Below, piece after piece: positions 1-64,000 of a DNA stretch of 64,000 nt. Source of the DNA: Amphibalanus amphitrite (lineage: Eukaryota; Arthropoda; Thecostraca; Balanomorpha; Balanidae); assembly GCF_019059575.1 (NCBI RefSeq), contig NW_024882326.1, positions 1-64,000 on the forward strand. The letters run 5' to 3'. Within the stretch, counting starts at the first letter, position 1; each line of letters begins with the position of its first letter. A program made the position numbers and the translations under genes. Under the pieces are notes generated by a model, which saw only the letters and a list, made by a program, of their open reading frames with translations, had not been told where the DNA came from and did no database searches.

Positions 1-687
1 CAGAATAATTGGATCCAATCAGTACTAAAATACCAGACTTAAAGTGTTCCCAGCCCTGCCCCTATTCGTGCCATTCCATTACCCTTACTCGATTTTGCCG
101 GAAATGGCGCTTTATGACAAATGTGGTGCATTGCGGCAAACGCGGCGCATTTTCACCCGGCGATTGAGCATGCATCTTGGCACCAAATTGCACCCATATC
201 GGACCATATTTGACAAAACTGTGCAATTTGCGGCAAAAATGACGCCCTGAGATAATTGTGGCGCATTGCGGCAAACGCGGTGCAATTGTATACTCGTATC
301 ACAAACTGTTTCCATCGAACGAAAATTAACACATTTTTTCGCCACTTTTCATTCAAATTAATAACTTGCCGATCCGCCAATGCGAGGCACTCGCCACCGA
401 TCGGCATGCATTTAGCTCACAAAGTTTGTCGACCCCGGCTCTCAAAGAAGATATATGAACCGATCAAAATTTCATTGGCGTTCTTCCAGCGCCCGCCACG
501 TGCCAACCGTGCACCCCAGCGAGCCGAAACCTAGAAAAGGCGCTGACCCACTCTGTCACCTAGAAGGCGTGCAAATTTCAACCCCCTACGTCGTACCGTC
601 TGCCCTGAAGCCGTAACAAATTGAACCCACTACACGGCGTGGCGGACACACACACACTCACAGACAGACGGATTCTGTTCGAATAGT
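1..687. other. Upstream intronic sequence with a short direct repeat
   Basis: No gene recognised. TGGTGCATTGCGGCAAACGC at about 123-142 recurs as TGGCGCATTGCGGCAAACGC at about 258-277, about 135 bp apart. Confidence 0.4.
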
Positions 688-2292
688 AAGTTAGATTTAA
701 TCCCAAATTGATCGAAGAATACGATTCCGATGCCAGTTTTTCCCTAAGGTCAAAATTGAGGTCGTCAGTTGTCAACAAACACAAGACAATTTAGACTCCC
801 TAGTGGCCACCACATTTACCGATTTTCATGATGATCTTTAGCGGTAGTTTATTAGCTGACCAATCGTCGTTTTGAACGAAATTTTCCTGTCAGACTATGT
901 AGTTCAGGGCACTGTTGTTCACTGTGCCAACATCATTCTCACATATTGCATCGCTTTTCTGCAAGATAAGCTAGCTTTTTGCAAGCAGCTGCAAGACGTA
1001 ATTAAAAATCATATCTAATTTTTTTAATTAGACTTTTATAAAAATGTGATTTCGAGCGGCTAAAAATGAACATTTGATACTAGCCTCTGATAACTCATCT
1101 TTCGTTCCATATTGGTGCTTTGCTGCTTTTCCCTGCTACTTTTCGAGATATGCGCCAGTAAACCACATGATGTAGGGGCAATTGTCACCTCGCCGCTCTA
1201 CTGAAGGCCCGGCGCTCTTTAAAGCGCTGGGAGTTGTGAAAAACAAACGCGTATAATCTGAATAAAATATATGTCCCTGAGCTCAGAATTGATCAACGCA
1301 CACAATCCTGTCAAAAATTTTGGGCTTAACTCAAAAATTCAGTCATTATTAACCCCCAAACACAAGCCAGTGATAATCAACAACAACTTGCTCTTTAGTT
1401 AGACTTTTTGAGAAATGTTATTTTGAGCCGCTAAAAATGACCATACCATACAAACCACTAATCATCTTTCTGTCATACCCTACTCGCAATTTTTGCTAAT
1501 GCCTGCTACTCTTCGAGGTCACGTGACCTCACCATTAAAAGTAAATGGGGAAATAAGGAAACTGTTGTTTTTGCGCATGGAATGATCTCAAACTATCTCA
1601 ACCACACGTAATCGTGATTCCATGCACTCCTTGCAAGATCCGATGCTTTACTTTTGCATTTTTGACCTTCCGAGACGTCATTTATGACGTCACTACGGTC
1701 ATAGGAGTTTCTCGTCAATAACTCATGATCAAATTGAGCCAGCGACTCAGGAAGGCCACCAATGGACTCGGAAAGACCTCCCGAATCGAATGATATGCAA
1801 TACGACTTCCTTCGATTAAGTTCGTGGCCTGATGGGCTCTGACCTGACCTTGACTCGAGGTCAACACCTTAAATTGACCTCACCCGGACAAAAAGTATAC
1901 CATTCGACGCGCCTGAGCCAGGCGAACACGATGGTGCCAAAATCGCTGCTCTGCGGTCATTTTTTGCGAAATTATTTACCAAAAACCAAACCCTACCTTG
2001 GGCTTTTTGACTTCACCTCAGAGGTTACCGGTTGACCTGGGACCTTAAAATCGGGTATCAATCGTTCCGTCTTGAAACGGCGCACACGCTTGTTTTTTCC
2101 GCGAGGCTCTAGCTCCATTAGGGGCGAAACGGCGAAAAGGGGTCGTACCAACCCTCCCCCTCGGCCGGCCGAGGGGGTGTGGAGGTCCGACAATAGGTCC
2201 GGCGAGGGTTAAGCAGCCCCACTTCGTTTTTAGCATGTTTGCTTGTCACTGAGATCAACAACTCAGTCACAGATAATTTCTAGCACTTTTCC
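688..2292 (+). mobile_element. Copy 1 of a 1.6-kb repeat element
   Basis: This sequence recurs in inverted orientation at 31814-33871. Homology starts around ATTTAATCCCAAATTG on the left and runs to AATTTCTAGCACTTTTCC on the right. Internally two blocks are related: GACTTTTATAAAAATGTGAT at about 1029 and GACTTTTTGAGAAATGTTAT at about 1402, each followed by TCGAGCGGC- or TGAGCCGC-TAAAAATGA. The 3' part (about 1830-2213) ends GGCGAGGGTTAA and resembles the end of the piggyBac-like MITE at 44228-45113. The left terminus seen in copy 2 is not clear here, so copy 1 may be truncated or diverged there. Confidence 0.8.
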
Positions 2293-2636
2293 GGGCCCCC
2301 GGCCCAGTGTGCGCCGGTGCGCGGAATTGTTTGCTCTGCTGTTCCGTGGAATAACGCCGGGAGGGATGTTTTCTGGTAGGCCAGTAATTTGCAAACTTAG
2401 TTATTCTGCTCCATAAGCTATGTGCATTGCTTGTCGACGCTCTGCCAAAGATAGGTTGCAGGGGCGGGTCTCACGGCGTATTGTTCGCTACTTTGAAAAG
2501 CGCGAAGGAAGTTGTAATAGTTCGCATGTGTTCGAGCACATAAGTGTTGCATAAAACTTATGCTAGAAGAAATAACTTTGTTTTTATAGCGGAACCTCGT
2601 TTCTTGATTGTTTTGCTGGTCTTTAAAGATATTTGA

Positions 2637-3059
2637 TATAGTTCGTTTTTCTTAAGTTTGCCCCTCACTGTAAACGTCTTTTTGAACACAGCACGAGAAT
2701 TGCTAGCTGAATTACTGAGAAAACTGGTTGGCGCACATTGTATTGTAGATATGAATAATATTCTCAAAATAAGCTTTGAACACCGACGATTTAACGTTAT
2801 GTTAAGCGCCGTGCAATTTACTTATTAGTTCAGACATAATTCCTGAGAAGTCGTCTATCCCTGTGGGGCTGTAGGTATTGGCAAATACGAGATACGAGTC
2901 TGTGAAATAGTAAATAAATTTGATCAAATTGATCGTCTGTCAAATCTGGTCAAATCAATGTGCGCCAACCAGTTTTCTAAGTAATTCAGCTAGCAATTCT
3001 CGTGCTGTGTTCAAAAAGACGTTTACAGTGAGGGGCAAACTTAAGAAAAACGAACTATA
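2637..3059. repeat. Inverted repeat with arms of about 104 bp
   Basis: TATAGTTCGTTTTTCTTAAG through GCGCACATTG (2637-2740) is repeated inverted at 2956-3059 with few differences and a 215 bp spacer. It looks like a fold-back MITE and sits 160 bp upstream of the Mint exon at 3219. Confidence 0.9.
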
Positions 3060-3218
3060 ATCATTTACACCTTGTATTCCATCTCATTGATGTGATGAAC
3101 TTCGTTATATCGACACTTTCAATAATTATATTGCATCTTTGTCATAGCATTTGCTTGTGTGTTCTGTTTTCATCACTCCTTGCTCTGTTTAAGACTTGTC
3201 GTGCCCTCTCTCCGGCAG

Positions 3219-3501
3219 GCACCTCCACGCCGCCGCCTCCCCCTCCGCCGGCGCCCGGCTCACCACCTCCACCGCCACCTCCGCCGCCATCCTCTGGCTC
3301 GGGCCGCTCGCCGACGCCGCCTGGCGGCCACCAGGGGGCGGGCCGGCACCGGGGTCCGGCCAGCCCGCCGCCCTCCGACACGGTGCAGGCGGCCATCCAG
3401 GACATCCGACAGGCTATCCGGCGGACCCGCACCCTGCCGCAGCGCAGCTCGCCGCCCGAGGAGGACGGCGGCCGGCCGGCGCGGCCCGTCTGGGTTCCCA
3501 G
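3219..3501 (+). CDS. X11L: Mint exon: proline-rich region and pre-PTB helix
   Basis: The acceptor is CTCCGGCAG ending at 3218 and the donor is CCCAG|GTACGG. Entry phase is 1 and exit phase is 2. It encodes two runs of prolines, a Gly/Ser/Pro stretch, then [20 protein letters not shown] and finally PVWVP, matching the order of the segment just upstream of the PTB in Mint proteins. An open frame continues upstream to 3092, but that part is low-complexity hydrophobic sequence and looks intronic. The last 30 or so bases and the donor are repeated downstream as a minisatellite. Confidence 0.85.
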
Positions 3502-6500
3502 GTACGGCAGAGGGACAGGGGCAGCGCGGGGTGTGTGAGAAGGACAGGGGGTCAGCGGCCGGCCGGCCCGGCCCATGTGGGTCCCCAGGTACGGAGAGGG
3601 GTGTCAGGGAGGGACGGGGACAGCGCAGGGTGTGTGGGAGAGACAGTGGACGGCGGCCGGCTGGCGCGGCCCGTCTGGGTTCCCAGGTACGGAGAGAGAC
3701 AGGGGGACAGCGCAGGGTGTGTGGGAGGACAGGGGACGGTGGCCGGCCGGTGCGGCCCGTCTGGGTACCCAGGTAAGGAGAGGGGTGTGTGGGAGGGACA
3801 GGGGGTCAGCGCGGGGTGTGTGGAAGAGACAGTGGACGGCGGCCGGCCGGCTAGTGCGTCCCTTCTGGGTCCCCAGGTGCTGGAGAGGGACATGGGGACA
3901 GCGGCTGGCCAAGGAAAGGGACAGGGGGCCCCTCTGGGTCCCCAGGGACGGCGGGGTCCGGCGGCTCCAGAACAGACACAGCGTGGGGTTTGTGTGTGGG
4001 GTGGACGGGAGTGGAGGTGACAGGAATGGCAGGGCGGCGGTCTGGGAGGAATGGGGGAATATGTAGGTGGCGCGGGCATCGCCACGTGTGGCGGAAAGTG
4101 GTGTCTGAGGTGTCTGGCCAGAAGTTAGCGGCTGCTGATCAATGATTGATGTTTGGTAAGTGTGTTGGCGGTGGCTAATTTGTGCCTGATCGTGACACCG
4201 AATAGGAAACACGGCTTGCTGGTGCCCAATATTGAAGGTGATTTGAATTGACGCACTATGTACTTATTTGAAGGGATGTAATGTACTTGCTGGACCATCG
4301 AACCCGATAAAACACGAGCAAACATAATAATGAAAGAACTGACTATTGGTCCTGCGACTTTTCCAAGCGATCTTGCATAATATTCTATGAACATGTGGCT
4401 CCTCAGTCTTCATGGTGGGGATTTGTGATCAGTTGCTCACCTTCTATTGAATTGGGACATTTATGAGGACGAATTGTTGCTGGGAATATTACTAGTTCTT
4501 GTTGGTGCCTTGCGTCATGTATAACATTCGGTTTCAGGCGAATTTTGCGGGAGGGCAGAATACATCAAGACGTGCTCTTAGCTGCTTATTGCCATGAACA
4601 AGATGTATTACTTATTTCCAAACATTTCTATATCGCTGTCGGACAAAATGCTAGTAGAGCCCAGGCTGATATATAGCTCCGTTACACTGTCCAACCTCCC
4701 TCCTCCCTAGACGTTCCTGCTGTGAACCGGCTGCCTCAAATACCCGCCGACCATGATCAATGGGCGCCAGTTGCCGGCTCCCGGCGGCGGCAGCCGGATG
4801 TGTGTGACGGCTGCTGACGGCCGGAGCCCGGCCCGAGCCGGCCGCTTTTATTGACGCGCGCCGCCGGCGGGCATCGATTGGCTTTTGCTCACTAAATGAT
4901 GGCCGTCTTAGCGCACTAACGATAGTGTCAGGCGGCGGTATTGGATGTATTATGTGACATGTATCGGAAGCCTGAGAGACGGCCGCGGCCAAATGGTCTC
5001 GCGACACGAAATGGAGATGGCAGCTACGGCCATTGGTCTTCGAGGCGGTGACAGTGAAACGCAGATGGCAGGGCCGTAGTCTGCTAGTGCGTCATTCGAC
5101 CTTCGGCGGTCTGCTCATTGCTCAATGCTCATGCACTTCGGTAGCTCAGCACACGTGCCCGAAGTCGAACATATCACGTCATTTGTAAATTGAATCTTTT
5201 TTTTTGTGAAATTAGAGTTTTAGCGTCACATTTCTATTCAAACCATTTGATTCCGCTCAGTATGCCGCTCAATGCCACGCTGTCTCTTTTCTACCCGATT
5301 TCTGTGTTTGCTGTGTTTTGCACTCCGTCCTTATTGCATCTCACCGTTTCCACTCTGGAGTCTCCAGGTTCCCTGCCATGCCGTCTCCCTCCACCCGTCT
5401 GACGCGACTCTCCCTCTCTCTTCAGACGGACGTCCGGCTACCAGAAGGTGTCGACAGATTGCGACGACCCGGCGGCCGGCACCCGACACGACATCGGTGA
5501 GTGGCGGCTCGGTCACTGACCGTGTTCACTCAGTCCGGGTCAAGCAGTCCAGTCAGTCTCACTCAGTCCGGTCAGTCCGGGACTAGTCAGGTCACCCCCA
5601 CAGCTTGGTACGAGCAGTTCGGTCCAGTCTGACCCGTCTGTAATCAGTCTGGTCAATCCTGCGGTCCGGAAACACTGGGGTCAGCTCTGGAGTCTTGGGA
5701 CAGCCTGGTCAGTCGTGAGGCCGAGTACAGTCCGGCTGCACTGGTAAACAGCCCGACTGCTTTCTGAGGACAGTCACGTAGGGTAATCCGCACTCGATGA
5801 AACGGAGGAAGAGCTGCGGAGGTTGCCCGCCTCGTGAGCAACAACAGCCCTCTGTCTATAATTTGATACAGTCTGGCTTCTTTGTAGTTCCACCTTTGCA
5901 AGGTCACCAGCGCTCAGTATTTTAAGTGATAGATGTCCTTCTGATCTCTGGTTTAGTCGCCGCGCTGACTATCATGAGCCCCGGAAGCCTCATAACCTCA
6001 GTCATCTTCATCATCATTTGATTCATCCGCCTTGGCTTAAAGATTAATCCGATGGCTTTTAACCTCGTCTTTTGCGATGGCGGCTCAGTATAAATTCATG
6101 TCACTCGGTCGCAGCTGGGTTACAAGTCCTTGATCAACCTTGCTGTCAGGTCCTGGGTACCCTCCTGCTGCCATCTGAAAGAGTCAGTGTTCACTCCTTC
6201 CCAGTGTCGGGCAGTGATACGTCACATGACATCGAGGCATCGAGTAAAAATGAGGGTTTCATCCATTATTGCCTATTTAGTTTCCCTGTTCAGTTCTTTA
6301 AAGTGCATGGATAAATTGTTTTATTGCTCTTAGCTTAAAACAAAGGAGCTTTTGATAACATTGCTAAGCGACCGGCTTCAATTATCATTTTTTTTATATT
6401 AGGCCCTTCTCTTAGCTAGGAGGCCTGGTCGACATTCAATTTCTGTCGTGTCAGTGCATTTATTGCACTGGCATGCATAATTTGCATATCTTATGTATAG

Positions 6501-9500
6501 CGTCTTCTTGTGATCTAATCAACGCGCCAATACACTTTATGCAATGTCCCCAACTCTCACCAGGTGCTCTGGGACAAGACGGTTCTGTTCCGATTCCAAG
6601 GCGTCCCAGTAAGTAGCGTTCACTAATTGCCGCTCACCCGCCGCTCATTAACTATCGCCCAGTCGTCAGGGACCGACTGTCCTGCCGGGGTGCTGTGAAG
6701 CTCCGGGTACTAACACGGCGTGGGGGGGGGGGGGGGGCGCTGGCCGCCGGCTGCCGGGTCTGGGGCGAGCGTCGGGTGTGTGATAGATGGAATATTAAAC
6801 AGCCGGGAGCTCAGCTGGGTGTCGGTAACTAGAACCGCTAATAAAACCACTAAATCAATCGCCGATGACCATGCGCCTGTCTTGGGTGTGAAATATTGGC
6901 ATGAGGGATGGCTTCGGTGGGGAGGTAATCCATGTGCTTGCAGATAAGGGACACGGCTAAAAACTGACCGTCCTAGGGTGAGGCGCTGTCATCACAAGAT
7001 ACCGTGTTTTCCTGCCATATACGCTACGATTCCGTTCCTTCTTCTTCTTCCTTGCCAGCTTAGGCCGGGTCCCGTGGGGCCCGGCCCGTCTCCACCAGGA
7101 AGTCTACGATGAGGTCAGCTTCGGTGGAGAATATCTCCCCCAGCGTCGGCAGGGGGCCCCACCGGCGGGTCCGAGCCCCTGGTGTGCGGGGCAGTCCATC
7201 AGCAGGTGCGGGACCGAGTCCGGCTCGCCGCAGTCGACGCACGCGTCGGACTCAGCCAGCCCGAGTCGGTGCCGGGTGTCTCCTGTCAGGGGCGAACATC
7301 CCACCCGGAGCTGCGCCACGGTTACCGACGCTCGGCGGTCCAGTCCGTCGTGCCCGGGCGTCGGGTCGGGGTGCGGGTGGCTGCGTCTGGCGCGCGCATC
7401 ACACATCGCCCGCGCCCGGCGGGCCACCGCGGCTCTCGCCGACCACAGGTCCACGGGGATCTGGTCCTGTCTGCGCGAGCTCCCGATCGCTGCCAGACGG
7501 TCCGCCTCCTCGTTCTCCGGCAGGCCCGCGTGGCCGGGCACCCACTGCAAGTGGAGTCTGTGGCCTGAACAAGTGATGGTGTCTAGCAGGTCCCTGATCT
7601 CCGCTACCAGAGCCGACTGGGAGTCCGCCGTGTCTTGTAGCGACTGGATGGCTGCACGCGAGTCGCAGCAGAGGAGGAGCAGCATGCTCGGCCGGTCAGG
7701 CAGATCGCCCGCGGCCTCGGCCAGCGCCTCGCGGATGGCCACGAGTTCGGCCCGGGTGCTGCTGCATACCTTCCCGGCCGCTACCGTTAGCTGAACGGTG
7801 CGGGACTCCTGGTGGAAGATCAGCAGGGCTCCCCTCCGCCATCGTGCGTGCCGGCCCCAGCCGAACCGTCGGTCCAGATGGACACGTCGGGCTGCGGGAG
7901 AGACGCCAGCGTCGTCTCCGCTGCAGCTCTTCTCGCTTCCGGTGGGTTTGTGCGCGAGGTGGGCACCGTCAGAGAGGTCGATGTAGTCAGACTTGTGGAG
8001 TCCGGTAGAAGGACAGGCGGTGTCAGGGCCAGCGGCTCCGCTGGGAGCTCCGCTAGGCCCGCCTCGCTCGCCATCCAGGCAGCGACTCGCCGCACGCAGG
8101 GTTTTGCATCCAGCACGACGTCCTCATCGCACGGCAGGGGAGGGCCGGAGTTTGTGCCGGCTTGCTGAACCTCTCGAATCCAGGCTTCATGGGATCCGTT
8201 CCTCAGGCTCCTCCTGATGTGCACATAAATGTGGCCAATGAAAATACAGGTTGGTTTTGATTTGGTGCTTGCTCTGTGCTGCTATTGTAAATTGCTTATT
8301 GTGCAGACCGGACATGTCATTCGCATTGGTATGCACCGGTTCAAAATAGAAGACTACGCACACGGTAACTTCTGGTTGGTTAGATACCATGAAGTCTTAC
8401 GATTTCCTGACTTGTATGGTCTTTTTTAGGCCTTCATTGGTGTGTCAACCATGCCAATATTCGGTTTACTCATGGTTCTCTTCGGCTCTATCGTCTTCGG
8501 TTCAAGTTCGGCGTTCGTCCTCCTGGTTTCTTGCAATTTGTCTACCTTGCCCGTTCGGCCGGTTCCTCCCTTCACGTCCCGTCCCGTCTCACCCGCCCCG
8601 TCCATCTGCCCCGTCCCACCCCGTCCGCCCCTTCTCTCCCCATCGCAGCCCGTCCCATCCCGCCCTCTCTGCCGCCCGGGCGTCGCTGATTGGTGTCGGC
8701 TCCCCGAGGTATCCCCATCGGCCGGCCTATATTGGCTGCGGCCGGCCGGGCCTGATTTAATTTGTCATGCGTCTCTCGGAACACCGGTCCGGCCACCGCT
8801 CCGGGCCCGCCGAGGTGCCAGGACGACGGAAAATCCGGCCCAGGTTCCGCCTCAACAGGCTCGGCTGACTAGGCCGCGGCTAGTTTGGGGCTGTTTGTTG
8901 TTTTGATATAATTATTCGAAGGTTTATTCTGGTGGTTCGCTGCCACGTGACTTTTCCAGTGTCCGGGTCCTGGTCCGGCCTGGCTGCACTGTTGGCCTGT
9001 GGTCTGCTGCAGACAGTAGACCCCGCCCGTGGTCCCCCTGGCCGCCCCGTGCCGTCCGCGACCCTGGCCCGTCTCTGACCCCGTCCCGCGGGACCTCCGA
9101 GACTCAGAGGTCCCAGGGTTATCAGCCGGCGATAGGCCGGGATAAGATGTTTGTACACCGTGCTGCTCCGGGGCCAGGGGTGAGCACAGCGGAATCTCTG
9201 GCGTAGTTTCATTGTTTATTGCTTGGTTTGTTTGCAACATTGGATTGTAGTTAAATTTACTAAATATGTTTTAAATGTTTCTGAAATAACTGCTTCCTAC
9301 TTAGGTATGTGTCAAATGATTTGCAGACCATTCATCGATAGCGTTTTTAAAGTTAAGATTTTTAAATCATTACGGCTCTATAAATGCGTTTTATTGATTA
9401 CATACACAGCCGATGCTCTGATTTTGCTGTTTAATCATGTGAGGTGATTGGGTTTAATGATTACCATACTTAATGTGATAGTTGTTTTATCCATACATTA

Positions 9501-12500
9501 GGAAGATTTTTCACCAATCCTATATAAGGCAGCTGATAGTTTGAAAGACGTTATTGTGCCGATGCGTTTTAGCGCTAAATGAATAATGATGGGTTCATGC
9601 TTTCTTTTAGGGCACTCTTGGAATTTATCTTCAAATTTGTTGCTGCATACATTTGTAGCCATGGAGCATCGATTTAACGTCTCGTAGTGAAGGCTTTGAC
9701 CATTGGATGGTAAAATATCGAGTCAGTGGCGCTAAATTTAAACATAAACTTGATGTGGTGTCTCGTATTTTTCAAAAGTGGCAGGCGCTTTGCTATCGTA
9801 CACTACGAAGTTTGCTTAGTAGCCGAAGTAACTAGTTATAACATTTAAAAGTTTTATTAAAAAGTTGAAGAACTACGATTGAAGCTGGTTTTAACGAACA
9901 TGGGACAGGTCCCATTCCCTTCGAGCCGTGAACGGGAATTCGGAAAGACCGTTTTAGATGCCAGTCGATATCAGCAGGACAAACTGAATTATAAAACAGC
10001 TTTCGTTCTCAGATTTAGCAATCGATCTACCTTTCTAAGGTAAGAACAGCCCGCCAGGAGCGGCCGCTGTCGTTCCTGGCAGGCGCCTCCTCGCCCGTCC
10101 GATTCGAGCCATGCGGCACAGTATGTGTTCAGGCGTCCGACGCCGCTGCCACCTAGCGGCAGAATGGCGCGGCTCTCGCGGCGGCTGCTCTGCCCGCACA
10201 GCCGCTGCGCTGCCCGATGCTGATCGCCGTCAGCGCCGTCTGTGTGTTTGGTGGGGAAGGTGGGCGTGGCAGTGCTACGAGCCGTTAATTGCATAAACGC
10301 TCCATAAATATGCGTATCAATTGCATAGTTTTTTTTCAAGCCTCGCTTTACAGCGAGCGAACTTGACTAATTACCACAAAAAACACCAAGTCCATAATTT
10401 CTTCTACAATCTCGGGTCCATTGGTCTGACCCGTTTTCGGTACAATCGCAAGATATTTCACACTCATCAGTCCTGCTCAAGCACGCATACTTATCAACAA
10501 GTGGTTCATTCGCTTGAATGTTTTATGCGATATCCATGAGTGATATTTCACTCAAGATACCGCTTTGGCTTGTGAGTCCGTTTTCCTGTTTATCGACGTT
10601 ATTCGACCGGTCCTCACCTCACCACAATTACTGGTTACCTGCCCGACCAGGCCAAGGATACGTGCGGCCGGCGCGGTGGTACGATCGTCACTGACCACAG
10701 CCGCGTCACGGGCCTGCCCTCGTTCAATGACACTGGAGCGGACAATGGGTCGTGTTCGACTCCGGCGCGACAGGGTCACAGCATTGGACTAAACCGTGCT
10801 TCATCGCGCACGGCGTCGGTGACATTGGCACCGGCCGGCGCGGTGGTAGTTCTCTATGACCGGCCCCGGTGATAGCCCCGGGCTGTATGTCCCGTTTTGT
10901 GACTATATAGCTGATGTTATGACTTGGTCGGCAGAAAGCCACCATTCGGTTCCGGGTGGTAATAGCAGACCTGTGTTTCGTTCCGAGACTCGCCAATGTC
11001 ACTGGCTTTGTCTCGGGCTGAGCCGTAATTCCATTCCGGCTGTGTAGCTGGTTCATTGTTCTCGCTCCGCGGAAGTTCTCTGTGACGTTGGACCTTGTTT
11101 GGGCAAGGCAGGCCGTTGGGTACGTTTGTAGCTTTGTACCGTCCTATCGACTGCTTGATCAATGCTCATGCAGCTTATTAAAGGGACCCTCCCACCTTAA
11201 CATTAGATTTGAGTTGAGATAGCCAAAATGGGGTCCCTGGCTCACAATTACCGGTTTCGGCACTCACAACATCGAGAAATGCCTTAAATCGGAAATATTG
11301 AATTTCAAAATTGCAGCATTTTGATTCAGAGGGGCTAATGCTTAGGAATACCCCTCTGAATGTGTGACGTCAGCGCAGATATCTAACGATTTTTAAATGT
11401 TTGACTAAAACGTTTTGTAGCACGCGGTGGTATATGCTATTTGCGCGCAACATCTGCCGCAAACGCCGCACTTCTAAAATAAAGTCGCTAGAAACAGCGG
11501 AGATCCCAAAAAGTAAACAAAAGTAAAAGTCTAATATCTTGAAAACTGGTGAATATTTTTCGGTGAAATTTGGTAGATATTCGTTTTCGCTCTTTCTGAA
11601 CCGAGCGACATCACTTTCATGCCAATTCATAAACTTTTTTGAAGGTGGGAGGGTCCCTTTAAACGATGTCACCCTTTCTCGTGCCAGAGCTGTTATGCCG
11701 CCGAGTTCCTAGTTAGACACCATTGGTCACAGCCAGCCTTCCGCGCCTGCTGTTGCCATTGAGGTCGGTCGTGTCCGTTGGGAGGTGACCCGGTATCCAT
11801 ACCGGACCGCGGCGCCGCCGCGCGGCCGCTGTGTCGGTGTCGGTGCCGAGGTCAGACGCTACGGGCGCTGCTGACGGCACGCCGAGGTTCGTATTCGCAG
11901 TGTAGGGAACTCGTGGCATGGAGGTCCGTTTCTCTCGGCTTGAAAAACTGCTCTCTGGTTCCGGCAATCGGTCAGAATTGAGTCTGGTTTCAGACAAGTT
12001 GAACAAAAGTAAATCAGTATTGTGCAGCATGCCTTTGAGCGCCAGACGTTATGTGAGCCAATCCCGTGTGGGCCGACAAAAAAAAAAAAAAAAAACCACC
12101 ACCTCCTCCGCGCCTCGGCTGCTACCCGGGCCGCCGGCCGGCCGTCCGTCACTTGGTCGGCGGCGGCGGCGCGGCGCTGTCTCATTCATCGACTTCGGCG
12201 CGATTGGCTGTTCCTGCTGACCGGGCCCGTGAGCGAGGGCCGACCGGGCCGGACCGGGCCGGGGAAGGGGTTAGTTCCGGTAGAGAGTGCTGACTGGGCG
12301 GGGCCCTGAGGAAGCGAGGCAGGGGCTAGTTCTGTGGGGGCGGGAAGGGGTCGGGACCGCTCAGCCCGGCCGATTTGGGTCGGACTTACCCTGCCTGTAG
12401 CTTGCTGGCCTCCGAGCAGCTGGAAAAACAGACAGTGCTCGGACGTAGTCGCCGCTGAGAGGTTCCTGCAAACACAAGGCTGAGCCCGATGCGCAAGGAG

Positions 12501-15500
12501 GCCTTCGTGGTCACGTCGAGCCATAGCTCAGCGCAGTTCTTGAAACATAGCTTTCGATCTCAGCCCTCATCTAAGTTGCGCCTTTATTCTGGCCAAACTC
12601 TAAAAGAACCGGACGCGTTTCTTGTTTGCCGCGGCGTCGTGACTCGTGACCCGTCAGGCGAATTGCGGGCCAGTCGTCGTACCGTGATGACCTGAAACTT
12701 AGCAACGGACGCGGCCGACGGAATTCATGGGACATTTGATGACGGATTATAGTTTCGAGTGAAATATGTCGACTGGATCGATATCCTTGATACGAAGTTG
12801 CGGGTTATCCAGCTGTATGTTGGGTGCCGTCCTGTATTGAAGTTCGACGCATGGGTTGCGGTCATCTTAGATCGATCTCTACCTTTCATAGAGCGCCCGG
12901 TGTCCACATACGCCATGGTAATATATACAATATTGCCGGAACGGGTTGTGCGGCAGTGGAGCCCATGAGCTGGCGCTGATTCTACGGATTTTCCCAACAT
13001 TTGAGGTACATGATTCTCGGATGTCTTTAACCAGCTTTCTTCGTGTGGCTGTATATTATTAAAGCGATGGTTTTGTCCGCGGCGTTACATCGTGCCGTAG
13101 ACGTTGCTAGAGGTCATTAAGTCGCGCTCCGAAAGTCCGATCTACAATAAAGGCAATGCGCACTTGGAGCTCACCATTCATTGTAAGTAATTATGCCTTT
13201 ACTCTAATAACGGTGTCATTCAGTTGAAAGTGCGGTAAATTTGGGCGGAGTTTTGCCTGAAGTCGCCGGTCATTCAGCGTCCTATCCCATTTCTGTTTGT
13301 TAACATTATTAAACTCTGGGGCTGTAGCGCTGACTCTTAAAACCCGGGCGAGGGTCTGCGGGGCCGTTTGCCCCCCCCTTCCCGCAGTCTGGACGGCGGG
13401 GGGGGTGGGGGTCTGGCTCCCCGGGCGGCGTCGCCACCGTCGCCGGCCGGGGCCGCCGCCGCCGTCGGCGCCGTCGCCGATCGACGGTCGGTCCGAACGG
13501 TTGTGTTGGGTTCCAGCGGTGGGGTCCGCCGCCCCTGGCAGTCATGATCTTCGGCCTCTATATCCGCTACGAGTCCTCGGACGGTAAGGGGACTCGGACA
13601 CTGCCTGCTAAAGGGTATCTGCTAACCTCTTGGCACCTCGCTGATGTCGCCTCTTCTGGCGACTGCGTGGTTCAGTGTGTGTGTGTGTGTGTGTGTTTTT
13701 TTTTTAATTAACGAAATGTTGCAATTTCATTTTCTTGTATTACCGGCTTTATAGTGTATGTAGAGGAATTTGACATTGCTTTCTAGCAAAGGACTTACTA
13801 GCTTTAACTTTGAGCAAGTTGACGTTTTATATACGTTTCTTATTCCGGCAGTGATCGTCTTGTTTGCTTCTAAGTCTTCTATTTGTCGAGACCTGTAAAT
13901 AAAATAATTTTGAACGATTTTTCTTAGATATGCATGAGTTTACAAATGAGCTCATGGTTTACGTATGACGTTTGAGCTTTTTTTAGAAATCTAGTCACTG
14001 TTTCTTTTTCTGCCCTGGTATTTTTCCTTCTCGTACATTTCCAGCTGGTGGAATGGAGCAGCAAAGTTGTGTCACACCGGCCTCCAACACGCGGAGCAGC
14101 TGCTCTTATATCGGCGGCCGCAGCCGGCGTGGCCGCCACGCGCTGTTAATTGGGGATGAGCCGCTCGAATTAATGGGCGCCGCCGGTGGCAGCCGGCCGC
14201 CCCGGGGACCGGCCCATAGCGCGCGCTCCATTAGTAGCCCATTGGCTGGCTTATGGTGCGGCTGAGTGGCCGCTCTGCCGATAGGGTAGCCACTGAGCTG
14301 GGGCGTCACCGGCCGCCAGGGGTAGGGTGCTCGGTACCGGTGTGCCACTAATGGGCGCATATGTCACCGGCAGGGGACACGGCTCATCGGACTCTGGATA
14401 GGACTGGACGAATATGTTCACGCTGCCATTAGCATGATGATGTAATTCATACGATGAGGCATATACGGACTTTTAGTTTATTTAACGCAACATGACCTTC
14501 CCTAATAAGCGTTTTAAATACCTTAACTGCAATGGCAGGAATAACTCTGAAACTGGCAATGTTTCGCAGGAACTGATAGTCTTCGACTAATGTGGTCGCT
14601 GAAAATCTGTTGATTTTAAAGGGTTGATTCTTGAGCTAGAAGACATTGCACGGGTCCAATGAAAGGAAATTTCTTTTACGCTTAGTCGTTCTATGTATAG
14701 TTGGTACCTTGCAATGGATGGATATTCAAATACATTTATTAGCCAGTTGACGTTTTGTCTGTCCTTGTGAAAGAGTAAAACTACATTTGAGTAGGTACCT
14801 TGTTTTCATCATACTTTTACTTCTTCCAGTACGTGATTGTTATGCAGCAGCGTTGGTCATATGCGGATGATATGCACAGTTGCGTATATTCTGGCACAAT
14901 TTCGTTGCTTTGCATATCGCGCTGTCGTTGGGGAAAATGACTGACGGATGCACCATGCCTTGATTGATTATGCATATGCCACCAGCGATGGGTGGTAAAA
15001 GCCTCCTGGGTCGTGGCAGGCATTCAGCGACTTTCAGGAACTTCGGCACACAATGCTCTGTGTTTGGAAATTGATGTTCGACATTCATCCACATGCCTCA
15101 TAGTGTCACTCAGTAGCTGAATTTCTGTTTTACTTGCTGATGGCTCGCCGCATTTTGTATTCTAGAGCGGAACTGCACCGTTATTCACATCGATTTCCAT
15201 GGTGGAGCCCGGCGGACACATATCAGTCAGGGATGGCGGCCATTTCGCGCGATTGGTTTCATGGCTCGACTGGGCTCACTGAACGACCGGCAAAGTGTCA
15301 CGCGCTCAGGGCGATAACATTGATGGCGGCAGTGGCCGATTCAACCCATGCATTTCCTTGATCGGAATGCGTGTGAATGAGCACTCACCAATGTCGGGTA
15401 ATGATGGTGGACATTCCGCTGCCAAAATAAATTCAGTGCCATTTACTTTTGATGACCGATCAAAGCGCACAATTAGCTGCCAAAATAAATTAAGATATAT

Positions 15501-18500
15501 GTGCTTTTGATGACGGAGCACATGGGTACTCACTGGGTAGGCTCTCAGTTTCCTCTTTTACGACGTTGTGGCGTCGTCGGTTAAAATGACGAAGAGTACC
15601 GTATAAGAGTATTCCACACTGCGGCTATTTTCGACCTCAGTCAAAGCACTTGTGTCAGCGGCCGCCAGCTGAGATGGATGATAACGCTCGCTGCTTTAGC
15701 GGCAGTGTGAGGCTGAGAGCGCGGCTGGTATAGCTCTCGCCGCGGTCTGCGGGCCGCTCGACAGAGCGCTGGCTCCGCTATCAGACGATTTTATCGCCAC
15801 TGCACTGATGCCAAAGTGCGGCGATGTGTCAGCCACCCGCGATTGGTTAGCGAAGTGGAGGAGTTAATGAGCTCGGTCAGTATAGCCAATGCGTGTCGAC
15901 GGTAACGGCGACGGGCTTTCAGCAGTCTTGAGGTTGAAAGAGAGGGGGCGGGGTTTAGTCTGGAGTCACACCAGGGCCGCTCTGAATGACACAGCCATTG
16001 GCCGCTGCACAAAGCGCCGGTCGCAGGACTGATACGGACAGGTCACGATATCAGTTTGGTGCCCAGCGCCGTGTCATGAATGGCTGGCTGGTGACGCGAG
16101 TGGCACTGACGCCCAATACTGCCTGGGCCTTTACAGGCACCTCTATAGCGCAGCTGATTGGTATGGTATGGACAAGTGGTAGAGGGTCTAGCTCATAATG
16201 GATGGGAGCTCTGAAGTACATTTTTGCACTTGTTACTTATATGACGCTTCTTTCATCACCACACCAAATTGGAAAATAAATGAATAAACTGCCCATACCT
16301 ACATAGCGGCCATGTTCCTCGACAATAGTGTGTGTCCTTCTACACTCCTGTGTGTGCTTCCCACGTCCCCGTGGCTCGCTGAGGACATTCTCTGTATCAG
16401 CGCGCCGCGCCTGTGGCATGCGTGACGCGTCTGCGGCCCGCGCGGCGCCCATGAAGAGCGCCGTTTCTCGGCAGGCGACGACGGCCTGTCGACGGCTGTG
16501 CTTGGTATGCATTGGCGGCGGCCGGCCATGTCCATTGGCCGTGATTAGGAGCCGGCCGTAATTCGGCGGCCGGTCGCCGCGCGGCGCTCCCCGGGCGCGG
16601 CCGCAGACTGCAGAGCTGGTCACCGCCCGGGCGGCGAGCCGAGCAGAATCTCTTCCGGGACGGGACACTAGGCATAGAGATTGGTGCTCAAATATGTGTC
16701 TGGCTACCTGGAATCGCCAGCTGAAGTGAAACCTAATACAGCTTGGAGCAAGAGAACAGCTCCTAGATGAACCTACGAGAGAAAGACACTCGTAGATATA
16801 TAGGATTGTATGCTAGTGATGGACAGTCTTTGCTCTAGCCGTCATTTGTTTTTCAATGAAGTCCAACCAAATCCATAGCCCTGACCGCGCTTCTGCCTAA
16901 TCAAGCGTGGCGTGCTTTTGCAAAACATAATGGTCTGACGCCTGTGATAAGTGTGTACCCATCAACCCCGATTTGTGTGTGTATTCTAGACTGGACCGGT
17001 CCAGAAGCTGTGTGCTAAAATCCTAACATTTCACAAAAGGAATGGTGATGTAAAATGCAAAGTTCTCTTTGTCTGTCAAAGCGATCAATGTCAGCTAAAA
17101 GTTCGGACTGAATGCGAATGACAGCTGTTATAATGACATGAAATGTTCACAGAAATAACCCACACTAAACTCTTTTTCGGGAAATTGATAACTACAAGCA
17201 AAATCAAGGAAGTGCTATCATGGGGAGCGCCCCAGCGCCCGCGCCGCATCCCACGCCGTTCTGATCGCGTTGTTTTCTGTTCGCCAGATGAGGCGGACAC
17301 GGATCAGGAGACGGACCGTCTGCTGGGTCAGCAGCGCACCGTCACCGGCGACAGCGCCGACCTGGACAAGGTGAGTAGCCTCTACCCGGGTCAGCAGCGC
17401 ACCGTCACCGGCGACAGCGCCGACCTAGACAAGGTGAGTAGCCTCTACCCGGTCCACAGGGTCAGCAGCGCACCGTCACCGGCGACAGCGCCGACCTAGA
17501 CAAGGTGAGTAGCCTCTACCCGGTCCACAGGGTCAGCAGCGCACCGTCACCGGCGACAGCGCCGACCTGGACCAAGGTGAGTAGCTTCTACCAGGGTTCA
17601 GTCACCGGCGACAGCGCCGACCTAGACAGGGTGAGTAGCCTCTGCGCGGGCCAGCAGCGCACCGTCACCGGCGACAGCGCCGACCTGGACAAGGTGAGTA
17701 GTCTCTCCCAAGGCCAGGGCCAGCAGAATATCGTCAGCGCGGAAGTGGACAAGGTGAATAGCCTCTACCTGGGCCGTGATAAACGGCGGCGGACGTTTAC
17801 CGCTCACCGAACTGATGTGGCAGCAGGCTCACCTCGTATGTGCCTGTACCGGCGGGCTCATTCTTCATTCGTGTGCTGTTCCCGTGCTGTTGTTTAAAGT
17901 CAGACGTCCAGTACCCGATGTTTGGGTCTGTCTCCACAGTAATGTGTCCACTGCCCATGGCCATGATGGTGCCTGATTTCGCTTCCCTGAATCGATTTCG
18001 GTCATGTCGCTTCCACGAAACGTACTGACAGTCGAACTATTGATAAATCAACAGGTTCACTTGATTGTGTTTAGGCTCCTGTTTCATCAGTGATCAGTAA
18101 TGTGATTCCGATTCCAGTGAAAATGGAACCCGTTTCCGAATTAATCAAATCCTTTGGCGTTGGTTTCAAGTCAGTCGGTGTCTGTATTGTGTTGTGCGTT
18201 GTCCATGTGCCTTGTGCAGGTCGCTGGCAGGGTTTGTAGTCCTGGCTGTAGCGTGATATCATTCAGTATCATGTCCATCGACAACAACTGGACGGTTCGA
18301 GTTTCGACACACCCCTCTCGGTCGTTGTTTGGCTTTGCTGGTGTCTGGACAGCCTTTTGCCAGACGCCGACTTCTGTGCCTCGGTGGGGCTGTTGCCGCT
18401 GAAAAATGCCCCTGGAAATAATAACATTCCTCAACTGACGGCCGAGCAAATTCGGACCGTAGTCGTATGTCCTTTATACGACATTCGCCGCTGGTCCGTG

Positions 18501-21500
18501 ACAAGTTAGGGCCGTCATCCAGGCTGCACGGGGGTCATTTCTGGGCGGAATCGTAATGTTTCCAGCGAAAACATGCCACTTCAACCAACTATTGGTGATA
18601 TGGAGACAAACCGCAGGACTGAACACAAGCCTCATACAGTGACGGGCTCATTTCCGATCTCAAATAGGGTGTTATGTTCGTTTTTGTTATACGCAAAAAT
18701 CACGTAAAAATGACCCGTTATAGATCAATATATCATTGCTTTCGATCGACTGCAATATTGTCCCTTATCTTCATTTTTATGCATTTTTTATGTTCTTACC
18801 GACTGTTGCACGTAGATTATTTACTTTGACAATATTTGATCTCAGTCTGTTTTCGTCTTCGGTATTGTCCTCAGTCCGCTTTGTCCCGCGCTTTCCATTT
18901 CGGCCTCCAAATACACATGCGGCTCTCTTCATCTCCAGTTCTTTTCAAGTTTGGTAATTTGGCTGTTTTGGAGGAGCGTTCGGCACGCATCCGTCGTCGC
19001 TGTGGCCGCCTCATTTGTCGGCGGGGAGGCGCGGCCGAGAGGCTGCACACTCGGACGGCAGACAAATGTGCGATAAAGCTGACGGACGGCCGCGGATCGG
19101 TGGTGCAGAAATGTCAGCCGGCCGGCGGGCGATCTCCCCGGCCCGGAGAGGCGTATGGATCACCTGAGCCCGCGGCCTAGCGGCGAGAGGACGGCTATTC
19201 GCGCGGCTCACACACGGCTGACGCAAATCGGAAACGGATTTTTCGGTCAAATTGGCTGCGTTTTTCTTGCGGACGTATAATATCAGAAGGAGCTATATCG
19301 TGAATGATTTTATGATAACACGGCTTATTTTTACATTGGTTTCTATAGTACTTACCACTTTCCTGGAATAGAAGCTGTCACTCTTTGGTTATTTTATTTT
19401 TCGTTCAGCGAAAACATCCTGTAGCTGTCGTACCTTATTACCCATGAGCAAGCATGTCTGCCTTGTCAGCGCCGATGCATTTGGTCTGTCCTATTTTTTC
19501 ACTTTGATTTTTTTTTCTAGTTTTTTTTTTCAAACTATATTATATTTTGTTTGTTATGAATCAGGTGCGAACAATTTTTTCATTCTATATTGCTTTGTTT
19601 CTTTTTATGTAACTTAACTAAACAATGCTGAAAATATTCTCTCTTAACCAATGCATTTCGGTATACCCGGTGGCCTTTATTTTCACCCCGGCACAGCTGA
19701 AGTCCCTGCCGTCTCCAGACGGAGCACGTCCAAAGCCGGGGCTCCGGTCGGGGTTAGCCGACGATCCCTGCCAGCTCGGCGGCCGACCTCCCGCGCCGTG
19801 GCCGACTGTTTTGCCGCCGGCGTAACGACCTGTAGCGCGGCGATTGGCCGTTCCCCTGAGACCGGCGCTGGCGCGTCGTCCCCAGGGCGCAGAGACGCGC
19901 CCCTTGACCCGCTCGCCAGCGGGAAAAGCGCGGAATAGGGCATCGCAGCCGCCTGATTGCGAGCTGTTGACCGCGTAGCCTGATGTGATTGGGATCGTCA
20001 GTGGCGTGCTGCATTGATGCACTTCGTTTTTTTTTTAAGCGGATTGTGATATGCACCCGAAAAAGGTAACTGTAAGTGATCGGTTGATGCATGTCGCTCT
20101 CCAATCGACGCTTATCTGTAAATGATATCGGACAATGGAAATCCACTTTTTGGAAAGCGTGGGTCACACACTACACACTAGACAGACTCAGGGGCTTAGT
20201 GCCTCGGACTCGGAGTGTAATCTCGGACTCGGAGTGTAATCGCCACGCCGATTGTGGATTGCTCTTGATCGTCAATACATACATACATGCATACATAGGC
20301 AGCAGCTGATGAGAGTAGGCTGGTCTTTTCTGTAGCGCTGACTGATGGAATCGTCTCCAGTTTTCCTGTCTCCAGTTCCCTCCGACACTCTATGGTCCTC
20401 ATGATCGAGCCTCTGTGTACCGCTCGTTGCAGGCCGGCGGTGGCGGCGGCGGCTGTCGGCCGGACGGTCCTGACAGGTACATCGACCCGCTATGCCGTGT
20501 GTTTGTGTTCGGGCGGGGCCGGTGGCGGTATGGATCGACAACAGGTGGTGGGCTGCGGGCGACGGGCGACGGTCGGTGTCGGGGGTCAGCCCCGGCCGAC
20601 GGGCGCCGACCACCCGCGGGGGTCTGTCCCAGCGCCCGGTCCCGGGCCATGGTCGGAGTCGGGGGCGTACCTCGGCGACGGGCGGTGATGGGGTCAGCCT
20701 CGGCGACGGGCGGTGATGGGGTCAGCCTCGACGACGGGCGGTGATGGGGGCATACCTCGGCGACGGGCGTCTGACGGCGGTGGTCGGTGTCACACGTCTC
20801 CTTGGGCACTGTCTGCTTCTGCGGGGCCTCGGCGCCGGCCGGGGGGCTTTTCACGGGTTTTGGTTTCCTGTTCCTGCCAGCACCGGTATCACCGCTTGTG
20901 TCCATGTCAGGTGATGGAATACTGTTGTCTATATTTCTTTCACTGACTGTGGGGCTAAACTGCTGCACTGTGCTCAACCTTTGTGTTAATTACCTTTTTA
21001 ATTCATCAGCAGAGCATCGTCAAAATCTTTACGAATGCAATGATTAGTATTTTGACGTTATTTTTTATCTGTTTTGTTCGTACTTCTGCCTTATCTTTCT
21101 GTTTTCATTGTCCGTTACAAGCAACCTTTTTTGGCTTGACCTTGTTTCAGTAATCCGCCAATCTCACTAAGTCGGCAGGTAGCAGCATCTATCGACTAGA
21201 AAAAAGCTGTGTCGCTATCTGCCAATTACCAACGGTTACATAAAAACTAGCTGCCTGTTCTTAGTGCCTTGTTATCACAGTTCTGAGCGGACTGCTTAGT
21301 GCTTATCCTGGTATATCACCAGCACTAATTCCTGCTCCAAGTTGTGGGATGTGTCACAAATCGACCATGCACCGTATCTATTTCTTTCCAGCTTTATTAG
21401 CGTTGCTCAATGTTCCGTTTATTTTCAGCTGCTTGACCTCGCGTCATAGCTTTGTCGCCTAGCGTGTATGGGACGGAAGTTCCCGGCTATTATGGCTACC

Positions 21501-24500
21501 TAGCCCCGCGTCGTGTTGTGTCTGCCTCTCTCTAGCCCTATGAAGGTCACACAAGGCTCCGACCGGTTGTGACGGCTCCGCCTCACGGCGTAGATTTGTC
21601 TCTCCACCGCTGTGACAGTGACTCCACAAAGTCTCCACCATTTGTGGCGGCGTAGTTCTGTCTCTCCACCGCTGTGACGGTGGCGCCAGGTGTCGGTCCG
21701 CCCGGCGCCCGTCTGACAGCAGGTGGGGGTGCTCCCATCGGCACTGATCAGTCATATCGCTCAGTGCGCGCCTGGCCGCCCGCCGCCTCAGTCGCCCGAA
21801 ACGTCAGGCAGTCGAAGGGCAGACATCGGACTGCTCGTAGTGTCGGGTAGTGTTGGTAGTGCAGTGGTGACTATTCCAGTGCACTTCTTCCGCGGTGCGA
21901 TTGTTTCGAACTAACTTGCATTGTGTTTCGTGCTTTCGCATTGGCAATGTCGATGATTTGATCAGACCCGAGTTTTTGTCGACAATTATCGGAAGTGAGC
22001 AGGGTGACCTTCAGTGGTGTGGCCTCGGACCTAAAGCGTGTCCACTGCGACTGAGCGTTTCTTGAAGTGAGCCACCGTTGGTCATAATCAGAAGTTTGAT
22101 CAACAAAACGCTGTCCTGATTCGAATGGTGGAGTAAATACTGGGTATCCGCCCCACGATCCGTGGTTAGAACGCTTGTGTGTCTCTCTGCGAACCCACAC
22201 CTCCGGCGGTGGACGCGCGACTGAGCCTCATCCGCCGACCGCTGACACCCGCGGCTGCTCTCCGGCTCTCCGGTGGGGAGACTGCCGGCAGCATGGGTCT
22301 GCTCCCAGTACCGCCCTCGGTGAGTTTGACCAGTTCCGCTGTCTCGCACAACTCTGCAGCGCCGCCTGCACTCGCAGATTACCGGCCTGGTGTGCCGCAG
22401 TTCTGCCCAGCTGTTGGTTCTCTCCGGGGGCGGCGTGGAACCGGACACCCACGGCCCAGTGTGTGCTCTCGGACCGTTCCGCGCCGGCTCGGCCCCCGGT
22501 TTATGGAGCTCCCAGCGGCGCCGTGTCTCGCCGGCGCTTTGTGTGCTCTCGCCCGAGTCGGCGATTCTCTCGGACGAGTAAAGTTGGGAGAGTTTGTGGC
22601 TGTCCATGTCGGGTGAAATGGGCCGAGAGCGCTGCGCGCCGCCTGGGAGGCGGCTGGGATCGGTCATCCTGGTGATAGCAGCGGTGCCCGAATGGGGCCC
22701 GGCCAGGGAACGGTCCGGTCACACGGAGGAGAGGGAGGGAGACACCCTTTGTTGCGCAATGCCTGCTTTTGTTGCAAGATTTTATAACGCTTTTTCCTGA
22801 GCTGTATGTTCATTTTGTCAATCACTCGACATCAATGAATAATTGCATTCACTTAAAGTTATTTATTGCGATATGTAGATTATATGCTTTATGTGTTCAG
22901 CTGAGTGAGTCTAAAACATCCCTAAAAATTTTGGATTTATTTGGCTGCGCAAATGGCCCCAGGCCACCATTTGATATCAAACACTGTGCGCTATGGCAGA
23001 CTTGTTCTGTAAAACTCAGAGCTGCGTGCGTTTCGGTCGGTTTTCACGGCGTGGGCGGCCGGGATCAATCATTTCCTCCGCGGCCGCCCGGCTGCCGCCC
23101 GTCAGCTCTGCCCCCGGCCGCCCGTCACTGTTGACGGCTGTCAACTGATTGAGCAGCGCACGCGGCGCCCGCGGCTCTCCGAACTGCTTCAATAATGCGG
23201 CCGTTGCCCGCGGCTGCCGTCATATAGAGGGCCCGGCTAATCGATCCGCCTTATAATTGACTCGGGCTTGATGCGGGCCTGGATTGCGTCACGTTTCCGG
23301 GAGAGGCGTGTACCGCGTGCTGCCCGGACCCAGTTACCTTGTTTCTCTGCTGTGCTATGATCCGCTGCCGGCTCCGTGGAATGAGCACCTTTGTGCGGGC
23401 TTCTGGGTGGAGCGCACGGTGTGGCATTTACCGCCTCTGCCAGCCTGGAGACCGAGCCGAGCCGGGCCGGGTCGGAGCGTGAGCGGGCATGTGCCGGCCG
23501 GCGCGGCGGTAGGGTCGGCGGCGGCGGCGTGCCCGGCTGCCGTGTCACCTGTGCTGGGGAGGGGGTCGGTCCCCATCGATCGACAGGCGGCTGCCATTGC
23601 CGCCGCCCGCCTGCCACGGCCTGCCACCGGCCGTCACAAGCGGAGCTGGGCCGCAGCAATCAACTGACGGCGATGTTTTTAGCTCCGGGTGATCTCTCCT
23701 AACGTTGCCAGGCGACACCAGGCGGTGAATGCCCCGGAGAAGTGGGGAGGTTGTGACGTCTGGGTGCCGAGAGGTGGGGACAGGGCGGGGTGAGCCGTCT
23801 GGTGTGTTGCGTGCCGACCGGGATCTGGTGGTGCCGCATATATTGGTCACGTGATTACACTGATATCGGTCACGAGCGTCGAACAGTCACGTGCTGTTTT
23901 CCTTATTCAGGGCGGCGCTGATTCGCAGAAATCCATGTCAGTTGCATTGTCCTCAATTTCATTGATATTACTTTTCAAGTTAAGCGACACTCGTCTCATA
24001 TGCTATTGTTATTCGAAGATTTCTCGTTATTCCTGTTACCTTTTGCCGTTTTCCTTGTCCCATGTGTTGGTGCGCGCGCGGTACACCAACTTGTTCATTT
24101 GTCTTCGAGCAATGTTGAGCTCTGTTTCATGGTATCCCAATCGGATCATGCCAGTGTGCATTGAGAGGGCGCTTCTTTTGGTGCTTCGGTTGACCCGGTT
24201 GATGGTCCTACCTGGTGGTGATGGTGGTGGTTGTGGTGTGGTGCTGGTGGGTTTCTTATCATGTCAGCTGCGTTGCGAGTTTGTGTTAGTCCCGCTGACC
24301 CTAGCCGTAACCGTGACCGGTGGGTGTAACGTACCCCCGGTCCCTGCAGAACTGGCGGAAGCCGCGCCCTCGAATACCCAAGTCTCACACGACCGGTGAC
24401 CTGGTGCCCACTTCGCCGGGAGCGGCGGACGGACGGCTCAAGGTGACGGTCGCATCGCCCCATCCCCGCGTCCGCTCAGCATGTGCCGTATACGAATGTT

Positions 24501-27500
24501 TTTGAGTTCTTTTTCACTACCGTTTTATACATCTAAACTACACTGGCCGCCCGTATAGGAACTCTTGTGTTTCATTTCATGCACCTCAAAGTGAGACTTG
24601 GACATGATGCATGCAATGTAACATTGTGTTTGACGACCGCATGTCACTTCCCGGTTAGATGATAGCTGCACTAGCTAGTGAGTGAGTGAGTGAAAATGAG
24701 GTTTTAAGGCGTCCCTGTCCATTGGACATTCGGCCGCCTGTAAAGAATCTGTTTGCTAGAAAAATATCGAATTGCTAGAATTTTGATATTGCAAGTGCTC
24801 ATTTACTTTAATTAAGTGTGTGTGAGTTCTAAATTTTTGACCTTTAAAGTGCTCGGTAACGCGTTGTGGGTTTCTTGGGAGGTGAGTGGGATCCTGGGAC
24901 TTACTTTACCTACTGTTAGAATTAGTTTTACGTTATAGTTACTTTAAAGGGTTGTTAAGATATCACTTTGTCCTCCATCAAGACAATAAATTCGATTTGG
25001 GATTAATTTTGCCATGGTGCCGGCACATGGCCTACTCTTCACGAACTACACCATGGGTTCTTTATCGTGCGGGTTAGGAGGCAATCCCCACACCCCCTCT
25101 CACGCCGGGTGTCGCGTTCACCCTACAATGCCGGGTGGTGCCTGCACTAGCTACCGATATCTGCAATGACTTGATTTGTTTTAACGTGCACCACACTGTC
25201 ACGCATGCGGGTTTTGTTCTCCGTAGTTGTCATCTATGTACCGGTGTGACGAGGTTTTGTTCCTTCGGCTCGTCTATTCGGTGTATCTCGGGACGGCAGT
25301 GCCTTGTCTGTGTGGGAACCGTTAGTCTTGTCGGTGCACTCAGCCTGCGACATTTATCATGTAAGATATGGTGTGTAAAAACCAGGAACCGTCGTACCCA
25401 GCCCGTGATGAATAGTTTGCGGGGCTGCCTTTTGTGGCTCCGCTTAGTGGCTGACGTTTGGAGAACATCGCGATGTGGAAATGTTCATGACTAACTCCGT
25501 AATATTATAAACACTGTCATATCGCAGATTACTTTGGATGCGTATGAAATGCTTGTTATAGGCCGTTGGTAGTTGACTCAAAATGTCCACTGTGCTTAGC
25601 TGTGCTTAGCCCGAATTTTGATCAGGCAGTAGGTAGACGTCCGATTATTTTTTTTAGTGGATGGTATGTGCCGTCATTATTCGCTCGTGTGTCTTGCTTA
25701 CATCTGCACAGTGCACATGCGTGTTGTCATTGCCTATCGTTCCACGGTAGATCACGTGTGATGCACACATGTTGTCACTTTGTTACCGGAGCGCGGCACA
25801 TGCTTACTGTTAGCTTTTTGCTTTTATGTTCACAGGTCTGCCAAATCCGAATGCTTTCGAAAGAACTTAAATGTCAGTAACTGAATTCAATCAGCAAACT
25901 CAATTGTGGTTGTTTTCCATGCATATTGCATAAGGTACCAAGCCTTTGACCTGAGGGACGTCTGGTCGCTGTTGTTCGAATGCCCATTTTTTGTTTTCTT
26001 TCAACACCCTTTCCTTCTTTCAGGAGCGCGATGCCGTGAGAAAGAAGGGAAAATCGAAGGAAGGTACGTTTCGAGAATAGTTATCAATGTTGGTCAGTGG
26101 CGTCGGTAAATTCTTTAAATAGCTTGTGGGTACTGGTGCTGCATTCTATTTTTGTCCAACCTTCTTAACCCTGCTTGCTGGCGCTTGGGGTTCTTGCCTG
26201 CAGTGCTGAGTGAGCCATACTATTTTTCACCTTGGATTAACATTGTCTTCTATACCGAATCAGCTGTCATTCATTCTCCACTGCTCCCCGCTGTTGTGAC
26301 TAACGGCGTCCCTGGTTTGGCTGCCCGGGCCTGTGTGTGTTCCGGTGACCTTTCCCCGCCGCGGGCCGGGCTGGCTGCTGACGGTCGGTGGCGGCACTCC
26401 CGGGACTGTGTTCCTCCGACACCATGGGCCGGGGATCAATACCCCGCCGGGACCGGGCCGGGCCGGGCCGTCAGCCCTCCGTCACCGCCCGGTGGTCTGC
26501 GTCAACACCTGCTGACCGCCCCCTCTGTGTGTCTGTGTGTGTGTTTTATCTCCCGCTGCCGTGCGCCGTGCGCCGCCGTGCTCGTAACGCTGCGGTAAGT
26601 GCGCCGGCCACGACCCTGTTGTGGTCGCACGCAGAGCCAGTGGGATCACAGGGGGGTGGCCGCAGAGCCGCGGATACAGGGGGATCAGGCGGCGGGTAAT
26701 GAAATGGGCGCTGTGTGCCGTCTGCAGCGCTATAGGAGAGGTCGCGTCATATGCAGTAATACAGAGCCGAAGGGCCCGTAACTGGGAGATGACTGGCGAA
26801 TGTGCTGAGTCCTGATGGAATGTGTGGTAGTGTGGTATTTAAACTCGGGTCACAACCGCTGTCATCTGTTAACAGCCTTGTCTCGCTATTTGGTAGTAAG
26901 TCTTATACCATAACGTGTGTGTTTGTCAGCCCTCGGCCACTGCTCCCTCACCCACTAACCGCGCCTCTCCCTTCACGCGCAGTGTACATCCACGAACCTG
27001 CAGTGCTGATCGAGGGCGTGCTGTTCCGCGCGCGCTACCTGGGCTCCACGCAGCTGGTCTGCGAGGGTCAGCCCACCAAGGCCACCCGGATGCTGCAGGC
27101 CGAGGAGGCCGTCTCCCGGATCAAGGTGAGCCCACTGCCGACACCGGCCGCTGGTCACGCGCTGGTGGTCGCCGGGGAGCCGGCTGCTGGCCTCTAGCTG
27201 CTGGCCGCCGCTCACCGCCGGCTGAAGGCTCTAGTCGCTACTGCTGGTCGCCGAACGCTATAGTGGCTGACCGCTTCAGTGCGCCGGGTGAACTCCGGCC
27301 GGGCACCGGTGCTTTCGCGCACGCCGCTGCTTTTGGGAGAGCTACTTAGGCTTACCCGCGCCGGGCTGGACTCTGAACCCCGCCGGGGCTCAGGCCGGGG
27401 TATTGTCACAGAGCGCAGAGTAGAGATACGGCCCCGGCTGGGCATTGACTGAATGGTGGCCTGCTGGCTGCCGATAGGTGAAATCCGGGAACTGTTTAGC

Positions 27501-30500
27501 TCGGCACTGTCGGCTGGGTTCGCGCGGCTGTATGACGGGCCTCACGGGCTGCTGTCACGTCACACTAAGTCGGGGGTCGACCTGTCGTCCGAGGGAGGGG
27601 GGGGGAGAGAGAGGGCTGAGCGAGCTAAAGATGGCCACCGCCGCCGTCTGCGGGACCCGCTGTCGTGCGGCGGTCGGAGACGCTCGGAGCCGTCCCCGGA
27701 CGGCGGGCGGTGACGGACGGCGCCCGGCGCTGCCACCGTTCGACCGCCGTTACGCCGTCGCCGCGCCGCCATCGTACCGCGGCGCCGCGGCCGGCACGAC
27801 GTCGTTGTGGCCGTTGGCCCGCCGTCGCTGGTCGGAATGGCAGCTTTGCCGGGCGGACGGGCGACTTTTGACGAGTGGACGGGTCGGCGGCGCGTTTGTA
27901 ACGGCCGTTTGCGGCGCTCGGCGGCCCGCTGACGGCCGGGCTCTCGGCGACCTGCCGCGGGATCGGAGGTCATGGGGAGTGGATGGCCTGGAGAGCGGAA
28001 AGTTGAGGAGCTTTTGGATGGGAATGGGGATGAGCTAATGCAAGATGCCATTCTGATGCATATGCTGCTGTGACTAGAATCCTAAGAAGATAATTAGGTT
28101 AGGCTCTTCATCTTTAGGTATAGAAGCTTTCGCTAATGTTGATCACAATTCGACTCTTACATAACATGCATCGCTCATTTGCAGCCATTTCTGAATTGGC
28201 TGGGTAGTCTGATGCCAGATAAGTCCTTTGTTACGTCGCAGTACATCACCGCTCTCAGTCACGACCCGATCGGTGCGTCACGCCGACCGGTCGGTCGTAG
28301 CGTCACCCGTGTTTGTGTGGGTCAGAGCAGCTGTGGGGGCTTTAATGAGTCACTGCCTGTCACCTCTCCCCGCCCGCCGTCCGTCCGTCGGGGCCGGCCA
28401 CCCACAGTCGCTCCTCAGACCTCTGAAAGCCCTCCCAGACGGGGCAGGACGGCCCGGAATAGCGGCCCGTCCCGGATATGTCGCAAAATGCTGCAAACAT
28501 GAGGCCGATCTGGGCCTTTATATAAGGCCGGGTCGATCAACTATTTATGGTTGGCTGACGGGCCGAGATCGTCAGATGAGAAAGTCTGCCGATGGCGACG
28601 ACCGTTTTGATGATCGCTGGGCCATTACTTACGCTGTCAGCGTGAGCGATTGCCTGGGCTTCTCCTCGCCACGCTAATTCACTAACGGCCCCAGTAGTTG
28701 TTCTGCGTAGTTCAAAGTCATTTCCGGTTGTTGCAGGCTAATATGTTTTCTTAATGTTGAAATTGCAAAGTTTTCTGTCAGGCGGATGCACAATTTTCTT
28801 AGCTTGCTGGCTTTAATTATTTATATATCAAAATAGCCGTAGTTCTTTCGAGATGACCACCGCCGTACCTTTCAATTCCGTTCATCTGATGAAATCCTTG
28901 TGGCAGAAACTAATGGATCGACTTGACTAGTCTACGAAACGCTTTGTCTAGTCATCTACGGATGGGCACGGGTCAACTGGGCCGTCCTCTGTCGCCTGCC
29001 GCTAATATCTCCAATGTTACAGTCTATTAGACGGGCTGGGACACATCTGACGTCACTGGAGACCTCTGACGTCAGACCGCCGCCCCTGAGCGGACAATTA
29101 TTTCCTTCCGTACGTGCTTAGTTCGGCGAGGATTTGACGAGAGATGGCGCGCCTCCATCACTCGAGAGACAGGCGGGGTGGACGTTTTACCATCACAGAG
29201 GTGATCCCGGTTGAATGGCGTGGCTCGGAGTGGCTGGGGCGTCGCGGTGGTCAGTGGTGTGTGAAGAGGACCCGCCCGAGTTGACAGAAAGTCGCCTCAG
29301 AGCCTGCGCAAACGATGGACTGTACCGGACTGAAGGGCAGCTGCACCCAAGCCCTGTGTGGCTTCGGTGTGGCTTTGGAAGTTTCGTACCTGACTGACGT
29401 AGCTTTGTCTTTCCTTATTAATTCGAGTATGAGGAAGTTTCCGAGCTTTGCGAAATTATCATTTACAGCTGCACCACATATAATATGCAGACGATAATAT
29501 TGCTCGTCGACTGATCTTATTTACGTTAAAACATGTGAAGCCTGTCTGAACTGAAGTAGTTTTGAATAGTAGCATATTCCTTGAGATTTTTAACAAGGAC
29601 TTGGGTTCTCAAGGCTCTGGATGGGGCATAGCGCTGATCGGTATGCGCGGAAACATTTTAACTGTCGCTGAAAGCCAGCCGCGGGTGAATGGTGGCCGTT
29701 TGTCGGCCAGTTTTAGAGCTGAGCTGCGTAGTTCTGTGTGAGTTCTGAGCACTCGAGCACATGTGGGCACAGCGGGCCATTAGACACGTCATCGACACAT
29801 GTTGGGGACTGGCGAGAGAGCAGCTGGGACGGGTCAAAGGGCCGCACCGGGCCCTCCAGCCCGCCGCTGGGGTGGGGTACGTCGGCTCGGCACCGGCTCG
29901 GCTGGTTGGCTGCACTGTGCTCCGTTGCGCGCCTGCTTTGTTGGCCGGCCGCTGTCCGCACCTCCTCTGTCCCCTGTCCCCCTGCCCTGCCGCCCGCTGT
30001 GTCAGCGCCTGCGCTCTTTGGTTAGCTCACGTGCCGCGGCCACCGGACCGGTCTGCATGGTTGTTTTGCTGCACCGCTCGGCCGTCAGGATCTCACGGTA
30101 GCCGGCCGAGGCCGCGCCGCCCACAACTCATGACGCCTTAGCTGTTGTTTTATCATTTGCTTGCTGTGCCGTGCGCCCAACAGTGTATAAGCACCGGGAA
30201 TCGCACGTGTGTTTTATTTGGTTGTAATGTAACTATGAAATGACTTGAGATTATGTACAAATGCGTCATGTTTTAATGTGTTAGTGTTCAATTTATCGTG
30301 AAGATGCTGATGGTAGTTCCCATGATCAAAATTCAAACAGGCATTGATCAAAATTTTGCCGTAACTAATACATGCTGCATAAAGCAACAAGTTTAAACTT
30401 GTGAAGCAGAACTAAAGTAACACAAATATTTTGCCACTAAGAATTTGTTTTTAACCTTCAGACCAAGTCACGAACTCAGCCAACAGTTCAGCCTTAATCT

Positions 30501-33500
30501 GAACTATGAGCTGAGCCGTGAACTGAGCCGTGAGCTGACCACTGAGACGCGACGGTCGGTGTATCCGGCAGGGGGCGGACGCCGAGACACAGTCCCTGCC
30601 CTCCCTGTCGCCCTCGCCCTCGTCACCCTACTGTCGGCTTCCGTCGGCCGCCCGCTCCTGCGACCTGGTCCCCGCCCCCGCCCCCGCCCCCGCCCCCGCC
30701 CCCGCCCTGAGCCCGCCTGCCGCCACCACTGCGCTAGCTTCGTCTCCGATCGCTCCAGCTTCTCCTCATGTCGCCCCAGCTTCTCCCGCTATCGCTCCGG
30801 CTTCCTCTCCCTCCGCCCTGGCTGCCTCCCCCACCTTCCCGTCCAGTCCGATCTCTCCGGTGACGCCTCCCTCTCCGGCGCCGGAGCTCGGCTGGCGGCC
30901 CTACCGACCGACCCGCGGCTCCCCGTCCCCTCCCCCGCCTCCTCCGCCGCCGCGCCGTCCCCCGGCCAACGGCGCCGTGGCCACGGGCTCCTGCGGGGGC
31001 ACGTCTCCTCCGAGCCGCCCGCCGTCCTCTGGCGCCGCCATGGCACCGTCCGCCAGCCCGCGGCTGTCGGTGCGGGCGGCCGGCGGCGCCGTGTCGCCGC
31101 TGTACCAGGAGATCGGCCCCGGGCCCGGCCCCGGCGGCTCGCCCCCGTCCGCCTCCCCCGGCACCCTGTTCCACCTCCGCTACTTGGGCGCTATGGAGCT
31201 GGACGAACGGCCCGGCGAGCGACGCCGGCGCCGCCCCAAGAAGGACATGGTGCAACAGGCTATCGCCAAAATCCGGGTAAGGCAGGCCGCCGCTGGTGTC
31301 CAGGAGGGTCTGATAGGAAAAGAGGGAGACGAATGGATGAGTGGGACAGGCTGGTTATATTTTTATAAATGCAAGTTGGTTGTAAGTGGCAGGACTTGGT
31401 GATAATGTCGCTAGACTCTTGTAGCGCCGATACTGAGTTCAGAACCGAGTCCGTCACGGCGAGCGGTCGGCTGGGGCGACGTGATGAAATAACAAAGAGT
31501 TCAATGATGACACTCTTGAGCCCCGAGTGGCATCGATGGCTCGGGCTGCTCACAATAGTTTTCCACTAGTGCAGAGCTCAGCAGGCGACGGATGGAACAG
31601 TTTCAAAGTACTGTCAATTGTGGATGTCGGTCGGAGCCGAAAAGCACCTGCCGCTGCGGGCCGGACCGGACCGGACAGGCCGCCGCCGACTCCCGTTCGG
31701 CCGCTGTCGCCACGACCCACGTCGACGTGCAGTAACGGGAGACGGTCGGTACAGCCCGCTGAGGCCTGAGCGGACTCCCCGCTGCCGCCGGCCCACACTG
31801 GGCCGGGGGTCCGGAAAAGTGCTAGAAATTATTTGTGATTGAGTTGTTGATCTCAGTGACAAGCAAACATGCTAAAAACGAAGTGGGGCTGCTTAACCCT
31901 CGCCGGACCTATTGTCGGACCCCCCACCCCCTCGGCCGGCCGAGGGGGGAGGGTTGGTACGACCACTTTTTGCCGTTTCGCCCCTAATGGAGCTAGACCC
32001 TCGCGGAAAAAAACAAGCGTGTGCGCCGTTTCAAGGCGGAACGATTGATACCCGATTTTAAGGTCCCAGGTCAACCGGTAACCTCTGAGGTGAAGTCAAA
32101 AAGCCCAAGGCAGGGTTTGGTTTTTGGCAAATAATTTCGCAAAAAATGGCCGCAGAGCAGCGATTTTGGCACCATCGTGTTCGCCTGGCTTAGGCGCGTC
32201 GAATGGTATACTTTTTGTTCGGGTGAGGTCAACTTAAGGTATTGACTAGAGTTGCAAAGTTTTCCCAATGGGCTGCTACCGGCACCGCCCCGCCCCACAA
32301 ACATTTTCTGGGATACCGGCATGCTACCACGCCCCAAGCAAAAAAAACGCCAAATTACCGGCATACTAAAAAACCTGCATTCTTGATTCTGGCTTACCCC
32401 TACATGAGATGCCACATTTTGGCAATTTCAGTAACCGCCCCACCCAACAGCCACCCATTGTCCAACTTATTACAATTCAATAGCCTCTTAGTGTCCAAAG
32501 TTTGAATCATATGCTGATAATTTTTTGTGCAAAATCAAAAATACCGGCATGCTACCGGCAAGACATGCCAGATACCACGAAAAAACCTGCGGTAGTGAAA
32601 AATTACCGGCATGCCGGTAGTGCGGTAGGGAAATTTTGCAACTCTAGTATTGACCTCGAGTCAAGGTCAGTTCAGAGCCCATCAGGCCACGAACTTAATC
32701 GAAGGAGGTCGTATCGCATATCATTCGATTCGGGAGGTCTTCCCGAGTCCATTGGTGGCTTTCCCGAGTCGCTGGCTCAATTTGATCATGAGTTATTGAC
32801 GAGAAACTCCTATGACCGGTGTGACGTCATAAATGACGTCACGGAAGGTCAAAAATGCAAAAGTAAAGCATCGGATCTTGCAAGGAGTGCACGAAATCAC
32901 GATTCCGTGTGCTTTAGATAGTTTGAAATCATTCCATGCGCAAAAACAACAGTTTCCTTATTTCCCCATTCACTTTTAATGGTGAGGTCACGTGACCTCG
33001 AAAAGTAGCAGGCATTAGCAAAAATTGCGAGTAGGGCATGACAGAAAGATGATTGGTGGTTTGTATGGCATGGCCATTTTTAGCGGCTCGAAATAACATA
33101 TCTCAAAAAGTCTAACTAAAGAGCAAGTTGTTGTTAATTATCACTCTTGTGCTTAGGGGTTAATAATGACTGATTTTTTTTAGTTTGGCCCAGAAATGTT
33201 GACAGCATTGTGTGCGTTGATCAATTCTGAGCTCAGGGACATATATTTTATTTAGATTATAAGCGTTTGTTTTTCACAACTTCCAGCGTTTTAAAGAGCG
33301 TCGGGCCTTCAGTAGAGCGGCGAGGTGACAATTGCCCCTACATCATGTGGTTTACTGGCGCATATCTCGAAAAGTAGCAGGGAAAAGCAGCAAAGCACCT
33401 ATATGGAACAAAAGATGAGTAATCAGAGGCTAGTATAAAATGTTCATTTTTAGCCGCTCGAAATAACGTTTTTATAAAAGTCTAATCAAAAAATTGGATA

Positions 33501-36500
33501 TGATTTTAAATTACGTCTTGCAGCTGCTTGCAAACAGCTAGCTTATCTTGCAGAAAAGCAATGCAATATGTCAGAATGATGTTGGCACAGTGAACAACAG
33601 TGCCCTGAACTAGTCTGACAGGAAATTTCGTTCAAAACGACGATTGGTCAACTAATAAATTACCACTTAAGTTCATCATTAAAATCGGTAAATGTGGTGC
33701 CCTATAGAGAGTCTAAATTGTCTTGTGTTTGGTGACAACTGACGACCTCAATTTTGACCTTAGGGCAAAACTAGCATCGGAATCGTATTCTTCGATCAAT
33801 TTGGGATTAAATGATACCTATTTTGTTCATATTGCGGACAGTCAGTTTGGGGGAATTTCTAGCGCTTTTTCAGGCTGCCGGCCTACAGTGCGGCCCCCGT
33901 TCGGCCGCTGTCGCTACTACCCACGTCAATGTGCATTGCGCTGTAACGGGAGCCGGTCGGTCGCTAATGGCGGTGATCGGCCGCCGCGCCGCACTGTGTG
34001 CTCACCGCGGCAAAACACGATCAAACTACTGGGAAACCGACGAGGTACATATTTGGCTTTCGGTAAATATCTTTATGATGATTGCAGATCGTTATGATCA
34101 TCATCATCATTATCGTTATTGGACCGGGACATCAATTGTTTGATTCGTAGGCTCATGATGGTGATATGATAACTGGTGTTATGGTGCATTTTTGGCTACT
34201 TACTATCCGTTAGAGCGATGTACCAGATCGATCCGCTTTTGAATCGGTGGCTCGTTTGCTAGCAATGCTAGCATGAAAGGGCTTTAAAAATAGAACAGTG
34301 AAATGCTCCGCTAAAAATGATGGTCTTGAGTGTGATAGTCTTCGTCATTTCATCTGATGAAGGGCTCATCATTCTTCATCATGTTTTATTATAATGCGAT
34401 CGTTTGTGACGCGTCCCTCGCTGCGATGATCTACTGTCATCCCCGGCTCGAGTTTTGGGTACACGAAATGAGCACTCGATCTAACCACTGTAATCAGCGC
34501 TGATAAATTAGGCGATTTCCGGTTATTGCATTATCGTTACGAGCATCACAACGAACGTCGCCGAAAATTGGATTTATCAGAGCTTCAATCAAACCACAAT
34601 CTATATGAATATATCCAATGGAAATGATGACGGAAGATATGGAAGATTTAGGGTAATCTGCGTGTGACATTATCCTGGTGATCATTTCACGGTCAATTTG
34701 TATGTAAATTGAGATCGAATCGCTGCGGACATGTGGCACTTTCTTCCTGTGGATGTAGTTAACTCCTACTGTTGCCTGGAGTGGCCTACATTTCACCAGG
34801 CACAGTTTTAGCTCTGCTGCTGTGACATCCTTTTTGCTCCAGTGTTTGCTGCTTTCTCTCCGTGCGGTGTGTATTTCTAGGCTCTGCTGTGTGTCTGACC
34901 AGTTCCTGTGCACTGTATAGTTGTTCAGGGTAGATGTATTGTGTCTTTACGCTGCTGCCGTCTCTGTCGTACTTACTGTGTTACTCCGTTACCAAGCCAC
35001 TGCGTCTTTGAAAGCGGCTCTTCTTCCGCTGCCCTTGCCCATCTCTAATGTCACCGTACCGGCTAATGTCACCATACCAGCTCTAATGTCACCTCCACCC
35101 GTCTCCCCTGGCATTCGGTACAGGCTCTGGTGAGTTGGTGTCAGCTGCCGCGACCCTCAGCGAGCTCGACCGCCGCGTCGCACGGTCTAGAAGCGTTTTA
35201 ATGCCTTTTGCACGGTTCTGCACAATGTAGCTCTGCTCATTCTGGGATGATTTTCTTTGTGTTCCCCATTCCGTCTGATTCGTGTTGTATGATTATTATC
35301 TCGCTATTCTGTTCACTGTTGCTGACCTTGATTTGATCACGAGAATGCGCATACATGGTGGTTTGAAGCAGCACTGAGACCATCGTCTCTTTTAAGCACA
35401 TTATTTTCTCGGTTTTAAATATATTTGATTTTTCTTAGATTTGATATCCAATTATTTCACTTCGAATGCGGACCATATTCTCAATAACACTGCTCTCCTT
35501 AAATGTATTAATAGCTGCATCAAACACAATATGCTATTGCTGTTCTTCTGGTTTTGTCGCTCATATTTTTTACATATTCAATCCGAGTGTTTGGTACACG
35601 CTACGAAATACCGATCATTACGGTCCGCTGGTAATCGCACGCTCTCACTGTTCATGCGTGATCTGCAACTGCGCCGTACTGCTCCCAACTCTGATGGCGG
35701 GGACCGCTCGCAGTCCTAGCAGGGGTAGCAGGGGTAGGGGTAGCTACTACTACTACTACTACTACTCCATCGCTTGCCACGACTTCCTACCCTTCCAGTA
35801 GGCGAGTCCTCTGGGCCCAGGACTGACTCGCCGCCGGTCATTGTTCCCAGGTGCCTGACGGAGAGACCCAGCCGAGCACGGACGTCGACCTCTTCATCTC
35901 AACCGAGAAGATCATGGTGCTCAACACCGACCTCAAGGTCAGACTGCTCTCCATTCGTTCCGTTTCTATACTCAACAGAGGTTAAAGTTATATTCGCTAC
36001 ACGAAAATGTTTTCTGTCTGTAACTCTACCGTAGTGGGTCACGGCCAATCATCCAGCGCAGAATTGTATAAATGGCGAGCGTGAGCCAGGCCCATCAGCA
36101 TGGCACGGTAATAATCAGCCAGTTACCGCTCATCTGGTGCCGACGCTTATATCTGGCACGGACGCTTATATCTAGCGCAGACGATCATCTGGTTTGGCGT
36201 CTGATCCGGACGCGCCGGCGGGGGAATAGGCGCGTTATGATCACCGCACTACGCCGTGGCCGTGGGGAGGTGGGGTACCGGGCAGAGTGGTCCATCGCGG
36301 CTCACTGGGACTACCATAGGACGCGAGGAGTGGGAGCGGTCCGGGATGGGTCATCGCCGGGCCAGGACCAGCGGAAACACAGGGACAGAGGTCGGACGGG
36401 TCACCACAGGCGCAGGGACTCGGGTCGGACGATTCGCTGCCCCCATAGAGTTACTTGACTGGTCATGAGATAGGCGAAGCCAATGGCGATGCATTTTCTC

Positions 36501-39500
36501 CCTTCACTTTGCGCTGTTCCGGCTTTGGTGCTTACCGTTAACACGAAATTGAACACTTCTCCAGTGGTCCTGACAACTCTTTCGGTCTCATGAATCTGTC
36601 AATAGACTCGATACATACAGTTCGACCGGTTGGCCGTAGAGTCTGATGAAAGAGTAAATCTCGATTGAAGGCGGAGCTTGGAGCGAACTTCCGCCGAAAT
36701 TTAATCGCCGTCGTCGGAATGAGCCGAGAACCCTGAGACCTCATGACTTCATGGAAAGCCTTGTGTACGAGGGCGCGAATGAGTCTCGGCGGGTAATTTG
36801 TTCCGCAGCTGTCAGAGCCGGCCCCCGCCCTGTACCCGGTCAGGTATTGGCGCGGCCGGTCGCAGTCCCTGCTCATTTCCAGCCGGGCCGGGCTGCGGAG
36901 GCGTGATGAGCTCCCGGCGGGGGCGCGATGGCGACCTCCATGTCCGCCCGAGGCGCCGCCATGCTGCCGACCGGACATTGGCGCTGATTTACAGAGACAA
37001 TGCCGCTAAATCACGGCGCGGCGCGGCCGCTGTCTGCGGCTCTGTCTCCGGCCCGGTGGGTCTGGAGGAGAGCCGACCCCGCCCGACCGCCGAGACTGTC
37101 CGCCGGCCCTGTTAGGCTGAAAGATGGATGGGGCAATTAGGGCAATAAAAAGTGCCCGAAGGAGGTGTCACTGGATGAAACCGGGATGAACTTCATCAAT
37201 GAAATATATAAACTAGATGCCGGCAGCGCTCGTGCGTTGCCTTGGGCCAGAATTGGAGGAATGGAACTGAGTATGGACCAGTATGGACTGCAAAACCAAC
37301 TGAAACATCCATGAAATGCTTGAAAGCACGTGAGATTCATGTGGAGATCTACCTACAGTAAGATATGAATTAACTGCACGTGCATAGTTCATGTCCTAGG
37401 CACCACAGTGCAGGCATTTCCATAACATCCTGTAGCGTGTGTCTAGTTCTATCAGTGTACCGACTTTTGTGTCGCTAGCTCGACGTTTCCCGGGATCAAA
37501 GGATCCATCGTCAAAACCGTTAACAGCCCCCCGCACGCGCAGCTTGCACCCCTCGGATATTATCTCGCCGGAATGTCATGACTCAATGCATTCTTCTTAT
37601 GACCTGCAAGTTTTGAACCAGTTAGAGCTACCGTTTACCCTGCAGGCGTGGCAACGTACGAAGGGGTGCAATAGGCTTGCACGTGCATAGCTCATGCACC
37701 ACAAAGTTTAGCTCAACCAAATGTGCACTGTTTTGGAGGCCTTGCCTGGGACTACCAATGAACCGATTTTGAGGTTGATAGATCAATATTTCTTTGAGCC
37801 AGAGGACCTCACGTCAAAACGGTTTTCCGCCCCCAGCACGTGCAGCCTGCACCCCTCGCAGACGGTGACCCCCCTGGAAACTGGTTCCAGGTGTTACCGA
37901 TGTGTCCCGCCAGTATGGCTTTGCCCGTGACCTCGGGTTGACCTGTAGCCTTGACAAAAAATTTCGTGTCACCGAAACTTTGAAGCGGAATAGCATGTGC
38001 CACGAAACACCGAGCGAACCGAGGCCAGCACCAAAAGTTTACCTCGCCGGAGACGAATCAAACGGTCCCACTTTCGTCCCGATCGGTCCACCCATTTTGA
38101 CTCCAGGTCCAAAAAAGCTTGGACAAACTCACTCACATACTCACATACTCACTCACTGACAAACAGGTTCAGCCGAACTTTTTTTCAGCGACCCGGTGGG
38201 TCTGGAGGAGAAAATATATAAATTAATTCTTCCCTCGTATCCACAGAATGCAAGTTTTTTCTTCTTCTTCCACTCGCAAGTCGCAGTTATGGCCTAGTGA
38301 AGCTTATTTTTCCACGATAACTGCCGTTCATGCAGTTGGGATTGTTTTGTTTGTTTTGTTAAATGTTATCAGTTTTTTATTGAACGATTATGCTTGCGCC
38401 GTAAGAATTGGATAGTTTCTTCTGCAGTCCATGGGCGGCGGTAGCTGTAACGCCTGATACCTAAGTATACTGCACCGCAAGGCTCGGATAGTTTCTTGCT
38501 TAGTCCATAGATGGCGTTAGTTGTAACGCCTAACGCCTGGCGTGTATGCTGTGCCGCAAGGCGTGAATAGTTTCTACCGCAGCTCATAGATGGCGGTAGT
38601 TGTTACGCCTGACAGGTATGCTGTGCCGCAAGGTTTGGATAGTGTCTATATAACGGTTCATAGATGGCGGTACCTGCAAGGCCTGATATAGGTATATGCT
38701 GCGCCGCAAGGCGTGGATAGTTTCTGTAATGGTCCCGAGACCCGAGTCCATATATGGCGGTAGTTGTAACGCATGGCGTGTATGCTGTGCCGCAAAGGTT
38801 GGGTAATTGCTACCGCTGTTCATAGATGGAGATAGCTGTACAGGGTGTCTCAAAAGTTCGTTCACAGGTACCAGCCATGCTTTTTTGTCAATAATTCTGA
38901 ATCAACAAGAAATTCAACAGTCGAAATTTTGCATGGGCATTGGTGACAACCTTCCTCAAGCAGTCTCATTGTTTTCAAGTGCATTCGACCCTTCATGAGC
39001 TCACAAAAAGGGTTCACCTCTGACCATGGGTCAGGCACGAAAATGTAGGTTGCAAAGTCGGGTATGTTGTGAAACTCTCTGTTTCAGGAGTAATGGGAAT
39101 GGTTAAGTCGGAAATGACACATGGCTAAGTGTCGGCGAGGATGAGTGCAACATGATGATCATCTCATAAAAACGATGGCTAAAATTTTTGAAGGACGAAA
39201 CCATGCGAGACTAACGGCGTTTTGAACGACCCTCGCACGACAGCAGACTCGTGTTCCGGAAAGCAGCTGAAAATGCGGTCATAACTATTGAAAACTGGCA
39301 AGACGGTCACAGACAGAGGTTACCCATTTTCAAAAAGTGCAGGTCATCGTAAAATAAAGACAAATTATAATTTAAAATTGTTTATTATATCTATAACGCT
39401 AATTTTTGGGGACAATAACCCAAAAATCGTCAATGCCAAGGACACCTGACCCTCCAAAAGTGTCAGTTATTGTAAAATTTTATCTAACGAAGTTTCAAGA

Positions 39501-42077
39501 GGCAGATCTGCAGCGAATAATTTTCTTTTAAACACAAAATCTCGATAAAACCACACGATGGACTGGTTTGGGCCGTTTACAAAGCAGAACATCTCCCGAG
39601 GAAAACACTCCGCAACCGAGCGAAGGTCTTGGCATGGGGAATGACGAGCGCTTGGAATTTGCAAAATTTGCACAATGTGTCTGAGAAACAGACGTCCGAC
39701 ACATTCTGCTACCATATGATGCGAAAAATTTACTCCTGGCACTTCCCGTTTGTTCAGGACTGGGGTTGTTTTGAAAAGGAAAATGGCGCTTGGGATGTCG
39801 GCGCCAGTCATTCATGAAGGAGTTAGCGCCAGAGAATGCCTACAAAATACTCAAGAATGGTGTCGATGCAAGCTGTCGGCTTTCAGGGAAAATCAGATGT
39901 TGCCGGGGAGCTAGTCAAAACTAAATCCGACGCAGAAACTGCAGGGGATTCCCCTGCAAGAGCTTGAAAGCTGGTAACCTTTTATCAGCCTCCGGCAGCT
40001 GACGGAGCAACAAAAATCGGTATGAGCAAATATTTTTGGAGATACAGCAAAGGGGTTGGTTTCCAACCTTCTTAATCAGTTGTCAAAGCATGCATATTTG
40101 TCTGGTGTACACACAGACACCAAAACCTTATACTTTTGGCCGGTTCTTATATGCTTTATTGGCATGGGAAATGTGTGAACGAACTTTTGAGACACCCTGT
40201 AATTCCTCGTGTAGGCGTGCGTTCGACATCCGGATAATCAGGGATAATTTTCCGGGATCACCGGGATCACTCGGTGTTTTAAGCTGACACCGTGTACAAC
40301 GGACATGACAACGAGTCAAATAGCCATGAGTGAAGCAAAATAAATCTAAAAATATGACCAATTACATCGGTGGTCTCTACAATACCAAATTATTGCCGGT
40401 GATCCCGGATAATTATCCCTCATTTTTCGGATGTCGAACGCACGCTAGCACCCTTTGAAGTTTGAACACAAGCTAAGCCACATCGTATGTGGATTTCGTA
40501 CGTGTAAATTAATAAGTCTAATAATTGATATAATCTCCCCTGTGCAGGAGATAATGATGGACCACGCGCTGCGCACCATCTCGTATATCGCCGACATCGG
40601 CGACCTGGTGGTACTGATGGCCCGGCGCCGGGTCACTGCCGACATCACCAGCGAGCTGCACACCATGCCCAAGATGATCTGCCACGTCTTCGAGAGTGAC
40701 GAGGTGAGACTGAACTCTGTGCGGGGCGAACTTTTACTTTATGTTTGCCGGGCAGGGCGGTCGGTTACTGGATTTTGCTTATTTGCGAGCCGGCTAGCTC
40801 ACGTTTATTGCGATAGGCGTGCCACCTTAGTTGACACCCGTTCTCTTTTTCAGGCTCAGTTTATCGCGCAGTCCATCGGGCAGGCCTTTCAGGTGGCCTA
40901 CATGGAGTTCCTCAAGGCCAACGGCATCGAGGACCACAGCTTCGTCAAGGAGATGGACTACCAGGAGGTGCTCAACTCGCAGGAGATCTTCGGCGAGGAG
41001 CTGAAAATGTTTGCCAAAAAGGAGCTGCAGAAAGAGGTGCGTCTCATCGGTTGTTTATCTAGCATTTGGCCGATAGTTGATACATTTTTAACGTAAAAAA
41101 TGCTTTGAGCAACGCTACAAATACGGATGTGCAAAAATATAGCTAGTTTCTGAAGATGTAATCAATCTCTTTTCATACCGCACCGTACACATATAAGTAA
41201 TGAATCGAGTTACTTGTTTCATTTTTGAAGCTGTGATGTCGTCCCTTCCCGTGCTCCTGCGTTAGCGACTGCCACCAGTGACTGTTTCCCCCGTCGGCCG
41301 CCAGGTGGTGGTGCCCAAACAGAAGGGCGAGATCCTGGGCGTGGTGATTGTGGAGTCCGGCTGGGGCTCGCTGGTACCCACCGTGGTGATTGCCAACCTG
41401 GCGCCGGCCGGCGCCGCCGCCCGCTGCGGCCAGCTCAACATCGGAGACCAGATCATCGCGCTCAACGGCATCAGCCTGGTGGGCCTGCCGCTGGCCAGCT
41501 GCCAGACCTACGTCAAGAACGCCCGCCAGGCCACCGTGGTGAAGCTGACGGTGGTGCCGTGTCCACCGGTGGTGGAGGTGCGCATCCGGCGGCCCGACAC
41601 CAAGTACCAGCTGGGCTTCAGCGTGCAGAACGGCGTCATCTGCAGCCTGCTGCGCGGCGGCATCGCCGAGCGCGGCGGCGTGCGCGTCGGACACCGCATC
41701 ATCGAGATCAACAGCCAGAGCGTGGTGGCCGTGCCGCACGAGCGTATCGTCAGCCTGCTGGCCACCTCGGTCGGAGAGGTGAGACGCTGAGGGGGGGGGG
41801 GGGCACACACACGACGGGGTGGGGCTGGGGGGCTGAGGGCCGGATAGTCATCATTTCAGGCCAACATGTTCTTTATCCGCACATGAATGGATTCACGAAA
41901 GCCGAATAAAACAGGTGTTTCTTGCATGTCGTGCTGCGCTGCCGGTCAGTTATAGGTACTGTTCAGCCGATGGCGTTTCCTGATCTGGCCCTCAATCCGT
42001 TTCAGATTCACATGAAGACGATGCCGACGTCGTTGTTTCGCCTGCTGACGGGCCAGGAGTCGCCCGTGTACATCTGA
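3219..42077 (+). CDS. X11L: Mint/X11 (APBA, LIN-10) adaptor gene, 13-exon model, 5' incomplete
   Basis: Whole-gene entry; exons are listed separately. Mint/X11 proteins are cytosolic adaptors that bind the NPxY region of APP-family proteins through a PTB domain and bind other membrane or synaptic partners through two C-terminal PDZ domains; family members act in secretory and synaptic trafficking. Seen here in order: a proline-rich segment, an AIQDIRQAI helix like the segment upstream of the PTB in other Mints, a DCDD linker, an ETDRLLGQQ block, the PTB domain (about residues 219-405 of the model), PDZ1 and PDZ2 (about 410-575) and the C-terminal VYI. The 13 exons total 1772 nt and, with one nucleotide from the preceding exon, give 591 codons with no internal stop. 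The N-terminal part, where Munc18- and CASK-binding regions lie in vertebrate Mint1, would be upstream. PTB and PDZ exons are certain; the small linker exons are less so. Confidence 0.93.
3470..3965 (+). repeat. Minisatellite made from the Mint exon end plus its 5' splice site
   Basis: Six units of roughly 86-104 bp each contain the exon-end sequence (GGCCGGCCGG, then CTGGGTTCCCAG or a close variant) followed by a donor-like sequence. Donor-like positions are 3502, 3589, 3687, 3773 and 3877; a sixth unit at about 3946 has lost the GT (CCCAGGGACG). The remainder of each unit is ACAGGGG/GTGTGTGGGA-type sequence. Long open frames here on both strands come from the repetition. Confidence 0.9.
3966..5425. 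other. Mint intron sequence, no gene seen
   Basis: Downstream of the minisatellite the sequence is ordinary intron. No coding or RNA features were recognised. Confidence 0.4.
5426..5496 (+). CDS. X11L: Mint linker exon (DCDD segment)
   Basis: A strong pyrimidine tract ends CTCTCTTCAG at 5425 and a strong donor GTGAGT begins at 5497. The exon is 71 nt, phase 2 in and phase 1 out, so it joins the exon at 3219-3501 exactly. It encodes [19 protein letters not shown]; vertebrate Mint proteins also carry a DCDD block shortly after the conserved WV motif. Assignment rests on phase, splice quality and this short match. Confidence 0.75.
6564..6608 (+). CDS. Possible 45-nt Mint microexon
   Basis: It is flanked by CTCTCACCAG on the left and GTAAGT on the right. 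The length is a multiple of three and it is phase 1 to phase 1, so it can be included or skipped without disturbing the frame between 5496 and later exons. The implied peptide is [15 protein letters not shown]. The phase-0 reading, [15 protein letters not shown], also looks protein-like, so the frame is uncertain. No homology was recognised. Confidence 0.45.
6609..7030. other. Mint intron with a G-run
   Basis: A homopolymeric G tract lies at about 6721-6738. No gene seen. Confidence 0.5.
7032..8224 (-). pseudogene. 5'-truncated non-LTR retrotransposon: broken RNase H and C-terminal zinc-knuckle region
   Basis: On the minus strand one frame (8224-7820) ends [13 protein letters not shown], the start of an RNase H domain with its catalytic Asp. 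After a frameshift the next frame (7742-7104) carries [32 protein letters not shown] (the RNase H GHxGxxxNExAD motif) and [20 protein letters not shown], a Cys/His cluster typical of I/R1/Jockey-type elements. A second frameshift near 7190 separates the end, [20 protein letters not shown]. The 3' end is followed by a (GAA)n tail (TTC repeats at 7034-7053 on +). Reverse transcriptase and ORF1 are absent. Confidence 0.88.
8225..11181. other. Mint intron, no gene recognised
   Basis: Alternating GC-rich (8550-9200, 10040-10280) and AT-rich (9230-9900) stretches. GGCCGGCGCGGTGGTA occurs near 10667 and again near 10833. I see no conserved coding or RNA feature. Confidence 0.4.
11182..11658. mobile_element. 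477-bp piggyBac-like MITE
   Basis: It is flanked by TTAA on both sides (11178-11181 and 11659-11662). The terminal inverted repeat is AGGGACCCTCCCACCTT at the left and its complement at the right. An internal hairpin at about 11333-11372 pairs ATTCAGAGGGG with CCCCTCTGAAT. No coding frame. Confidence 0.88.
11659..13541. other. Mint intron, GC-rich with homopolymer tracts
   Basis: A poly-A tract lies at about 12079-12095. The GC-rich segment at 12100-12400 is open in several frames because of its composition. No gene recognised. Confidence 0.4.
13542..13583 (+). CDS. Possible 42-nt Mint microexon
   Basis: It lies between CCCCTGGCAG and GTAAGG. In phase 1 it reads [14 protein letters not shown] and joins the exon at 17288 to give [17 protein letters not shown], a smooth acidic run. 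An upstream AG at 13515-13516 would instead give a 67-nt exon, phase 0 in and 1 out. The symmetric phase suggests a cassette exon. The acceptor pyrimidine tract is weak. Confidence 0.45.
13584..17287. other. Mint intron, with a (GT)n microsatellite
   Basis: The (GT)n plus T-run is at about 13674-13705. The rest shows no recognisable gene or transposon ends. Confidence 0.4.
17288..17370 (+). CDS. X11L: Mint linker exon (ETDRLLGQQ segment)
   Basis: The acceptor is CTGTTCGCCAG ending at 17287 and the donor is AAG|GTGAGT. It is phase 1 in and phase 0 out. It encodes [16 protein letters not shown] followed by [12 protein letters not shown]. The acidic/LLGQQ block resembles the linker upstream of the PTB domain in arthropod Mint proteins as I remember them; this is not a checked alignment. 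Its 3' part and donor are tandemly repeated in the following intron. Confidence 0.75.
17326..17770 (+). repeat. Seven-unit array duplicating a Mint exon 3' end and splice donor
   Basis: Units of 55-71 bp carry CAGCAGCGCACCGTCACC, then GGCGACAGCGCCGACCT and AAG|GTGAGTAG. Donors lie at 17371, 17434, 17505, 17577, 17631, 17694 and 17754 (the last is GTGAAT). In units 3 and 4 the spacer ends TCCACAG, an AG directly before the repeated coding block. In unit 3 the block from 17460 to 17504 is exactly 45 nt and in frame; unit 4 has an extra C and is 46 nt. Confidence 0.95.
17771..20399. other. Mint intron, no gene recognised
   Basis: A 19-base unit, CTCGGACTCGGAGTGTAAT, occurs twice in tandem at about 20204-20241. 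A short CATA repeat lies at about 20275-20297. Nothing else stands out. Confidence 0.4.
20560..20790. repeat. GC-rich minisatellite
   Basis: Three or four tandem units of CTCGGCGACGGGCGGTGATG plus GGGTCAGC (about 28 bp), with GGGGGCGTACCTCGGCGACG-type variants on either side. The region is open in several frames on both strands because of the repetition. Confidence 0.8.
20800..24349. other. Mint intron, no gene recognised
   Basis: The GC-rich part at 22170-22740 has long open frames on both strands without family features. No splice-bounded exon was convincing. Confidence 0.35.
24350..24442 (+). CDS. X11L: Mint linker exon (basic [11 protein letters not shown] segment)
   Basis: The acceptor is CCCGGTCCCTGCAG ending at 24349. 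Two donors are possible. AAG|GTGACG at 24443 gives 93 nt in phase 0-0, which continues correctly into the exon at 26024. ACCG|GTGACC at 24396 gives 46 nt in phase 0-1, which would join directly to the PTB exon at 26983. It encodes [15 protein letters not shown], and in the long form [16 protein letters not shown] as well. I favour the long form because it lets every strong exon be used. Confidence 0.65.
24443..26023. other. Mint intron, no gene recognised
   Basis: A short GTGA repeat lies at about 24678-24694. Nothing else was recognised. Confidence 0.4.
26024..26063 (+). CDS. X11L: Mint 40-nt exon just before the PTB domain
   Basis: A long pyrimidine tract (CCCTTTCCTTCTTTCAG) precedes it and AAG|GTACGT follows. 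It is phase 0 in and phase 1 out, exactly what the PTB exon at 26983 requires. It encodes the basic peptide [13 protein letters not shown]. Confidence 0.7.
26983..27125 (+). CDS. X11L: Mint exon: first half of the PTB domain
   Basis: The acceptor is CTTCACGCGCAG and the donor AAG|GTGAGC; phase 1 in, 0 out. It encodes [36 protein letters not shown] and [12 protein letters not shown]. The YLGST motif of the first PTB strand and the RMxQAxEAVSRIK helix are signatures of Mint/X11 PTB domains. Confidence 0.96.
27126..31109. other. PTB intron, first part
   Basis: GC-rich with composition-driven open frames (27450-28040, 28180-28670, 29740-30140). A (CCCCCG)n-like hexanucleotide repeat lies at about 30669-30708. 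A good acceptor-like CTTCAG at 30462 is followed by a stop in the frame of the PTB-like exon (30536), so it is not its direct acceptor. Confidence 0.4.
31110..31276 (+). CDS. Candidate alternative first-half PTB exon inside the Mint PTB intron
   Basis: The frame is open from 30539 to the donor CGG|GTAAGG at 31277. It encodes a proline/glycine-rich run, then [19 protein letters not shown], an arginine-rich loop and [13 protein letters not shown]. This parallels the canonical exon: LFxxRYLG strand, polar loop, helix ending AxxxIR, cut in phase 0 at the same point. The acceptor is uncertain (CTGTACCAG at 31109 is one option, and others lie upstream in proline-rich sequence). It could replace the exon at 26983 and join to 35851. 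It could also be an unrelated PTB fragment or a decayed duplicate. Confidence 0.5.
31692..31750 (+). repeat. Left direct repeat flanking copy 2
   Basis: CCCGTTCGGCCGCTGTCGCC, then ACCCACGTC, GTGCA and GTAACGGGAG-CGGTCGGT. It matches 33896-33961 on the other side of the element in the same orientation. Confidence 0.75.
31814..33871 (-). mobile_element. Copy 2 of the 1.6-kb element, inverted, with terminal inverted repeats
   Basis: The left end reads GAAAAGTGCTAGAAATT and the right end AATTTCTAGCGCTTTTTC, an imperfect 17-18 bp inverted repeat. Without the nested hAT MITE and one target copy the length is about 1650 bp, like copy 1. No open frame resembles a transposase, so it looks non-autonomous. 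The superfamily is not clear from the termini. Confidence 0.8.
32247..32646. mobile_element. 400-bp hAT-type MITE nested in copy 2
   Basis: The termini are TAGAGTTGCAAAGTTTTCCC and, as reverse complement of the right end, TAGAGTTGCAAAATTTCCC. The element is flanked by perfect 8-bp direct repeats GTATTGAC (32239-32246 and 32647-32654). Copy 1 carries the uninterrupted site as the near-identical GTTGAC/CTCGAG context. TAGNG termini with an 8-bp duplication are hAT hallmarks. The interior has several ACCGGCATGC motifs and no coding frame. Confidence 0.93.
33896..33961 (+). repeat. Right direct repeat flanking copy 2
   Basis: CCCGTTCGGCCGCTGTCGCT, ACCCACGTC, GTGCA, seven extra bases, GTAACGGGAGCCGGTCGGT. 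The partner is at 31692-31750. Both are diverged, so this is older than a fresh target duplication. Confidence 0.75.
33962..35850. other. PTB intron, later part
   Basis: A (CTA)n microsatellite is at about 35743-35766. A short repeat, CTAATGTCACC, occurs three times at 35047-35091. No gene recognised. Confidence 0.4.
35851..35937 (+). CDS. X11L: Mint exon: middle of the PTB domain
   Basis: The acceptor is CATTGTTCCCAG and the donor is AAG|GTCAGA; phase 0-0, 29 codons. It encodes [20 protein letters not shown] and IMVLNTDLK, a close match to the corresponding strands of Mint PTB domains. Confidence 0.97.
35938..37375. other. Mint intron, no gene recognised
   Basis: CGCTTATATCTGGCACGGA and a variant are tandemly repeated near 36143-36180. 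Other open frames look composition-driven. Confidence 0.4.
37376..38130 (+). repeat. Satellite-like tandem repeat, about 306 bp, about 2.5 units
   Basis: Landmarks recur at about 306-308 bp. TGCACGTGCATAGTTCATG at about 37377 and GCACGTGCATAGCTCATG at about 37679, with a diverged GAATAGCATGTGCCACGAAAC at about 37988. GTCAAAACCGTTAACAGCCC plus CAGCTTGCACCCCTCG at 37510-37555 matches GTCAAAACGGTTTTCCGCCC plus CAGCCTGCACCCCTCG at 37814-37859. An ACTC/ACATACTC microsatellite follows at about 38129-38158. Confidence 0.7.
38390..38830 (+). repeat. Minisatellite of about 70-85 bp units
   Basis: Six or so diverged units share CCGCAAGG, GGATAGTTTCT, TCATAGATGGCGGTAG, TTGTAACGCCTG and TATGCTGTG in that order. 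Unit lengths vary because of small insertions. A mariner-like element is inserted at its end. Confidence 0.85.
38841..40199. mobile_element. 1359-bp mariner-like element, apparently non-coding
   Basis: The terminal inverted repeat is CAGGGTGTCTCAAAAGTTCG at the left and its complement at the right, extended by TTCACA; TA dinucleotides flank both ends (38839-38840, 40200-40201). The length matches a full mariner, but I could not find the DD(34)D catalytic spacing on either strand; the longest frame (114 codons, minus strand) has no recognised motif. Either the transposase has decayed or the interior is foreign sequence. Confidence 0.85.
40215..40445. mobile_element. 231-bp MITE
   Basis: Imperfect inverted ends of about 50 bp start GCGTGCGTTCGACATCCG, followed by GGGATAATT and CCGGGATCACCGG on both sides. 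TAG lies directly outside both ends, a possible 3-bp target duplication as in PIF/Harbinger elements. It inserted 14 bp beyond the mariner-like element. Confidence 0.8.
40548..40703 (+). CDS. X11L: Mint exon: PTB core strands
   Basis: The acceptor is TCTCCCCTGTGCAG and the donor is GAG|GTGAGA; 52 codons, phase 0-0. It encodes [28 protein letters not shown], a short variable loop, and [12 protein letters not shown]. The [13 protein letters not shown] and MICHVFES motifs are diagnostic for Mint/X11. Confidence 0.98.
40854..41036 (+). CDS. X11L: Mint exon: C-terminal PTB helix and PDZ linker
   Basis: The acceptor is TTCTCTTTTTCAG and the donor is GAG|GTGCGT; 61 codons, phase 0-0. It encodes [30 protein letters not shown] and [20 protein letters not shown]. 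This is the long C-terminal PTB helix, which carries the peptide-binding surface in this family, and the linker to PDZ1. Confidence 0.98.
41305..41778 (+). CDS. X11L: Mint exon: PDZ1 and PDZ2
   Basis: One 474-nt exon, phase 0-0. PDZ1 runs from [20 protein letters not shown] through [20 protein letters not shown]2 runs from [20 protein letters not shown] through [20 protein letters not shown] to the donor GAG|GTGAGA. Nearly every position matches family consensus. Codon third positions are strongly G/C, and the antisense strand is open as a consequence. Confidence 0.99.
42006..42077 (+). CDS. X11L: Mint last coding exon, ending VYI*
   Basis: The acceptor is AATCCGTTTCAG ending at 42005. It encodes [20 protein letters not shown] and VYI, then TGA at 42075. 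The C-terminal hydrophobic PVYI is typical of the family. Confidence 0.98.
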   Translation: MHMKTMPTSLFRLLTGQESPVYI

Positions 42078-44223
42078 TGCGGCCGGCCGGGCCCGTGCCG
42101 GGCACCTGATCCGCCGTTCCTACGCGCCTCTAGTCAGCCGCGCGGCCGCCGGGGGACCGGCCGGCCGGCGCCACATCTCTCTATATCACGGCCGGCGGCC
42201 GCCTGTGATACGTGACCGCGACAAGTGCCATACGCAGGGTCGGCCCGCTCCGACTCCGACTCCGACTCCGGCCCGACTCCGGGGCCGATTGTGGCCCAGT
42301 TGAGGCCGAGAGGCGCCGGCGCGTCCGACCGCCGCCGCCGCTGGTCGCCGGCGAGACGCCGCATTGTTTTCTCTGTTGGTTGGTGTGGGACCGTATCAGC
42401 GTATGTACGTTTGTGCATGTGTGTGCCCCTGTGCGTGTGAAGGTGTGTGCGTGTGTGCGTGGGCAGGCGTTGGTCAGGCTCGGAGAGGGCGCTGGCCAGG
42501 TGTTGTTTCCCGCCGAGTGGCGCGGTCGGCGCCGGCCGCCCGGGCTGCGGGGCGGACCGTTGGATACATTGGAAGTGATAAGTACAATGTGGCGTGGTCT
42601 GGTGCGTGTCCGAGTGCCGTCGGGCCGGCCGGCGGCGGCCGGCGGCTGTTGTGTGACGCTGTCATATCCAGGGAGCGGGGAGCTCCGCGAGCACGGGTCG
42701 CCGCGGCGCCGGCTCACACCGACCCCGCCGAATAGTGTGGAATAAACCCTATCGTTGGATACTCCAGGCGGTGTCTTTTTCTCTGCGCTCAATGCTGATA
42801 TAAACGTTAGGGCTTAAACCAACGTCTGTGGAGACGCCTCGCGAACGTTCGCAGAAAAAAAGAACTGACTACGTAGCTCCTGCGGCGCACTCGATAGCCG
42901 TCGATACAAGATTACTTTGCTTGACAGGCATGGAGAAAATCGAGTTTGATAGCGGCGTGGCTTTGGCCCATAGGTGGGGGATTGTGCAAAACTGGGGTAC
43001 CCGGGCGCAACAAATCCGCCGCCGCCCTAGCCGTGCCCTTGACCTCCGCCGTCTGTTGCGACTCCATCGGGCACCCACAGTCCAGCACAATTCTCCACAT
43101 GCTTATGTCATTCATTGGATGACGAGAATCGTGGTTCCGGTTCCGGCTAAAATCTGAGCACGCTTTTCTTGGAAAGTTTTACCCGAAAGAGTGAATGTGA
43201 CACCTCTACAAACTTGCGGCCAGTACCATGGCTGCCACGTCACGCTTATCGCTAAGGAAAGCCAGGTCATGAATATTTGATATGCCACTGAATCAACGAT
43301 GAGAGGTGTCTCGTCTTCTCAGCTAGCCGGTGGAAACAAAACTGACTACATTCTGACATATTGATGGGTAAAAATCGAGGTCAATAATACGGTTCGTCGC
43401 CTGTTACCAAAAACTTTGCTATCATGAAGGAGAAATTTGTTGACAGAATATGGTAGCTCCACATGTGCGACAGATATAGCGCACCTTTGACGATCAATCA
43501 CTGAACTCTATAATGCGATCAATACTTACGTTCCCGTTCCTCGCACGTGTGTATTTTGTTTGAATTTGTGCGGTTGGTTCCTGTATAGATGGCCTTGGTT
43601 CCTGGGATGTCTTTTGGCGAATAATTGAAATGTAGGAGTAATTAGCGTTCTTTTGTGGTACAGTTCTAAATTGCGAATAATTTGCCCATCCGTATGAAAA
43701 CAATTGTTTTTTAGTGTTTCGGTGGAGCAACAAATAATGAAAAATGCTTTTGACGTTTCGGATTTCAGCAATCGGTGCCATTAAGTTCCAATTTCATTAT
43801 GCTGTGGTTGTACCAAGAGTGTAGTAGCTATTTGGAATGCCAATACTTCATTTGTTTGGAATGAGATCCTCACTGCTGACTTCCTGCACTTTGTATCAAC
43901 TGTCACAGTCAACTTCAAGTTCCGTGGTGCCGTTGACATGGGAGAAAGATGGGTTCAATCACAATTCACAACAGGCTGGCACAGATTGTTCACTTCATGT
44001 TAACTGGTCAATGCCACTATGGTAGATTTTAGGTCAGCAACATCAGGAGCAGGCGTGGTGAAGATTGCCCTGGCATACCAGACTCGTGATGGGATGGATA
44101 CAAACAATTATATGCCACATGCTCAGGAACAATAAACTGACCTAGGGAATTTTCAAAGCAGTCTGTTGTCCCCAAAAATACACTAACTGGATCACAATGA
44201 ACATTTCAGTTTTCTGCACCTTC
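42078..44223 (+). other. Mint 3' UTR and intergenic region
   Basis: The first 660 or so bases are GC-rich. An AATAAA at 42741-42746 is a plausible polyadenylation signal for Mint. From 42770 to 44223 composition falls towards A/T and I recognise no gene; short open frames on both strands have no family resemblance. Confidence 0.5.
42741..42746 (+). promoter_or_regulatory. Candidate poly(A) signal AATAAA for Mint
   Basis: First AATAAA downstream of the Mint stop codon, about 664 nt after it. No transcript data support the exact end. Confidence 0.45.
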
Positions 44224-44227
44224 TTAA

Positions 44228-45113
44228 CCCTCGCATGTGTAGGGGGGGGGGGGGTCGGATGGACCCCCCCATGGTTTTTCGCGAATAACTCGCGTAAAAA
44301 GCGGCCGATCGCGACGAAACTTTCAGTACCCTCGCATTGATCAATTTGACACCTACCCTGAAAATTTCATGACCCTGACCCAAATGACCTTTGACCTGTG
44401 ACCTCTTTTCCGAGACCATGTTTGGCCGGAATCGCGATTTCGCGTATGTCGGCTCGCACTAGCCGCGTGTTTGCAAGCTTTTCGTGGTTTCAAACGTTCA
44501 AACATGTGGTTTGATGTTACTCCCGTGTGTGTCAAGGTCACCTGAAGGTCAGGTCAGGTCATTGACCTTTGGTGACCTCGGGTGACCTCGGGTCACTTTT
44601 TCGAGTTTTACATGTTTCTAGGCTAGTTTTTGGAGCTGAATTCGAATTTAGCAACCATTTGAACATTTACGAAGTAGTTTTGGTGACTTCGTAACATGTT
44701 ACAAAGCTGTCAGAGGCGGTTGACACGTACTACGAATACCCGTCACGACGCCTACTGGTTGACCTGACCTGACCTGACCCGACCTGGTCTAAATGCTTCA
44801 AGACATCATCTGTGATCAAAACTAACACGATATTCGTGATCAGCACCCCGAAAAACCCCTTAGCAGCCACACTTTACGACTTTCTAACAGGTCCCGATTT
44901 TCCCGACTTTGGGTCATTGACCTGACCTGGAAGGTCAACCAATGACCTAGGACCTTAAAATTGGGTATCATCGGCTTCCTCTCGTCACGGGCAACACGCT
45001 CGTTTTTTTCGCGAAGCTCTAGCTCGATCAGGGACCAAACGGCAAGGGGGAGGGTCCAACCGACCCCCCCCCCTACACATTAGAAGCTGGCAAACGCCGC
45101 ACACATGCGAGGG
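44228..45113. mobile_element. 886-bp piggyBac-like MITE upstream of NOC2
   Basis: It is flanked by TTAA (44224-44227 and 45114-45117). The inverted ends read CCCTCGCATGTGT, followed within a few to some 30 bases by runs of G on the left and C on the right. The interior has repeated TGACCT/AGGTCA hexamers and no open frame of note. A diverged, truncated copy of its middle lies inverted at 58870-59306. Confidence 0.92.
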
Positions 45114-45331
45114 TTAAAACTGGACAAATTGGCAAAATAAGAACATTAAAGGAAAGAACACGTCCTTCTAAGCTTAAAAATGAGATCTCACATTGATGCT
45201 TATGATACTTTTTGGATGAACCATATAAGGTTTCACCTGACCACATGTTGGGTCATGGGTATAAGTATGCAAAAGGCCTGAGCAGGTTGTAGGTTAGTGA
45301 GTTGGTAGTTAAGTAAGGTCAGGTCAGGTAT

Positions 45332-45359
45332 GGTTAGGTTAGGTTAGGTTAGGTTAGGT
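45332..45359 (+). repeat. Interstitial (TTAGG)n tract
   Basis: GGTTAGGTTAGGTTAGGTTA continues for five full units, the arthropod telomere repeat. A shorter complementary tract, CCTAACCTAACCTGACC, lies at 45629-45645. The two face each other around an AT-rich segment with ATTAGGTTTTGCTA and, reversed, TTAGGTTTTGTTA. Confidence 0.85.
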
Positions 45360-45889
45360 AATGACAGGTCAGATAAGATTAGGTTTTGCTATCCCTGCTT
45401 GACTTTTTTAAGGAGTAACATCATATGAAAATTTTTCTAAGTTTAATTATGGTTTGTGGCAAATATGGTGCAGTTTTTATTCAATTGTTAGCCTGGGATG
45501 CAAAAGAGGGATTTCACCCTCACAATAGACTAAATAGAGAAAGCAGGAAAGCCCCTAAAAAAGTAGAGCCCGCTATCATGTGGCATACAGGTGGCCATGA
45601 TTTTGAAACAAACTGCATTGGTAACAAAACCTAACCTAACCTGACCTACTGACCCTTAAGTACCTACTAAGTACTAGTAAAAATGTTGTTCCTGTGATAA
45701 CAGGACACATTTTTCCTGGTGATAACATACTGGTGTGTAAAATCAAAAACCATCTGGTAATAAAGCAGCTCAAGTGGCTCACCATTTAGTCACCAATGAA
45801 AATGTTATCTGATCAAATGTTAACTTGCCATGTTCTTTCTTAATGGTATTACTGTTACATTACAGGTGGTACTGTAAAAAGTGCACAAA
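45360..45889. other. NOC2 upstream region
   Basis: It lies between the TTAGG tracts and the NOC2 start codon. A 69-codon open frame at 45425-45634 has no recognised relatives and lies within the inverted-repeat segment. The NOC2 promoter and 5' UTR should be here, but no TATA box is convincing. Confidence 0.35.
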
Positions 45890-46157
45890 ATGAAGGCAAA
45901 GAAGGTAAAATCACAAAATAGCTCAAATGCAAAACAGGGAACAGCTTCAAAGTCCAAGAAGAATGGTGTGAGCTCTGATGATAAGGATGCAGCTTTGGCG
46001 TCTATGTCCATTGACCAGTTCCTGGCATCTGGGTTTGACTCTGATGACGATGGAGATGCTGAATCAGACACACCTATGAATGGTGGGGACCATGAGACAG
46101 AGTCAGCGGAGGAGCCAGACGATTCCAGTGGGGAAGAGGAGGAGGAGTCCAGTGAAG
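45890..46157 (+). CDS. NOC2L: NOC2 coding exon 1
   Basis: The first in-frame ATG is at 45890 (an in-frame GTG at 45881 precedes it). A splice-acceptor-like TTACATTACAG lies just upstream at about 45864, so a 5' UTR intron is likely. It encodes a Lys/Ser-rich start, SIDQFLASGFDSDDD (human NOC2L has a very similar DEFLASGFDS) and an acidic tail, then GAAG|GTAATG. Exit phase is 1. Confidence 0.9.
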
Positions 46158-49100
46158 GTAATGCCATTCAGGATTATATAATACTGAACGAGGCCGGTGT
46201 AAATAAATTTTCAAGACCGAGGTCCTTACTGAATTTTTGAACGAGGCCGAAGGCCGAGTTCAAAAATCAGTAAGGACAGGTCTTGAAAATTTATCACCGG
46301 CCGAGTTTGGTATGTATTTTACTGTATGCCAACGATAAAATAATTGTCTGGACCGAAGCTCTTAGCCGTTTTTTGAACGAGGCCATCCCAAAATGTTGAC
46401 TTGGTAATTCGTTTTTGACCGTGGTCAATTTGCTTTTACTGTATGCCTGGCCTATTCAAATACATTAGCCAGAGAGGTGTGGTAATAACTGGTGTAAGCA
46501 AATTGACCACGGTCAAAAATGCATTACCAGAATGCACTTAAGCCAACATTTTTGGATGGTCTCGTTCCTAAGTCGGCTAAGAGCTTCGGTCCAGAAAATA
46601 AATTTATCGTTGGCATACAGTAAAATACATACCAAACTCGGCCGGTGATAAATTTTCAAGACCTCAGTCCTTACTGATTTTTGAACTCGGCCTTCGGCCT
46701 CGTTCAAAAATCCAGTAAGGACCTCGGTCTTGAAAATTTATTTACACCGGCCTCGTTCAGTATTATATAACACCGCTTACACCAGTTATTACCACACCCC
46801 TCTGGCTAATGTATTTGAATAGGCCAGGTATACAGTAAATCTGTAAACTGTGTAATATTTGTTAGAATGACCTTCAGGGAGGCAGTTATTATTGCTTAAA
46901 AGACATTTGGGCCTAGGAGTGACTTGTGGCAATCATGTCCCATTTTCAGTGACCCCAGACCTCCAGGGGGTGTCAATCAATTGCATTTAGCATGTTCCCA
47001 ACGTAACTGTCAGTTCTGCATGTCCTGTTGAACAATGATTTGCAGGTACTTTTGAAGCATTGTCCCAGCTCGCAACTCAATTCATGTCTTGATATTGCAG
47101 AGGAGGGCAATGAAGAGGACTTTCACAAGTCTCTGGACAAGCTGAAGGACACTGATCCAGAGTTCTACAAGTTCCTCCAGGAAAATGACAAAGATGTGTT
47201 CGAGGGGGAGGAAGAAAAAGAAACTGAACAGCCTGAGCCGGCAGATGAGGTGGGGCCAATTAGTTGAAGGCTTACTTTTATTGTAAGAGAACAAGCATCT
47301 TTACTACTCCAGTTATTCACTTGTATTTTACTATGAGGGAAAGCCAATTTCTCTCAACTCCATCGTGAAACAATGGTTGTTTGGTTGTACAGCCCAACTT
47401 ATTACTAGATGCGATGCCTTGCACACCGAACAGTGTTTTTTCCTCGTTTGTTTCAGGACTCAGCTGAAGACAGTGATGACGAGCCCTCGGATCCGTCTGG
47501 GCTCAGTCTGACTCAGATCAGTCGATGGGAGGCAGCTCTTGCGAGTACACAGTACGTACGTCATAACGAACCTCTCGTCATCTTAGAAAGCTTTTCAATT
47601 GTGGTCCTGTGTTACCAATGCTCAGATGCTGCATGGTGGCATTTTTAAAACTCCAAACTCTATTGTTCTTAATTACGCCCACATGTGCATCAATACGTGA
47701 GCCGAAACTTTTGCTTATTGATTGTTTTGCTGACAAAGTAAAATGTTTGCGTTCGTGTTATAAATCCCCGGCTATTTGTGTCACCGTGCCACCTGTTGTT
47801 CGCGGAGCATCCTCACGCCACCGCTGCCGCCGCCAGGGCCAAGTCGGCTCTGAAGGAGGTCACTGCCGCGTTCCGGTCGGCAGTGCAGCGCGCGACCGGC
47901 GGCGGGGCCGAGGGCGCCTCGACCATCGACGATCCCACAGGTCGGTGCCGACTGAACCGCGGGCTGAATGAAATCCTGGACAGGGGTGTGACCAATATTC
48001 TTGTGTTGCGTTTGACGTGAATGAGATCGGATTGGAAGCTCGGATGTAGTGCCACTGTAGCACGATACAATGCGTCACGGTACCACATATTGAGAAAGCT
48101 TCTTGAAATGTTGACACGTTCTCTCCATTTTTATAGTTCTTGTATAGTTTTTCATTTTGCTTTTTATAGACATCATCGTTTCGACTTATAACGATTGTTT
48201 AAATGGGTCGAGATTCGTTAAGAGGTAAGGCCCACAGCCCTGCGCCTATGACACCGTCTCTGCACGGCCGTGTGTCCCGCAGTGTTCAACAGCCTGGTGC
48301 GTCTGTGTCTGAACGAGGTGCCTCGCGCCGTGGCCTCCATCCTGAAACTGGAGTCGTCGGAGAAGGACCCGTCGCGCTGCAAACGCTGGCCGCAGGTCAA
48401 AGGGCCCGTCAAACGCTTCCTCACGGACGTCATTCAGGTGAGGCGGACTGGGAGAGTTGTCATTGAAGTTAAGTGTGTGGCCTTGCTTCATGAAGCGTCG
48501 CTATAGGTATGACGTTTGAAGATTAGTTCTAGCAGTTTGTGATCTGTAGAGTCACACCGATTCAGCATCACACACCGATGTAATAATGAGTTGCCGGATC
48601 ATCACACACCGATAATCATACCACCACAATGCCAGCGTGGGTAGGGAGAGCGAGTGAACGGTGCAGAACTTACCCCCCTTCTGCCTCCAATTGGCCCGGT
48701 ACGCTGGTTCCCTATTCCCAAAGTACCGCTGTCCCACATTCCGCCGGCAGCTGCTGGCGTCCTCGGGCTCTGCGGCGATGCAGCGCGCGCTGCTGCGCCA
48801 CCTGCTGGCCATGACGCCGTACCTGGCCACCGAGCAGCGACTGTGCTCGCAGCTGGTCAGCCGGCTGGTGGCCCTCTGGTCCGCCGGCGAGGAGGAGGTG
48901 CGCGTGCTGGCCTTCGTCAACCTGTACCGGCTGACCAGGAGGAACCAAGCCGCCCTGCTCGACACAGTACTCATGGTGAGCCGGCCGCCGATCTAACGGC
49001 GGATGGACGCTCAGGCTGGTGACGGGGGAACGGGCGGTGTCCAAGTGAGGAAGCATGTTGTCTGAGAACCGTCTTGCTTTTATGGAGGTTTAGTTCTAAA

Positions 49101-52100
49101 CCAGCGTTTTCCTCGGTCAATGACGGTTCACGCTCACGCCCTCTGTCGCCCGCCCTGTCGTGCCAACAGAAAGCGTACCTGGCGTACGTGAAGAACTGCG
49201 CGTTCACGTCCGCTCAGTCGTGGCCTCACATTCACCTGATGCGCCGGTCGCTGGTGGAGCTCTACAGCATCGACCCGTCTATGAGCTACCAGCGGGCGTT
49301 CCTCTACATCCGGCAGCTGGCCATCCACCTGCGCAACGCCAAACTCGACAAGAAAAAGGTAACCGGAAGCTGCTGGGTAAGGTGGATCAGACGTGGATAG
49401 GTTGGTTACGCGGATGTATCTGCTGTATGTGACGGTGTTTCTGCTGTTTGTAACGAGTGTGTGTATCCGTGTTCAGTTTCAGGTGGTGTACGTTACAACT
49501 AGCGTTTGTCCACTGTCCTCAGCTGTGGGCGGCTGTTTCACCTGTGTATGTCTCTGTCTTACGGTATGTATCTGTGTCTAGTTTCAGGTGGTGTACAAAC
49601 TGGCAGTATGTCCACTGCCTGCTGTGTTACGGTATGTCTCTGTGTATCCAGTTCCATGTGGTGTACAACTGGCAGTATGTTCACTGTCTGCTGTGTGTCA
49701 GTATGTGTCTGTGTATCCAGTTCCAGGTGGTGTACAACTGGCAGTATGTCCACTGCCTGCTCTGTGTCAGTATATCTTTGTGTTACAGTATGTATCTGTG
49801 TATCCAGTTCCAGGTGGTGTACAACTGGCAGTATGTCCACTGCCTGTCTGTGTGTCAGTATGTATCTGTGTATCCAGTTCCAGGTGGTGTACAACTCGCA
49901 GTATGTCCACTGCCTGTCTGTGTGTCAGTATGTGTGTGTCAGTGTGTCTTTGTGTTACGGTATGTCTCTGTGTGTTCAGTTCCAGGTGGTGTACAACTGG
50001 CAGTATGTCCACTGCCTGCTCCTGTGGTCCGCCCTGATCGGAGAGGACCGCAGTGAGGAGCTGCGACTGCTGCTCTACCCACTCACACAGGTCGGTGGCG
50101 CTATCATAACCCGAGGTGATACGATATGCTTTTCGTGTACGGCTGATACATTTTAATGCTCCAATTACGGTGAATTTATCGCATCACATTTAAGCTTATT
50201 TATGCATGCTCCATAATGATAAGTTAAAACATCATTTGTCGCTTGGTTTCTCATGTCTAAGAGTAGGTCGAGTCGAGTTACCTGACTAGGAGAAGTGAGC
50301 CTTATTAAGCAGTTAGCCCCAGCCACGTCCCCCCTCTGACCGGCCTCCGCCGCGTTCGCCTCCCCATCAGATAATGCTGGGCACGGTGAACCTGATCACC
50401 ACGTCTCGCCACTACCCTCTGCGTCTGCACGTGGTGCGCGCGCTGACGCAGCTGTCGGCCGCCACCAACACCTTCATCCCCGTGCTGCCGCTGCTGCTGC
50501 AGGTACGGCGGGAGGACGCAGGGGCACGCCGGCGGGTCAGCGCTGTTGGCCACGTGGGGTGGAGGTGCGGGGATGGGGGTCATTGAACGGGATGTCTGAG
50601 TTGCAGGAACAGACACGAGACAATACAATATTTACAGACGTCCGAAGGAACCTAACTTTATCAGGGAACGAAGCGTTTTTTTAGGGAGATTGACGACTGG
50701 CAATGGTGTTTGATTCCAATAAACGTCTTTTTAATGTTATTCAGTGGAAGGAAACTGATTGCTGACGAAAACTGTCCAATAGATGGTGAGTAATACATAT
50801 GAAAAACGTAGAAGATCATTGACATTACTTGGAAGCTAGACATGGACATGTTTTAGTGAAGTTGCTATCATGTAGTGAAGTTGCTATCATGCCCTCACTT
50901 CCCTCGTTTCCCCCTATAAATTTAAAACGTTGCGCTTTCTCCAGGTCCTCCACCAGACCGACTTCAACAAGCGCAGCTCTCGCGTGTCGATGCGCCCGCT
51001 GGACCTGAGCTGCATGCTGCGCTTCTCGGAGGCCGAGCTGAAGGAGAACGGCTTCCGTGATGGCGTGTTCGACGGCGTGCTCTCGGCTCTGGTCGAGTAC
51101 CTGCACGTGGAGTGCTGCAGCCTGGCCTTCCCCGAGCTGGTGGTGCTCGCCAGGATACAGGTCAGTTCCGGGCCAAACTGGTCCGTCCCGGGCAGCTGAC
51201 GGTCAGATCGAAGTAGAAATTAGTTAGCGTCAAACTGGTCAGTCCTGGGTGCGTGTCACCGACCGTATCTGGTTACAGACTTAACGAGTGTCGGCTTGAT
51301 CATCATCGATGTGTCATCATTGGTGCTGCGCTTCACGGGCCAGCCGTGTCAGTTCCGATACTAACCTGCGTGTCAGTTTAGCACGCAGTTTAGTATCGGA
51401 ATATGGTAGACGTGATTGCCAGGCCAGAAGCCAGAACCATGGACGGTCATCATATGCTGATTGTGGGAAGAAGCTGGTGCCTTTCAAAAACACTTTGCTT
51501 TCGACTGTGCGGTTTGAAGAGATAATTTATCGCGCCGGATGTGGGTTTGAACTAGGTGAGGGCTACCGACTAGGGCTTCGGGTAGATTTTCAAAACGTCC
51601 TCCGGGCCGGATTTGAACCAGCGACCTATGGATGCCTGTGAGTGCTCTACAGTATACCGCTCTACCAACTGAGCTACCAGAGGATATGAGGCCGTTCTGA
51701 CGCGGTATCGTGCGCCGGCGACGGCGGGCCGTGAAGTGCCGGTTACAGAGTGGAACGGTGTAGTGAAAGGGACCACGCCCTGAGCGGGGGCGGGACGACG
51801 AGGGGGTCAGCGCGGCGACACTAGCATTCAGCATCCTCTGGTAGCTCAGTTGGTAGAGCGGTGGACTGTAGCGGAACGTTCAGACATCCATAGGTCGCTG
51901 GTTCAAATCCGGCCCGGAGGACGTTTTGGGGAGCAGCTGCCGGTCAGATCCTGGCTTGATGTAGCTCAGATTACATGTGCGTTAACCTGCGCCCCGCGGG
52001 GGGGGCAGAATCTGCCCCCCCCCCTCCCGTTTTTCGCCAATAACTTCTAAACGCGTTACGCCAGCTACGTCAAACTTTCAGTACCTTATCATACATCAAT

Positions 52101-55100
52101 TTAACACGTTCCCTGAAAATATCAGCGAAATCCGTCGGAAATTTTTTGAGAAATTGACGTTTTAGTGACGTCATGTTCGCCATTTTCGCCTCAAAAACGG
52201 CAAAATTTCAAACGCCGCTAACATCTTCAATTTTAAAGGAATCAATACGTACCAAAAAGGTTATACGTGATTCTCCTTTGTCTATCAAATGGCTATCTCG
52301 TTTTTTTTGGAAATTTTGGATTTTGGCCCAAATTTTTTCAAAAAACTGACTTTTGGGAAAATAATTATAAAATCCAAAATTTTGAGTTGAGTGTATCGAA
52401 AAAAAACGGAATATATGTCAGAGAAGTGGTCTATGTGCACCTACATACTACTGTGGACGTCAAACTGCGTGGGACGCGACTTTTTCGCAATAACTTTTGA
52501 ATGCGTTGCCTCTCAAGAACGAAACTTCGGCAACGGACGTTTCAGACCCCGGCCTAATTTTTATTACTAAGGTTTTTCAATTTCCGATCAATATTTAGGG
52601 CACTTCCCGTTCACTCGTAATGTTAAATTTTGCTCATGAAACTTTCTCGGTGATCAGAGGCTACTCCACAAGGGGCGGAGCCATAGTGTGACGTTGGAGC
52701 TAAGGCGGAGCGCCTCGGCTGGCCGTTGCCTGAGGCGCTACCTGACCCGAGACCGGACAGTCGCGGTCCGTAGGGGTTGGTACGCGGTGCTTCCTGCCAA
52801 CACACCCAGCCGCATGGCGTACGTTATTCATGCTTGCCCTAAGGGCTGCAAGAATGTGTTTGCAATGCGCCTCTTGTCGGTATTTAACCGACAAATTGAT
52901 TTAGAATGTCACCCAGATAGGAAGACTATACGCGTACGCCAAATATTACGATGATTTAAGAATAACAGAAAATAATTAAATGATTATTTAATAAGTTTGT
53001 CAACGTAATTACGTAAATGAGATACATAATAATATAATATATTTACACAGTCAAGTTAATTTTTTAATTAAAATTTTAATTTTAGGTTCTTGTAGATATC
53101 AAACCGCCAGGAACGTTAGTACACTTCGTGTTATCCTGCCAAGCCCCAATATGCCCCAACTTAAAGGGAGATAATGAGCTTTCTTTTTTCTTAAATAAAA
53201 ATTACTCGACATCTATACTATTTCTACTGTAGTTTCTATAAAATATGAAAATTTCCTAGCACATTTTCGTATGTGAAAAAGGTTTTATTTTTGCAAAAAA
53301 GAAGCAGTACTTGCAGTACTTGTAACACCCACCGAAATGCGTTGTCCTTCTCTATAAAAAAGTCGCAGTATATGGCGCTTTTGTTTCAAACAGCGACGCT
53401 TGGATTTTTGTTTATGTTATCACCTTGTCGTTGCTTGGTTGTAAGGATTCTAATTTGAATTAGAGTTAATTCGGTTTAGAATTAATTAGATTCTAATTCG
53501 GGGGTACATAGTGCCTACTCTTATTTGTTTCCAAGTATTATTTTGCGCCACAAATGAACGGCATGCGCCAGAAACGCAGCCAAATCTTGCGATTGCGACT
53601 ACGAAATTCATTATTTTGGCCTCAGAGCCTGAAGCGAAAAATACAAGCATATTTATTTCAAAAAGACTTCAGGTTTGTCGAACGGTGTTATGAGAATTTT
53701 GATAACAGTACTGCATAAGTTTTTCAGTGATGCCGCAAAAGTGTTGTATCTATCTTCTTTTATTGTGCAGTCGGCGGGACCGATTCAAAATTGAGTCGTT
53801 GCTACTAAAATAGCAGCATATGGCGACAGATGATGAACAGGAAAAATAGTTGCGTAAATTTAGACATAAACCACCCCCAAACCATGAATATCTTTTGAAG
53901 GCACTATAGACGACCATTAACTAACTAGATGTGATGAAGATCAAATGTAATGAATACGCTCATTTTACAAAATTACATGCAAGTACCAAAAAGTGATGTA
54001 AGTACTTATTCAACGGTCATTTTCAGCGCTCCCCGCTAACGTGACTTCAAGTTGAGATATTTGCGGCAAGGTACCGAATTGAGCAAAATGGTTTTAATTT
54101 ACATTATAACTTGTGTTTTGTCAGAAAATGGTCCTAACTCAGATTTTGTGGAAAAAGGTCATAATCTCCCTTTAAATGTTTCCGTAATGCACCGGTACGC
54201 ATAGCCGGAGGGGAGCCGGATCCGCCGGAGCCGTCATATTTTGCCCTGAGTGGGAGCCGGAGCCGGAGCCGTATTGCCATTTTACTCGGAGCCGGAGCCG
54301 GAGCTGGAGCTGACTCAAATGTTCAAGGCTCTGCATCCCTGCTGCTAAGTCAATAATTCGTATAGTTAATTTGGTAAAGGGCCATACTGAACAATCTCGT
54401 TTTTTTTCTCGGATTAAAAAACCTGGTAAAAGGCCATACTGAACAATCTCGGTTTCGAGATTTCCGCCCATCTGAGACCCGACGCACACAGCATGCAGAA
54501 CCGGTTCTGAGTGAGGATCGACCGACAGATGGCAGTCGTGTCTGAACGGTAGATGGCAGGGAATTCGTAGTTAGTAGGCGGGGCTTCGAGCAGCCTGACG
54601 ATAGCCGCCATCCGGGCTGATATTTCACTTAGCATTACGAGTGAACGTGAAGTGCCCTAAATATTGATCGGACATTGAAAAACCTTAGTAATAAAAATTA
54701 GGCCGGGGTCTGAAACGTCCATTGCCGAAGTTTCGTTCTTGAGAGGCAACGTATTCAAAAGTTATTGCGAAAAAGTCGCGTCCCACGCGGTTTGACGTTC
54801 ACAGTAATTTCTAGACGAATGGGTTCAAAAATGTGGGAGTTATTCAAAATTTTATGACGTCACGACACACAAAGATTTTGAAAAATGATTTTTTGGAAGT
54901 TCTAGACCTCGTACGGAAACAAAAATAGCATCATTCGATTCACCGTGAAAAACTGCATCAGATAGACACCTTTTTAGGCCTTAACAACCAACTTCAAAAT
55001 TTGATCTCACTTGACCTGACCTCGACCTGAAATTCATCCAGAGGTGGTCCATATCACTTATTGAGTGTGCCTATTGAATTATATGAGTAAAATGACCCAT

Positions 55101-58100
55101 AAAACATGTGTCGCACATGCCCTTTTCTATATTTTATTTTTGGTGACCTGACCTGACTTGACCTTGACCTTGACCTTTGAATGACATTGTATGCAACGAA
55201 TGTTGTCTTGGTAGTCTAAGAACACGTTTTGGGCAATCAGTCTCAGTCCATTCTTCGGCAACTACGGTGCAAAGCCGATACTGTAGAAACTTACATTTTG
55301 TACCCTTGACCTGACCTTGACCTGACCTCTGACCTACTTAAGCAAAAAAATTTGGGCTCTTAAGATCCGCCTTGTTGAGAGGTTTCGATTGCCGTTTTCC
55401 CCGTCTTTCTACGACCATCGGTTCGGAAGTTAGACAGGGGGGGGGGGGGCAGAATCTGCCCCCCCCCCAGCAGGGCGCGTATGGCTGAATAGCCCAGCGG
55501 GGCGCGGGTTAAATGACATTGGCATTCGGCACGCTCAAAAGCTCAAATAAGCCGACTATGGCCCAGGCTGCTATATTTCATCAGTGAAGCTGTGTCACTC
55601 AAGGTATGACACCGTCACCAAGCACTTCGGTGTTTAGTTTTTTTTTCATACCAGTCAAATGTCTAGTTACCCGCCAGACCAGTGTTTGTTTCACATCAGT
55701 CCCGTGTTTTGTTTCGCGCCGGCCTGGTGTCTTGTTTCACACCAGTACGGTGTCTTGTTTTACGCCGGCCCGGTGTTTTCTTTGACACCAGTTCTGTATC
55801 TTTCACGTCACACCAGTCAGGTGTCTTCGATTTCATATCAGTCCGGTCTCTTGTTTCATTTAAGCTCGGTGTCTTGTTTAACACCAGTACGGTGTCTTGT
55901 TTCACACCAGTACGGTGTCTTGTTTTACGCCGGCCCGGTGTCTTATTGCTCACTGGTGTGGTGTTTTGTTAGTGTCTGTTAGTGTCCGGTGGTTGATTGC
56001 AATGGACAATCCAGCCAAGTCCAGTGTAGTGTTAAAGAATAAAATAGACCAGCGACTGGGCCAAAACGTCCTCCGGGCCGGATTTGAACCAGCGACCTAT
56101 GGATGCCTGTGAGTGCTCTACAGTCCACCGCTCTACCAACTGAGCTACCAGAGGATATGAGGCCGTTCTGACGCGGTATCGCGCGCCGGCGACGGCGGGC
56201 CGTGAAGTGCCGGTTACAGAGTGGAACGGTGTAGTGAAAGGGACTACGCTCTGAGCGGGGGCGGGACGACGAGCGGGTCAGCGCGGCGACACGAGCATTC
56301 AGCATCCTCTGGTAGCTCAGTTGGTAGAGCGGTGGACTGTAGCGGAACGTTCAGACATCCATAGGTCGCTGGTTCAAATCCGGCCCGGAGGACGTTTTGG
56401 CCCAGTCGCTGGTCTGTTCGCACTTCGCTCCGTTCTGAAACACTAAAAAAAACGTGTTTAATCGAACACGACACTGAAACGGACTGTGGTCAGCTATCTG
56501 CTACCCGACTGGACTGGATTGGTCTGTAACCGATCGATCTGGACACCATAGCAACAACACACCACGATATAGACCGCTCGCACTAATGTGCAGCAATACA
56601 CCGCACTAAGGTTTTGCAAGACACCGTACAGGTGTGAAACTAGACACCACTATAGTGTGTAAATAACCGACGTGAAACATGACAACGGACTGGGGTGAAA
56701 CAAGATATGTTGTAATGTAAAACAACACCGGACTGATGTGTAACAAGACACCGAGCTGGTGTGAAAGAAAACACAAATGGTGTGTAACAAGACTAGTGGG
56801 TAGCAAGACACCGGATTAGTGTGTAGCTGACAGTGGACGGGTGTAAAAGAAGATACCGATCTGATGTAAAACAAAACACCACGCTGGTGTAACAAAGCAC
56901 CGGGCTGATGTGTAACAACTAAAAACCGAAATGCATGGAGCACTACTTTCACTGGCGAAATATCTGTAGCAGCCTATGCCATTTTGCAGCCATGCAGTCT
57001 GAGCGACAGTAACTCAGAACATGACCGACAGAGTTACTCCCTTAAAACTTCCTCCGGGCCGGATTTGAACCAGCGACCTATGGATGTCTGAACTTTCCGC
57101 TACAGTCCACCGCTCTACCAACTGAGCTACCAGAGGATACTATACACCCGTGCCGCCGCGCTGGCCTGCTCGTGGCCCCGCCCCCGCTCTGGGCGTGGTC
57201 CCTTTCACTTCAATGCTCCACTCTGTAACCGGCACTTCACGGCCCGCCGTCGCCGGCGCGCGATACCACGTCAGAACGGCCTCATATCCTCTGGTAGCTC
57301 AGTTGGTAGAGCGGTGGACTGTAGGGCACTCACAGGCATCCATAGGTCGCTGGTTCAAATCCGGCCCGGAGGACGTTTTGACCCGATCGCTGGTCTGGTC
57401 TGAAACGAGGCACTGGACTGGACCGAGGACTGTCGTCCGCCACCGCGGAGTGCTGTGACCAGACACTGCACGGGTGCAAACCTACACAAATTGATTGGTT
57501 TGTAGCTGAACCACGGACGTATAAATAAACTGGACCCGCAACCACCTCCATTCAGGTGAAGCCGACAAGGCGCCATTTTACGTTGCCAAAAACCCGTGCT
57601 CTGAAAGGTCATCGAGCCAATACAATTGGAATTGCATATAAACGGATGATCAGATCGAGATGCTGGTGGTACCGTTCGACGGGTAATGCTTTGAGGCAGG
57701 TGATGATGCATGTCACAGGTCATTCGGTGTCACGTGGCGCTTGCCACGTGCCGACAAAGTCAGGAAGGGCAAAAACCTTTAAGCGACGCTCCAAATTAAA
57801 CGGTGGGAGGCAGAGGTGCCAAATTCACAGGTCACATGTCCCGGTGTTTGACCATTAACATATGGTATGCTCGGCAGCAGGGGGTGCGGAATGCACGCGC
57901 CAGGGGCGAAAAACATGTTTTGAGGAGGCATCCTCCAATTCCGGAAAACATTGACCTAGGCACACCAAATTTGGCACACTGACACGACTGGACGAGCGCT
58001 TTAAGGCGCTGTGCAAATAGATGTGCTGGGGTACATGGTGCACGTGCTGTGCACGTGCAAACCTTTTGATGTTGCACTCTGTGTCACATATACGGGCAGA

Positions 58101-61100
58101 GCGGGTAGCGCTAGCAAGCTCAAAGTGCTAAATTTACACAGGCCACCCAGAATGTATTCCTGCATAGTTATTGAGCATATCCATCTCCTGGTGGACCCCG
58201 AAGGTGCGCTCTGCACGTGCAAAAAATTGTCCGCGCCGGGCGGTGGGGATGCTTGGACACCCCATGTAGGTTTATGTAAATATCTCGAAAACGGCGTTGT
58301 GGAGCGCCGCCGCTTTTAGCACAACATTTCATGCATCTTTTTCACACATGCTGCTTAACTTTCAGACCCAGGTCACTCAAGGCTAGGTCACCAGGTTACG
58401 TCCAAGTGGCCTTACCTTATGAAAAGTTATAATGCCCGTCATGGCTACACAGACTGAACAATCGGTTGGCAGCGATTACTAAGAGCACCATATATACGTA
58501 AAGTACCTCTACCTCGGTAGTTCACTGTCACTGAGCTAGGGTTCTGTTAATTTTGTGACCTTTCTATTATAGGTAAGTCAATGGGAGACAATTGAACTGC
58601 GCTTCTGTTGCACGAAACTCATATTAACATACTAAACAATGCACTCCAATAACGGGACACGGGTAGCAGCGAAACGTGACATATTTAATCGGCAAATTGC
58701 AACTGTGACCTCTACTTATGTCCTGGGGTTATTTCAGGTCATGACAGCCATCCACAACATTTTGACAGTAACCTTTGGTAGAGACATGCAAGAGCGCTGA
58801 AAACACTTTTGATACCTATGTTTAGTTCAACTTCGTAAATTGAGGTTGTTGTGAGTTCGACGGGTCATTTATCAGGAATGTCATGTTTGTTTTGATCACA
58901 GCTGATGTTTCCATGCATTTAGGCCAGGTCGGGTCAGGTCAGGTCAGGTCAACCAGTAGGTGTCCTGCCGCTTATCCATAGTAGGTGTCAACCACCACTG
59001 ATGGCGTCGTAACATGTTACGAAGGCAATGAAACTATAACTTCTCAAATGTTAAACTGAATGCTAAATTCGAAATCAGCTCCAAAAACTGTCCTAGAAAC
59101 ATGTAAAACTCGAAAAGGTGAACCAAGGTCATTAAAGGTCAGTGACCTTGGCCTAATTTTCACGTGACCTTGACAGTGACACCCACCATACTGCATGTGA
59201 CCAGCATCATATCACATGTTTGAACGCTTGAGTTGAAACCACGAAAAGACAGCAAACGCGCAGCTAGTGCGCGCCGACGTACGCCGAATCGCGATTCCGG
59301 CCAAATGCATAGTCTCGTAATAATAGCAATATCAGATGCTGATTTACCGCTACTCAGTCAAGTTAGAATCATTTCTTGGCCGCGGTCACCGGGCCAGGCC
59401 ACCACGGCTTCACTATCTTCCATAGGAGGTCCATTGGGATCGTCAGTCCAGTTTATTTATACGTCCGTGAGCTGAACCCTATATATGGCCTTGAGCTGAA
59501 TAATGAAAGTGCGTGTAACTTTACACCTGCTCAATCAGTATGCAGTGCAGCTTCAGCGCACGTGTTGTAGCAAAACACTGGACTAGACTGGTCTGTAACC
59601 AGACTATAGACTGATGCGCAGCAGACATCAGACTGATGTGGAACTTCACACTGGACTGGCTAGTGTGCATGTAACTTAACATCGGGCTGGTCAATGAGCA
59701 TTAAACAGGCACCGCAATGTGATGTATCAAAACAGACTGGACTGCGGTGTAAATAGAAACCCGTGGTAGTGTGTAACTAGACGCTCGGGTCATATAACTG
59801 GACCAATTGAATCTAGCAATCTGATCTGAGTCACTGTTAGATTCTTGGAACCTCCAAGCGAGCCGGCTGTCACGGTCACTTTACACCCACGGAAAGCTAT
59901 TTACAGTAAAGAAAGTTTCGCCTCAGCCGGTGTCCATGAACAGCGCCGAAAACAAGACAAAGAGGTCCGAGTTTGTGAAGAGAGTGATGGATGCCAACGG
60001 TGCAGGGAAGACGGTCTTATACATCGATGAGACAAACTGCAATCTGTTTCTCCGCCGGTCACAGGGACGCTCTCGCCGTGGTACCAGATGTGCCGTGAAG
60101 GTCGCCACTTCGAAGGGCGCGAACGTCCACGTAATTGGGGCCATCAGCCAGACGGGACTGATCTACTGGGAAAGAAGGCGAGGATCTTTCCGGAAGGAAG
60201 ATTGTCAGGAATGGCTGCGCCGAGCTCTCCGACAGTGCCATCAGCCCATGGACAGCATCGCCGTGGTGTGTGACAACGCCCCGGCCCACAACGGCATCGA
60301 AACGGTGGCTTCTGAGGCCGAATTCGAGGGGCTTGAAATAATCCGAATGGCCCCCTACAGCGCGCCCCTGAACCCGATAGAAGAGTGCTGGTCGGCGTTC
60401 AAGGCGGCCATGAAACGGTCCATGGCCGTCACCTTCTGCGACATGCTGAACACGGGCGAGGGGCTCTCGCAGACTGAGCACCGGCTCCGCTACCTGGAGG
60501 AGCACATCGACAGAGCCATAACAGCGATAACGCCGGTGTGCTGCCTCAACTGCTACAACCATGTCCAGAGGCACTACGCTGGCTGCATGGCTCTCTTGGA
60601 CCTATCCATGGGTGTATAAGCTATGCTGTGTACCGGCTGCATGTAGCCCGAAGATATGCAAAGATAGATGCGTCACAAAAGCATGACGATTTTCTATGCA
60701 AAGTTACATGTGTACATAGTTTCGAATAATTTCGATGTTAGCTAACGACTGTTAAGCAGTGAAACCACTGACAATGTGATCTGAATAGCCTTGCAATAAA
60801 TGCAGTGGGATTTTTGATCTTTATAAACATTGCAAAAAGCCATAATCAGAACACATCGGCAAACAAAAATTAGTTACACTTTCAACAAAAAAGGCAAGGT
60901 ATTAGATAAGGTTACATGACAACAAAATGCATTAATAATGAATGAGATAATGCTATATTTAGTACACTTTAAAATGCAGTTCATTTCTTTTAAAAATAAA
61001 TTCAACTGTTTTAAAATCGTCGTCAGTTGTTTTAAAATCGTACTCAATTCTTTTAAAACGGAATTCATGTGTTTTAAAACCAAGTTCAACAGTTTTAAAT

Positions 61101-64000
61101 CACAGATCAGCTTTTTTAAAATGGAGCTCAACTGTTTTAAGTCGCGGCTAAGTGTGATGTTTTGTTAGTGTCTGCTAGGTGTTCAGTGGTTGGGGACTGG
61201 GGTCAATTTAAAGTCCATTCCAGTCCAGTATCGTGTATAAGAATAAAATAGACCAGCGACTGGGCTAAAACGTCCTCCGGGCCGGATTTGAACCAGCGAC
61301 CTATGGATGCCTGTGAGTGTCCTACAGTCCACCGCTCTACCAACTGAGCTACCAGAGGATGCGGGACCGTTCCGACGCGGTATCGCGCGCCGGCGACGGC
61401 GGGCCGTGAAGTGCCGGTTACAGAGTGGAACGGTGAAGTGAAAGGGACCACGCTCTGAGCGGGGGCGGGACGACGAGCAGGTCAGCGCGGCGACGAAAGT
61501 ACTCAGCATCCTCTGGTAGCTCAGTTGGTAGAGCGGTGGACTGTAGCGGAACGTTCAGACATCCATAGGTCGCTGGTTCAAATCCGGCCCGGAGGACGTT
61601 TTGACCTCAGTGACGGGTCAAAAATCTTTTAATTTGCGGTGGGATTTTCAGTCGATGTATCCATGGTGGTGACCGATGGCCGGAGAGGGCCTTCTTACCG
61701 CACACCTGATTATCGCGTACACTAACCCGCGCCCTGACGGTGGGGGGCATTTTGGCCCCCTGTGGTTTTTCTTAAATAGCAAGAAAACGTCGGCGCGCAG
61801 CGCCGCCAAATTTCCAGTACATTTCCGGGCATCAATTTGACACCCTCACACAAAATTTCAAGTCACAGGTCACTTTGGGTCAGGAGTTATTGAGGTCAAA
61901 CTGAGGTCATGTTCGAGTAAAAATGTGCAAAAAACATTACATCTTGAAACGCTCACCAAATCTACAGTTAACAAGCAATTTTAAAGTTCTTTATGTGGTC
62001 GTGTAGAGAAAAGACGGCGCTACGAAACTGCTATTCCGGGTTTTCAAAATTTTGGGATTTTCATCCCCAAAAATAAAAAATATGATTTTTTTCTAGAAAA
62101 ACTAAAAAAATCCCAAAAAAATCGAATTTTGAAAAACACGGAATATATGTGATAGTCCCTCCGCTTTTCTATATACATATCAAATTTTAGATCGATACTT
62201 CTTTTTCATCGATAAGTTTTAATGATCGATAACTTATAGCAAAAAAAAAAAAACTTCAAAATTGATTACGTTAATTTTTTTAAACTCAATTTTTAGCAAT
62301 TTTAGACCACGTAGCGCAAGACAAAGACCACCATTAAACTCCCCGTGACGAGCTACATCGAATCGATACCCATTTTATGCAAAAATATCAACTTTGAAAT
62401 TTGACCTTATTTGACCTGACCTTGACCTGACTTTCACCAAAACATAATATCAGCTGACCCCAAGGTCTGCCTGCCCCACATAATTGCATTTGACATATAA
62501 ACTGGACCATAAAACATGCATGACATGATATTTTTATATTGTGACCCTCAGTGACCTGACCTCTGTGACCTGACCTGGTATTAGTGACCTCAAATAGCAA
62601 AATATGTGTTTGACGAACATTTCCCCATCGATGATTTTCAATGAAATGCATTTTACTCGATTTTACAACGCATTTCTTGAAATGCCTGTAAACGGTGAAA
62701 ATTCGACATTTGACCTGACCTGTGACGTCATCAGTTAGACCGAGGTCAATGAAATTGGGTCACAAGGTAGTTCCCCGTTGGGGCTATCCAACGCCGTTTG
62801 CCGCGTCGCTATGTTGCGTGGTTCGCGAGATCTAAGGGAGGGCCAAAATGCCCCCCCCCCCCCATCAGACCGTGTTGCTCGGCAGACCCAATCAGAGCGC
62901 GGGCTAAAAAAGGATAAAAACAATAAAGGCGATCAATATATAAACGAGTATCTTTGTTGGAAAATGTTGTCATTTTCTACTCAGGTCAATACCAATGTCA
63001 CTTGAGGTCATTGAAGAAAAATATGATTCGACAAATCGACGTATAACCCGTGAAATGATGAGCTACGGCTTCGCGGTAAAGTGCAAGCGATAATTCTTTG
63101 CAACCTCTTGTGATGTAACTCAGAATGCTCAGAACTTATTATGCTCAGTTATATGCTCAGAATTTACTTCAGGGCGACGGTTCGTTCTCCTTGGACAAAT
63201 AATGTGAAAATGGACATTTGTTTAGGCTTGTTCTGCAATAACGCTCAATACACTCTTTGTGCGACACCGATTCTACGAGCATCCTATTTCTCTCGTCGAG
63301 ACGCGTCGGTTGAATCATAGTTTGACCTTCAGTTAGAAAATTTGACCTTCGGCTTTTGTCTGTTTTTTTATCTGATGCCTATTTCACGAAGGATTTGTAA
63401 TTGCTGCGAGTCCCTCTCTGGCTGGTCAATTTGCCAGTGACCCCGGTGCGTCCCCCGGGCCGGAGGTGAACATACGGGCAAAGACATCTGCGGGTCCCTG
63501 GTTCAAATCCGGCCCGGAGGACGTTTTGACATGGAACGCATGCTAGGTCATTGGCAGTCGACGTCTTATTGGCTTGTTTGCGTTTCGCTCCAAATTCGTT
63601 TAAGATTCTTTTCAATTTGCGTCCAATAAAAATCCCAACTTGTCTACACATCAAACTTTTGTTTTGATTCTGCCTCGAATCTATCCATCTTCTCTTTGAG
63701 CGGTGGATATCCGTGTGTATTGTGCCTCCGTCACCCACTCTGAGCTCGCTACCATCACACCAGTCTGACCTCCCCCTCACCGTCCGGTGTTTCAGCTGAA
63801 GGAGTTCCTCTCCAAGTGCAAGGTGCGCACCTACAACCAGCAGATGAAGGAGGTGCTGGACAAGATCAAGGCGAACGCTGAGCACCTGGACGCCCGGCGG
63901 CAGACGCTGCCGTTCGAGTTGTCCGACCTGGAGGCGGTGCGCCGCTGGGAACAGGAGCGACGCACAGAGGGCACACCCTTCACCGCCTTCTACGAGCTCT
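45890..64000 (+). CDS. NOC2L: NOC2 (NOC2L-like) nucleolar complex protein, 3' incomplete
   Basis: Whole-gene entry. Noc2 proteins are nucleolar/nuclear factors that pair with Noc1/Mak21 and Noc3 in maturation and export of pre-60S ribosomal subunits; vertebrate NOC2L is also described as a histone acetyltransferase inhibitor. Visible in order: a basic N-terminus (MKAKKVKSQNSS), a SIDQFLASGFDSDDDGD acidic segment, an FYKFLQEND motif, acidic linkers, a helical repeat region with NSLVRLCLNEVP, VRVLAFVNLYRLTR, AFLYIRQLAIHLRNA, VYNWQYVHCLLLWS, YPLRLHVVRALTQL and FIPVLPLLLQ, then TDFNKRSSRVSMRPLDLS. Ten exons from 45890 to 51160 give 548 codons without a stop; the eleventh starts at 63796 and runs off the window, so about 616 residues are visible. 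Human NOC2L, 749 residues as I recall it, suggests about 130 are missing. Confidence 0.95.
46174..46770. mobile_element. 597-bp fold-back (palindromic) MITE in NOC2 intron 1
   Basis: Almost the whole element is an inverted repeat with arms of about 260 bp. Both ends read TTATATAATACTGAACGAGG inward, and the first 85 or so positions differ at about one base. Each arm contains a smaller palindrome, GAACGAGGCCGAAGGCCGAG. The loop (about 46433-46500) recurs in inverted orientation just outside the element at about 46774-46841. A TA or TATA target is possible but hidden by the palindromic end. No coding capacity. Confidence 0.9.
46774..46841. repeat. Inverted copy of the fold-back loop sequence
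   Basis: GCTTACACCAGTTATTACCA to about TATACAGTAAA is the reverse complement of about 46433-46500 inside the fold-back element. This suggests nested insertion or template switching during formation of the palindrome. Confidence 0.85.
47101..47249 (+). CDS. NOC2L: NOC2 exon 2
   Basis: The acceptor is CTTGATATTGCAG and the donor GAG|GTGGGG; phase 1 in, 0 out. It encodes EEGNEEDFHKSLDKLKDTDP, then EFYKFLQENDKDVF and a Glu-rich end. DPEFYKFLQEND is a Noc2 hallmark. Confidence 0.96.
47457..47551 (+). CDS. NOC2L: NOC2 exon 3
   Basis: The acceptor is CTCGTTTGTTTCAG and the donor is CA|GTACGT; phase 0 in, 2 out. It encodes DSAEDSDDEPSDPSGLSLTQ and ISRWEAALAST. The xLTxxxIxRWEAAL pattern fits the Noc2 segment after the acidic linker. 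Confidence 0.93.
47837..47940 (+). CDS. NOC2L: NOC2 exon 4
   Basis: The acceptor is GCCGCCGCCAG ending at 47836, with a poor pyrimidine tract; the donor is ACAG|GTCGGT. Phase 2 in, 1 out. It encodes AKSALKEVTAAFRSAVQRAT, a Gly/Ala linker and TIDDPT. The xLxEVxxAFRxAV pattern matches Noc2. Confidence 0.88.
48283..48437 (+). CDS. NOC2L: NOC2 exon 5
   Basis: The acceptor is GTGTCCCGCAG and the donor is CAG|GTGAGG; phase 1 in, 0 out. It encodes VFNSLVRLCLNEVPRAVASI, a charged segment and GPVKRFLTDVIQ. The pattern FNxLVxLCL and the VKRFLTDVIQ helix fit the family. Confidence 0.95.
48751..48975 (+). CDS. NOC2L: NOC2 exon 6
   Basis: The acceptor is CGCCGGCAG ending at 48750 and the donor is ATG|GTGAGC; 75 codons, phase 0-0. 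It encodes LLASSGSAAMQRALLRHLLA, then the WSAGEEEVRVLAFVNLYRLT helix pair, a conserved Noc2 signature (WSxGEExxRVLAF). Confidence 0.97.
49170..49358 (+). CDS. NOC2L: NOC2 exon 7
   Basis: The acceptor is GTCGTGCCAACAG and the donor is AAG|GTAACC; 63 codons, phase 0-0. It encodes KAYLAYVKNCAFTSAQSWPH and YQRAFLYIRQLAIHLRNA; the last block is nearly invariant in Noc2 proteins. Confidence 0.98.
49475..49985 (+). repeat. Array duplicating a NOC2 exon 5' end and splice acceptor
   Basis: The unit contains CAGTTCCAG, then GTGGTGTACAACTGGCAG and TATGTCCACTGCCTG. Copies begin (at GTGGTG or its equivalent) at about 49483, 49588, 49658, 49727, 49813 and 49883; the seventh, at 49986, is the real exon. 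Spacing is about 69-105 bp, filled by GTGTCAGTATGTATCTGTGT-type sequence. Copy 1 is diverged and copy 6 reads AACTCGCAG. Confidence 0.95.
49980..50090 (+). CDS. NOC2L: NOC2 exon 8
   Basis: I place the start at 49980 (GTGTTCAG|TTCCAG), giving FQVVYNWQYVHCLLLWSALI; human NOC2L has a similar YQSVYNWQYVHCL. The alternative acceptor six bases later (TTCCAG|GTGGTG) keeps frame and would drop FQ. The donor is CACACAG|GTCGGT, phase 0-0. This is the only copy of the array followed by the rest of the exon. Confidence 0.93.
50371..50502 (+). CDS. NOC2L: NOC2 exon 9
   Basis: The acceptor is CCTCCCCATCAG and the donor is CAG|GTACGG; 44 codons, phase 0-0. It encodes IMLGTVNLITTSRHYPLRLH, VVRALTQLSAATNT and FIPVLPLLLQ, matching the conserved Noc2 block. 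Confidence 0.98.
50945..51160 (+). CDS. NOC2L: NOC2 exon 10
   Basis: The acceptor is GCTTTCTCCAG and the donor is CAG|GTCAGT; 72 codons, phase 0-0. It encodes VLHQTDFNKRSSRVSMRPLD, ELKENGFRDGVFDGV and the YLHVECCSLAFPELVV helix. Confidence 0.97.
51161..51597. other. Start of the 12.6-kb NOC2 intron, with a hairpin
   Basis: TTCCGATACTAACCTGCGTG at about 51353 pairs with CACGCAGTTTAGTATCGGAA ending at about 51400 through a loop of about 8 bases. No gene seen. Confidence 0.7.
51598..51683 (-). tRNA. tRNA-Tyr(GTA), pair 1, possibly defective
   Basis: An A box (TAGCTCAGTTGG), B box (GGTTCAAATCC), anticodon GTA and a 13-nt intron (AGCACTCACAGGC) after position 37 are present, with the acceptor stem CCTCTGG/CCGGAGG. 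The 5' anticodon stem reads GTATA instead of GTGGA and leaves two mismatches against TCCAT, so it may be non-functional. A TTTTG terminator follows. Confidence 0.85.
51684..51834. promoter_or_regulatory. Conserved 151-bp spacer of tRNA-Tyr pair 1
   Basis: It contains ATATGAGGCCGTTCTGACGC, GCGCCGGCGACGGCGGGCCG, GAAGTGCCGGTTACAGAGTG and GAGCGGGGGCGGGACGACGA. It recurs at 56155-56305 and 61359-61509 in the same orientation and at 57137-57287 inverted, always 151 bp. It may hold shared upstream signals for both genes, but it may be conserved only because the duplications are recent. Confidence 0.6.
51835..51921 (+). tRNA. tRNA-Tyr(GTA), pair 1
   Basis: Cloverleaf with acceptor CCTCTGG/CCGGAGG, discriminator A, A and B boxes intact, anticodon stem GTGGA/TCCAT, anticodon GTA and a 14-nt intron CGGAACGTTCAGAC. 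The mature length would be 73. CGTTTTG follows as a Pol III terminator. It diverges from the partner gene across 151 bp. Confidence 0.95.
51986..55508. mobile_element. piggyBac-like element with a nested insertion
   Basis: It is flanked by TTAA (51982-51985, 55509-55512). The ends are CCTGCGCCCCGCGG and, reversed, CCCGCGCCCCGCTGG. Near both ends a hairpin of the form G7-CAGAATCTG-C7 occurs (about 51998-52020 and 55438-55468). Removing the central insertion leaves about 1.2 kb, like the related element at 61726-62903. TGACCT hexamers are frequent in the right part. Confidence 0.85.
52451..54804. repeat. Nested inverted-repeat structure with 172-bp arms
   Basis: Arms 52451-52622 and 54633-54804 are near-perfect inverted copies (CTGTGGACGTCAAACTGCGT at the outside, TTCACTCGTAATG at the inside). 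The outer part of the arm resembles the host element, so the boundary of the true insertion may be nearer GATCAATATTTAGGGCACTT (about 52587). The interior holds an 88-codon open frame (52688-52954) without recognised motifs, a GGAGCC repeat (54204-54314) and a 25-bp direct repeat, AAAGGGCCATACTGAACAAT, near 54375 and (as AAAAGGCC) 54428. Confidence 0.85.
55670..55965 (+). repeat. Minisatellite left of tRNA-Tyr pair 2, about 23-bp units
   Basis: Units of ACACCAGTACGGTGTCTTGT plus TTC, with variants (GCCGGCCCGGTGTCTTG). The inverse motif, GGTGTGAAACAAGACACC, dominates 56580-56930 on the other side of the tRNA pair. Confidence 0.9.
56069..56154 (-). tRNA. tRNA-Tyr(GTA), pair 2
   Basis: Same mature sequence as the other intact copies, with the 13-nt intron AGCACTCACAGGC. 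A and B boxes are intact and TTTTGG follows on the minus strand. Confidence 0.95.
56306..56392 (+). tRNA. tRNA-Tyr(GTA), pair 2
   Basis: Intact copy with the 14-nt intron CGGAACGTTCAGAC and a CGTTTTG terminator. The spacer to its divergent partner is 151 bp. Confidence 0.95.
56580..56930 (-). repeat. Minisatellite right of tRNA-Tyr pair 2, inverted relative to the left array
   Basis: Irregular units of about 25-30 bp with AACAAGACACCG and CTGGTGTG. Related but more diverged units lie at 59575-59790. Confidence 0.8.
57050..57136 (-). tRNA. tRNA-Tyr(GTA), pair 3 (inverted pair)
   Basis: Intact cloverleaf. The intron is CGGAAAGTTCAGAC, the type carried by the + gene in the other pairs, showing that the whole pair is inverted. 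The minus-strand flank reads AAGTTTTAAG. Confidence 0.95.
57288..57373 (+). tRNA. tRNA-Tyr(GTA), pair 3 (inverted pair)
   Basis: Intact cloverleaf. The intron is GGCACTCACAGGC, the type carried by the - gene elsewhere. A CGTTTTG terminator follows. Confidence 0.95.
57374..58869. other. NOC2 intron, no gene recognised
   Basis: A short stretch after the tRNA resembles the chromosomal flank of pair 2 (GATCGCTGGTCTG). GTGCACGTGCTGTGCACGTG at about 58038 is a CACGTG-rich motif. Nothing else recognised. Confidence 0.4.
58870..59306 (-). mobile_element. Truncated inverted copy of the 44228-45113 MITE interior
   Basis: Its reverse complement matches about 44424-44860: GGCCGGAATCGCGATT, CGTGGTTTCAA, TTTACATGTTTCTAGG, CGTAACATGTTAC, and GGTTGACCTGACCTGACCTG. 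Neither terminus with TTAA is present. Confidence 0.8.
59825..60619 (+). pseudogene. 5'-truncated IS630/Tc1-type DDE transposase
   Basis: Open from just after a stop at 59822 to a stop at 60617-60619. Motifs: GKLFTVKKVSPQPVSMNSAE, VLYIDETNCNLFLRRSQGRS (first catalytic Asp), VVCDNAPAH (second Asp), and PLNPIEECWSAFK (catalytic Glu), with 35 residues between the second Asp and the Glu. The helix-turn-helix DNA-binding half expected upstream is absent; the first in-frame ATG is at 59936. No stop or frameshift occurs in the 229 codons from 59930. No inverted repeats were found around it. It is either a recent truncation or a retained catalytic-domain gene. Confidence 0.88.
60620..60959. other. 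AT-rich sequence, no gene recognised
   Basis: It follows the transposase frame. An AATAAA at about 60796 could serve as its poly(A) signal. Nothing else seen. Confidence 0.35.
60960..61145 (+). repeat. 27-bp minisatellite with a 9-codon period
   Basis: About seven units of TTCAACTGTTTTAAAATCG plus about eight variable bases. TTTTAAAA is the constant core. On the + strand it reads as FKxxFNxFK-type nine-residue repeats, open across the array; the other strand also stays open. Probably a plain minisatellite. Confidence 0.85.
61273..61358 (-). tRNA. tRNA-Tyr(GTA), pair 4
   Basis: Intact copy with the intron GACACTCACAGGC; the flank on the terminator side is CGTTTTAGCC. Confidence 0.95.
61510..61596 (+). 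tRNA. tRNA-Tyr(GTA), pair 4
   Basis: Intact copy with the 14-nt intron CGGAACGTTCAGAC and a CGTTTTG terminator. The spacer to its partner is again 151 bp. Confidence 0.95.
61726..62903. mobile_element. 1178-bp piggyBac-like MITE with CTAA target
   Basis: It is flanked by CTAA on both sides (61722-61725, 62904-62907). The ends are CCCGCGCCCTGA and, reversed, CCCGCGCTCTGA, each followed by G-rich sequence containing GCATTTTGG. The interior has TGACCT repeats at 62400-62580 and 62710-62730. It has the same layout as 51986-55508. Confidence 0.88.
62908..63450. other. NOC2 intron, no gene recognised
   Basis: A small repeat (TATGCTCAGAA-like) lies at about 63126-63165. Otherwise plain sequence. 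Confidence 0.4.
63451..63521. pseudogene. Remnant of a fifth tRNA-Tyr pair
   Basis: TCCCCCGGGCCGGAGGTGAA resembles the 3' end of a minus-strand tRNA-Tyr. TGGTTCAAATCCGGCCCGGA at 63499-63518, extended to GGA and CGTTTTGAC, is the exact 3' end of a plus-strand copy. The 5' halves and the 151-bp spacer are gone, as from an internal deletion of a pair. Confidence 0.75.
63522..63795. other. Intron end before NOC2 exon 11
   Basis: A pyrimidine-rich stretch (ACCTCCCCCTCACCGTCC) precedes the acceptor at 63795. No other feature. Confidence 0.5.
63796..64000 (+). CDS. NOC2L: NOC2 exon 11, runs off the window
   Basis: The acceptor is CGGTGTTTCAG ending at 63795; phase 0 in, continuous with exon 10. 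It encodes LKEFLSKCKVRTYNQQMKEV, LDKIKANAEHL, then LEAVRRWEQERRTEGTPFTA. The LKxFLxxCKVxxY and EGTPxTxxY motifs are Noc2. The preceding intron is 12.6 kb. Confidence 0.97.
   Translation, partial: MKEFLSKCKVRTYNQQMKEVLDKIKANAEHLDARRQTLPFELSDLEAVRRWEQERRTEGTPFTAFYEL

Follow-up and report, generated by a model that had tools for sequence, protein, structure and literature searches.

Why should three tandem arrays in two neighbouring genes each lie across the border between an exon and an intron? The question is raised by a stretch of 64,000 nucleotides of Amphibalanus amphitrite DNA (the window), which a genome search places at C829:1-64000. Its + strand carries a Mint/lin-10 gene, followed by NOC2 (Table 1). 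The A. amphitrite lin-10-like isoforms match the window at 90-97%. The first exons of Mint seem to lie outside the window, the modelled exons extending from 3219 to 42077, and NOC2 starts at 45890 and runs past the window end. A candidate nested PTB-like gene at 30.5-31.4 kb has no match in Pfam or PDB. A sequence-only reading of the window had described three arrays straddling splice sites among about 23 introns, unrelated to each other, and had attributed them to a local mutational process or to tolerance of decoy splice sites. By TRF and copy alignment, all three arrays are present where they had been described, their units are mutually unrelated in sequence, and a local duplication process is still the best reading.

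Table 1. Exons and tandem arrays of the window, and border arrays in sampled pieces of the genome (L numbers; positions within the piece)
Feature	Position	Strand	Evidence	Remarks
Mint exon A (...PVWVPR)	3219..3501	+	open frame; phase with exons A2, A3, B; PPVWVPR in homologue P0256	5'ss duplicated
Mint exon A2	5426..5496	+	splice sites, phase	
Mint exon A3	6564..6608	+	splice sites, phase	
Mint alternative first exon	13544..13583	+	P0241-P0243	
Mint exon B	17288..17370	+	P0241-P0243 (end DLDK)	5'ss duplicated
Mint exons C1, C2	24350-24442, 26024-26063	+	P0242	borders without arrays; local-copy scores 16-19
Mint PTB/PDZ exons	26983-27125, 35851-35937, 40548-40703, 40854-41036, 41305-41778, 42006-42077	+	Pfam PID, PDZ; P0241	
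NOC2 exons 1-10	45890..51160	+	P0121 exon-by-exon match; splice sites	exon 11 starts 63796
NOC2 exon 8 (FQVVYNWQYVHCLLLW...)	49980..50090	+	P0121, P0124, P0125; Pfam Noc2; NOC2 homologue PDB 8fkv aligned	3'ss duplicated
Array A	3463..3903	+	TRF, copy alignment	5 copies at Mint exon A 5'ss
Array B	17325..17769	+	TRF, copies	6 copies (one partial) and degenerate stub at Mint exon B 5'ss
Array C	49449..50018	+	TRF, copies	7 copies at NOC2 exon 8 3'ss
Array t72	38532..38722	+		control; nearest modelled junction 1825 bp off
Array t28	20670..20769	+		control; nearest modelled junction 3300 bp off
WDR3 exon 5'ss array	L018:8776-9011		PDB 7mq8 WDR3, E 1e-19; Pfam Utp12	clear
Second WDR3 exon 3'ss array	L018:6619-6826		Pfam WD40, WDR3 propeller; PDB	clear
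Ankyrin exon 5'ss array	L016:9031-9413		Pfam	clear
ITFG2 exon 3'ss array	L019:3091-3241	-	weak Pfam ITFG2 match, E 0.003, below curated cut-off	clear
RPL9 exon array	L011:4035-4298	-	PDB ribosomal protein L9	probable

The unit of array A consists of about 39-43 bp of exon end and about 44-58 bp of intron start (27 in the last copy), with CCCAG/GT in every copy (the slash marks the border); the exonic parts of its four non-authentic copies are 83-97% identical to exon A. In array B, whose copies span 17325-17709 and whose stub reaches 17769, 46-47 bp of exon end are joined to about 17-25 bp of intron, each with a GTGAGT donor. The unit of array C has about 29 bp of intron end and 39 bp of exon start, the exonic parts being 77-100% identical. 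The authentic exon supplies 39, 46 and 39 bases to A, B and C, respectively, and the authentic copy is the exon-proximal one, namely, the first in A and B and the last in C. AGGT is found at the border, or at most six bases from it, in the units of all three. Over the 44 modelled junctions, local-copy scores are 122 (A), 136 (B) and 128 (C), the next best being 29; the borders of the Mint PTB/PDZ exons (26983..42077) have no arrays and all score 26 or less. Array t72, considered as a fourth border array, was ruled out by its distance of 1825 bp to the closest junction. Per-site divergence is lower in the exonic than in the intronic halves (A, 0.169 vs 0.201; B, 0.039 vs 0.074; C, 0.043 vs 0.127). 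Three copies are left out of these figures, namely, in B the partial copy (17601) and the stub (17732), and in C the oldest copy (49449); the pairs compared are non-independent, and the exonic value of B is inflated by a single-base insertion in one of its copies. Lower exonic divergence would be expected from exchange with a constrained exon, and also from function.

The real borders were located mainly from protein models. At array B, the A. amphitrite isoforms P0241-P0243 end the exon at DLDK; the junction reads DLDK/ERDAV in P0241 and P0243 and DLDK/NWRK in P0242, with no repeated unit. In NOC2, P0121 and the window exons show zero mismatches apart from the exon joins, and the proteins of two relatives are also without repeated units (KKKFQVVYNWQ in P0124, KHKFQVVYNWQ in P0125). 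Since P0121, P0124 and P0125 all read KFQVVYNWQ, the exon 8 acceptor is placed at 49980. The model P0123 lacks FQ at the start of exon 8, being six bases shorter there. P0122 holds one extra in-frame 23-residue unit of array C (FHVVYNWQ...), with most of exon 5 absent; it may represent an allele or another assembly. The border at array A is based on reading phase and on PPVWVPR at the matching place in one homologue (P0256), exon A being absent from the A. amphitrite lin-10 isoforms compared.

How is one site chosen among near-identical copies? The donor scores in array A, copy by copy, are 4.2, 4.2, 4.2, 7.4, and 0.5, the top-scoring donor (7.4) being a decoy and the authentic one scoring 4.2. 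In array B, five copies score 8.1, the partial copy 5.8 and the stub 4.9. Acceptor motifs are likewise present in the copies of array C. As the authentic donors are not singled out by their scores, normal splicing cannot be accounted for by a site score of this simple kind; adjacency to the exon body could account for the choice. The protein models for arrays B and C take the exon-proximal site, P0122 excepted, which suggests that this is the site used for splicing. If decoys were used instead of the authentic site, all four in array A would lead to a stop, as would five of the six in array B (stub counted), where the first decoy adds 63 bases in frame. Array C has six decoy acceptors, of which five were examined and one keeps the frame (+102). 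In the NOC2 array of a second contig, C1301, two of three decoys do so (+69, +171).

That the theme recurs in the genome is borne out by a sample of 21 arbitrary 10-kb pieces from contigs C1 to C20, chosen with their content disregarded (210 kb). After filtering of the TRF output (unit at least 25, length at least 90; shorter and overlapping rows dropped), 24 arrays remained. Eight junction regions were read base by base: four straddle an exon border, one probably does so, and three arrays (two in L006, one in L013) abut exons without including them. The count of border arrays is a lower bound, since five of the 24 arrays were viewed with their flanks, and those eight junction regions closely, the remaining arrays being judged from the coding-segment list alone. 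The exon at the WDR3 3' border has WD40 above the Pfam cut-off and the second propeller of WDR3 as a fragment below it; in PDB, the WDR3 chain of 7mq8 comes second, behind a multi-repeat WD40 protein. The array at this border is an older, degenerate duplication. The ITFG2 segment found nothing in PDB, and the RPL9 segment no Pfam family; in the RPL9 array, repetition is plain for the intronic half and only weak for the exonic one. Pfam was run on 10 chosen segments, with immunoglobulin hits below the curated cut-offs and no family for one segment of L006 and one of L015. Extrapolated from 210 kb to the whole assembly (807.5 Mb, unpurged), four clear cases would correspond to some 15,000.

Whether arrays overlap exon ends more often than chance allows comes out differently at two levels of analysis, and an enrichment is not established: counts of arrays lean towards it (P from 0.001 to 0.14), and tests by position show no excess. 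In the window, three of the four arrays with a unit of at least 60 bp lie on junctions; for random placement, P is 0.016 over the entire window, 0.028 if placement is confined to the gene span, and 0.003 with stricter overlap; with all seven arrays P is 0.064. At an exon threshold of 12, coding ends are overlapped by 10 of the 24 sample arrays (3.5 expected, P=0.0012). At thresholds of 15, 20 and 25, the overlaps are 6 vs 3.1 expected (P=0.07), 6 vs 2.4 (P=0.03) and 4 vs 2.0 (P=0.14), two of them, in L006, coming from arrays that abut an exon without including it. The exon segments were called by codon bias, with a score trained on Mint and NOC2 of the window, which at threshold 15 recovers 17 of 23 exons in the window, with 17 of 43 segments being known exons, so that many segments are non-exonic. 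Counted by position, the share that reaches a local-copy score of 45 or more is 7.3% for coding ends (17 of 232), 7.6% for 1386 random positions and 5.6% for flank positions (36 of 640; P=0.34 against the ends). In the window, the counts are 3/44 for junctions, 15/141 for flank positions and 20/356 for intronic positions. Exon interiors were duplicated in 1 of 52 cases against 8 of 119 ends among segments scoring at least 25; at the lowest threshold (15) the interiors, at 4/65, are no cleaner than the ends or flanks. A depletion of duplications inside exons is thus only hinted at, and the counts leave room for an excess at borders of up to two- or threefold but do not establish one. We conclude that the frequency of border arrays reflects the general frequency of tandem duplication.

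Comparison of contigs indicates that the arrays vary. The second contigs are probably alleles rather than paralogues, judging by their identity and by the exactly two strong contigs that each answered search gave. Copy number differs between such allele-like contigs at three of four informative loci. The NOC2 array has seven copies in the window and four in C1301, with an anchor-to-anchor span of 687 and 441 bases; the flanks are 96.7% and 92.5% identical (MAFFT), and the downstream sequence 98.8% over 1134 bases (BLAST). In C1301, exon 8 is joined to a 68-base unit that agrees letter for letter with the decoy at 49692-49759 of the window, and in both contigs this unit is preceded by the FH unit. 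The simplest reading is that units were lost by exchange within the identical exonic half, the border thereby gaining another intronic half. At the WDR3 5' border, C17 has three copies and C162 one, that is, an empty site, the other positions being alike in 465 of 476. The ITFG2 array has six copies in one contig and two in the other (17-base probe, up to 4 mismatches); this pair is more diverged (89-96% alike), and it is the one of whose allelic nature we are least sure. At the WDR3 3' border, the pair (94%) is alike in structure, with no change in copy number.

Within the same assembly, all three arrays are also found in another contig, C1301. Arrays A and B there are nearly identical to those of the window (99.5% and 99.96%); they are uninformative on polymorphism since C1301 represents the same haplotype as the window in that region. 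Besides its own locus and C1301, a genome search with array C gave 11 weaker rows; the two of these that were inspected are TG-rich. The WDR3 and ITFG2 arrays matched two contigs each and no more. One spreading repeat is not supported, arrays C, WDR3 and ITFG2 each being at one locus in two contigs.

We consider it likely that the arrays are minisatellites of the type called 'mirages' in amphioxus, produced by tandem duplication throughout the genome and tolerated at borders since splicing still uses the site nearest the exon. Tandem duplication would often affect segments of some 20-115 bp genome-wide, exon borders included, which is the pattern seen in the window and the sample; the mechanism is probably slippage or template switching in replication or break repair. 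A copy of the border placed on the intron side would be nearly harmless: the extra exon ends and splice sites could persist in the intron because the spliceosome stays with the site beside the exon body. Duplications within exons would mostly be removed by selection. Once formed, arrays would gain and lose units, as they do between the allele-like contigs, and exchange between identical exonic halves could replace the exon-adjoining unit and leave the protein unchanged. Most decoys, if used, would cause a frameshift or run into a stop, so the correct choice would have to be enforced through exon definition together with RNA quality control. Several observations go against this scheme: the array-level counts lean to a border excess, which a random process does not need; P0122 includes an extra in-frame unit, though that model lacks most of exon 5; among the presumed allele pairs, that of ITFG2 is only 89-96% alike and that of the WDR3 3' border is unchanged in copy number; and exon interiors are no cleaner at the lowest threshold.

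A border excess would be the mainstay of the rival in which mutation is aimed at exon borders, repeats being born preferentially where, for example, R-loops form or forks stall at GC-rich ends of exons, or at AG/GT sequences. The window arrays with units of at least 60 bp (P=0.016, with variants from 0.003 to 0.064) and the sample at its loosest exon threshold favour it. However, the signal weakens at the stricter thresholds, the two L006 overlaps are by arrays that only abut, and neither sample nor window shows an excess by position, which together make targeted mutation unlikely. A different rival takes the decoys as functional, kept by selection for splicing regulation or for variation in protein length. 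This would fit the lower divergence of the exonic halves in all three arrays, the in-frame decoys of C1301, C and B, and the predicted protein P0122 with its extra 23 residues. Yet the majority of decoys shift the frame or hit stops, one WDR3 contig does with zero decoys, and the copies are missing from the protein models of B and C that derive from the contig of the window; the divergence gap, moreover, is small, comes from non-independent pairs of chosen copies, and is also predicted by continuing unit exchange with a constrained exon. We therefore regard selected function as quite improbable.

Still less probable, in our estimate, is that the arrays are traces of intron birth from duplication of an AGGT-bearing exon (the Rogers model). 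AGGT does occur at or near the border in the units of A, B and C, mirages have been proposed as a route to new introns in amphioxus globins (PMC3087553), and in potato border duplication produced an intron (PMC4974935), but since the units include intronic along with exonic sequence, an intron already existed when the arrays arose. An assembly artefact, finally, is suggested by the difficulty of assembling tandem repeats and by the near-identical overlapping contigs of this assembly (807.5 Mb, 2644 contigs; C829 and C1301 are 99.96% alike over 8 kb). It is already largely refuted, and we give it hardly any credence: the array copies differ among themselves, a second contig, whose flanks have diverged, has the NOC2 array with different copies, and a separate protein record, P0122, carries a unit of array C.

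To a wider proposition we give slightly less than even chances: barnacle genes may contain thousands of polymorphic border-spanning minisatellites, splice borders turning over within the species by exchange of units so that the real copy differs between alleles, and extra in-frame units and occasional new introns arising as side effects. Near-identical splice-site arrays that are present or absent between chromosome copies are natural experiments on site choice by the spliceosome, and also on a possible contribution of tandem duplication at borders to intron gain. With a common, heterozygous animal and several cases per few hundred kb, both questions would be testable in one individual. There is also a warning for annotation, as gene predictors can draw decoy units into proteins, which P0122 suggests.

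Related observations are known from other systems. In Drosophila, tandem duplication and RNA decay have been considered in intron gain, in a paper that also refers to new introns of Daphnia with short direct repeats on either side, a related arthropod finding (PMC2809761). The potato RdRp gene gained an intron by tandem duplication of a splice border (PMC4974935). As in array C, the end of the intron and the start of the exon were duplicated, and the splice signals were inherited; unlike in potato, the barnacle copies remain within the old intron. Introner elements are dispersed repeat families that carry splice sites. Unlike introners, with their many dispersed copies, array C and the WDR3 and ITFG2 arrays are each confined to a single locus in two contigs.

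The closest system is amphioxus. The sequence-only reading, which knew only of isolated duplications at splice sites, was mistaken in this respect: border-spanning minisatellites have been named 'mirages' in several amphioxus genes (PMC3087553; PMC3902484), the latter paper adding TnC and PGBD5. BflGb6 alleles have six and three copies (PMC3087553); somatic length instability is reported for Adh3, and RT-PCR work has been reported in amphioxus as well. In titles and abstract starts of the papers listed from the open-licence PubMed Central literature, no border-spanning arrays were found in barnacles or other arthropods, which is weak evidence. The kind is already known; what is new, as far as searched, is the lineage in which it occurs, its density there and the contig pairs. 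Mirages, like the barnacle arrays, are tandem units across 5' or 3' borders, both types being found in amphioxus as in the barnacle (5', A, B, WDR3 and ankyrin; 3', C, WDR3 and ITFG2). The AG/GT signals are kept in many but not all copies of mirages, and likewise in the barnacle, where one ITFG2 copy has CAA for CAG. Mirages are described as leaving regular splicing undisturbed; in the barnacle, the protein models for B and C join the exon-proximal site, and P0122 does not. Copy number varies between alleles in both, 6/3 in BflGb6 and 7/4 in NOC2, assuming that the NOC2 contigs are indeed alleles. The amphioxus papers, in their available parts, name a handful of genes (PMC3087553; PMC3902484). 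The barnacle, unlike amphioxus, is an arthropod, with four clear cases in 210 kb in addition to the three of the window, and it differs further in offering one presence/absence pair with an empty site and an exon-adjoining unit that is unlike between two contigs.

Over 8 kb, window positions 12286-20282 and C1301:160001-168000 (stretch L030), on the second contig that carries arrays A, B and the NOC2 array, are 99.96% identical, unlike the neighborhood of NOC2, where the two contigs have clearly diverged. The two contigs overlap and apparently include a haplotype switch, and the A. amphitrite assembly seems to be unpurged.

A large array is present in stretches L028 and L029 of the same genome, on contigs C1074 and C725, respectively, which are 99.1% identical there. 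Within the 1 kb examined, most units have CCCCAG, then about 35 bases, then CACAG|GTAACAG. The unit looks like a repeated tiny exon with splice signals on both sides.

Other arrays lie beside exons. In the intron downstream of a p190RhoGAP-like exon, a 47-bp unit is repeated about 50 times (L013:787-3066); the array starts about 30-50 bases into the intron, and exon sequence is absent from the repeat. A 66-bp repeat (L006:6527-6663) fills the pyrimidine-rich stretch directly up to an acceptor, again without exon sequence. A Pfam search with the exon at this acceptor gave no match; a neighboring exon has weak immunoglobulin matches in Pfam. The 72- and 74-bp units (Table) show apparent kinship by eye (ATGCTGTGCCGCAA...CATAGATGGCG), which suggests a dispersed tandem family that would differ from the border arrays, whose units span exon-intron borders.

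Features in the window and in stretch L016
Feature	Position	Strand	Context
DDE_3 transposase-like open frame	window 59930-60619	+	within 12.6-kb NOC2 intron
RNase H domain	window 7104-7742	-	within Mint intron
Long GC-rich open frame	window 30445-31402	+	between Mint PTB exons
Array, TRF unit 72 bp	window 38532-38722		
Array, TRF unit 74 bp	L016:4151-4400		

The RNase H domain is probably a retroelement remnant. The GC-rich open frame gives the impression of being PTB-like; Pfam and PDB searches with it returned no match. A GTTAG/TTAGG-like tandem run (window 45308-45385) resembles the arthropod telomere motif.
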